From positions 1 through 34,080 of the IMG/VR virus record IMGVR_UViG_3300047462_000332: DNA of 34,080 nucleotides; one strand, written 5' to 3'. The DNA is from a virus. Below the pieces are notes generated by a model, which did no database searches, was not told the DNA's origin, and was given only the letters and a program-made list of their open reading frames with translations. Made by a program: the position numbers and the translations under genes. This document shows, piece by piece, positions 1 through 34,080 of the stretch (within the stretch, counting starts at the first letter, position 1; every line of letters begins with the position of its first letter).

Positions 1-100
1 GGTGCTGGATCAGGCTGATGCGGCGCTGGCGCGGCTGGGGTCCTGTGGTCGGTCTCCGCAGCCCGCCGGCGCCGCAACTTCTCTGAACGAAGCGGCCTGA
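1..100 (+). CDS. 3' end of an upstream gene (partial, unknown)
   Basis: An open frame enters from the left edge (codons from base 2) and stops with TGA at 98-100, one base before the next ATG at 102. Only about 32 residues are visible. They are Ala-rich with no recognisable motif. The spacing to the next start fits the coupled gene run that follows. Too little is visible to propose a function. Confidence 0.45.
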   Translation, partial: VLDQADAALARLGSCGRSPQPAGAATSLNEAA

Positions 101-101
101 T

Positions 102-452
102 ATGGACCAGCCGCAAGAGGGTGATCGGTATATCAGCCTTGAGCGGTCGGTTGCGGCGCAGCGCGCGGTGGCTGCCGATCCTGATCTGGAAAACCAGGCG
201 ATCGAGATCGAAAAGAAGGCCTTTCACTTCTTTTGCTCCCATCGCCTGAAGTCCGGCTCGCCTGTCCTTTGCGTGATCCGGGGGGTCGTTCGCGGGATCG
301 GCACGCTGATTGCGCGCACCGTGAGCAAGGAGCACCACCAAGAGCTCGTGAACGATCTCGCCGTCACGCTGGTCAAGGCGGTTGTCGCCGAGACGCAACA
401 TCTGGAGGCTGAGAAGGCCGCGCGGGCGCAGAGCGAGGGCGGGATCGCATGA
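102..452 (+). CDS. Hypothetical phage protein, 116 aa
   Basis: The ATG at 102 follows the previous stop by one base, and the TGA stop overlaps the ATG of the next gene (ATGA at 449-452), so it belongs to a translationally coupled run. The protein looks largely helical and charged, with an acidic, Ala-rich C-terminus. The central stretch has two Cys and several basic residues but no spaced Cys/His pattern that I recognise. There is no signal peptide or membrane segment. I do not recognise the family. It is called real from the gene overlaps. Confidence 0.6.
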   Translation: MDQPQEGDRYISLERSVAAQRAVAADPDLENQAIEIEKKAFHFFCSHRLKSGSPVLCVIRGVVRGIGTLIARTVSKEHHQELVNDLAVTLVKAVVAETQHLEAEKAARAQSEGGIA

Positions 453-931
453 CCGAGCGGCCACAATGGTTCGACATCACTGGCGGCGACGGGACAGCCT
501 GGCAGCTCGACAGCGTTCGCCGCGGCTATCTGTTGAAAATCCCGCCCGGCCATTATCGGCTGATCGACTCCTGGATCGTGGAGCAGGCGTCCCTAGCCGG
601 TACGTTCGACCGCTTCTACGTCACGCTGCTCCACCTGGCGCCGATCAACGGCGTGCCGGCGATGATCAAACTGCCGGGCGCTACGCACGAATTCTGGGTG
701 ATGGCCTGCTGCGCGAACGAGCCGCTGGCCGACATCATCGAAAACTGTGGGCCCGCTCGCATCCTGCAGCCGCTGATTTTCGGCGCGCAGATGATTGCGA
801 GCAGCAACACGGACGCGATGGAGCGGCTGAAGGCGATGCTGCGCCGCGTGTGTACCGGCCAGCTGCGGGCCGGCATCGCGCACAGGCAGCTGTGGCTGGA
901 CGCGTACGGCACCAGCCTGGTGACGGCGTGA
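449..931 (+). CDS. Hypothetical phage protein, 160 aa
   Basis: It starts at an ATG overlapping the previous stop. The N-terminus reads like a small beta-rich domain with Trp, Tyr and Gly positions (WFDITGGDGTAWQL, then GYLLKIPPGHYRL). The middle has a Cys-Cys pair, and the C-terminal half looks helical. No catalytic motif, signal peptide or membrane helix is evident. The reading frames on the other strand over this interval look like codon-bias shadows. Family unknown; the coupling and the length of the open frame support a real gene. Confidence 0.6.
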   Translation: MTERPQWFDITGGDGTAWQLDSVRRGYLLKIPPGHYRLIDSWIVEQASLAGTFDRFYVTLLHLAPINGVPAMIKLPGATHEFWVMACCANEPLADIIENCGPARILQPLIFGAQMIASSNTDAMERLKAMLRRVCTGQLRAGIAHRQLWLDAYGTSLVTA

Positions 932-951
932 TCCTGTAGACGATCTTCTGG

Positions 952-1089
952 ATGCTGTCCGGATGCTTCTTCGGCATGGCGATTCACCACGGCCAGACGC
1001 GCGAGAACCGTACCGTATATACCGGATTTGGCGTGTTCTTCCTCTTGATTTTCTGCCTCATGGTCATCGACGGCGGCGGCCTGCGATGA
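952..1089 (+). CDS. Small single-pass membrane protein, 45 aa
   Basis: This short frame starts at ATG 952 and ends at TGA 1087-1089. Its stop overlaps the ATG of the YkgJ-type gene (ATGA at 1086-1089), the same coupling used by its neighbours. A stop at 937-939 leaves 952 as the only standard start. The N-terminus is MLSGCFFGMAIHHGQTREN, and a hydrophobic segment near residues 24-38 (GFGVFFLLIFCLMVI) should span the membrane. A small membrane peptide in a phage operon could be a superinfection or lysis accessory protein, but nothing in the sequence says which. Confidence 0.5.
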   Translation: MLSGCFFGMAIHHGQTRENRTVYTGFGVFFLLIFCLMVIDGGGLR

Positions 1090-1655
1090 GCGCCGCTCAT
1101 CAGGGCTGGACCATCTTCGGGGCACCAGTGCATGGCCGCTCCTGCGGCAGCTGCAAGGCGTGCTGCACCTGGCTGCCGGTGCACCTCCCAACCGCCTACA
1201 AACCCGCCAACGTGCGGTGCACGCATCTGCGGTCAAAGGGCTGCAACATCTACGACCGGCGTCCGGAGACATGCCGCGCCTGGTCCTGCCGCTGGCTGTT
1301 CGATCCCTGCCTGGGCGACGTGCGTAGACCCGACATCGCCGGCTTCGCGGTCGATCCGCTGCTCGACACGCTCATCGTCGACGGCGAGCCTCGCGCAGCC
1401 GTGCAGGTCTGGCTGGATCCGGACCGTCTCGACGCGCACCGTGACCCGGCGCTGCGAGCGTGGCTGGAGCGCGTGCGGCTTCCGGCCATCGTGCGGTGGG
1501 GCGCGCTCGAGGGCCTGGTGATCGTGCCGCCGGCGCTCGTGCGCGAAGGCGTCTGGCTGGAGCACCGCGCGCCGTTCAGCCGCGACGTCGGCAATTTCTC
1601 GCAGCTGCCGTGGCAGGAACGGGCCGCGATGGCCGCCGGCGGCGATGTGCCGTGA
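1086..1655 (+). CDS. YkgJ-type cysteine-cluster protein (CxxCxxCC)
   Basis: The 189-residue protein from ATG 1086 has the signature CGSCKACC at residues 20-27 (Cys20, 23, 26, 27). More cysteines follow at about 45, 53, 63, 68 and 75, including KGCNIYDRRPETCRAWSC. This is the pattern of the YkgJ / UPF0153 family, proposed to chelate zinc or an iron-sulphur cluster; the biochemical role is poorly defined. The frame is open upstream to 963, but the ATGA overlap with the small membrane gene at 1086-1089 and the family's usual N-terminal cluster favour 1086. The stop overlaps the GTG of the next gene. Confidence 0.75.
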   Translation: MSAAHQGWTIFGAPVHGRSCGSCKACCTWLPVHLPTAYKPANVRCTHLRSKGCNIYDRRPETCRAWSCRWLFDPCLGDVRRPDIAGFAVDPLLDTLIVDGEPRAAVQVWLDPDRLDAHRDPALRAWLERVRLPAIVRWGALEGLVIVPPALVREGVWLEHRAPFSRDVGNFSQLPWQERAAMAAGGDVP

Positions 1656-1876
1656 CGACACTCGCGTCCGCCGATCTCGCCAGCGACATATTGGATCTCA
1701 TCGATCAAGCCTTTCTGCCGGCGCCGGTTGTGCTGGCGACGCTGCTCGATCTCGCGGATTTCTATCGTCAGAGGGTCGACAACGAGGCGACCGATGGCGC
1801 GCTGCAGGAGCGCTCTGGCGACGAGAAAGCGCCGGTGTTTCGCCCTGGCGGGGAACCAGGGCCTGCTACGGATTGA
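1652..1876 (+). CDS. Hypothetical small acidic protein, 74 aa
   Basis: The GTG at 1652 overlaps the previous TGA (GTGA, 1652-1655), and the stop at 1874-1876 lies two bases before the ATG of the secreted-protein gene. The N-terminal 45 residues look like two amphipathic helices rich in Leu, Ala and Asp (for example DLIDQAFLPAPVVLATLLD). The C-terminus is polar and Gly/Pro-rich. No known motif. The longer frame through this region in another phase is rejected because it crosses both coupled junctions. Confidence 0.5.
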   Translation: MTTLASADLASDILDLIDQAFLPAPVVLATLLDLADFYRQRVDNEATDGALQERSGDEKAPVFRPGGEPGPATD

Positions 1877-1878
1877 TC

Positions 1879-2430
1879 ATGAACAAGATCCTGAATACGT
1901 TCCTGATGCTCGTTGTGGCGCTGCTCGCCGCGGTCCTGGTCGCAGCGGCGCTGACGTCGTCTCCCGCGCACGGCCAGTCCGATGCGCGCCCGGTGCTCCC
2001 GGATGGCACCGCAACCAACTCCATCGCCATCTGGTGCCCGCAGCAGATCACCGGTCCCACCGGCGTCGCGACCTGGCAGGCGGTCGCGTGCGGCGTCTAT
2101 CCGGGGGCGTTCGCCGGCAGCTCGTCGCTGACGACGATCACCGGGACGGTGAGCGCGGTGATCCCGGCCGGAGCAAAGAACCTGCTGGCGTATCAGGTGA
2201 GCGGCGCGACCACCGACTATGCGTGCGCGGTGTGGGCCTCGAGCGCGCCGACCTTCACGCTCACCGGCACCGGCCTGGCGGCGTCGTGTGGCGTGCCGGG
2301 CAGCTTCGTTCTGAATGGGCAATCCAAGTATGGGCCGGCGAACCCGCCGGCTTCCGGCCAGGCGCTGTATGCGCAGATTTTCTCGGGCGGGACGGTCGCC
2401 GACAGTTTCACTGTCAGCGCGGAGTGGTAG
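1879..2430 (+). CDS. Exported protein with N-terminal signal peptide, 183 aa
   Basis: From ATG 1879 the protein begins MNKILNT followed by a long hydrophobic stretch and a plausible signal-peptidase I site after SSPAHG, about residue 32. The mature part is rich in Thr, Ser, Gly, Ala and Val with alternating beta-like segments. It has four Cys that could form disulphides (IWCPQQ, VACGVY, YACAVW, ASCGVP), as expected for an exported beta protein. It could be secreted or displayed on the host envelope. No family recognised. A longer open frame starts at 1645, but that part overlaps the upstream gene and lacks a signal peptide. Confidence 0.6.
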   Translation: MNKILNTFLMLVVALLAAVLVAAALTSSPAHGQSDARPVLPDGTATNSIAIWCPQQITGPTGVATWQAVACGVYPGAFAGSSSLTTITGTVSAVIPAGAKNLLAYQVSGATTDYACAVWASSAPTFTLTGTGLAASCGVPGSFVLNGQSKYGPANPPASGQALYAQIFSGGTVADSFTVSAEW

Positions 2431-2433
2431 GCG

Positions 2434-2520
2434 ATGGGGCTGTTGTGGTTGCTCTATTGTTTCGTGAAGAAAAGACGCAAGGAGAAAAGAGGCAAACAGC
2501 TCAGCCCGCGAACGACATGA
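2434..2520 (+). CDS. Possible micro-ORF, 28 aa, hydrophobic start and basic tail
   Basis: An ATG three bases after the previous stop opens a 28-codon frame that begins MGLLWLLYCFVKKRRKEK and ends at 2518-2520. A short hydrophobic head with a strongly basic tail could insert in the membrane. It ends exactly where the convergent minus-strand gene ends (2521). The frame is short enough to arise by chance, so this is a weak call. Confidence 0.25.
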   Translation: MGLLWLLYCFVKKRRKEKRGKQLSPRTT

Positions 2521-2670
2521 TCAACGCTTTTTTTTCAGGGTTTCATTCAGGCTGAGGCGGCGCCGTCGGTCGGCGGCGTAATTCAGAAGTTCGTAGAAAG
2601 CTATCGGAACTACGGCGGCGGCAGCGACCACGCCGAAAAGATACAAGACATACGGTGGTAGATGAGCCAT
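2521..2670 (-). CDS. Small membrane protein with basic C-terminal tail, 49 aa
   Basis: On the minus strand an ATG at 2670-2668 shares one base with the TGA of the preceding minus-strand gene (TGATG). The frame reads MAHLPPYVLYLFGVVAAAAV, continues through FYELLNYAADRRRR, and ends in KKKR. Residues about 8-27 form one membrane segment, followed by a highly charged cytoplasmic-type tail. Small size, one helix and a basic tail are compatible with a holin-like or membrane-anchor peptide, but that is inference. The coupled start supports a real gene. Confidence 0.5.
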   Translation of the reverse strand: MAHLPPYVLYLFGVVAAAAVVPIAFYELLNYAADRRRRLSLNETLKKKR

Positions 2671-2945
2671 CAAGCTTCGGCATCCGGCTCAGGCGGTTGC
2701 GGCGCCGTCTCCCATGCCTTTTTTGCTTCTTCCTTTTCCTTCTGCTGTTCCAGGTCCTCGGCGCACTCTACGGCGAAACACCAATCCGCTACGTGATCGC
2801 TGAGACCTGTTCTGTCCTCGAAGACGGCCGGCAGCTCCTTCGGCTCGCTGCCAGCCGATGCGGCGATGTAGCCGTTTGAGACGCGCCAAATTTTCAACGT
2901 TACAGCGTCTTTGGGCATGATCAGCTCCAGTTCTAACCGCGTCAT
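2670..2945 (-). CDS. Hypothetical protein, 91 aa, charged C-terminal helix
   Basis: It starts at 2945 with the ATG overlapping the stop of the preceding gene (ATGA) and ends in TGATG with the small membrane gene, so it is coupled on both sides. The N-terminal half has beta-like alternation (LELELIMPKD, then LKIWRVSNGYIA). The C-terminal third is a Glu/Lys-rich helix (CAEDLEQQKEKEEAKKAWE) with a Pro-rich end. I do not recognise the family. Confidence 0.55.
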   Translation of the reverse strand: MTRLELELIMPKDAVTLKIWRVSNGYIAASAGSEPKELPAVFEDRTGLSDHVADWCFAVECAEDLEQQKEKEEAKKAWETAPQPPEPDAEA

Positions 2946-2997
2946 GATCCCAGCTCCGGCACAAGAATCCGCCCGTCATAGCTCGGCGGGCACACGC
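2942..2997. repeat. Imperfect direct repeat, copy 1 (gene-tail duplication)
   Basis: About 55 bases here match 3471-3526 closely, starting with TCATGATCCCAGC and including CGCCCGTCATAGCTCGGC. In both copies the segment encodes, on the minus strand, the last 15-18 residues of a gene (PSYDGRILV) and ends in an ATGA stop/start overlap. See the paired copy and the finding. Confidence 0.8.
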
Positions 2998-3457
2998 CCT
3001 TAAAGGTAACGTCGGCGATAGCATCGGCATCCCAAATGCAGCCGCTGGAGCAGTCCCACCAGTAGTACCACCTGGTGTTGCTGTGTAAACGACGCGACCA
3101 GATGTAAGGCGCGATGATGATGCCTTGGTGATCGTCGGAAACCCGATCCCATCGGATCCATCTCGGAAAGCGAGGATGATCGTGGTCTTCGTATCGCTCC
3201 GTAAATCGATCGAGGTCGAGCGCGTTTGACAGCCGCAGAACGTTGGCGTGATCTGACAACGTGACCTCGTGAATATGGGTCAAGTTCTCCAGGTTGAACT
3301 CTTCCTCGATGCACCAGGTGAGCCATCCGTCGCCATTTCCCTCGACGGACACCCAAAAGCCATTCGGCTTGAAACAGGGGTGGTCTGTCTGGGGCGTGGA
3401 ATGCACCACGTCGACACGCTTGCTGCTGAAGTGCATCAGGAAGCAGCTTTGCTCGGT
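2942..3457 (-). CDS. Hypothetical phage protein, about 171 aa, Trp-rich
   Basis: The frame is open from 3520 on the minus strand. The first residues from there only translate the alternative frame of the repeat shared with the propeller gene, so a later start is likely: GTG at 3457 (14 nt after the propeller stop, preceded by GGTGAAGAA) or ATG at 3436. The body has many aromatics (FWVSVEG, RWIRWDRVSDD, RWYYWWDCSSGCIWD) and the phrase RLSNALDLDRFTERYEDHD. I recall similar wording from phage hypothetical proteins but cannot name a family. Its last residues (SYDGRILVPELGS) nearly match the propeller C-terminus. Confidence 0.55.
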   Translation of the reverse strand, partial: TEQSCFLMHFSSKRVDVVHSTPQTDHPCFKPNGFWVSVEGNGDGWLTWCIEEEFNLENLTHIHEVTLSDHANVLRLSNALDLDRFTERYEDHDHPRFPRWIRWDRVSDDHQGIIIAPYIWSRRLHSNTRWYYWWDCSSGCIWDADAIADVTFKGVCPPSYDGRILVPELGS

Positions 3458-3470
3458 CACTTCTTCACCA

Positions 3471-3526
3471 TCATGATCCCAGCCCCAGCACGAGAATTCG
3501 CCCGTCATAGCTCGGCACATACACGC
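3471..3526. repeat. Imperfect direct repeat, copy 2 (propeller gene tail)
   Basis: This second copy of the roughly 55-base repeat forms the true 3' end of the beta-propeller gene. An ATG also overlaps the stop here (TCATG), but it opens only a five-codon frame, as if the original downstream start had been separated from its gene by the intervening 470 bases. Confidence 0.8.
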
Positions 3527-5321
3527 GCCCGTTGATCGGTGTCGGCGGATCGAACTTGTCGAAGGTGAAGGGAATGCCGGCGGTCCGGCTGTCGAAGATC
3601 TTCACCAACGCGCCGTTGGCAAAACTGTCACATTGATAGGCGACCAAATACCCGGGCGTCACCGTCTTGTTCGCATCGCCCACCGGCTGGGTCGCCCAGA
3701 TCACGCAACTGTTCGGCACCGCGCCGTTCGCGCTCAGCGCGATCATGGATCCCGGCATGCCACCAGGCGGCGGCATGTTCGCGCTGGCATAGTCGCCGCC
3801 GGCGGCCTGGTAATGCACCATGAAATCGCTCGTCCAGGTGAAGGCCCGTACCGGCCCGTTCTCGCCGCCGGTGATGAGCTCGGGCCCGATCGTGGGCGAT
3901 TTGTAGAACGCGGCCTGGCCGTGCTGGTGGTGGCTGTAGCCAAACTCGGTGGTCTGCAGCGTCGCCAGGTCGGTCGGCGCAAGGTTCATGGTCGCCGGGT
4001 AGAAGGTGAAGCCGAACGGCGGCATGAGCAGCTTGGCGTAGACATTCTGCGCGATCAGCGCCGGCGCGAAATCCGCCGGGTGGTCGCACCCCATGTTGTC
4101 GGCGTCGACCTCGTAGAGGATCCCGTCCTTGCCGGCGGCGAACACCACGTTCTTGCTGTAGCCGCTGAGGCTCGAGGGGATCAGCAGCGCGCCGGCGCTG
4201 CCAAGGTCCTGGTCCTTCGGGCTGAGCATGTTAGCATGGCCCGTCGGCTCGTTGGCATAGCCGCCGGCCGGGATCAGGCTGGTATCCGCCAGCGTGGGAT
4301 CGGCGCCGACGCGCCCGGTGTCATCGAACGGCGCGAACCATTGCACGATTTTGAGGCTGCCGGCCGCGGATCCTGAGGGCGGCGTGTAGTGCACCCGGAT
4401 GATCGAATTGCCGAAATCGTCGATCCCATTCATCGAGCCGTTGCCGGTGACCGCGTAGATGTCGCCGCCGGCGTCGATCGCCGGCGCAGCGCCCGCCATC
4501 CAGATCCCGGCGCCGGAATAGAGCGACGTGGTGGCGAAGGCCGCGCCGATCGACGGCTGCAGGTCGGTCACGTCGACCGCGACGATCCAGCCCTGGTTGG
4601 TGTTGGCGTCCTCCACGAAGCTGCCGAACAGCACGAACACCGTGTCGCGGCCGGCGATGCTGGTGAAGGCGAGGCCTGGGCGCTGCTTGCGCGGCACATT
4701 GCCGAGCTTGCTGATCCGGCCCGCCGACGAGGTGTAGGTGGCCTGGTTCAAATTCAGCGGCGGAAACTGATCGTGGCCGTCGATGAGGCTGAGGCCGTGC
4801 AGGACGAACTGGCTGTTGCTCTCCTGGCCGGTCGGCGAGACCATGGCATCGACATAGATCGTGCCTGTGGCTTGGTCGATCACCGGCGTCGACAGGATGC
4901 CCCAGTTTCCCTGCGTCAGCCACATATCCAGGGCCAGCGTGTCCGGGATCGGGTTGCCGATATGCTGCTTCCACAGCAGCGCGCCGGTGTCAGCGTCGAA
5001 CGCATAGACGTCGTCCGCCATCGTCGCGCTGTAGGCGACGTTGTGCTTCAGGCCGTCCTCCATGGTGATGCCGGACACGACGAGGACCTGGCCCTCGGTG
5101 CCGCGGGCGTCGTCGGGCATCGTCAGGGTCTGCAGCAGCTTCATCCCGTGCGCGCGGATTGCCGCCGGCGTCAGCACGGTTTCGTTCGGGTTGAGGCCGG
5201 TGCGGTTGGCGTCGAAGGACCGGCCCACGATGCTTTGCTGCGGGAAGGCCGGCGTCGCGCAGAAAGCTGCGAAGAGGTTGATCAGCACGAAGCCGATCGT
5301 CAGCAGGATGGTGCGCTGCAT
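3471..5321 (-). CDS. Exported PQQ-type beta-propeller protein, 616 aa
   Basis: ATG at 5321 with GGAG about nine bases upstream. Residues 1-27 form a signal peptide (MQRTILLTIGFVLINLFAAF, then CATPA), so export to the periplasm or beyond is expected. The body has PQQ/BamB-like blade phrases: VYAFDADTGALLWKQHIG at about 105-122, then TGTIYVDAMV, GDIYAVTGNGS, KDGILYEVDAD and GRVYVPSYDGRILV at the end. This is the pattern of quinoprotein-type propellers, which are either PQQ enzymes or binding scaffolds. I see no clear set of PQQ or metal-binding catalytic residues, so a binding or structural role is as likely as an enzymatic one. It lies on the minus strand beside a broken amylase, like an accessory (moron-type) cargo gene. 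Confidence 0.7.
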   Translation of the reverse strand: MQRTILLTIGFVLINLFAAFCATPAFPQQSIVGRSFDANRTGLNPNETVLTPAAIRAHGMKLLQTLTMPDDARGTEGQVLVVSGITMEDGLKHNVAYSATMADDVYAFDADTGALLWKQHIGNPIPDTLALDMWLTQGNWGILSTPVIDQATGTIYVDAMVSPTGQESNSQFVLHGLSLIDGHDQFPPLNLNQATYTSSAGRISKLGNVPRKQRPGLAFTSIAGRDTVFVLFGSFVEDANTNQGWIVAVDVTDLQPSIGAAFATTSLYSGAGIWMAGAAPAIDAGGDIYAVTGNGSMNGIDDFGNSIIRVHYTPPSGSAAGSLKIVQWFAPFDDTGRVGADPTLADTSLIPAGGYANEPTGHANMLSPKDQDLGSAGALLIPSSLSGYSKNVVFAAGKDGILYEVDADNMGCDHPADFAPALIAQNVYAKLLMPPFGFTFYPATMNLAPTDLATLQTTEFGYSHHQHGQAAFYKSPTIGPELITGGENGPVRAFTWTSDFMVHYQAAGGDYASANMPPPGGMPGSMIALSANGAVPNSCVIWATQPVGDANKTVTPGYLVAYQCDSFANGALVKIFDSRTAGIPFTFDKFDPPTPINGRVYVPSYDGRILVLGLGS

Positions 5322-5356
5322 GTCAGTTTTCTCCGGGTTCTTGGGGCGACGGGTAA

Positions 5357-5695
5357 TCAGCGCCGGCCTTCGGCCAGCCGGCCAATGGCTTCGACCAACT
5401 GCGCGCGTGCCTCGCTTTGGAGGCCCGCGGCGATCATGAGGTCTATGCTTTCGAGAAGGCGCAGCGCGCGCACCGAGCCACGCTGCCGGCCGGCTTGGTC
5501 TTTGGAAAACAGCGCGATCCGCTCACCCAGCGCGAAACTGTATTCGCGCATCGCCATGACCTGGACGTACATGCACGCCAGCGCGTTCACCGGCGCATCG
5601 TTGCAGGCCGGTCCGCTGACGAAGGCATACAGCCGCGCGATGCGGCCATCGAGCTCCGCCTTTTCATCGATGACACGCTGCTGCCAGGGTTCCAT
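5357..5695 (-). CDS. crAss001_48-related small phage protein, 112 aa
   Basis: The start at ATG 5695 is set by AAGGAG nine bases upstream; the frame is open further but lacks a better site. The N-terminus MEPWQQRVIDEKAELDGRIA, then ARLYAFV, and the later VQVMAMREYSFALGERIALF match the helical pattern typical of proteins annotated as crAss001_48 related (Q-R-V-x-x-E-K-x-E-L-D near the N-terminus, then Y-x-x-x-L-x-x-R-I). These are widespread short phage proteins of unknown function. The C-terminal 40 residues form a further helix. It lies between the amylase remnant and the propeller gene on the same strand. Confidence 0.65.
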   Translation of the reverse strand: MEPWQQRVIDEKAELDGRIARLYAFVSGPACNDAPVNALACMYVQVMAMREYSFALGERIALFSKDQAGRQRGSVRALRLLESIDLMIAAGLQSEARAQLVEAIGRLAEGRR

Positions 5696-5709
5696 TGTGG
5701 GTCGCTCCT

Positions 5710-6849
5710 TCAGGTCGGCGTTACATCGTTGGGCTCTTGGCCCGGCTTCTGCGGGATCTCGACCGACCACGGCGCCGTGGTGCCGTTGAGCTCGAGCGTC
5801 TGCGGCGCTGTGTAGGTCACCTCGAGCTCGAACGGGACGGTCGGACCGGTCGTCAAGCACTCGATCTGCAAATCGTGCCAGCCGGTCTCTGTGGCTTTAC
5901 CGGAGCCAAAGAACATCACAGTGCGGCCCGCCGGAACGACGCTGCTGAACGGCGTCGGGCCATCCGGTGGACGGGGTCCGACGATATCTGCGGTAATCGT
6001 GAGGGTCTTGCTTCGCCCCGTGACTTTCAACCGAGCGCTTATGTCGCTGCCTGCAGCGACATAGATCCGCCCGACCTGCGTGCTGCCCAACCCGATCCCA
6101 GGAATGTCGAGATCGTCGGCGCCATAGAAGACCTGCGTGGTCGGCCGCTGCGGGATCTCGCCGACCTCCCAATAGCCGCCCCGGCTAAAGCACACATACC
6201 CCTGTCCGCCGTTATAGGCGTTGCACGGGATTTCGAACGTCGCCCGGCCCTCGCCGTCGGTCCAGATGTCGGGATGGTGGCCGGAATAGTCGTGCAGCTG
6301 CACCCCAGCGCCGAAGGTCGTCCACACCGTGACCGTGCGGTTGTTGTACGTGTCGAAATTCATACCGGTGAGCAGCCCGGGATAGCCGTGGCTCATCTTC
6401 ACCCGCACGCTGCCGTCCAGGTAGAGCACCTGCGGATCGCCGAACATCAGGTTCTCGTGGATCCCGACCAGCGTGTCGATCCACGGCTTCAGCCCGTATG
6501 CGCCAGGCCAGACCGACGACGGGAAATAGTCCTTGCCGTAGACGAACGGATAGCCTGGCTTCGTCAGCAGCTCGACATAGCCGAGCAGCTTGGCCTGGAT
6601 CGTCTGCTCGCCGGCGGAGGTGTCGGTGTCGGGGTTGTCGACGAAGGTGACGGCGATCGGCCCGTTGAAGTCGGCGATGCCCCCGCTGTTCATCGACCAG
6701 GTCGAGTCGCCGTTGCACGAATACTGGATCGCGAACTTGGTGGGGAAATCCTCCACCAAGCAGCGCCAGTTCATCGGCGCGCCGCCGGCCCAGCTCATGA
6801 TCGCGCCGGCGCCGTCGAAATACTCGGCGTAGGCGAGCTTGCCCGCCAT
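5710..6849 (-). CDS. Alpha-amylase C-terminal fragment (GH13 barrel end and domain C)
   Basis: The frame opens at ATG 6849 with MAGKLAYAEYFDG, the segment holding the general acid Glu in intact relatives, but no ribosome site precedes it, so it is probably a displaced frame and not an independent gene. Next come AVTFVDNPDTDTSAGEQTI (region IV equivalent with Pro for His), GYPFVYGKDYFP and LKPWIDTLVGIHENLMFGDP. A domain C follows (GLLTGMNFDTYNNRTVTV, VQLHDYSGHHPDIWTDGEGR, GYVCFSRGG), and then about 160 residues of beta-like C-terminal extension, possibly a carbohydrate- or particle-binding domain. Confidence 0.65.
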   Translation of the reverse strand: MAGKLAYAEYFDGAGAIMSWAGGAPMNWRCLVEDFPTKFAIQYSCNGDSTWSMNSGGIADFNGPIAVTFVDNPDTDTSAGEQTIQAKLLGYVELLTKPGYPFVYGKDYFPSSVWPGAYGLKPWIDTLVGIHENLMFGDPQVLYLDGSVRVKMSHGYPGLLTGMNFDTYNNRTVTVWTTFGAGVQLHDYSGHHPDIWTDGEGRATFEIPCNAYNGGQGYVCFSRGGYWEVGEIPQRPTTQVFYGADDLDIPGIGLGSTQVGRIYVAAGSDISARLKVTGRSKTLTITADIVGPRPPDGPTPFSSVVPAGRTVMFFGSGKATETGWHDLQIECLTTGPTVPFELEVTYTAPQTLELNGTTAPWSVEIPQKPGQEPNDVTPT

Positions 6850-7493
6850 GCGTCGGCGCCGGTCGAACCGAACAGCCAGTCGCCCCAGTTTATCGCCTGC
6901 TCGATCGTGTAGCGGGCCGGGATGCAGTGCTGATAGCTGACCTCGTCGCCGAAGCTGATGTCCCAGTACTGGTTCGGGACGTCGTCCTCGGCGATCGTCA
7001 CCGGCTCCTTGGCGCCCTCCGGTGTCACCGTCTGGCCGCGAAAGCAGCCAGGGTTCATCGGCCAGCGGCCCGCGTTCGCGACCCCGTTCGCGCCGGCAAA
7101 CCGGTAGGTCGCGGCGCCCGCGTTTGCGCCGATGCGTTGATGAAGAACCACATCAAGATAGATTTGCATGTCATTGGCGTGCGCGATCGCTACTAGGCGG
7201 CGCAGGCTTTCGAACGTGCCGTAGCGTGTCGGCACCGATCCCTGCTGGTCCTTTGATCCCTGGTCGTACGGGTCGAACACGCCGTAGCCGTCACACCCGG
7301 CGCCGTTGCCGCCCTGCGCCTTGCCGCTCGGAGGGAGCTGGATCGCCTTGAAGCCGATCTGCCGGAGCTCGTGCAGCTGCGTCGCCAGCCAGTCCCACAG
7401 ATAGGGTGCAGGCGGATCGCTGGTCGGGCATGGTACGGTCGCGTTCCCGTCAGCCGTCGGGAACCGGCCCCAGGCAATCAGTGCAACGCCCAT
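6795..7493 (-). CDS. Alpha-amylase N-terminal fragment (GH13)
   Basis: ATG 7493 has AGGAG eight bases upstream. The fragment has the barrel phrases QIGFKAIQLPPSGKAQGG (about 45-62), CDGYGVFDPYDQGSKDQQGS (67-86) and TRYGTFESLRRLVAIAHAND (89-108). Region I is DVVLHQRIG at 114-122, in place of the common DxxxNH. These are hallmarks of GH13 enzymes that hydrolyse alpha-1,4 glucans. After GSTGAD, which normally leads into the nucleophile motif (R-x-D), the frame runs into unrelated residues (AWRASSPTPS) and stops. There is no signal peptide. The first gene of the minus-strand cassette, it reads away from the divergent region at 7494-7591. Confidence 0.65.
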   Translation of the reverse strand: MGVALIAWGRFPTADGNATVPCPTSDPPAPYLWDWLATQLHELRQIGFKAIQLPPSGKAQGGNGAGCDGYGVFDPYDQGSKDQQGSVPTRYGTFESLRRLVAIAHANDMQIYLDVVLHQRIGANAGAATYRFAGANGVANAGRWPMNPGCFRGQTVTPEGAKEPVTIAEDDVPNQYWDISFGDEVSYQHCIPARYTIEQAINWGDWLFGSTGADAWRASSPTPSISTAPARS

Positions 7494-7591
7494 GCGGTGA
7501 TCTCCTGCTGATGACGCCGCGGAAATGAATGCGGCGTTGCACGTATCGCAGCTTTGTGCGAAATCGAAAATGCCTCATCGGGGACATTCTC
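7494..7591. promoter_or_regulatory. Divergent intergenic region with a 7-bp inverted repeat
   Basis: This stretch separates the minus-strand cassette from the plus-strand run, so promoters in both directions are expected. An inverted repeat, ACGCCGC (7514-7520) and GCGGCGT (7531-7537), flanks a 10-base loop and could be an operator or RNA hairpin. TTGCAC at 7537-7542 could be a -35 element, but no convincing -10 follows at the usual spacing. Confidence 0.35.
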
Positions 7592-7825
7592 GTGTCAGAC
7601 CTGCCAACGTTTGCGCAGCGGCTCTCCGACCTCGGGCCTCAGTTCGAGGCCGAGTTATGCGCACTTATCCGGAACGCGAGCAGCCTCGGCGTCAGCCAGC
7701 GCGACCGCGATTTCCTCGGCGATCTGAACCGGCGTCTCACTAAATGGGGGCGCCGTACGATCATCGATCACCGCCAGGTTGACCGTATCCAGCGCATCAG
7801 GGCCGGGACGTGTGGTCCGCGGTAG
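7592..7825 (+). CDS. Hypothetical small helical protein, 77 aa
   Basis: GTG 7592 is chosen because GGGGAC lies eight bases upstream. An in-frame ATG at 7529 would extend the product by 21 basic residues into the divergent regulatory region. The protein is predicted helical: LPTFAQRLSDLGPQFEAEL, then FLGDLNRRLTKWG and IIDHRQVDRIQRIR. The end resembles short phage and primase-associated helical proteins with a final KQ/RQ-x-x-x-L/I-x-x-I motif; that is only an impression. The next gene starts eight bases after its stop. Confidence 0.5.
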   Translation: MSDLPTFAQRLSDLGPQFEAELCALIRNASSLGVSQRDRDFLGDLNRRLTKWGRRTIIDHRQVDRIQRIRAGTCGPR

Positions 7826-7832
7826 ACCGCAA

Positions 7833-8192
7833 ATGCCTGCGAAGCGCGGCCGACCACCAAAGGCCGTGCTTCCGAAGAAGCGCGGCCGTCCGCCGAAGAC
7901 AATCACCAAGAAGGTGGGTCGACCGCCTGGCCGGCCGCCGGCGAAGAAGCGCGGCCGTCCGCCGAAGGCCAAGCCGCTTCCATGCTGGCGCGAGGTGCCA
8001 AGCGCGGAAAACGGCCTGGTGCGGCCGCTCGACGATGTCGGCGGTGACGAGAGCTTCGGCGTGACGCTGAATGGGCAGGAACATGTGTTTTCGATGGAGC
8101 AGGTGCTGCGGCTTGCCCACGCGCTGATCCTGGTCTGCGTCGACCGTCGCGAGATCAATTTCCTTGAGGCGGATCCCAATGACTGGGACTGA
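7833..8192 (+). CDS. AT-hook DNA-binding protein, 119 aa
   Basis: From ATG 7833 the N-terminal 45 residues carry repeated AT-hook cores: KRGRPPK at 4-10, KRGRPPK at 17-22, VGRPPGRPP at 28-36 and KRGRPPK at 39-45. AT-hooks insert R-G-R-P into the minor groove of A/T-rich DNA. The C-terminal part (about 50-119) is a separate acidic domain (LDDVGGDESFGVTLNGQEHV, then RLAHALILVCVDRREINFLE). The two-part layout suggests a DNA-binding tail on a small protein-interaction domain, perhaps a nucleoid-type or silencing factor. A TTG start at 7779 is possible but would overlap the preceding gene. Confidence 0.65.
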   Translation: MPAKRGRPPKAVLPKKRGRPPKTITKKVGRPPGRPPAKKRGRPPKAKPLPCWREVPSAENGLVRPLDDVGGDESFGVTLNGQEHVFSMEQVLRLAHALILVCVDRREINFLEADPNDWD

Positions 8193-8202
8193 GGCGACCA
8201 GC

Positions 8203-8391
8203 ATGACGGACCACACCGCAGTCTTTTGCGTTGTGTGCCAGGCCAAGCCGGGTCAGGCCTGCCGGTCGTGGGGTTCGCGTGTGCCGCTGGCGATCGGTCA
8301 CGCGCATCGGTGGATCGCCGCGCGTCAGAAGGAAAGGGAAGATCATGAGCGAAACGTTAGAGCGGCCGCTACCGGCGCTACCCGTCATTGA
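8203..8391 (+). CDS. Short zinc-binding protein, 62 aa
   Basis: ATG 8203 follows the previous stop by ten bases with GAGG about nine bases upstream; in-frame ATGs at 8164 and 8179 overlap the preceding gene. The pattern FCVVCQAKPGQACRSWGS followed by GHAHRW gives Cys9, Cys12, Cys20, His33 and His35. This matches the small zinc-finger proteins common in phages (C-x2-C-x-A-x-P-G-x-x-C, then H). They are thought to bind nucleic acid. The rest is a basic, Ala-rich helix. Confidence 0.6.
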   Translation: MTDHTAVFCVVCQAKPGQACRSWGSRVPLAIGHAHRWIAARQKEREDHERNVRAAATGATRH

Positions 8392-8410
8392 GCCGGGTGG
8401 TACGCCGTGA
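8345..8410 (+). CDS. Possible 21-residue leader peptide
   Basis: ATG 8345 sits behind an unusually good ribosome site (AAGGAAAGGGAAG, 4-14 bases upstream). The frame reads MSETLERPLPALPVIEPGGT and P, then TGA at 8408-8410, overlapping the GTG of the next gene (GTGA at 8407-8410). It overlaps the end of the zinc-protein gene in another frame. It may mainly deliver ribosomes to the downstream GTG start by coupling. Confidence 0.35.
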   Translation: MSETLERPLPALPVIEPGGTP

Positions 8411-8826
8411 GCCTCGGCACGATCGGCGTGCTGAATGTCGGCGCCGGCGACACCAAGCTCGTCTTCGATCCCAGCAATCCAATCGAGCTCATCCGCAGCC
8501 GGCGCATCGTCACCGACATGCTCCGGCGCGGCTACGCGCTCCTGATCGAAGTGCCCGACGGGAACGGCGGCAAGCGCACCACGCGCGTCCGCGAGTTCGA
8601 CGAGAGCGCCGGCGAATACATCATCGCGGATTTCGATCCGGAAGTGGCAGCCAAGGCGGACAGCACCGATGAAGAAACGCACGAAGGGGCAGCTGCGACA
8701 GGCCCAGGCGAGGTCGCTGCGCAAGAAGCTGCGAGCGAAGCAAGACCGAAGACACGCGGCAGGCCTCGCCGCGTCGACGCCGCCAGCGTCAGCGGAATCG
8801 CCGTCGCTCGAACGGCGGGCGGATAA
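8407..8826 (+). CDS. Hypothetical phage protein, 139 aa
   Basis: It starts at GTG 8407, overlapping the stop of the 21-residue frame. Residues 1-85 form a compact-looking domain (GTIGVLNVGAGDTKLVFDPS, RRIVTDMLRRGYALLIEV, TTRVREFDESAGEYIIADFD). The tail is acidic, then basic, and contains KTRGRPRR, similar to an AT-hook core. Its last 158 bases overlap the next gene in a different frame. It lies two genes upstream of the terminase, where phages often carry small conserved unknowns. Confidence 0.55.
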   Translation: MSLGTIGVLNVGAGDTKLVFDPSNPIELIRSRRIVTDMLRRGYALLIEVPDGNGGKRTTRVREFDESAGEYIIADFDPEVAAKADSTDEETHEGAAATGPGEVAAQEAASEARPKTRGRPRRVDAASVSGIAVARTAGG

Positions 8827-9526
8827 GCTCCGCCAGCTCGAGGCGTTCGACGGCTACGCGCAGCTGCGCAACAAGCTGTTTGCCCTGTCTCAGGACCGCA
8901 GAGAATGGGCAGGATACCCGATGCCGCTGGCGGACATGCGCCTGGTCATCGAGCCGACCTATCCGCGCGCCAGGGCGCTGATGGAGCTGGGCAAAAAGGT
9001 CGAGGAGGACGCCGAGTTCAACGGCGCGAAGGTTCGCAACATCTTCTGGTCGTGGCGCTGGCGGGCGAAGATCGCCATCTGGGAGCTGAACGGCAAGATC
9101 GAGTGGGGTCCGGTTTCCAGCGTCAACCAGTCCGGCATGCTGATGGAAACAATCAGCGCGAGCGACGCATGGGGGATCGAGCAGGAGGCCGCCGCGCTGC
9201 AGACGCTGGCCCGTCTGCTGTCCCACCGGCAGATGAAGCAGTATTTGCTGACCGGAATGTTCGTCGAGACCAGCAAGCGCAGCGGCGTCGTTTATATGTT
9301 TCGCAAGCTGCGTCCGACGCTGGCGGTACGCACGCACGACAAGGGATCGCGCATCCTGGCGGCGCTCTGCATGCACCCGATTGGCTACTATCAGGGGACG
9401 TGGGCCGGCGCGATGTGTCCGACCGACGATGTGATCGCGCATTTGATGCTGATGCGCGGCGACGAACACATGCTCTGGCGGCGCTGCCATCAGCACCCCG
9501 CGTACGAAGCGGCCGCAGGGCCCTAG
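8669..9526 (+). CDS. Conserved-type phage protein upstream of terminase, 285 aa
   Basis: It starts at ATG 8669 inside the preceding gene. The first 40 residues are very basic (MKKRTKGQLRQAQARSLRKK). The core has ordered phrases: GYPMPLADMRLVIEPTYPRA, GAKVRNIFWSWRWRAKIAIW, SHRQMKQYLLTGMFVETS, MFRKLRPTLAVRTHDKG, CMHPIGYYQGTWAGAMCPTD and DDVIAHLMLMRGDEH. This reads like a conserved phage protein found near terminases, but I cannot assign a function. By position it could be the small terminase subunit, although there is no clear helix-turn-helix. The stop at 9524-9526 lies nine bases before the terminase start. Confidence 0.6.
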   Translation: MKKRTKGQLRQAQARSLRKKLRAKQDRRHAAGLAASTPPASAESPSLERRADKLRQLEAFDGYAQLRNKLFALSQDRREWAGYPMPLADMRLVIEPTYPRARALMELGKKVEEDAEFNGAKVRNIFWSWRWRAKIAIWELNGKIEWGPVSSVNQSGMLMETISASDAWGIEQEAAALQTLARLLSHRQMKQYLLTGMFVETSKRSGVVYMFRKLRPTLAVRTHDKGSRILAALCMHPIGYYQGTWAGAMCPTDDVIAHLMLMRGDEHMLWRRCHQHPAYEAAAGP

Positions 9527-9535
9527 GATACTAGG

Positions 9536-11248
9536 ATGTTCGCCGCGGCACGCCTCGACCGAGACCGAGCTGGGTTCGCCGACCAGGACCTGGTCAGCCA
9601 TATCCATGCCGCACCCGAGACCGTGCAGATCGAGATCGACCGCAATCTGGTGAAGCGGTTCGGTCTGCGCGCCTTTACGCCGCTCGCCTGGCACACGATT
9701 GAGGGCATAGAGTATCAGCAGAACTGGCACCTCGACGCGATCGCCGAGCACCTGCAGGCGGTCATCATGGGTCAGATCACGCGGCTGATTATCATGGTGC
9801 CTCCAAGGCACATGAAAAGCACGAGCCTCGCCATCATGGCGCCGGCCTACAGCTGGACAATCAAGCCGCATCTGAAATGGCTGTTCGCGTCCTACGCCTT
9901 CAATCTTTCAATCAGGGACAGCAGAAAGTGCCGTCGCGTGCTGACCTCGACCTGGTATCAAAGAAGGTGGGGCGATAAATTCAAATTTGTTCATGACCAG
10001 AACACCAAGATTCGTTTTGAAAACGATAAACAAGGCTACAGACTGGCAACTTCCGTAGACGGACAGCTAACGGGTGAGGGAGGGGACATAATCGCCGTGG
10101 ACGATCCCCACAATGTGCGGGAGGCGGAAAGCGAGGCGACGCGCGAGGCTACGCTGGCCTGGTGGCGGGAGTCTATGAGCTCGCGCCTCAATGATCCGAA
10201 ACGCGGCGCGTTCATTCTCTCCCAGCAACGCGTGCATGTGCGCGACCTGGCCGGCGACGCGATGGCGCGCGAGCAAGGCTGGACGGTGCTGTGCCTGCCG
10301 GCGCGCTACGAAAGCAATCACCCGCAGGTCTATGCGTTCGATCCGCGCAAGACCGATGGCGAGCTGCTCTGGCCGGAGCGCTACGGCGAGAAGGAGCTCA
10401 CGCGCCTGGAGACGGCGCTGGGCGCCTATGCCGCCGCGGCGCAGCTGCAGCAGCGGCCGAGCCCGCGCGAGGGCGGCCATTTCAAGCGGCACTGGTTCGA
10501 CCCGTGGCACGGTCCGCTGCCCGGCGACATGGAATGGGTCCGTGGTCTCGACCTGGCCGCGAGCAAGAAGAAGATCACCAAGGCCGATCCGGACTACAGC
10601 GCCTCGGTGCTGATCGGATGGAGCCCCCGCGCGAAATACTGGATCATCGCCCACGCCGAGCGCTATCGCGAATCCCCCGGCGAGCGGAACAAGCGCATCC
10701 TGCATCGCGCCGAGCGCGACGCCGCCGAATTCGGCTACGTGCACATCGAGGTCCCGCAGGATCCCGGCTCCGGCGGTGTCGAGCAGGCGCAGTCGATCGT
10801 CCGGATGCTGGCTGGCTTCAGCGTGCGCGCGGAGCCTGTGACCGGCGACAAGGTCACCCGCGCCGATCCGATCGCCGGCCAGGCGCAGAACGGCAACGTG
10901 CGCTATCTGCCGGACGATCCGGCGCGCGGCCGGGTCTGGAACGACGAGTTCTTCGGCGAGCTGACCAGCTTTCCGACCGGCGCGCATGACGATTACGTCG
11001 ACGCGCTGTCGATCGCCTTCAACAAGCTCACCGGCGGCCGCAGCGGCCTGCTCGACTTCTATGCCGGCCAGATCATCGAGCGCCGCGCCCAGGAGGCGCG
11101 GGAGAAGGCCGAGCGCGAGGCGCTGCGCAGCAAGGGCGTTACCGTTATCGAGCGCCAGGGAATCACCGACCTGGGCGCCATCTACTTCAAGGACGGCAGG
11201 CCGCCGGAGGCCGAGGACGATCCGGCCGACGAGGACGACGAGCCGTGA
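9536..11248 (+). CDS. terL: Phage terminase large subunit
   Basis: A 570-residue ATPase-nuclease that packages DNA into the prohead through the portal. The Walker A-like loop MVPPRHMKSTS is at 87-97, and the Walker B strand with catalytic acid DIIAVDDPHN is at 184-193. The nuclease domain begins GLDLAASKKK at 337-346, and its last metal-binding acids are in GAHDDYVDALSIAFNKL at 482-498. Length and order fit the PPRH-type TerL family used by many siphophages and prophages. The C-terminus is a charged helix and an acidic tail. The stop overlaps the GTG of the next gene. The bases around 9900-10080 are notably AT-richer than the rest of the gene. Confidence 0.92.
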   Translation: MFAAARLDRDRAGFADQDLVSHIHAAPETVQIEIDRNLVKRFGLRAFTPLAWHTIEGIEYQQNWHLDAIAEHLQAVIMGQITRLIIMVPPRHMKSTSLAIMAPAYSWTIKPHLKWLFASYAFNLSIRDSRKCRRVLTSTWYQRRWGDKFKFVHDQNTKIRFENDKQGYRLATSVDGQLTGEGGDIIAVDDPHNVREAESEATREATLAWWRESMSSRLNDPKRGAFILSQQRVHVRDLAGDAMAREQGWTVLCLPARYESNHPQVYAFDPRKTDGELLWPERYGEKELTRLETALGAYAAAAQLQQRPSPREGGHFKRHWFDPWHGPLPGDMEWVRGLDLAASKKKITKADPDYSASVLIGWSPRAKYWIIAHAERYRESPGERNKRILHRAERDAAEFGYVHIEVPQDPGSGGVEQAQSIVRMLAGFSVRAEPVTGDKVTRADPIAGQAQNGNVRYLPDDPARGRVWNDEFFGELTSFPTGAHDDYVDALSIAFNKLTGGRSGLLDFYAGQIIERRAQEAREKAEREALRSKGVTVIERQGITDLGAIYFKDGRPPEAEDDPADEDDEP

Positions 11249-11772
11249 CCGCGACCCGCAAGGAAGTTCCGGCTTGCGTGGCACTCCGCGAACGCCGGCT
11301 GGCGCTGGGCATCGATCTGCAGACGCTGGCCTACGAAACGAAGATCGACGTCGACGTCCTGCGGAAAGTCGAGTCCGGCCGGTGTCGCGCAGCCCACCGG
11401 ATCAGTCGCGTCTCGGCCACGCTGGAAGACCTCGAGAAGATGGCCGCGGCCGAGAAGGCCGCCCAGGAGGCGTGGTCACTACCGGGCTGTGAGAGCTTGG
11501 CGCCGAAGCGCCATGCGATGCTGCGCGCCGCCCAAGAACTACGGGCGCAATCGGAATGGTTGCTCGGCCATTGGCTGCTGGCGTGCCGCCCGTCGCTCGC
11601 GGCGATGCGAAGCGTTTCCTCCGGCGTGGCCGTGCATGCGCTGCGCCGGTCCGTGCCCAGCGGCTGGGATCTGCTGATGGAGGCCGAGCTGGTCGAACAG
11701 TGGGCGATCGACGCTTGGGATGTGACGGGCGTGTTTGATTGGGGACCTGAACCGGGAGACATTTTCGAATGA
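11245..11772 (+). CDS. Helix-turn-helix (XRE-like) protein, 175 aa
   Basis: GTG 11245 overlaps the terminase stop. Residues about 12-63 resemble an XRE/Cro fold: VALRERRLALGIDLQTLAYE, then KIDVDVLRKVESG and SATLEDLEKM. The C-terminal two thirds are helical and Trp-rich (QSEWLLGHWLLACRP, LVEQWAIDAWDVTGVFDWG) with no known motif. It could be a regulator or a DNA-recognition partner of the terminase, given the coupling. The stop overlaps the next ATG (ATGA). Confidence 0.55.
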   Translation: MTATRKEVPACVALRERRLALGIDLQTLAYETKIDVDVLRKVESGRCRAAHRISRVSATLEDLEKMAAAEKAAQEAWSLPGCESLAPKRHAMLRAAQELRAQSEWLLGHWLLACRPSLAAMRSVSSGVAVHALRRSVPSGWDLLMEAELVEQWAIDAWDVTGVFDWGPEPGDIFE

Positions 11773-12080
11773 GCGACGATCCGATGATCCTCGACATCAG
11801 CGATCTGCTGCGATGGAGGCAGGGCGCAAGCAGCGCGATTCTGGAGGTGGTGCAGCTGCAGACGATCGACCGCACGCTGTTCGTCGAGGCGCTGTGCGCG
11901 GCGGCGAGCTTTGCGTCCTCATACGCGGCTTGCTGCCTGACGACCTATCGCGACACCGACCTGGTTCCCACCGAAGAGGCCGCGCGGTTTTTGAAAGGCA
12001 TCCAACACTTCATCGACAGGGCCCTCACCGGCTCGCCGCCAGGGGAAACGCCGCCCTGCGTCGCCGGCGGCGCCGCCTGA
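11769..12080 (+). CDS. Hypothetical protein, 103 aa
   Basis: ATG 11769 overlaps the previous stop. It appears helical, with acidic and hydrophobic residues alternating (MILDISDLLRWRQG, LFVEALCAAASFASSYAACC) and a flexible Gly/Pro/Ala C-terminus. Three Cys are present but unspaced. No motif is recognised. It sits in the coupled run after the terminase. Confidence 0.55.
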   Translation: MSDDPMILDISDLLRWRQGASSAILEVVQLQTIDRTLFVEALCAAASFASSYAACCLTTYRDTDLVPTEEAARFLKGIQHFIDRALTGSPPGETPPCVAGGAA

Positions 12081-12087
12081 GGCTGCC

Positions 12088-12513
12088 GTGCCTGAGCTCT
12101 TCGAAGAGCCTGTCCGGTTCCAGCTGCGCAGCCTGCAGGGCTGCCGTTTCCGCTGCCGCGCGACCGTCGGAAGGTTCGGCGAGAAGCGCGCCTTCCGAGG
12201 CCCGCCGCAGAAGACGGTCCTGCTCCTCGATGTCGTCCAGACCCGCACCGGCCAGAAGCTGACAGACCATGTCTGGTTCACGGTGGGAAAGTGGATGACC
12301 GCCGCGAACGTGCGGCCCGGCGATGTGATCGAGTTCGACGCGACTGTCGGCACCTACATCAAGGGGTATCAGGGGCACCGGGAAGACGTCGAGGATGCGC
12401 CTCCAGTACGCCAGGACTGGCGCCTGGAGCGGCCGACCCGCGTGGTGAATTTGCGCCTGGTGGGGACAGCGCCCGCCCAGCTCGAACTGGTGGCGGATAA
12501 AGCGACGCCATAG
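12088..12513 (+). CDS. OB-fold-like phage protein, 141 aa
   Basis: The likely start is GTG 12088, seven bases after the previous stop. The beta-rich sequence contains KTVLLLDVVQTRTGQKLTDH, VWFTVGKWMTAANVRPGDVI, EFDATVGTYIKGYQG and RLERPTRVVNLRLVG. This is the layout of small OB-fold phage proteins with a conserved WFT-x-x-K-W, G-D-x-I-x-F-D-A and K-G-Y-x-G. Such folds usually bind single-stranded nucleic acid; the binding itself is inferred. Confidence 0.5.
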   Translation: MPELFEEPVRFQLRSLQGCRFRCRATVGRFGEKRAFRGPPQKTVLLLDVVQTRTGQKLTDHVWFTVGKWMTAANVRPGDVIEFDATVGTYIKGYQGHREDVEDAPPVRQDWRLERPTRVVNLRLVGTAPAQLELVADKATP

Positions 12514-12581
12514 CGGCGGGGACCAAGCACGGCGACTGGGTCAGGGCGTGAGCTGCAGCTGACCCAGGAAGGACCGCGTCG
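12511..12581 (+). promoter_or_regulatory. GGGGACCA leader with 9-bp hairpin (before 12582)
   Basis: Right after the stop at 12511-12513 come GGGGACCA (12518-12525) and AGCA. A perfect inverted repeat follows, CTGGGTCAG (12536-12544) and CTGACCCAG (12559-12567), whose 14-base loop contains the palindrome AGCTGCAGCT. The Shine-Dalgarno-like AGGAAGGA directly abuts the hairpin before ATG 12582. One of six leaders of this type. Confidence 0.55.
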
Positions 12582-13271
12582 ATGGCGAACCCCACCGTGA
12601 CCATGATACAGCCGGCCGGCTGGAACAGCGGGGCCGTGGCGCTCTGCCCCAGCGGTGCGACCTACCAGCCCGACGCCTACGGTGTCGTCGCCAACGTGGC
12701 GCAGATCGACATCTCGATCATGGCGTCGCTCGGCTTCCGGGTCCTTGTCGCGCGCGACAATTTCTCCGCGACGACCGACCCCGGCACGTCGAACGATGTG
12801 ACCCAGGATTACGCGCCTGGTTCGCGCTGGATCAACACCACCTCCGGCCGCCTGTGGGTCTGCGTTTCGAACACGGCGAGCGCGGCCGCGTGGATCCCGG
12901 AGGTGGGCACCGGCCTGATCGCCATCCTGCTGGGGGCCAATTTCAACACGACCGCTGACCAGGCGCTGACGATGCTGGTGCTGTCGACCGCCATCTTCCG
13001 GGTGAGCAAGATGACGGTGACGAACGCCAGCGAGTCGCTGACGACCGCCGTCGGCGGCCTTTACGACGCCGCTTCGAAGGGCGGCAACGCCATTGTCGCC
13101 GCCTCTCAGGCTTATTCGGGACTGACCTCTGGGACGGTCGCGCTCGACACGACGCTGAACAAGAACGTGCGCGAGCCGGCCGGCACCAAGCTCTATCTCT
13201 CCCTGTCGACCGCCCAGGGCTCGACCGCGACGGCCGACGTTTATGTGTTCGGCGATTTGTTCTCGCAGTAA
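12582..13271 (+). CDS. Probable virion (decoration or fibre-like) protein, 229 aa
   Basis: From ATG 12582, after a hairpin leader with AGGAAGGA. It is Thr, Ser, Ala and Gly rich with beta-like alternation. GSRWINTTSGRLWVCVSNTA at about 84-103 is the type of phrase seen in phage fibre and head-decoration proteins. The C-terminal half (SLTTAVGGLYDAASKGGNAI, GTKLYLSLSTAQGSTATADV) resembles phage structural proteins that predict a jelly-roll-like fold. It lies between the terminase and portal modules and stands alone, with its own leader and a strong hairpin after it. The exact role is unknown. Confidence 0.5.
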   Translation: MANPTVTMIQPAGWNSGAVALCPSGATYQPDAYGVVANVAQIDISIMASLGFRVLVARDNFSATTDPGTSNDVTQDYAPGSRWINTTSGRLWVCVSNTASAAAWIPEVGTGLIAILLGANFNTTADQALTMLVLSTAIFRVSKMTVTNASESLTTAVGGLYDAASKGGNAIVAASQAYSGLTSGTVALDTTLNKNVREPAGTKLYLSLSTAQGSTATADVYVFGDLFSQ

Positions 13272-13390
13272 CGATCTCAATAAACGCGGCGTCATTACGT
13301 AATGTAGTCGCACCGATACTGTGCCGCTTCTGTCGCGGCACAGTATCGACCGTCTCAATATTGAACAAAGCCGCGTTTTGACTTAGAAGC
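13272..13390. promoter_or_regulatory. Structured intergenic region with nested inverted repeats
   Basis: No gene lies in these 119 bases. They contain: a 12-bp palindrome CATTACGTAATG at 13293-13304; a perfect 14-bp inverted repeat CGATACTGTGCCGC (13314-13327) and GCGGCACAGTATCG (13335-13348) with a 7-base loop; an outer 9-bp pair AAACGCGGC (13282-13290) and GCCGCGTTT (13370-13378) ending in TTTT; and a direct repeat TCTCAATA at 13275-13282 and 13353-13360. The outer stem plus T-run could act as a terminator. The inner repeats could bind a dimeric regulator. Confidence 0.6.
13314..13348. terminator. 14-bp stem hairpin after the virion-like gene
   Basis: A perfect 14-bp stem with a 7-base loop lies 43 bases after the stop of the 12582 gene. 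No U-run follows immediately, so this is either a factor-dependent or processed 3' end, or an operator. The T-run belongs to the outer stem ending at 13379. Confidence 0.4.
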
Positions 13391-14173
13391 GTGTCTCGCA
13401 TGCCGGGTTTCGTCTGGCTGCGAGGGCCCTCAATGCACGCCGCGGCACCGCTTACCGCCTCATCACCTGCGCCCAGGCTCGAGCAACTCTCGTTCGCCGA
13501 CCTCTGGGCGCGGCAACGACGGCCCGCCAGGGCCAGGCGGAGACGGCCGAAGCGGGCGCGGCCGAAGCCAGACCTCCAGGATCAGCTCCTGCTGCGCCTG
13601 CCGCAGCAACCCTCCATGACGGCGCTCACCGAAATGGTCGAAGGCGTCCTCGTCCGCATCGCCAAGAACGGCTCGACGATGCCGAACAATCCCATGCTCG
13701 GGCAGCGCTGCGCCGGCCGCGGGCGATCGAGCATGGATCGCGCCATCCGCAGGCTGGCCAAGCTCGGCCGCGTGCGCGTCGAAATCCGCGGCTCGCTCCG
13801 GCGCCTCTGGGTGAAATCCTGCGACCGCTGGACCGATTGGGGCGAAGCCCGCAAGGGACATGCGCCCTTCACCGCCCGCGCGCGCGGCACACCGCCGCCC
13901 GAGCCGCCCCCGCCGTCGGCCGAGATCGTCAGGCTGCCGCGCCCGGTTATCGAGCAGCTGAAGGTGCGGCCCAGCGAATGCTGCCAGTGGCCATTATGGC
14001 CAGACGGCGCCCGGCCGGACGGGCGGTATTGCGAGCGCGCGATCTTCCGGAAGAGCTATTGCGCCGAGCATCACGGCCGCGCGTTCGGCGCCAATGATGC
14101 CGAGATCGTGGACCTGGCACCACGTCGCCGCGAACTGCGCGGTGGCGTCTTTTCGCGAGCCTGTCTGGCATAG
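13391..14173 (+). CDS. Winged-helix protein with GcrA-type C-terminal Cys/His motif
   Basis: The open frame starts at GTG 13391; in-frame ATGs at 13400 and 13433 are equally plausible and no strong ribosome site decides. Numbering is from 13391. A basic Arg-rich stretch (about 40-60) precedes a likely winged-helix domain (about 76-140: LTEMVEGVLVRIAKNGSTMP, SSMDRAIRRLAKLGRVRVEI). The C-terminus has CCQWPLWPDGARPDGRYC, then SYCAEHHGRAF (about 195-231). This resembles the C-terminal Cys/His motif of GcrA, the alphaproteobacterial regulator that works with RNA polymerase at methylated GANTC sites. The swap of the DNA-binding domain suggests a phage-adapted regulator; its target is unknown. Confidence 0.6.
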   Translation: MSRMPGFVWLRGPSMHAAAPLTASSPAPRLEQLSFADLWARQRRPARARRRRPKRARPKPDLQDQLLLRLPQQPSMTALTEMVEGVLVRIAKNGSTMPNNPMLGQRCAGRGRSSMDRAIRRLAKLGRVRVEIRGSLRRLWVKSCDRWTDWGEARKGHAPFTARARGTPPPEPPPPSAEIVRLPRPVIEQLKVRPSECCQWPLWPDGARPDGRYCERAIFRKSYCAEHHGRAFGANDAEIVDLAPRRRELRGGVFSRACLA

Positions 14174-14236
14174 GCGCGATTGCCTCGGGACCAGCACCGG
14201 ACATAAATTCGCAACTTGTTGCGAACGGTGCGGGGA
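14174..14236 (+). promoter_or_regulatory. GGGACCA leader with operator-like palindrome (before 14237)
   Basis: CGGGACCA lies at 14186-14193, followed by AGCACCGG. A perfect 8-bp inverted repeat, TTCGCAAC (14208-14215) and GTTGCGAA (14218-14225), with a 2-base centre ends eleven bases before ATG 14237. It covers an alternative TTG start at 14216, so a bound protein or an RNA hairpin here could block expression. Confidence 0.5.
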
Positions 14237-15433
14237 ATGAATATCGTCGATTGGGACGCGCTGTGGGCGAGGCTGTCGGAGGTCGAGGCGACCTTGGGCG
14301 CGATCGCTGAGCGGGTCGCACGCATGTCCGAAATCATCGAGCTCCAGGCCGTCAGGATGGGGGCGGCGCCAACGATGCATAAAGAGCCGCTTTCCATGCA
14401 TGAAGAACCGCGTTCCGTGCATGAAGAGCCGCCTCCGATGCACGAGCCGGCGCCCGCGATGCATCAAGATCTGCCTTCGATGCATGAAGAGCCGCCTTCG
14501 ATGCATCAGGACGCGGATCTTGTGCGTCAACAGGAGGAGGCGATCCGTCAACTGGAAGAGCTCGCCCGTCAACCGCAGGCGCCGCTTGATCAACTAGAGT
14601 CGCCACTCGATCAACCCACACACCCGATCGACGAACCGTTACAGGTTACCAACTGTCAGCCAGGTTTGTCACTGGACACGACCGACGACGGGCCGCTCTT
14701 CCGATTCGTCGCCCGCGACAGATCCCGGCGCGTCAAGATGATCCCGGCCGCCCTCGATCCCGACACCGAGACGAAGATCGCCAAGCTGACCTTCAAGGGC
14801 AATTTCTGGGGCAAGAACGAGCTTCGCTTCCTGGTCCATTCCTTTCGGTATGGCATGACCCAGGCGGAGATCGGCCAGTGGCTCGGCCTCAACAAGAACA
14901 TGGTCGTGGGCGTCTATCAGCGCTTGAAGGAGGTCGAGGTCGACCTGGCGCGGCTCGTCGACAGCGTCGACGGCGTGAAAATCCGCCCTGGCCCGAGGCC
15001 GAAGGGTGCGGCAAAGGATGCGCCCCCGCCCAAAAAGCACGAAAGCAAGGCCGCGCCGAAGCCCCGCGCGAAGCGCCAGGCCGCAGCGAAGACGCCCGCG
15101 AAAGCCCCCACGCCGGTCGCACCGCCGGCTGCGCCACCAAAGCCTAAACCCGAACCCCTGATCTCACCGGAGCGTGCCATCGAAAATCACGCCATGGCGG
15201 CCACGGCGCCGCCCGCAACCCCCGAAGCGGAGATCGTCTTCTTCGCCGAGGTCGTAAATCCGGCGCTCGCCATCGCCGCCGGCCGCCCGCGCAACCGCTG
15301 CGAATATCCGCTGTGGAGCGACAAGCAGCGGCCGGATTTCCGGTTCTGCAACGCGCCGCGCGCGCAAGGGTCCTACTGCGCGCTGCACGCCAGGCGCTGC
15401 TACGACCCTGTGCGGACGCGCGCCGCGGCGTAG
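14237..15433 (+). CDS. GcrA-like protein with heptad repeats and HTH
   Basis: ATG 14237 is preferred over the in-frame TTG at 14216, which lies inside a palindrome. Residues 1-45 form a helix (WARLSEVEATLGAIAERVAR). Residues 47-137 are thirteen consecutive 7-residue units (for example MHEEPPS, VHEEPPP, IRQLEEL, LDQLESP) with a hydrophobic first position. About 187-231 is a helix-turn-helix-like domain (ELRFLVHSFRYGMTQAEIGQ, then WLGLNKNMVVGVYQRLKEV). A Lys/Ala/Pro-rich linker follows. About 353-390 is the GcrA-type motif CEYPLWSDKQRPDFRFC, then SYCALHARRC. It is a paralogue in architecture of the preceding gene and likely binds DNA or RNA polymerase, by inference. Confidence 0.6.
   Translation: MNIVDWDALWARLSEVEATLGAIAERVARMSEIIELQAVRMGAAPTMHKEPLSMHEEPRSVHEEPPPMHEPAPAMHQDLPSMHEEPPSMHQDADLVRQQEEAIRQLEELARQPQAPLDQLESPLDQPTHPIDEPLQVTNCQPGLSLDTTDDGPLFRFVARDRSRRVKMIPAALDPDTETKIAKLTFKGNFWGKNELRFLVHSFRYGMTQAEIGQWLGLNKNMVVGVYQRLKEVEVDLARLVDSVDGVKIRPGPRPKGAAKDAPPPKKHESKAAPKPRAKRQAAAKTPAKAPTPVAPPAAPPKPKPEPLISPERAIENHAMAATAPPATPEAEIVFFAEVVNPALAIAAGRPRNRCEYPLWSDKQRPDFRFCNAPRAQGSYCALHARRCYDPVRTRAAA
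14375..14647 (+). repeat. 21-nt (7-residue) tandem repeat, 13 units
   Basis: The coding sequence shows thirteen in-frame 21-base units. The first seven are related in DNA as well (ATGCATGAAGAGCCGCC-type); the last six have diverged but keep the 7-residue period and hydrophobic first residue (M,M,V,M,M,M,M,V,I,A,L,L,I). Confidence 0.75.
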
Positions 15434-15482
15434 CAGGGGACCAGTTCCCCTTACGCCTGGGCGCCCTGCAGAGTTGTAACGG
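15434..15482 (+). promoter_or_regulatory. GGGGACCA leader with short hairpin (before portal)
   Basis: GGGGACCA at 15436-15443 begins three bases after the preceding stop and is part of the inverted repeat AGGGGA-CCAGT-TCCCCT (15435-15451). The portal ATG is 47 bases downstream of the motif start. No clear Shine-Dalgarno is seen. Confidence 0.5.
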
Positions 15483-17465
15483 ATGGCGAAGAAAGGCCCT
15501 GGCTGGACCGATGACACGCCGCCCCCGGCCGCCCGCCCGGGACACGTGAAATCCATCCCAGCTCCCGACGACGATCCGCGCGCCACCGGCGCCTATGGCG
15601 ACTCGGTGGCGCGCGCGCTGCCCAAGCTGCTGGTCGACAGCGTCACCCGCGGCGCCTCCAACCTGGCGCGCCGCGCCGTCGGCGCCGAACTGCCCTACGA
15701 CACCGGCACGCTGCCCGCCTTCGACAATTACGTCGACAAGCCGCGCATCGAGCCGCGCCTGTTCACCGACAACGGCAAGCCGCTGCCGCCGGCGCCGATC
15801 GCGCCGCCGCCGGCGCCCGACCAGGATCCGTATTTCGGGCCGGCGGTGCCGATCCGGCCGCAAGCGAACCCCGAGGACGTCGCCGGCCGCGAGTTCGACT
15901 ACCCGCAGTCGATCAACCTCAACATCACGCCGCGCCAGTACGAGACGATCTCGTTCCTGCAGCTGCGCGCGCTCGCAGACAATTACGATCTGCTGCGCAT
16001 CCTGATCGAGCGCCGCAAGGATCAGATGCAGACGGTGACCGGATCGTTCCTGCCGATCCAGGCCGCCGGCGAGCAGACCCGCAAGCCGGCCGATGACCGC
16101 TGCCAGCGCCTGCAGGAAATGTTCCTCTATCCCGATCGGCGACTGCCCTTCTCGCTGTGGCAGCGCAAGCTGATGGAGGAGATGTTCGTCATCGATGCGC
16201 CGACGCTCTATGTCAGGCGCAACTACAACAACGAGCCGGTGAGCTTTGAAATCATGGACGGTTCCATGATCATCCCCCGGCTCTACACCGACGGTCGTCC
16301 GCCCGAGCCGCCGCGCATCGCCTACACCCAGATCCTGAAGGGCACGCCGGCGATCCACTACCGCGCCGACGAGCTCGTGTACTGGCCGCGCAACCCGCGC
16401 GCCGGCCGCCTCTACGGCAAATCGCCGGTGGAGCAGATCCTGACCACGGTGCTGATCGGCCTGCGGCGCGAGACCCACAAGCTCGGCTTCTACACCGACG
16501 GCAACATGCCCGACGCGCTGATGCCGGCGCCGGACGATTGGACCGCCGAGGACATAAGGCGCTTCCAGGCCGCGTTCGACGCCCGCATGCGCGACCCGCG
16601 CAAGCGCTTCAACAAGATCACGTTCGTGCCAGGCGGCGGCAAGCCGCCGGTCTTCACCCGATCGGAAGCCGTGCTGTTCGGCCCGTTCGACGAATGGCTG
16701 GCGCGGGTCTGCACCTACGCGCTGAGCGAGCCGAACACCGCGTTCGTGCAGCAGAACAATCGTGCGGTCGCCGAGACGGCGAACGAGGCGGCGCTGGCCG
16801 GCGGCCAGAACTCCCTGATGATCTGGTGGAAATCGCTGCTCGATCACATCGTGCAGAAGATCTGCGGCTATCCTGATCTCGAATATGTCTACGACGACAA
16901 GAGCGATATCGACCCGGCCGAGCTGATCGAGCAGCAGCTGCCGGCGATGGCTGAAGGCCTCGTTTCCGGCGACGAGCTCCGCGGCAAGATGGGCCTCGAG
17001 CCGGTCGGCCTGCGGCACATGGTCAAAGGCGTCGGCCCGCTCGGCTTCATGTTCGTCGATGACATGATCAAAGCCTCGCAGATGGGCCTCACCCTGCCGC
17101 AGACGGCGCCGCCGGGCGGCGATCCCGGCATGGGGGCGCCTGGCGCGCCACCTGGTGCACCGCCCATGCTCACCGGGCCCGGCGGCGGACCGCCGCCGAT
17201 CAACGGCGACGCCCTGACGATGCTGCAGGGCGTGCCGCCGGATCTGCTGGCGGCGGTCGGCCTGGGCCCCGAGGGGTCCGCCGGCCGCTCGGTCAACGTC
17301 ACCCAGCAGGAAGCGCTCGATGCCGATCCGCTCGGCCATGCGGTGGCGCACCCGCAGGTGCTGGCGACGCTGCGCGCGGCTGAGCGGCTGCACAAGCGCG
17401 CGCCCGTCAAGCCGACGCGGCGCGCCGTCCGGCGGATCACCCCTCGACAGGAGGCAAGACCGTGA
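15483..17465 (+). CDS. Phage portal protein
   Basis: A 660-residue protein forming the dodecameric DNA-entry ring at one capsid vertex, on which the terminase docks. Typical phrases: YDLLRILIERRKDQMQTVTG (about 171-190), LYVRRNYNNEPVSFEIMDGS (about 242-261), DELVYWPRNPRAGRLYGKSP, LSEPNTAFVQQNNRAVAETA and LMIWWKSLLDHIVQKICGYP. These follow the HK97/SPP1-type portal order of clip, stem and wing. The first 130 residues are Pro/Ala-rich. The C-terminus (about 545-590) is Gly/Pro low complexity followed by a basic tail. The stop overlaps the next GTG. It is longer than the usual 450-550, owing to the flexible ends. Confidence 0.88.
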   Translation: MAKKGPGWTDDTPPPAARPGHVKSIPAPDDDPRATGAYGDSVARALPKLLVDSVTRGASNLARRAVGAELPYDTGTLPAFDNYVDKPRIEPRLFTDNGKPLPPAPIAPPPAPDQDPYFGPAVPIRPQANPEDVAGREFDYPQSINLNITPRQYETISFLQLRALADNYDLLRILIERRKDQMQTVTGSFLPIQAAGEQTRKPADDRCQRLQEMFLYPDRRLPFSLWQRKLMEEMFVIDAPTLYVRRNYNNEPVSFEIMDGSMIIPRLYTDGRPPEPPRIAYTQILKGTPAIHYRADELVYWPRNPRAGRLYGKSPVEQILTTVLIGLRRETHKLGFYTDGNMPDALMPAPDDWTAEDIRRFQAAFDARMRDPRKRFNKITFVPGGGKPPVFTRSEAVLFGPFDEWLARVCTYALSEPNTAFVQQNNRAVAETANEAALAGGQNSLMIWWKSLLDHIVQKICGYPDLEYVYDDKSDIDPAELIEQQLPAMAEGLVSGDELRGKMGLEPVGLRHMVKGVGPLGFMFVDDMIKASQMGLTLPQTAPPGGDPGMGAPGAPPGAPPMLTGPGGGPPPINGDALTMLQGVPPDLLAAVGLGPEGSAGRSVNVTQQEALDADPLGHAVAHPQVLATLRAAERLHKRAPVKPTRRAVRRITPRQEARP

Positions 17466-17908
17466 GGATTTCCACCATGCAGACCGACCCGGCCTATGTG
17501 CCGGGCGCCATTCCGCCGGGCGAACTACAGATCTTCTTCGAGAACCGGCAGGTGGACGGGACACGCTCGCATGTCGTGACCGCGGATGAGGAGAAGGGCT
17601 TCCTCATCATGTTCGACCCTCATGTGCGGCGCCTGACGATGCTTGCGGGCGAGGTGCGCATCGAGATGACGCAGCGGCTGCTGGCGGTGGTGCCCAAGGT
17701 GCTGACGGTGCCGCCTGTGCGTGTGACCCCGGCTGATGGCTTGCTGCCTCCGGGTGTCATCTATTTCGTTGGTCAAGACGACCCGGTCACCTGGGTCGAA
17801 CGGCTGGATGATGCTTCGGGCGAACGGACTGGGCGTTTCGAGACGGTGCTGCGGCAATACACGCAGCGACTTCCGATCGTCGCAGAACACGCGACCAGGA
17901 CGCTGTGA
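17462..17908 (+). CDS. Hypothetical head-module protein, 148 aa
   Basis: GTG 17462 overlaps the portal stop (GTGA) and follows AGGAGG-like bases; an ATG at 17477 is an alternative. Beta-rich phrases include GELQIFFENRQVDGTRSHVV, GFLIMFDPHVRRLTMLAGEV and GVIYFVGQDDPVTWVERLDD. No motif is known to me. Position between portal and minor head genes suggests a small structural or assembly protein. The stop overlaps the next start (GTGATG). Confidence 0.6.
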   Translation: MRISTMQTDPAYVPGAIPPGELQIFFENRQVDGTRSHVVTADEEKGFLIMFDPHVRRLTMLAGEVRIEMTQRLLAVVPKVLTVPPVRVTPADGLLPPGVIYFVGQDDPVTWVERLDDASGERTGRFETVLRQYTQRLPIVAEHATRTL

Positions 17909-18633
17909 TGGAGAAATTCGCCCCCGACAAGCACCCGCGCGACAAGGACGGCAAGTTCACCGACGAAGGCCGCGCGCCGTCGCTGAGCGCCAAGCCGGCG
18001 ACATCCACCGGCCCGCAGCGGCGCTCGCTGGAAAGCTCGACGCGCGTCTGGAAGATCGGCGCCAGGACGAAGGAACTGCCGATCGAATACACCGGCTCGC
18101 GGACCAAGGAGCACCAGGTCGGCACCTTCCTCGAGCACAGTTTTACCGCGCAGATCCCGAAGAACGTCGATCCGAAGGACTGGCATCGCCTGGTGCGCAG
18201 CCTCTACGACGTCGCCAACGAGCAGCGCACCGGCGTCATCGATCGGGGTATCGCGAACGGTTACGTGCCGAAGGGCACGCCGCGCAGCACCGTGGTGAAG
18301 GCCTATGTGCACGCGACCAAGCTGGCCGTCGCCCAGTTCCAGGTCGCGAAATACCATTTCAAGATGGACGATCATCTGAAGGCCGAGATGACGCCGATGA
18401 TCCCCTTCATCCGGTATGCGCGTCGCCGCCTGCAGTCGATCATGCTCGGCAAGGAAAAGGGCCAGTGGCGCCCCTATCGCGCGGCGTTCGGTGTGCCGTT
18501 CAAGGATCTCCGCCGCGACAAGACCACCGGTGAAATCCGCCTGCGCGTGCCGAACAACGACCGGCTCGTGAAGATCGTCCCGGCGCATCCGCCGAGCTGG
18601 GCGCTGCATGCCGCATCAGCTTTCCGAGGCTGA
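17905..18633 (+). CDS. Hypothetical structural protein with KHPRDKDGKF segment, 242 aa
   Basis: Either GTG 17905 or ATG 17908 may start it, both overlapping the previous stop. The N-terminus FAPDKHPRDKDGKFTDEG resembles segments found in two downstream structural proteins of this window and in many phage capsid-associated proteins. The middle looks helical (VVKAYVHATKLAVAQFQVAK, RYARRRLQSIMLGKEKG). The C-terminus is basic. It overlaps the minor head gene by 26 bases. Probably a head-associated protein; the specific role is unknown. Confidence 0.6.
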   Translation: MMEKFAPDKHPRDKDGKFTDEGRAPSLSAKPATSTGPQRRSLESSTRVWKIGARTKELPIEYTGSRTKEHQVGTFLEHSFTAQIPKNVDPKDWHRLVRSLYDVANEQRTGVIDRGIANGYVPKGTPRSTVVKAYVHATKLAVAQFQVAKYHFKMDDHLKAEMTPMIPFIRYARRRLQSIMLGKEKGQWRPYRAAFGVPFKDLRRDKTTGEIRLRVPNNDRLVKIVPAHPPSWALHAASAFRG

Positions 18634-20734
18634 GCTCCGGCAACGCCGCGACGCCGCGCGCGCCAGGTGGGCGGCCGTCGCCGGCGCCGCGCTCGGCGGC
18701 GGCCTCGGGACGCGCGCGGCCATCTCGCAACTTGCTGCGAAACGCTGGGCCGAACTGCGCGCGCTGCACCAGGGCACCGTCGCGCCGGCGGAGCAGGCGC
18801 ACGAGCAGAAGATGGCGCGGTTGGGGCGCAACGAACGGTATTGGCGCGAGCATGTCCGCACGCACTGGCCGATCCCGGCGGCGCGCGCCTACTGGCAGCA
18901 ACAAAAGCGGAACGCTGAGGGCTTTTTCCGGACAGCAGCGGACATTTGGGCAAGGCTGGCGAACGAACCGGAAACCTCCGACGAGGAATGGAACCGGTTT
19001 GCCGTGGCGAACGAACATCACACGGCGATGCTGCACGAGGCCAACGAGCAGCTAGGGTGGATGCAGGACGCCAAGCCGCCGGGCAAGAGCCGATCGCGCG
19101 CCAGGACCGGCCGCACCTACACGCTGTCGGCGCACACGCGCATGAAGAAGGTGCCGGTCAAGCACGACCCGGACTCGCCGGAGGGCAAATTCGTCCGCGA
19201 GCTCGGCGAATGGCAGGCGCGCGAGAGCGAGGTGAAACGCCTCTACGGCGAGTATGAGAAGGCCGGCGGCCCGAAGGCGCCGCCGGAGTATTACGCGCGC
19301 TACGCCGAAGCGCTGAAAGGCCTCGGCCACAAGCCGCTGCAGCCGCCGGGGCTGAAGATCAAGACGACAGAGACCAAGCTGGTCGAGGTCCGGCCTGATC
19401 CGGCCAAAGTGCACAAGACAAGGGCGCACAAGCTGAAGCGCGCGCCCGGCGAGGAAGGCACGCACAGCCGCGCCGAGATCGCCCAGCTCCGCAGCGATCT
19501 CCTCTCCGAAATCAGCAACCACGCCTCGGACCGCAAGCTGGACGAGCTCAACCGGCATGTCCGCGTGCTGCGCGACGCGCGTGCACGGTTCCGCGCCGCC
19601 GCCGCGCCGATCCTGCGCTGGCTGCCGCGCACCCGCGTGAAGATCGGCGGGACTTTCGCGGGGGCGGCGGGCGGCGCGCTGCTGGCGCTGGCGGCCGCGC
19701 ACGCGATCGACCGCATCAACCGTCGCCACCTGGCCAAGGCCGACGACGATCCGGACAAGGATGCGAGCGACCAGCTGAACGACCTCGCCGGCGACGCCGA
19801 GAAGAAGGTCGCCGAAAATCTCGGCCGCACGTTTGTCTCATGGAAGGACAAGCCGCTCAGCGAACTCGCGGCCGCGGTGCCGGCGGGCCTGAACGAAGCG
19901 ACTGCGCCGCTGGCTGATGTGATGCGCGGCGCATCGCAGGTGCCGGTGCAGGGCCTGACCGAGGAGGGCGTGGGCGAGCCGCGGGTGATCGCGTTCTCGA
20001 TGGAGCACCGCTCGCCGCTGCCCGAAGACTACGTCAGCCAGTATCGGCAGAACCGCATCGTCGAGCTGACCACCGAGCAGCTCTCCGCCATCCACGACAT
20101 CCTGGTGCGCGGCACCCAGGAAGGGACGTCGCCAGACGAGATCGCCCGCGCGGTCCGCCGCAACATCGGCCTGACCTCCACGCAGATGAGCCACGTCGAG
20201 AACTATCGCCGCGAGCTGCTGGACAATGATTACGGCGCGCTGGAGCGCGGCCTGCGCGACAAGCGGTTTGATGGCCTCGTGCAACGGACGTTCGACCAGA
20301 ACGGCAAGCTGTCGATCGACCAGGTCGACCGCCTGGTCGACGCCTATCACCGGAAGTATCTCGCCTATCGCGCCATGACGATCGCGCGCACCGAGGGCGT
20401 CGGGTTCGCCAACAATGGGCACATCCTGGCGGTGCGGGCGATGCTGCTGCAGAACCCTGGTTTCACGGTCATCAAGACCTGGAACGCCAAGCGCGATCAG
20501 CACACGCGGCCGGATCATTATGCAATGCATAATACCCAGGTGATCGGCCTGGAGACGCAGTTCGAAGCGCCGTCGGGCGACCAGATCAGATGGCCGCACG
20601 ACCAGACGGCCAAGGCCCGCCAAGTGTGCAACTGCCGGTGCACAATTAGCTGTCGCCTGGTTCCACGCGCGCTCGCGGCCGCGCTCGGCACCGCCTCCGT
20701 TCAGCCGTTCAAGGAGACACAGAATGCGGCCTAG
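18608..20734 (+). CDS. Minor head protein with Mu F-type C-terminal domain, 708 aa
   Basis: Residues about 590-685 carry the Mu F / SPP1 gp7 signature: IARTEGVGFANNGHILAVRA, KTWNAKRDQHTRPDHYAMHN, then QIRWPHDQ and ARQVCNCRCTI. Such proteins sit inside the head near the portal and can be ejected. The first 590 residues are an unusual extension: a helical Arg/Ala-rich region, a charged middle, and a hydrophobic Gly/Ala segment near 345-365 (GGTFAGAAGGALLALAAAHA) that could enter a membrane. A repeated FVRELGEWQARE-type helix suggests coiled coils. The 5' end overlaps the previous gene, and a good AAGGAG for the next gene lies in its 3' end. Confidence 0.8.
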   Translation: MPHQLSEAELRQRRDAARARWAAVAGAALGGGLGTRAAISQLAAKRWAELRALHQGTVAPAEQAHEQKMARLGRNERYWREHVRTHWPIPAARAYWQQQKRNAEGFFRTAADIWARLANEPETSDEEWNRFAVANEHHTAMLHEANEQLGWMQDAKPPGKSRSRARTGRTYTLSAHTRMKKVPVKHDPDSPEGKFVRELGEWQARESEVKRLYGEYEKAGGPKAPPEYYARYAEALKGLGHKPLQPPGLKIKTTETKLVEVRPDPAKVHKTRAHKLKRAPGEEGTHSRAEIAQLRSDLLSEISNHASDRKLDELNRHVRVLRDARARFRAAAAPILRWLPRTRVKIGGTFAGAAGGALLALAAAHAIDRINRRHLAKADDDPDKDASDQLNDLAGDAEKKVAENLGRTFVSWKDKPLSELAAAVPAGLNEATAPLADVMRGASQVPVQGLTEEGVGEPRVIAFSMEHRSPLPEDYVSQYRQNRIVELTTEQLSAIHDILVRGTQEGTSPDEIARAVRRNIGLTSTQMSHVENYRRELLDNDYGALERGLRDKRFDGLVQRTFDQNGKLSIDQVDRLVDAYHRKYLAYRAMTIARTEGVGFANNGHILAVRAMLLQNPGFTVIKTWNAKRDQHTRPDHYAMHNTQVIGLETQFEAPSGDQIRWPHDQTAKARQVCNCRCTISCRLVPRALAAALGTASVQPFKETQNAA

Positions 20735-20966
20735 GATCGTGCGCGCGTACGGCGTGCTGGCAAAGGACTCAGGGCCGGTGGATCCAGGCGCGTGGGCCAA
20801 CCAGAGCGCGGGCCTGGGGGCGGTGCAGCCGCGGCCGAGCGACATCAAGAACCCGGGTCCCACGGGGACCTACGCGCCGCATTTCTGGGCTGACGACAAT
20901 CCCGGGAACATGGCGGCGATCGCCGCGTCGAAAGGCATCATGCCGTCGATCCCGCCCGGGCCGTAG
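20724..20966 (+). CDS. Hypothetical small protein, 80 aa
   Basis: ATG 20724 has AAGGAG nine bases upstream, inside the minor head gene, which it overlaps by 11 bases. The protein is Gly/Pro/Asn-rich with few hydrophobic stretches (NPGPTGTYAPHFWADDNPGN), suggesting a flexible peptide. No motif is recognised. The strong ribosome site and coupling favour real translation. Confidence 0.5.
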   Translation: MRPRIVRAYGVLAKDSGPVDPGAWANQSAGLGAVQPRPSDIKNPGPTGTYAPHFWADDNPGNMAAIAASKGIMPSIPPGP

Positions 20967-20981
20967 GGAGATGGCGGCGCG

Positions 20982-21251
20982 ATGGCATTCCGCGAAGTCT
21001 GGACGGATGAGAAGGTCGAGCAGTTGCGCACCCTGTGGGCGACACCGCTCAAGGTGCATGAGATCGCCAAGCGCATGCGCATGTCGCTGAATTCTGTGAC
21101 CGGCAAGGCGGATCGGCTGGACCTGCCACCGAGGCGCAAGACGAAGTCTGTCCCGCAAAAGCCCAAGCCTGGGGCGGCGCGCGCGCCTGCCTCCACGCTG
21201 CCGCCGCTGCCCTCGCTGAAAACACCCATTTCCCGACCGCCGACCGGCTGA
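20982..21251 (+). CDS. GcrA N-terminal-domain-like DNA-binding protein, 89 aa
   Basis: ATG 20982, with GGAG about eleven bases upstream. Residues 7-50 (VWTDEKVEQLRTLWATPLKV, HEIAKRMRMSLNSVTGKADR, LDLPPR) match the N-terminal helix-turn-helix layout of GcrA (W-T-x-E-x-V-x-x-L-x-x-L-W, then I-A-x-x-L, then N-x-V-x-G-K-x-x-R-L-x-L). The C-terminal Cys/His motif of GcrA is absent; instead there is a basic, Pro-rich tail. It could occupy GcrA sites without recruiting RNA polymerase. The IS1595 element is inserted 49 bases after its stop. Confidence 0.65.
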   Translation: MAFREVWTDEKVEQLRTLWATPLKVHEIAKRMRMSLNSVTGKADRLDLPPRRKTKSVPQKPKPGAARAPASTLPPLPSLKTPISRPPTG

Positions 21252-21284
21252 GAATCTCCTCTTTCTCCGCACTCTCCGCAAATT

Positions 21285-21296
21285 CCCCCCCCCCCC
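21285..21296 (+). repeat. C12 homopolymer tract
   Basis: Twelve C in a row end just before GTTG and overlap the left target-site duplicate of the IS. Such tracts are prone to slippage and to sequencing length errors. Confidence 0.8.
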
Positions 21297-21300
21297 GTTG
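21293..21300 (+). repeat. Target-site duplication, left copy (CCCCGTTG)
   Basis: Eight bases directly left of the IS end, identical to 22863-22870. Confidence 0.8.
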
Positions 21301-21330
21301 CGGAATTATACGTTTAGGGGGTTGAAGCGC
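21301..21330 (+). repeat. IS1595 left terminal inverted repeat
   Basis: Starts CGGAATTATACG and includes TTAGGGGGTTGA, paired with the right end at 22833-22862. Confidence 0.75.
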
Positions 21331-21408
21331 TCTCCCCCATGTGCGACTGTCAATCGTCGCCAAACGGTGACACGGGCGCCTCGCCGAGACGGGGGCGGAG
21401 ATACGCAG

Positions 21409-21744
21409 ATGACCATTCACTTGACCCGCGACGGCTCGATCACTTTGCTGGACACCTGGGGCCATGGCCGCGCGCCAAAGTCCGCCACCTGGTATTGCGG
21501 TCGTCCGGCGACCCTCATCGTGGACGACGGCGACGGTTACTATGAGGCTTGGGCCGTCGAGGGATCGATCAAAGCGGCGGCTGAGAAAGCAGCGACCTTC
21601 TTCCGCATGGGCGACACCGTGGCCATGCTTGAAGGCTCGACGCTCACCGCCGTGACGGTTCCCGACGATTTCTGGCTTGAGGACGAAGACGCCGGCGAGT
21701 TCCGGCCGAACCTCGCGAAATATCCGAACGCGGTCGGGTTCTAA
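21409..21744 (+). CDS. IS passenger protein 1, 111 aa
   Basis: ATG 21409 has GGAG about nine bases upstream; the frame is open further left, into the IS terminal repeat, without a better start. The protein (MTIHLTRDGSITLLDTWGHG, TLIVDDGDGYYEAWAVEGSI, ATFFRMGDTVAMLEG) appears to be a small alpha/beta, acidic protein without a known motif. It lies inside the IS and reads toward the transposase, so it is cargo of the element, not of the phage. Some IS1595 relatives carry passenger genes. Confidence 0.55.
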   Translation: MTIHLTRDGSITLLDTWGHGRAPKSATWYCGRPATLIVDDGDGYYEAWAVEGSIKAAAEKAATFFRMGDTVAMLEGSTLTAVTVPDDFWLEDEDAGEFRPNLAKYPNAVGF

Positions 21745-21745
21745 G

Positions 21746-21940
21746 GTGACCAACCACCCCAATCGCCGGAAGCCCCGAGTAACCCTCGGGGCGACCGTGC
21801 TCCAGGTTCCGACCGAAGACGACGTTCCCGCCCTGGTCGCCCGCATCGCTCGCCTCTGGGCAGAGCTGCATGAATATGACCGCGAGCTGGCGCTCACCGT
21901 GGCGCGCTCGCTTCCTAGTATGGAGATTGAGCGGAAATGA
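21746..21940 (+). CDS. IS passenger protein 2, 64 aa
   Basis: GTG 21746 follows the previous stop by one base, and its own stop overlaps the transposase ATG (ATGA at 21937-21940). The basic N-terminus (TNHPNRRKPRVTLGATVLQV) leads to an acidic helix (DDVPALVARIARLWAELHEY). The length and coupled position suggest a helper or regulatory peptide of the IS, but no family is recognised. Confidence 0.5.
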   Translation: MTNHPNRRKPRVTLGATVLQVPTEDDVPALVARIARLWAELHEYDRELALTVARSLPSMEIERK

Positions 21941-22857
21941 CCGCGCTCGTTTCGATCTATCGCCGCTTCCCGGATCGGGAGGCGGCGACCTCGCATCTGG
22001 AGTCGGTGCGCTGGCCGGACGGCCCGATCTGCCCCTATTGCGCCAGCACGAAGGCTAGTCGGAACCGGGATAAGTCGAGAGGTCTCACCGACTCGCGCTG
22101 GCAGTGCCAGGACTGCAAGCGCAGTTATAGCGTCACGGTGGGGACCATTTTTCACAAGTCGCACATCGACCTGCAACGCTGGTTCCTGCTGATCTCGCTC
22201 ATGTTGAACGCGAAGAAGGGCCTCTCTTCTTTGCAGGCGGCGCGAGACCTCGAAATGCGCCAGCCCACCGTCTGGAGCATGATGCACCGCGTTCGGAAGG
22301 CGATGACCACGGCTGGCGAGGGCGACGTTCTTACGGGGCTGGTCGAGATGGACGAGACCTATGCCGGCGGGAAGCCCCGGAAGCCGAACGATCACGGCGA
22401 CGGCAGCGGGCCGAACGCGATCAGCCCGAAGGTCGCCATCGTGGGCGCTGTTGAGCGCGGCGGGAAGTTCAAGGCGAAGCCCGTCCCCGCCGACAAGCTC
22501 GGCCAGCCGGACATGCTCCGGCTCGCCCGCCGCTGGTTCGACAAGAAGGCCGTCGTCCACACCGACGAATACGCGGGCTACGGGACGCTCGGCTTCCAGC
22601 ACGTCCACCGCCGGGTGAACCATGCCCGTGAATACGTCGGCAGCGACCTCTTCGACCGCGTCTATGGCCCGCTCCACACCAACACCATCGAGAGCATGTG
22701 GGCGATCTTAGAGCGCGCGATCTTCGGCCAGTTTCACCACGTCAGTCGTTCGTGGATCGGAGCCTATGTGGACGAGATCGCCTTCCGGCGAAATCATCGG
22801 GACACGGACGCTTTTCAGGCGCTGCTTCGTCACGCCGTCAACCCCCTAACCGCATAG
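21937..22857 (+). CDS. IS1595-family transposase (ISXO2-like), 306 aa
   Basis: Catalyses cut-and-paste or copy movement of the element. The N-terminal zinc ribbon has Cys32-x2-Cys35 (ICPYCAS) and Cys57-x2-Cys60 (WQCQDCKRSY), followed by SVTVGTIFHKSHIDLQRWF. A helix-turn-helix lies at about 96-122. The catalytic domain begins VEMDETYAGGKPRKPN (Asp139), continues AVVHTDEYAGYG (Asp210), and ends HTNTIESMWAILERAIFGQF (Asn249, Glu252) and YVDEIAFRRNHRD (Glu280). This order is diagnostic of IS1595. The gene is full length with no frame disruption. Confidence 0.92.
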   Translation: MTALVSIYRRFPDREAATSHLESVRWPDGPICPYCASTKASRNRDKSRGLTDSRWQCQDCKRSYSVTVGTIFHKSHIDLQRWFLLISLMLNAKKGLSSLQAARDLEMRQPTVWSMMHRVRKAMTTAGEGDVLTGLVEMDETYAGGKPRKPNDHGDGSGPNAISPKVAIVGAVERGGKFKAKPVPADKLGQPDMLRLARRWFDKKAVVHTDEYAGYGTLGFQHVHRRVNHAREYVGSDLFDRVYGPLHTNTIESMWAILERAIFGQFHHVSRSWIGAYVDEIAFRRNHRDTDAFQALLRHAVNPLTA

Positions 22858-22862
22858 TTCCG
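22833..22862 (-). repeat. IS1595 right terminal inverted repeat
   Basis: Read on the minus strand it starts CGGAACTATGCGG and includes TTAGGGGGTTGA. It overlaps the last codons and stop of the transposase. Confidence 0.75.
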
Positions 22863-22870
22863 CCCCGTTG
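22863..22870 (+). repeat. Target-site duplication, right copy (CCCCGTTG)
   Basis: Eight bases directly right of the IS end, identical to 21293-21300. Removing the IS and one copy restores a continuous sequence ending in the GCGCGGGGACCAG leader. Confidence 0.8.
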
Positions 22871-22923
22871 GCGCGGGGACCAGAGCCGCCCGCTCTGGCC
22901 GGCGTCGGCCGGCGGAGCAAAGC
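22871..22923 (+). promoter_or_regulatory. GGGGACCA leader with hairpin (before 22924)
   Basis: GGGGACCA at 22875-22882 overlaps a perfect 7-bp inverted repeat CCAGAGC (22880-22886) and GCTCTGG (22892-22898). GCCGGC repeats and GGAG at 22914-22917 follow, with ATG 22924 49 bases from the motif start. The IS target duplicate ends directly before it, so the leader itself is intact. Confidence 0.5.
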
Positions 22924-23883
22924 ATGGCGTATGTGTTCGATGGCGAGGAGCTCGCGCGCGATACGTTCGGCCTGATCAAGGCGAACATGGTCCAGGCCGA
23001 CCTGGCGCGGCTGATGGCGTCCGAAGATCCCAATCCGGTGATCGAAGAGCTGCAGAAATGGGCCAATGCGAGCGATGACGGCCTGCGCAAGGCGATCTCC
23101 AGCCAGATCCTGCAGAACGCGCGGTCGCATCTCCAGGCGAGCGGCAACACGATCGCCGGCATGGCCGCGGTCGGCCCGTCGCCGGAGGTGAAGAAGCCTG
23201 GCCTGCCGCCGATGCGCCAGTCCAAGGCGATGCAGGCCGAGATCGACAGGCACGCGAACGTCTTTGCCCGCACGGCGATGAAGGCGGCGATCCATGGCGC
23301 CAGGCTGGGCGCGTCGTTCGGCGCGCACATCGCGCGCAAGAAGGCGATGGAACGCCGCCAGGCGATGTCGCATGGGCTTGGGAAGAGCGCCGACCCGCCG
23401 GCACCGCGGATCGAACAGGAAAGCACGCCCTCCGAAAGGCTTGGCGGCCGCAGCCCGCGCGCTCTGGTGCCCACACAAGCCGCGCGGTCGGCGCCGGAAC
23501 AACCCGAGATGGGATATTTCGGCGGTTCGGGGAAATTCGCGCGCACGCGTTTCCGGCCGCCGCCGCCCGAGAAAACGCCGTTCTTCCGCTCGCTCGCCGG
23601 TGCCGCATCGGGAGTAGCTGCGCGCAATCCCCTGAAATTGGGCATCGGGCTGCTGCTGGCAGGGGCAGCAACGCGGTGGGAGGGGCACCGCATGGAGACG
23701 GCCAACCGGACGATGGCGGCCGCAGCAGCCAAACGCCAGTTGAGCGATGCGCAACGACGTGAACGCATCGAGGCCGGCCGCAAGAGCCACCAGAATCGCT
23801 CAGGCGCGCCACCGTCCGTCGACCCCGCAGACATGCGCAAGTTCGAAGACTTCCTCGATCTCTACAAAAGGTCCCGCCGATGA
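22924..23883 (+). CDS. Hypothetical structural protein, 319 aa
   Basis: ATG 22924 has GGAG upstream. The N-terminal 80 residues are helical and acidic (AYVFDGEELARDTFGLIKAN, VIEELQKWANASDDGLRKAI). The middle is basic and Pro-rich. A short hydrophobic segment (LKLGIGLLLAGAATRWEG) lies near 240-257, and a charged helix ends the protein. Its stop overlaps the protease gene start (ATGA). Position in the head operon suggests a virion or assembly role; no family recognised. Confidence 0.55.
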   Translation: MAYVFDGEELARDTFGLIKANMVQADLARLMASEDPNPVIEELQKWANASDDGLRKAISSQILQNARSHLQASGNTIAGMAAVGPSPEVKKPGLPPMRQSKAMQAEIDRHANVFARTAMKAAIHGARLGASFGAHIARKKAMERRQAMSHGLGKSADPPAPRIEQESTPSERLGGRSPRALVPTQAARSAPEQPEMGYFGGSGKFARTRFRPPPPEKTPFFRSLAGAASGVAARNPLKLGIGLLLAGAATRWEGHRMETANRTMAAAAAKRQLSDAQRRERIEAGRKSHQNRSGAPPSVDPADMRKFEDFLDLYKRSRR

Positions 23884-25958
23884 GCGCCCTCGAGCAGCTC
23901 CGCCTTTCGGTTCCGCTGACGAAAATCGACGTCGAACGCCGGCTGGTGATCGGCCGGGCGGCGGCCGAGGAGCGAGACAAGGCCGGCGAGATCATGGACT
24001 ACTCGACCGCCAAGCCGATGTTCAAGGCGTGGTCGGACGAGGCGCTGGCGGCGACCTCCAATGTGCCGGGCATGGAGCCATCGCGCGGCAACGTCCGTGC
24101 GATGCATCAGAAAACGGCGGTCGGCAAGCTGACCGACATCGCGTTTGACGACGATGCGCGGGCGATCGAGGTGGTCGCGAAGATCGTCGACCCGATCGAA
24201 TGGCAGAAGGTCACGAGCGGCTGCTACACCGGCTTTTCGGTCGGCGGCGGCTACGCGAAGAAGTGGACCGATCCGGCGACGGGCTGCACCCGCTACACGC
24301 CGCGCCCGTCCGAGATTTCCCTGGTCGACAATCCGTGCATGCCATCGGCGCGGTTTGTCGAGCTGGTGAAGGCGGACGGGATGTCGGCAGGCACGCTCGA
24401 GCTGCGCGGCCGGGCGCCGCTGAGCTTCAGTGCCGCTCTGGCCGGGCGTGCAGCCTCGTTCAATGACGTGATGAACGCCAGGCCGCTGTCCTTTGGCGAC
24501 GCCCTGGCAAAGCGCGTGAACGACTCGCCAGAACTGGAAAAGGCCATCATTCCGGCGGTTTTGGGCGGTTATGTTGGCAGCAAAATAGGCCGCTACGTCG
24601 GAAGACGTCTCGGCGCGGAAAGCGTCTGGCGCAGCAAGGCGCCGATGACGCCTTTCGAACGGGCCATGCGGATCGACCACGCGATGAGGACCGGCGGCCG
24701 GCGTGGCACGTATGCCGGTGCTGCAGTTGGCGCGCTGGGCGCCGGCCTCGCGGCGCACGCGGCATTCTCGCCAAGGAAACAGAAAGAGCCAAAGCCTTCT
24801 GGCGCCGGAACTTGCCCCACCTGCGGAGCGCCGGCTCCAACGATGCAGAAGAACTACATCGGGGTGCTCGCTTCCGCGGCAAACCCCTTCGATAGCGTCG
24901 AGGGATATGTGCAGAGACATGCTGCTGCGACCCGGGCGCGACACGCGGCACTCCGGGCGAAGCAGACTGCGTCCACAGCGCCGAAGCCTTCTGGCGCCGG
25001 AATTTGCCCCACCTGCGGCGCACCGATGTCGGCGCCGATGGCGAAGGCCTGGGACGGCTCGAAGCATGCGCGCAACGATGACGGGCAGTTCGCGACAACT
25101 GGCGGAGAGCATATTGGCGGCGGTGCGCTTGGTGTCGCGGGCGCGATCGCAGGAGGTCTGGCGGCGATGCGCTACGGCCACCGCGTAGCCTTTCCACTGG
25201 GCGCGTTCGCCGGAAAAGCGGCATCACGCCTGAGCCGAGGAACGCTCAGCAAGCCGATACATCCATCCGACATCAGGAAGGAAAAGCGAAACATAGAAAT
25301 TGGCAGGATCTTCGCTGCGAGCGCAGCAGCTCCGGCCGGGATCGAAGCCGGTCGTCAAATCGGCAAAGCGATCAATAAGTGGCGTCACAACAGGGCCGCG
25401 AAAAAGGTCGACGGTACGCCGATGGCGAAGGCCTGGGACGGCTCGAAGCATCTACGCCACCATGACGGCAAGTTCGCAACCAAGACCGGCGAACGTATCG
25501 CCACCGGCGTAGTCGGTACCGCAGGGGCGATCGCCGGAGGACTTGCAGCGCTTCGCTACGGCCCTCGCGCAGCCGGCGCAGTGGGCGCGCTCGCCGGAAA
25601 AGCGGTTTCGCGGTTCAATCGCGGCACACTGCGCGCGCCAGTCCATTTGACTGATATTCGGGCAGAGCAATCGAATATGAAGCGCGGCAAATTCATCGGC
25701 ACAGCTGCTGGCGAGGCTTACCGCCCAACTTTGTTTGGCGCAGGCATAGCCGCGGGAGCGGCACTCGGCGGCACTGCCGGCGGAAACATCGGTCACGCCA
25801 TCGATAAGTGGCGGCATGGCAGGACCGCGAAGAAGGCTGGGAAGCTCGACCAGTTCAAGCGCCTCAACGCCGGCCATAGCGTCGCACCTAAGAACATGGC
25901 TCAGGCCCGCACCATGGCGCGCAAGATCAAGCCGTTCGCCGACGCGGTTGCCGGGTGA
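23880..25958 (+). CDS. HK97-type prohead protease with duplicated C-terminal modules
   Basis: Residues 1-165 read as a capsid maturation protease: KIDVERRLVIGRAAAEERDK, AGEIMDYSTAKPMFKAWSDE, GNVRAMHQKTAVGKLTDI (His76), CYTGFSVGGGYAKKWTD (Ser120) and PSEISLVDNPCMPSA (Glu145). His and Ser are the likely catalytic pair. The rest (about 166-692) is unusual: two copies of KPSGAG-CPTCGAP 64 residues apart, then two modules about 128 residues apart that each begin MAKAWDGSKH and continue with GxxG-rich hydrophobic helices and NKWRHNRAAKK or DKWRHGRTAKK. The protease may be a fusion with a head-internal protein removed during maturation. Its stop overlaps the next GTG. Confidence 0.7.
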   Translation: MSALEQLRLSVPLTKIDVERRLVIGRAAAEERDKAGEIMDYSTAKPMFKAWSDEALAATSNVPGMEPSRGNVRAMHQKTAVGKLTDIAFDDDARAIEVVAKIVDPIEWQKVTSGCYTGFSVGGGYAKKWTDPATGCTRYTPRPSEISLVDNPCMPSARFVELVKADGMSAGTLELRGRAPLSFSAALAGRAASFNDVMNARPLSFGDALAKRVNDSPELEKAIIPAVLGGYVGSKIGRYVGRRLGAESVWRSKAPMTPFERAMRIDHAMRTGGRRGTYAGAAVGALGAGLAAHAAFSPRKQKEPKPSGAGTCPTCGAPAPTMQKNYIGVLASAANPFDSVEGYVQRHAAATRARHAALRAKQTASTAPKPSGAGICPTCGAPMSAPMAKAWDGSKHARNDDGQFATTGGEHIGGGALGVAGAIAGGLAAMRYGHRVAFPLGAFAGKAASRLSRGTLSKPIHPSDIRKEKRNIEIGRIFAASAAAPAGIEAGRQIGKAINKWRHNRAAKKVDGTPMAKAWDGSKHLRHHDGKFATKTGERIATGVVGTAGAIAGGLAALRYGPRAAGAVGALAGKAVSRFNRGTLRAPVHLTDIRAEQSNMKRGKFIGTAAGEAYRPTLFGAGIAAGAALGGTAGGNIGHAIDKWRHGRTAKKAGKLDQFKRLNAGHSVAPKNMAQARTMARKIKPFADAVAG
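24790..25030 (+). repeat. Two copies of a CPTCGAP-encoding repeat (192-nt period)
   Basis: About 40 bases at 24790-24831 and again at 24982-25023 are nearly identical (AAGCCTTCTGGCGCCGGAA, then TTGCCCCACCTGCGG). Each encodes PKPSGAG-x-CPTCGAP. Two CxxC pairs 64 residues apart might together bind one zinc ion. Confidence 0.7.
25038..25850 (+). repeat. Tandem duplicated module (384-nt offset) in protease gene
   Basis: Copy A begins at 25038 and copy B at 25422. Both start with the same 30 bases or so (ATGGCGAAGGCCTGGGACGG and onward) and share the protein plan: MAKAWDGSKH, GQF/GKF, AGAIAGGLAA-RYG, AGKA-SR-RGTL, DIR, then (N/D)KWRH-R-AKK. Copy B is about 15 residues longer near its end. Confidence 0.75.
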
Positions 25959-28900
25959 CCCGTCACACCTTCAATCCGGACATCATCGCCGAACTGCGCT
26001 GCCGGATCGCCCGGCACAACGCGGCGTGCCCCGGCGCGCCCGTGAAGCTGCAGGAGCTGAAGAAACGGTATGGGCAGTGGGCTCAGGGCCCCGAGCCGCA
26101 CGAAGCGGCCATGTCGCGCATCGACAAGCACCTCGAGCGGCTCGCGAAAGCTTTCGAGGAGGACAAGCACCCGCGCGGCCGCGCAGGCAAGTTTGAGTCG
26201 AAAGGCGGGGGCGAGCAGGCGCCGTCAATGCAGGTCGGTCTGCCGGCAGATGCCGCAGAGCACGCCAGGATGCAGCGCTCCAATGCCGGCTACGATGCGC
26301 TGACGTCGGACATCATCCCCGATCATCGCAGGGAAGAAGCGGGACTTTTTGCGCGCGAAGTCGGATCGCTCGGCGCCGGCACGGCCCTGACCCTCGCGGC
26401 GTACCATGACGGGGGAAAAGGCGCGTTCTCGAGGGCCGTGCCAAAGGCCACGGGTGCGGCAGCAGCAGGGATCGCACGCGGCCTGACCATGGGCCGCGCG
26501 CGCTGGGCGGTCAACGCCGCTCGCTGGGCCGGGCGTGGCGCAGGCTGGGCTGCCGCTCAGGTCGCGCCCCGTATCGTGCATGCCGCGGTCAAGATGGCGC
26601 AAAGCGCTCATCCAATGCCGGAGCCTGGGGCGCCGGCCGGGGAATTCGCGCGCTATGCGTTTCGCAGGGGGGCATCCAAGGCTGGCGTCCTCGCCGGCGC
26701 GTCGGTGCTCACCGGGCTTGCGATCGACCACGCCTTGAAGAACAGCTGGCTCGACCCACAGGACTGGGGCGCGGGCTTCGACAAATACTCCTACCGGACA
26801 GTCCGCAAGTTCGCCGACGTTCCCGGCCTCGACGAAGCGATGCTGCAGATCCGCGGCAATCTGCGCGCACGGCTCCTTGAGTCGGCGCGGACCGGCATAC
26901 CGCTCGAAAAGTCCGTCAGCGGGCGCTTTATCGGCGCGGCGAGCACCGGCGCGGCTACCGTGCTTGCGGGCCTGGCAGGCGCTGCGGCCGGCGCCGGCGT
27001 CGGCGCCGCGGCCCATGCAGGCGCTCGGCAGTATTACCGCGACCGGATGGGCCGGTTCGCCTCGCGCGGCAACGCGGTAACGGCCGGCGCGGCGCTCGGC
27101 GCTGTGGCCGCCGGCCTCGCAGGTTTTTACGCCCTGCGGCGCGGCAATGTCGCCCGCTTCATGCAGGTCGCCCGGGCGGCGCTTACCCATCATGCCGACA
27201 TGACCCGCATCCTGACGAAACCGGATGCGATCCGGGCGCATGTCGCGAGGATCCGGGAGACACTCGCAAAGGATCCGAAAGCCGCCGGCATCGCCACGGC
27301 GTTCGAGTCGGACCCCCTGGCCAAGCTCGCCGACCGTTATCGGAAGCGCGACGATTTAATCCGCGAAGCCGTCGAAAACGACGATGTCCACAAGGCAGCA
27401 CTGGCTGACCTGGATCGCTACGGCGAGGCAAATCCGACCCACTACAAGGAGCAGGTCGCCAACCACATCAACAGCAACCTGGCGCACGGGCTGGCAAACA
27501 TTCCGGCCTTCAAGATCCGCGCGACTTGGAAGCCCAAGAGCCCATGGATGACGATGGCCGAGGTCCTCGCCGACAAGGGCTTCGACGAACGAAACTTGGT
27601 TGGGCGCGTGATGATCCAGATCTCCAAGATGTCGGCCGCCGATTTCGACGAGGCCACTTCGGGCCTGACCAAGGTCCAGCGCGACAACTGGAAGAAGGTC
27701 TTTGACAGCAGGCAGACGGCGATCGACGGCGTCGAGCAGCAGATCGCGGCGCACCGGACGGCCATCGACAAGGCCGCAACGGCAGTAAAAAAAGCCGAGA
27801 CCGCACTGAATGACGCCAGGTCTGTCGAAGCTGCCGCGACCGACCCTGAGGCGAAAAAGGCCGCGGCGAGTGCCCTGGCGCAAAAGCAGCAGGCGTACGA
27901 CGACGCCGACATGAAGCACCGCAAGCTGCTCGCGTCGCCGCCGGTCAAATCCCCGACAGGCGCCCCGCTGACCCCCTTCAGCCCGAGCCAGGAAAGGGTT
28001 CAGCTCAACGCGGCTGCTAAAAAACGCGCCGAGGCCAAGGTCGACGCTGCCACAGAGGCGTTGCGACAGAAGCTGCTGAAGCGCAGCGTGGATCGCCACG
28101 ATCACACGATCGCAACGATTGCCAATCTGGGCGGTCGCGCCGCGCCGTCGCATTTGCGCGATCCCGTGGCGACACTGCAGCGCGCGCATGCCTCGCACCG
28201 AAATGCTTTGGCGGAAGTAAGCCAGGCCGAAGCCGAGCATGCGACCGCGAACTCGCAGCTTTCGGACGCAAGGGCCGCGGCCCGCGGCCAGCGCGTCGAG
28301 GGGAAGACCGAAACCGACCTCGAGGCGATGGCGAACAGCGTTCCGCAGCACGAGGAACGCGTGGCCCGCGCGAAAGAGCGCCTGAAAGGCGCCCGTGATG
28401 CCGCCGTGACCGCGCGGCAGCAGATGCATGAGGCGGCACTCAACTTCGGAGAGCACCTTGGCACCGGCTCGCGGCCGAGCGGCCGGCCGACCAAGCGCCG
28501 CATCCCGTTCGCGGTCGCCCACCGCATGTCGTCCGATTTCGCAGTTCTCGGAGGTAAGACTGGAAAGGCAGTCGATCAGCTCATCGCGCGGCCGACGCGC
28601 AAAGCGCTGGTCGCCTTCGCCGCCGAGGTCGGTCGGAGCGCGAGCGCCGTCGGTAAACGAGCGAAGCGCCTGGGCTCGGCGACGCTGGAGCAGTTTAAGC
28701 GCGGCGAGGGCGCCGAACGCCATTACGATATCGGCAGGATCGGGCGGGTGGTGGCCGTCACAGGCGGCGGTGCTGTCCTGGCCGATGCGGGGCATGATCT
28801 CTACGAGCGGGCCAAACGCCGCTATTTTCCTGATACCGACCTTTCAGAAAAGTTCGGCGCTGCCTCCAAACTGGGCGGCCGGTTCCGCTACGAGACCGGC

Positions 28901-31204
28901 CAGGTCGATCCGCTGACGGGCGCCGGCTGGCATGGGATTTCGGTTCAGGATCCCGAGAACCCGAAAGACCGCGTCCTGGTCTTTGGGGAGCACTATCGCA
29001 ACGACCGCGATCGCAGCGCGCCGATCCAGGTCGGCGTGCGCACGTCGGAAATGCGGGACCTGTTCACCCGCGCGCAGGAGAACCAGCGGCGACAGTTGTC
29101 GGGTGGTCTCGGTCAGGGCGCAGCCCCGGTCGGCCCGCGAGATGTCACCGGCCTCAAGCCGGAGGACAAGACCGAGATCGACCGCACGATCGGCGAGATC
29201 AAGGCGAAGATGGAGCGGGTCGACACGGAAGGGGGCGCCGCCAGCTTCCGTCACGAGGAAGAGACGGTGGGCCAGGGCCCGTCAGACAAGTTCGTCAATC
29301 ACATCAAGAACACCTACCTGGAGAACGGCTCGCCGGCGGGAAAGAAGTATTTCGACGCGCTCGAGGCCACGGTGCACAGCAACCAGGGACGCATCCTGAA
29401 GAAGCGCCAGGCCTTTTCGCTTCTGACCGGCTACACCCCGCAAGGCGCCCGCGTGAAGAGCCTTCCGCATGCGATCTTCAAGGATAATCCGGATTTCGAG
29501 TCGAGCGACCACGCGGCGACGGCGCGCGCGCTTGCCGCCGAGGCAGATCGCGCGATCGACACGCACAGGATGCAGACCGAACAGCAGCGCGCGTCGCTCC
29601 TGCGCGCGATAGGAACCGTCGCCTCGGTCAAAGGCACGCCGAATTACGCGCTGCAATCGGTCATCGACCGGATCAAGTCGGCGCCGATCGCGGCAGCAGC
29701 GGCATCCCCGCCGCCGTGGCCGGGAGCTGCAGCTGGCTTTTCCGCGTTCGGCGCGCGGCCCGGCACGCGCCATGAGTTCCGGCCCTCGCCGGACGCACCG
29801 GCGAGCGAGCCGTCCGCGCCGCCCCCGGAACAGCCGAAGGCGCGTTCCGCGCCGGCCGCAAACCCTGACATCGATCTGCGGCAGGTCCCAAGGACCTGGA
29901 CGACGCAGGAAGAGAACCTCGAGGTCAACCGCCTGATCGACGCGGCGAAGACCCATCTCGGCGCCAAGACCGACCTCGAGGCGCAGAAATATGCGCAAGG
30001 GTTCAGATCTGCGCTCGTCTACGCCAAGAACCTGTATCCCGACATGTCGATGCAGGATGCAGGCGATGTCGTACGGCATGCCATCCTGGAAGGGTTCGCC
30101 GCGAACGCCGGCGACTCCATTGCCATCAAGGGCATGCGGGAAATCCTGTCGTCGCCGCGGGGTTTCGGCGTTTGGCACAATCTGATCGTCCGCGCGCACG
30201 ACGATCTCAACAAGCGGTTCGATCCGGCCGCGTATTTCGGGTCGCTGATCCGCAAGCACGGCGACGCGGCCCTGGCAAAGGGATACGATAGCTGGCTGGA
30301 CGAGGCGCGGAATGCCTTCGGCGAGTGGACATCATCCGGCGCAGCAGGTGCTGCCGACGCCGCATCAGGCGCCCACGGCGCAGGCCAAAGCCCGGCACAG
30401 CGTGCAACCCAGGAAGTTCTCGACGGCGCAACGGAGGCGGTGGCGCGTCAGGCGAGCAAGCAACCGTCTAAAGCGGGAACGCCCTGGTATTCGCCGTCGC
30501 GGTTCATTCCCGAATTCGGCTCCAACCTCGCCGGCGATGCAGCTTCCGTTCTTGCATCGGCCGCGCTGGGCGGCGAGGGGCAGATCGGTCGGTTCGCGCT
30601 GACCACATTGGCGCCCGGCTTGCTGGGGCAGGCCGGCGGCAAGGCGGCCGCCACCGGTGTGCGCTGGGCTGTCAAGGGCGCGGTGCCGAACGCCGCATAT
30701 TTCGGCGCCAACGCAGCGGCCAAAATGCCGCTGAATGCCGCGACAGATGCCGCCTACAGGGCGGCCGGCGTCCGGCGCCCGAACCCGGCACCGCCGGAGT
30801 CGGACCTTGGCCGAATGGCCGCCAGCGGTCTCGGTTCCATGATCGGCTCGATAAAGGCCGTACCGGCTGTCAAAGCGGCGCTGGGGCCGGAGCTGACGGC
30901 TAGGATCCTAGGACGAAGGATCGGCGCCGGCATCGGCGATGCGCTCGGCACGGTCACAGAAGCCGCCGGGCCGGAGATCGGCTTGCCGGCCACCATCGCG
31001 CTGCAAAGCGTCGGCGGCTACGCCGGAGGCCTTCTCGCCAGCGGTCTCTACGACGCCGGCTCAGCGATCTCGCGGTGGTTCCAGGGCTACGACAAGGACA
31101 CTGCGCACCGCGTGCTCACCCGCTATGGGCCACCCCCTCGCGTTACCGGGCTCGGCCATAAATTGGGGCGTCCGCAGCCGCAGGAGCGCGGCTTCGAAGC
31201 GTGA
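25955..31204 (+). CDS. Giant structural or ejection-type protein, 1749 aa
   Basis: GTG 25955 overlaps the protease stop. The N-terminus carries DKHPRGRAGKF at about 70-80. Then: Gly/Ala-rich hydrophobic segments near 330-400 (STGAATVLAGLAGAAAGAGV, AVTAGAALGAVAAGLAGFYA); two long coiled coils near 570-665 and 690-835 (VEQQIAAHRTAIDKAATAVK, HEERVARAKERLKGARDAAV); a region around 970-1030 (FRYETGQVDPLTGAGWHGIS, DRVLVFGEHY); a Pro-rich stretch near 1245-1300; and a final Gly/Ala-rich section. There is no lysozyme or peptidase motif. Size, coiled coils and hydrophobic GxxxG-like segments resemble internal virion proteins that are ejected and form a channel, but this is inference. Its position between protease and scaffold is odd for such a gene. 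Confidence 0.6.
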   Translation: MTRHTFNPDIIAELRCRIARHNAACPGAPVKLQELKKRYGQWAQGPEPHEAAMSRIDKHLERLAKAFEEDKHPRGRAGKFESKGGGEQAPSMQVGLPADAAEHARMQRSNAGYDALTSDIIPDHRREEAGLFAREVGSLGAGTALTLAAYHDGGKGAFSRAVPKATGAAAAGIARGLTMGRARWAVNAARWAGRGAGWAAAQVAPRIVHAAVKMAQSAHPMPEPGAPAGEFARYAFRRGASKAGVLAGASVLTGLAIDHALKNSWLDPQDWGAGFDKYSYRTVRKFADVPGLDEAMLQIRGNLRARLLESARTGIPLEKSVSGRFIGAASTGAATVLAGLAGAAAGAGVGAAAHAGARQYYRDRMGRFASRGNAVTAGAALGAVAAGLAGFYALRRGNVARFMQVARAALTHHADMTRILTKPDAIRAHVARIRETLAKDPKAAGIATAFESDPLAKLADRYRKRDDLIREAVENDDVHKAALADLDRYGEANPTHYKEQVANHINSNLAHGLANIPAFKIRATWKPKSPWMTMAEVLADKGFDERNLVGRVMIQISKMSAADFDEATSGLTKVQRDNWKKVFDSRQTAIDGVEQQIAAHRTAIDKAATAVKKAETALNDARSVEAAATDPEAKKAAASALAQKQQAYDDADMKHRKLLASPPVKSPTGAPLTPFSPSQERVQLNAAAKKRAEAKVDAATEALRQKLLKRSVDRHDHTIATIANLGGRAAPSHLRDPVATLQRAHASHRNALAEVSQAEAEHATANSQLSDARAAARGQRVEGKTETDLEAMANSVPQHEERVARAKERLKGARDAAVTARQQMHEAALNFGEHLGTGSRPSGRPTKRRIPFAVAHRMSSDFAVLGGKTGKAVDQLIARPTRKALVAFAAEVGRSASAVGKRAKRLGSATLEQFKRGEGAERHYDIGRIGRVVAVTGGGAVLADAGHDLYERAKRRYFPDTDLSEKFGAASKLGGRFRYETGQVDPLTGAGWHGISVQDPENPKDRVLVFGEHYRNDRDRSAPIQVGVRTSEMRDLFTRAQENQRRQLSGGLGQGAAPVGPRDVTGLKPEDKTEIDRTIGEIKAKMERVDTEGGAASFRHEEETVGQGPSDKFVNHIKNTYLENGSPAGKKYFDALEATVHSNQGRILKKRQAFSLLTGYTPQGARVKSLPHAIFKDNPDFESSDHAATARALAAEADRAIDTHRMQTEQQRASLLRAIGTVASVKGTPNYALQSVIDRIKSAPIAAAAASPPPWPGAAAGFSAFGARPGTRHEFRPSPDAPASEPSAPPPEQPKARSAPAANPDIDLRQVPRTWTTQEENLEVNRLIDAAKTHLGAKTDLEAQKYAQGFRSALVYAKNLYPDMSMQDAGDVVRHAILEGFAANAGDSIAIKGMREILSSPRGFGVWHNLIVRAHDDLNKRFDPAAYFGSLIRKHGDAALAKGYDSWLDEARNAFGEWTSSGAAGAADAASGAHGAGQSPAQRATQEVLDGATEAVARQASKQPSKAGTPWYSPSRFIPEFGSNLAGDAASVLASAALGGEGQIGRFALTTLAPGLLGQAGGKAAATGVRWAVKGAVPNAAYFGANAAAKMPLNAATDAAYRAAGVRRPNPAPPESDLGRMAASGLGSMIGSIKAVPAVKAALGPELTARILGRRIGAGIGDALGTVTEAAGPEIGLPATIALQSVGGYAGGLLASGLYDAGSAISRWFQGYDKDTAHRVLTRYGPPPRVTGLGHKLGRPQPQERGFEA

Positions 31205-32739
31205 GCGGATCGGCGCCCGGCGGCGGTGCGAGTGCGGGCGGCGCAGGTGCCACCTTCGCCCAGCCGACCAGCGCGACCAAGGGCTTGCAGAACTACAATC
31301 TCGATCGCCGCATCAAGCGCCTCTATGTCGGCGCCGGCGGCTTCCAGCGCCGCCGTTTTAGACGCGGGGACCAAGCAAAGCGCCGCTTCGCCAGCACACT
31401 GGCGAAGGGCGCGTCCATGGACCTCGATGTATTGACCGATGCGCTGCAGGCCAGCGTCGCGGACATTCTGGCCAAGGGCGGCGCCGACACCGAGAGCCTG
31501 CTGCAGAAATCGTTCGGCGAGTATCGCGAGGCGCTGGGCGAGTACGTCAACGGCGCCTTCGAGGAGCTGCAGAAGCTCGGGCCAGACGGCGGCGAGGAGC
31601 CGCTGTTCAAGGGCCTCGGCACGGTCGGGCGCGCCGCCGGCCTGCTCAAGCACCTCGCCGAAAAGATCGATTGCATGAAATCGGGCCACGATTGGCCCGG
31701 CAGCAACGACGAGCCGCACGACCCCGCGCCTGAAGAAATGCATCCGATGATGGACGGCCTGGTGCGCATGGCCGAGCTGCTGCTGCACCAGGCCGTCAAT
31801 GATCACGTCGAGCCCGCCACCGACGATGAAATCGAAGGCGGCGCGCCGGGCATGATGCTGATCTCCGTGCCCGACGGCAGCGACGATCCGGACAATGATG
31901 TCATCGTCAAGACGGCGCTGCCCGAAGGCCTCGCCAAGTTCGCGATGCATCCGGACATTCTTGCCGGGGAAGCGTTCTCGCTCGGCTATGGGCTGCTGTC
32001 GCTCGCCGGCGTGCCTGAGCAGGCGCTGGAAAAGGCCTTCGACGGCATGGATCCCGGCATGGATCCGAACAACGGCGATCCTGCCTCGATGCAGGACGAC
32101 GGCAGCCTTGATGATGTCGGCGATCCGTTCGATGTCGCCGGCAAATTGTGCGCGGCGCTGATGATCCAGATCGATCATTGCCGGGCGATCGCGTATGGCG
32201 AGATGGATCCCGCCGGCGATCCGACCGGCGATCAGAGCGGCATGGCGTCGCAGGACGGGACGGTGTCGCCGGATCCGCAGGATCCGAATGCCGATCCGAC
32301 CGGCGGCATGGAGCAGGATCCGCACGCCGATCCGACCGGGCCGGTGGCCGATGGTCCGGGCAAGAGCCCGATGGGCAGCGGCAATGAGGATCACAAGAAA
32401 AAGCCGCCGATGCGCAAGAGTGCGGACGATCCGCGCGTAGCCGAGCTCGAGGCGAAGCTGGAGAAGTTCGCAGGCCTCGGCGATGCGCTGGGCAAGCTGA
32501 CCGACGTGGTGGCCAGCATGCAGTCGAACACGATGCAGCCGCCGCGTGGGCCGCTGACGCAGATCGCGCCGCCGCTCGGCAAGCAGCATGACAACGTGTC
32601 GGCCGAGGAGCGCGAGCTCATGGCGCAGTCGCAGGAGCAGCAGCTGCTAGCGATGCAGCCAGCGCAGCGCGCCGAGGAGCTGATGAAGATGATCTGGCGC
32701 AACGGCCCGCAGGAGCCGACCGGCATGGCGCACGGCTAA
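31201..32739 (+). CDS. Probable scaffold protein, with a capsid-like N-terminal extension
   Basis: The frame runs from GTG 31201, which overlaps the previous stop, to 32739 (512 aa). An internal ATG at 31417 (440 aa) may be the main start because a GGGGACCA leader with hairpin lies just before it. From 31417 the protein is acidic and helical (MDLDVLTDALQASVADILAK, YVNGAFEELQKLG). A D-P-x-G-rich repeat region follows (DPAGDPTGDQ, DPHADPTGPVADG), then a C-terminal coiled coil (RVAELEAKLEKFAGLGDALG, RELMAQSQEQQLLAMQPAQR). Low complexity, acidity, terminal coiled coils and position directly before the capsid gene fit a scaffold. Residues 1-50 of the long form resemble the capsid N-terminus. Confidence 0.6.
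   Translation: MSGSAPGGGASAGGAGATFAQPTSATKGLQNYNLDRRIKRLYVGAGGFQRRRFRRGDQAKRRFASTLAKGASMDLDVLTDALQASVADILAKGGADTESLLQKSFGEYREALGEYVNGAFEELQKLGPDGGEEPLFKGLGTVGRAAGLLKHLAEKIDCMKSGHDWPGSNDEPHDPAPEEMHPMMDGLVRMAELLLHQAVNDHVEPATDDEIEGGAPGMMLISVPDGSDDPDNDVIVKTALPEGLAKFAMHPDILAGEAFSLGYGLLSLAGVPEQALEKAFDGMDPGMDPNNGDPASMQDDGSLDDVGDPFDVAGKLCAALMIQIDHCRAIAYGEMDPAGDPTGDQSGMASQDGTVSPDPQDPNADPTGGMEQDPHADPTGPVADGPGKSPMGSGNEDHKKKPPMRKSADDPRVAELEAKLEKFAGLGDALGKLTDVVASMQSNTMQPPRGPLTQIAPPLGKQHDNVSAEERELMAQSQEQQLLAMQPAQRAEELMKMIWRNGPQEPTGMAHG
31240..31340 (+). other. Segment similar to the major capsid protein N-terminus
   Basis: The encoded GATFAQPTSATKGLQNYNLD, then RRIKRLYV, parallels TGTFVQPSTATTGLQQYNLE, then PAAKNLYP of the capsid gene at about 33045-33130. 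DNA similarity is also visible (CAGAACTACAATCTCGA against CAGCAGTACAATCTCGA). It looks like a partial duplicate of the capsid gene start. Confidence 0.65.
31360..31416 (+). promoter_or_regulatory. GGGGACCA leader with 9-bp hairpin inside an open frame (before 31417)
   Basis: GGGGACCA at 31366-31373 is followed by AGCA, as in the 12518 leader. Then comes a perfect 9-bp stem, CTTCGCCAG (31386-31394) and CTGGCGAAG (31399-31407), with a CACA loop. ATG 31417 lies 51 bases from the motif start, the same spacing as other copies. It marks 31417 as a likely start although the frame is open from 31201. Confidence 0.5.
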
Positions 32740-32924
32740 GACGTTACGCGCCCGATCGTCATTTTCTTCTTGACGGGGACACAACCGGGTTCGCCTGGGG
32801 TCCCTGTCGTGCCCGCTGGGTGCGGGACCAGGCGACGCTGATCGCCGCGCTTCTCCCGATATGAGCGCCGGGACCCGGTTCGTTTTCGCCGATTTTGCCG
32901 CGGCGCCGATCGTGGACCCTTTCC
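32740..32924 (+). promoter_or_regulatory. Long capsid-gene leader with GGGACCA
   Basis: These 185 bases hold no gene. A variant GGGGACAC lies at 32775, CGGGACCA at 32823-32830, a small stem GGCGA/TCGCC at 32831-32846, and the near-palindrome CCGGGACCCGG near 32867. The distance from GGGACCA to the capsid ATG is about 100 bases, longer than in the other leaders. No strong Shine-Dalgarno precedes ATG 32925. A highly expressed capsid gene would be expected to have its own signals here. Confidence 0.45.
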
Positions 32925-34080
32925 ATGCCATTCGATCCGATTACCGGGCAGCCGGTACCCGGAGCGCCCGGCAGCGCTGATGTCTCCAGCACTATCGCGG
33001 CGATCCGCGCCTGCATTGCGCAGGCAAGCGCTCCGCTCGAAAAGGCCACCGGTACGTTTGTCCAGCCGTCGACCGCCACCACCGGTCTGCAGCAGTACAA
33101 TCTCGAGCCGGCGGCCAAGAACCTGTATCCGGTTTACAGCCCGATCCGCAACGAACTGCCGCGCGACAAAGCGACGGGCGGCATTCAAGCCAACTGGAAG
33201 GCCGTAACCGGTATTTCCAACGGCGGAACGAGCTTCGGCGTCGGCGAAGGCAATCGTGGCGGGCTGATGCAGGTCAGCACGGCCGATTACTTCGCGATGT
33301 TCAAGACGCTCGGCCGTGAAAGCTCGGTGACCAAGGAAGCCGAACTGTCCGCGGAGGGCTTCGACGATCTGCGTGCGCGGTCGGTTCGCTCCCTCCTTGA
33401 GCAGAACATGATCGACGAGGAGAAGGTGATCCTCGGCGGCAACTCCAGCTACGCGTTGGGCCGCACCCCGAAACCGACGCTGGCGGCTGTCGCCGGCGGC
33501 GGGTCGCTCGCCGCCAGCACCACCTACTCGGTGATCTGCGTCGCGCTGACCTTCGAGGGGCTGACCTTCGCCAACCTGACAACCGGTCCGCAGTGGATGA
33601 CGACGCGCGTCAACACCGACGGCTCGACGGACACGTATGGCGGTGGCGCGGCGCAGCCGTCGCTGAACACCACGATCACCACCGGCTCCGCCGGCGCTTC
33701 GATCACCGCGTCGGTTGCCGCGGTGCAGGGCGCTTGCGGCTATGCGTGGTATTTCGGCCTGGTCGGCAACGAGCAGATCGTGGCGATCACCACCGTCAGC
33801 ACGGTGTCGATCACCGCGACCGCCGCGCAGAGCGCACCGACGATCCCGACCGCCAATTTGGTGGTCGACGCGTCGATCGATGCGCTGATCCATGACGGCT
33901 ATCTCACGATGAACGCCAAGACGCCGAACTCGAAGTGGATCGGGATGACGCCCGGGGCCACCTTGACGCCGGATGGCCTGGGCGGCGTCAACGAGATCGA
34001 GACGGTGCTCGAGTGGTACTGGGACACGCTGCGCATGTCCCCTGACATGATGATCATGAATTCCCGGGACGCGCTGACGT
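32925..34080 (+). CDS. Major capsid protein (5' part, runs off the window)
   Basis: ATG 32925 opens a frame still open at the right edge (385 codons visible). After a roughly 40-residue N-terminus come TGTFVQPSTATTGLQQYNLE, YPVYSPIRNELPRDKATGG, then QANWKAVTGISNGGTSFGVG, LGRESSVTKEAELSAEGFDD and SLLEQNMIDEEKVILGGNSS. This is the order of HK97-fold capsid proteins (N-arm, then spine helix and an EEKxILGG-type turn). From about 185 to 310 a Thr/Ser/Ala-rich beta segment (SLAASTTYSVICVALTFEGL, YAWYFGLVGNEQIVAI) looks like an inserted immunoglobulin- or fibronectin-like domain. The HK97 fold then resumes with NLVVDASIDALIHDGYLTMN. Position after protease and scaffold supports the call. Confidence 0.8.
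   Translation, partial: MPFDPITGQPVPGAPGSADVSSTIAAIRACIAQASAPLEKATGTFVQPSTATTGLQQYNLEPAAKNLYPVYSPIRNELPRDKATGGIQANWKAVTGISNGGTSFGVGEGNRGGLMQVSTADYFAMFKTLGRESSVTKEAELSAEGFDDLRARSVRSLLEQNMIDEEKVILGGNSSYALGRTPKPTLAAVAGGGSLAASTTYSVICVALTFEGLTFANLTTGPQWMTTRVNTDGSTDTYGGGAAQPSLNTTITTGSAGASITASVAAVQGACGYAWYFGLVGNEQIVAITTVSTVSITATAAQSAPTIPTANLVVDASIDALIHDGYLTMNAKTPNSKWIGMTPGATLTPDGLGGVNEIETVLEWYWDTLRMSPDMMIMNSRDALT

Follow-up and report, generated by a model that had tools for sequence, protein, structure and literature searches.

A recurrent GGGACCA-containing leader element, very probably clade-specific and cis-regulatory, at late genes of uncultivated tailed phages

The window analyzed here, i.e., the whole 34,080-nucleotide stretch of the viral record IMGVR_UViG_3300047462_000332, carries on its plus strand a set of late genes that includes a portal gene, a GcrA-like gene, a pre-capsid ORF, and a capsid gene, as well as a candidate trans-acting regulator, and the heptamer GGGACCA recurs ahead of several of their starts (Table 1). 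Counting on both strands gave seven copies of GGGACCA, all on the plus strand. The six sites listed by the first-pass annotation were confirmed, with coordinates, strand, the GGGGACCA and GGGGACCAAGCA spellings, and motif-to-start distances (64, 50-51, 47, 49, 51, and ~101 nt) all correct on recount, while a seventh copy at 22141-22147, within a transposase gene, had been overlooked; it fell below the threshold of the extended-motif scan and is a chance occurrence outside the module.

Table 1. Features of the leader element and neighboring genes in the window
Feature	Position	Strand	Description
Element 1	12511..12526	+	TAGCGGCGGGGACCAA; opens with TAG, the stop codon of the preceding gene; ACCA to ATG 12582, 60 nt
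Element 1 hairpin	12536..12567	+	CTGGGTCAG / CTGACCCAG, 9 bp
Late gene after element 1	12582..13271	+	229 aa, no assigned function
Candidate trans-acting regulator	13391..14173	+	Predicted winged helix plus C-terminal stretch resembling the sigma70-interacting part of GcrA
Element 2	14179..14194	+	TTGCCTCGGGACCAG, weaker match; ACCA to ATG 14237, 47 nt
Element 2 hairpin	14194..14231	+	Outer GCACCG / CGGTGC, inner TTCGCAAC / GTTGCGAA; z -2.8
GcrA-like gene after element 2	14237..15433	+	PF07750, E 2e-10
Element 3	15429..15444	+	GTAGCAGGGGACCAG, ahead of portal gene; its TAG is the stop codon of the preceding gene
Portal gene	15483..17465	+	
GGGGACCA in transposase gene	22140..22147	+	Transposase gene IS1595-type, 21937-22857; chance copy
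Element 4	22868..22883	+	TTGGCGCGGGGACCAG; ACCA to ATG 22924, 45 nt
Inverted repeat over element 4	22880..22898	+	CCAGAGC / GCTCTGG
Late gene after element 4	22924..23883	+	319 aa, no assigned function
Pre-capsid ORF	31201..32739	+	512 aa; homologues in G001, G005, G006, and G009
Element 5	31359..31374	+	TAGACGCGGGGACCAA; inside ORF 31201-32739; ACCA to in-frame ATG 31417, 47 nt
Element 5 hairpin	31380..31412	+	GCGCC / GGCGC with CTTCGCCAG / CTGGCGAAG, loop CACA; z -4.2 to -5.9
Weak copy before capsid gene	32816..32831	+	CGGGACCA; 101 nt to capsid start; PWM 9.6

The total number of GGGACCA copies was only marginally above the 3.39 expected over both strands combined (an earlier estimate of about four per strand was too high), with seven or more found in 6 of 100 shuffles. 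The 8-mer GGGGACCA was seen five times against 1.02 expected, a count matched in none of 100 shuffles, and the late intergenic gaps (1094 nt) held five plus-strand copies of GGGACCA against 0.054 expected (P = 4e-9, counting the weak copy at 32824 and leaving out that at 31366), or four if 32824 is also dropped (P = 3.5e-7). This placement in late gaps is strong evidence for the repeat, and equal density inside genes or on the minus strand, the outcome named beforehand as counting against the module, was not found. The earlier view that all copies lie in leaders did not hold for 31366, through which ORF 31201-32739 reads in frame, so that it is not in a gap. The copy at 32824 is weak, sits within another, larger structure, and probably does not count as a full member of the element set. 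An equivalent internal position to that of 31366 is occupied in the related records G005 and G001, and the reading frame makes a nested product from the internal ATG 31417 possible.

The GGGACCA repeat is genuine and forms one edge of a larger conserved element, for which 33 sites gave the consensus T[T/A]G-N4-GG[G/C][G/A]ACCA-A, or T[T/A]G-N4-GGGGACCAA in short form. The element lies directly after an upstream stop codon or within an ORF, its T[T/A]G and ACCA blocks are about one helical turn apart, and the aligned sites showed no conserved sequence upstream of T[T/A]G (beyond -11). ACCA stands 40-54 nt ahead of the start codon in 23 of 28 leaders, typically at ~47 nt, with some start codons being calls of our own gene caller. 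In the two phages without GGGACCA leaders (G001 and G009), the ACCA-to-start distance likewise peaked at 45-59 nt (seven in that bin, zero to three in others). For the leaders overall, constancy of the distance once hairpins were removed was a trend only (14 of 200 shuffles as extreme). Several variant sites from G009 and G006 were gathered by PWM or by eye, and conservation of T[T/A]G in the variant set is therefore partly circular. Most sites scored ~17-24 by PWM, while the accepted window sites 14187 and 15437 scored 11.0 and 9.2, respectively; the latter, whose TAG-to-GGGG spacing is 2 nt short, is supported by its place in the portal-gene leader, where relatives carry the element too.

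Eight related records were found (L066, L080, and G001 and G005-G009), and all eight carry the element in late-gene leaders. L066 and L080 are the two nearest portal relatives and were retrieved without use of the motif, and further clade members were reached via a different gene. When the orthologous leaders of these closest relatives were checked, the motif was present, with GGGGACCA 46 nt ahead of the portal gene in L066 and 51 nt ahead of the portal operon in L080; the portal leaders of G006 and G008 have the element as well. Multiple copies in gene orientation were strand-biased (5:0 in G005, 6:0 in G006, and 2:0 in G007), while G001 and G009 have the element only as the diverged spellings GCAACCAA and GGCGACCAA. 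Across seven orthologous gene families the element is kept in at least two phages though spellings differ; for example, the G001 homologues of the genes after elements 1 and 4 (7923-8453 and 8784-10160, respectively) have it as CCGCAACCAAA and CTCGCAACCAAC. Together with the placement in gaps, these relatives support the recurring leader module before late genes that the first-pass annotation had proposed.

Beyond the clade, the motif was not enriched in 697 leaders, and the element was absent from portal relatives at ~35-45% identity (the Brevundimonas phages Polewnik and Strzyga, L049, and others). Single-protein scans with terminase, portal, and capsid did not recover the clade, and named phages searched for the regulator or for clade gene 17905 yielded no relative. 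An exact DNA scan of viral_contigs for TAGNNNNGGGGACCAAGCA returned 13 unrelated matches, which we attribute to chance. Against Rfam 15, the whole window gave no match above gathering score, and at E<=1 there was none in window positions 12000-34080 and one chance-level match in 10 kb of G006.

Segments after the motif (mean z -1.09) fold better than other leaders taken from the same set of phages (mean z -0.20; p = 0.0027). The inverted repeats described earlier were borne out in that 13 of 28 clade leaders contain a perfect stem of at least 6 bp (4.7 +/- 2.1 in shuffles, none of 200 reaching this number), but they are not universal: the hairpin is missing or weak in about one third of leaders, and the leader at 15436 has z = +0.8. 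In 25 of 28 leaders, against 20.8 expected (8 of 200 shuffles), the end of the hairpin is no more than 5 nt from the start codon, and as a descriptive comparison the paired fraction of Shine-Dalgarno (SD) bases was 0.74 in motif leaders vs 0.60 in control leaders, with the ACCA part of the GGGGACCAA stretch predicted mostly unpaired. Stem sequences are unrelated between leaders, and the hairpins of orthologous leaders cannot be aligned with each other. At element 4, a competing hairpin (GCCGGC) lies downstream of the CCAGAGC / GCTCTGG repeat. The sense strand folded no better than the antisense strand in either motif or control leaders, and there is thus no RNA-specific signature.

A regulator family represented by the 13391-14173 protein occurs in all members that hold the large terminase-portal interval (the window, L066, L080, G006, G007, G008, and G009), and other fetched portal relatives gave no strong match to it. 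AlphaFold modeled residues 78-141 with high pLDDT in the helix-helix-helix-strand-strand order of a winged helix, so that the N-terminus is predicted to be a winged helix and not the GcrA DNA-binding domain, while confidence was low in the GcrA-like C-terminal part. When this low-confidence model was compared by fold with the PDB, winged-helix proteins were returned, none significant. The C-terminus was compared with the GcrA sigma-interacting domain pattern CxWP..CG..YC..H; against the whole PDB its best matches were the GcrA structures 5yix (E 0.017) and 7ye1 (E 0.062), both weak, and three of six members matched PF07750 over its C-terminal part (E 0.0002 to 0.07), the window protein by a C-terminal match only, with an E of 0.07 that lies under the curated cut-off for family membership. 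The C-terminal domain of GcrA binds sigma2 (PMC7403470). When 397 genomes from the order to which the L066 MAG belongs were searched for prophages with the regulator, that MAG was the sole match. Overall, this conserved regulator candidate looks DNA-binding.

We hold with high confidence that the element is a functional cis-element of late genes. Its presence in the leaders of relatives, the excess of hairpins, the lack of enrichment in distant phages, and the lack of an Rfam match therefore identify it, very probably, as a clade-specific cis-regulatory element of late genes in uncultivated tailed phages. Chance repetition of a GC-rich 7-mer, to which the marginal total in the window would give some room, is refuted by the gap placement, by retention of the element in orthologous leaders of relatives that were found independently, and by a peak in position that also appears in phages outside the set from which the motif was defined, and its probability is negligible. 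As to the level of action, for which the first-pass annotation had offered a late-promoter part, a processing site, or a translational element bound by a phage protein, the reading that we favor, at slightly short of even confidence, is that the element gates translation at the RNA level: it would act in the mRNA leader of late (structural) genes, where a putative phage factor would bind the GGGGACCAA stretch beside a hairpin that reaches near the start codon, covering the ribosome-binding region, and factor and hairpin would together gate late-gene translation, including that from the internal start nested in the pre-capsid ORF. Tight spacing to the start, better folding, perfect stems, and SD pairing suggest action on RNA, and we counted toward it that no AT-rich -10-like stretch lies between -60 and +45 of the element; against it, about one third of leaders have little or no hairpin, folding shows no strand preference, no RNA-binding factor turned up, the conserved regulator candidate looks DNA-binding, and the helical-turn spacing of T[T/A]G and ACCA would suit DNA also.

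The main alternative is that the element is a 16-bp DNA site at which a phage activator, with the 13391-14173 protein as candidate, would bring the host's sigma70 RNA polymerase to every late unit; the hairpin would then serve as a 5' UTR stabilizer. In phages, intergenic motifs that recur in one direction are in many cases promoters. The occurrence of the regulator family in every member with the terminase-portal interval and the predicted winged helix with its weak C-terminal GcrA match speak for such an activator, but shared ancestry confounds the joint occurrence of regulator and motif, and the protein is a candidate binder only. In addition, sigma70 hexamers, conserved -35 or -10 sequences up- or downstream of the motif, and an AT-rich -10 stretch were not found at the elements, and a promoter does not have to stand at a set distance, here 40-54 nt, from the start codon; we regard this as a real but lesser possibility. 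That the winged-helix/GcrA-like fusion reads T[T/A]G-N4-GGGGACCAA regulon-wide and that the same signal starts the nested pre-capsid product seems unlikely. An RNA-processing or transcription-elongation signal (nuclease cut, pause, or antitermination) dividing long late transcripts would fit elements right after stop codons in co-directional clusters, with hairpins behind them and mostly no U-tract afterwards (the terminator scan listed no GC hairpin plus U-tract on the plus strand at the elements), yet no such factor was found and tight start-codon distances are not predicted, making it improbable. T7 class III leaders start with GGG followed by a hairpin, which the element resembles if GGGGACCA is the initially transcribed sequence of a promoter for a T7-like single-subunit RNA polymerase, but conservation upstream of T[T/A]G is lacking, PF00940 matched no clade record (including two of ~96 kb, with control genomes giving none either), and a Pfam search of 36 early and middle proteins of G006 contained no such polymerase; a promoter of this kind is very improbable.

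Other readings were set aside. A tRNA-like 3' end (ACCA), weighed on account of two apparent tRNA genes seen by eye nearby in G001, had neither a T-loop nor a conserved partner to pair with; a T[T/A]G-CAA pairing lacked compensation where -10 is A; and sigma54 (GG-N10-GC), ECF-type -10/-35 spacing, and 16S pairing gave no consistent match by eye. A domain search for sigma70 region 4 turned up nothing convincing as a phage sigma factor.

T4 late and T7 class III promoters provide one signal per late unit, intergenic and oriented with transcription, and the element is like them in standing once per late unit, in gaps and along transcription, but unlike them in that an AT-rich melting region, conserved flanks, and a phage polymerase or sigma factor were not found. 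In the Com-mom translational switch of phage Mu, the RNA of one gene is bound by a phage factor 5' of a hairpin in which the ribosome-binding site is hidden; the supposed factor and hairpin would work by analogy at the element, but many genes are concerned here and no Com-type zinc-ribbon protein was detected in the clade, several members of which are only fragments. GcrA has GANTC as its methylated site, which the element lacks, and the DNA-binding part of the candidate regulator is, as predicted, a winged helix. The candidate weakly matches the sigma-interacting domain of GcrA, which in alphaproteobacteria is a sigma70 cofactor (PMC7403470). True GcrA-like proteins have their genes beside the portal gene.

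The SAS/ESAS of cluster K mycobacteriophages are short asymmetric repeats before many starts, of unknown function (PMC3203893). Like these, the element is gene-oriented, precedes the starts of many genes, is group-conserved with subgroup-specific spelling, and often adjoins an inverted repeat, but SAS is a 13-bp sequence (GGGATAGGAGCCC) immediately 5' of the start that includes the SD, and the repeat of ESAS follows a consensus (PMC3203893). The element, by contrast, lies ~47 nt upstream, shows no sequence resemblance to SAS, and has its inverted repeat between motif and start, with a different sequence each time.

Late-gene activation is understood for few of the phages that are known only from metagenomes. 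The consensus, conserved spacing, orthologous sites, and one candidate regulator make the late-gene question directly testable in an uncultured clade. Action on RNA would make the element a phage translational switch serving many genes, and action on DNA would make it a form of the alphaproteobacterial GcrA mechanism adapted by phages.

Counted on both strands of the window, GGGACCA occurs seven times and only on the plus strand, against 3.39 expected for the two strands together, with at least seven copies in 6 of 100 shuffles. The first-pass annotation was right about the strand, but it listed six copies and expected about four per strand; the seventh (22141) lies inside the IS1595-type transposase gene. 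The spelling GGGGACCA is present five times versus 1.02 expected, and the late gaps (1094 nt in all, as delimited by a simple codon-model gene caller) hold five GGGACCA copies versus 0.054 expected. The motif-to-start distances proposed earlier were confirmed on the window sequence. The window, the whole IMG/VR record and linear, is probably a fragment.

Related uncultivated phages carry the same signal. Two records, L066 (portal 52%; its contig belongs to a Rhodospirillales MAG bin) and L080 (portal 49%), were recovered by profile scans with portal alignments in which the motif played no part, and they have GGGGACCA 46 nt before the portal gene and 51 nt before the gene that opens the portal operon (as GGGGACCAAGCA), respectively. 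Searching with the gene 17905 protein family recovered the remaining clade members, G001 and G005-G010, including records of 96.6 kb (G006) and 95.5 kb (G009). Forward:reverse counts of GGGGACCA were 5:0 (G005), 6:0 (G006), 0:2 (G007, stored in reverse, so that its copies read as reverse-strand), 1:0 (G008), 2:0 (G009), 1:0 (G010), and 0:0 (G001). The exact copies of G009 and G010 lie outside leaders; G009 leaders carry other spellings, and G010, with no accepted leader site, contributes nothing independent. In orthologous leaders, the element is kept in at least two phages in seven gene families (table); some members lack it, and it is therefore not obligatory. Core patterns were not enriched at the element's start distance in 697 leaders outside the clade, where one loose pattern gave 7 in the 60-69 bin, a count on which no claim is based. 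Among named phages there are only distant relatives, Brevundimonas phages Polewnik and Strzyga (37-41% identity to the window portal and capsid), and the element was not found in these two. Both have an inverted TGGTCCC...GGGACCA pair before one gene (L003 12787-12808; L004 12746-12767), which is probably unrelated. In G001 (L023), the gene homologous to window gene 22924 has in its leader, at 8540-8705, two apparent tRNA genes whose anticodons read by eye as CAT and TCC.

Across 19 GGGACCA sites, counting from the motif, T was conserved at -8, T/A at -7, and G at -6, as was A after it, with no further conservation upstream to -60. A PWM scan with inspection added diverged elements, GGCGACCAA in G006 and G009 and GCAACCAA in G001 and G006, and alignment of 33 sites gave T[T/A]G-N4-GG[G/C][G/A]ACCA-A. 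Because some variant sites came from a PWM already containing TTG, the variant set is no independent proof of the T[T/A]G block, and the G001 sites found without the PWM are mixed there (TAG, TGG, AGG, TTT). Position before starts, unlike that block, is independent evidence: across all G001 and G009 genes, G[GC][AG]ACCA falls 7 times at 45-59 nt, compared with 0-3 times in other bins, and its scrambled forms show no distance peak.

Features of the window and related phages
Feature	Record	Position
Large terminase	window	9536
Regulator candidate	window	13391
GcrA-like gene	window	14237
Portal	window	15483
MuF-type protein	window	18608
IS1595/ISXO2-type transposase gene with zinc ribbon, amid structural genes	window	21937-22857
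Protease-like protein	window	23880
1749-aa protein	window	25955
512-aa protein	window	31201
Capsid gene	window	from 32925
Portal family with element	window, L066, G006, G008	
Family with element	window; G001	12582; 7923
Family with element	window; G001	22924; 8784
Family with element	G001; G005	20201; 16644
Family with element	G001; G006; G009	23033; 79246; 1900
Family with element	G006; G009	83004; 3305
Family with element	G006; G009	88828; 10384
Capsid leader with degenerate nested hairpin	window	32740-32924
Capsid leader with nested hairpin	G005 (L193)	14020-14112
Capsid leader with nested hairpin	G006 (L198)	10370-10465
Capsid leader with nested hairpin	G009 (L204)	12200-12327
Capsid leader with nested hairpin	G001 (L210)	7600-7691
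TTGAC-led GC hairpin	window	32773-32810
TTGAC-led GC hairpin	G005, G006, G009	capsid leaders

The copy at 31366, previously taken as a leader site, does precede a start codon (ATG 31417) but lies within ORF 31201-32739, with which that ATG is in frame. This pre-capsid ORF has homologues in G001, G005, G006, and G009. The N-terminal ~60 residues of these proteins resemble the capsid N-terminus (TFxQPTxxTxGLQxYxLE), and the pre-capsid N-terminus (window 31201-31350) and capsid N-terminal arm are alike in 5 of 5 phages having both. The element recurs at the matching internal place in G005 (12418) and G001 (TAGACGGCGCAACCAAGC), each time ahead of an in-frame ATG, which suggests that the ORF may yield a nested product. 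Lambda C/Nu3 is a precedent for a nested in-frame product, to which the pre-capsid ORF may be likened in its candidate internal start at 31417.

Capsid leaders of G001, G005, G006, and G009 have a common nested hairpin whose outer stem varies in sequence. Its inner stem is GGCCC/GGGCC, GCCCC/GGGGC, or GGCTC/GAGCC, and its 12-nt loop contains GCCG, with GCGGC after it; the arrangement has the look of a covarying RNA structure, of which the window holds a degenerate copy (z +0.25). In four phages a GC hairpin led by TTGAC (TTGACNGGGGAC...) stands 120-170 nt ahead of the capsid start and resembles the first half of the element. In the gap 13272-13390, GATACTGTGCCGC / GCGGCACAGTATC make up a long inverted repeat with perfect pairing within AACGCGGC / GCCGCGTT, plus TTTT, which looks like a terminator before the regulator candidate.

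Behind the element, the leaders tend to fold. In 28 element leaders the following segment had a mean z of -1.09 (p = 0.0009 versus zero), compared with -0.20 in the remaining gap leaders of these phages (difference p = 0.0027); an earlier test on 20 leaders gave p = 0.057 versus leaders and 0.007 versus coding sequence. The perfect inverted repeats first reported for most copies are borne out as an excess, with stems of at least 6 bp in 13 of 28 leaders versus 4.7 expected, but about one-third of element leaders fold no better than shuffles. The hairpin ends within 5 nt of the start codon in 25 of 28, versus 20.8 in shuffles.

We give nearly even chances to the element acting at the RNA level. 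No -10, -35, or AT-rich stretch was found at the element, which counts against a standard promoter, and no phage polymerase or sigma factor was found, which counts against a signal read by either. A DNA-level late signal is held somewhat less likely. In its favour, the regulator candidate, a winged-helix protein whose C-terminus resembles GcrA, lies between terminase and portal in all seven records having that interval, and its family is clade-specific among the fetched loci (three non-clade loci match weakly, E 7e-5 to 5e-4). Its C-terminal match to GcrA is weak, and its structure model is confident for the winged helix only. The window phage has two GcrA-like genes (14237-15433 and 20982-21251, the latter retaining just the N-terminal part of PF07750), and GcrA proteins near the portal are encoded in L066, G007, and G008 as well. 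Both levels of action are therefore kept. What the computation establishes is the element's enrichment, conservation, and spacing, its tendency to be followed by a hairpin, and the co-occurring regulator family. The element would regulate late genes in these phages, and, on the DNA-level reading, the winged-helix protein may be what reads it.
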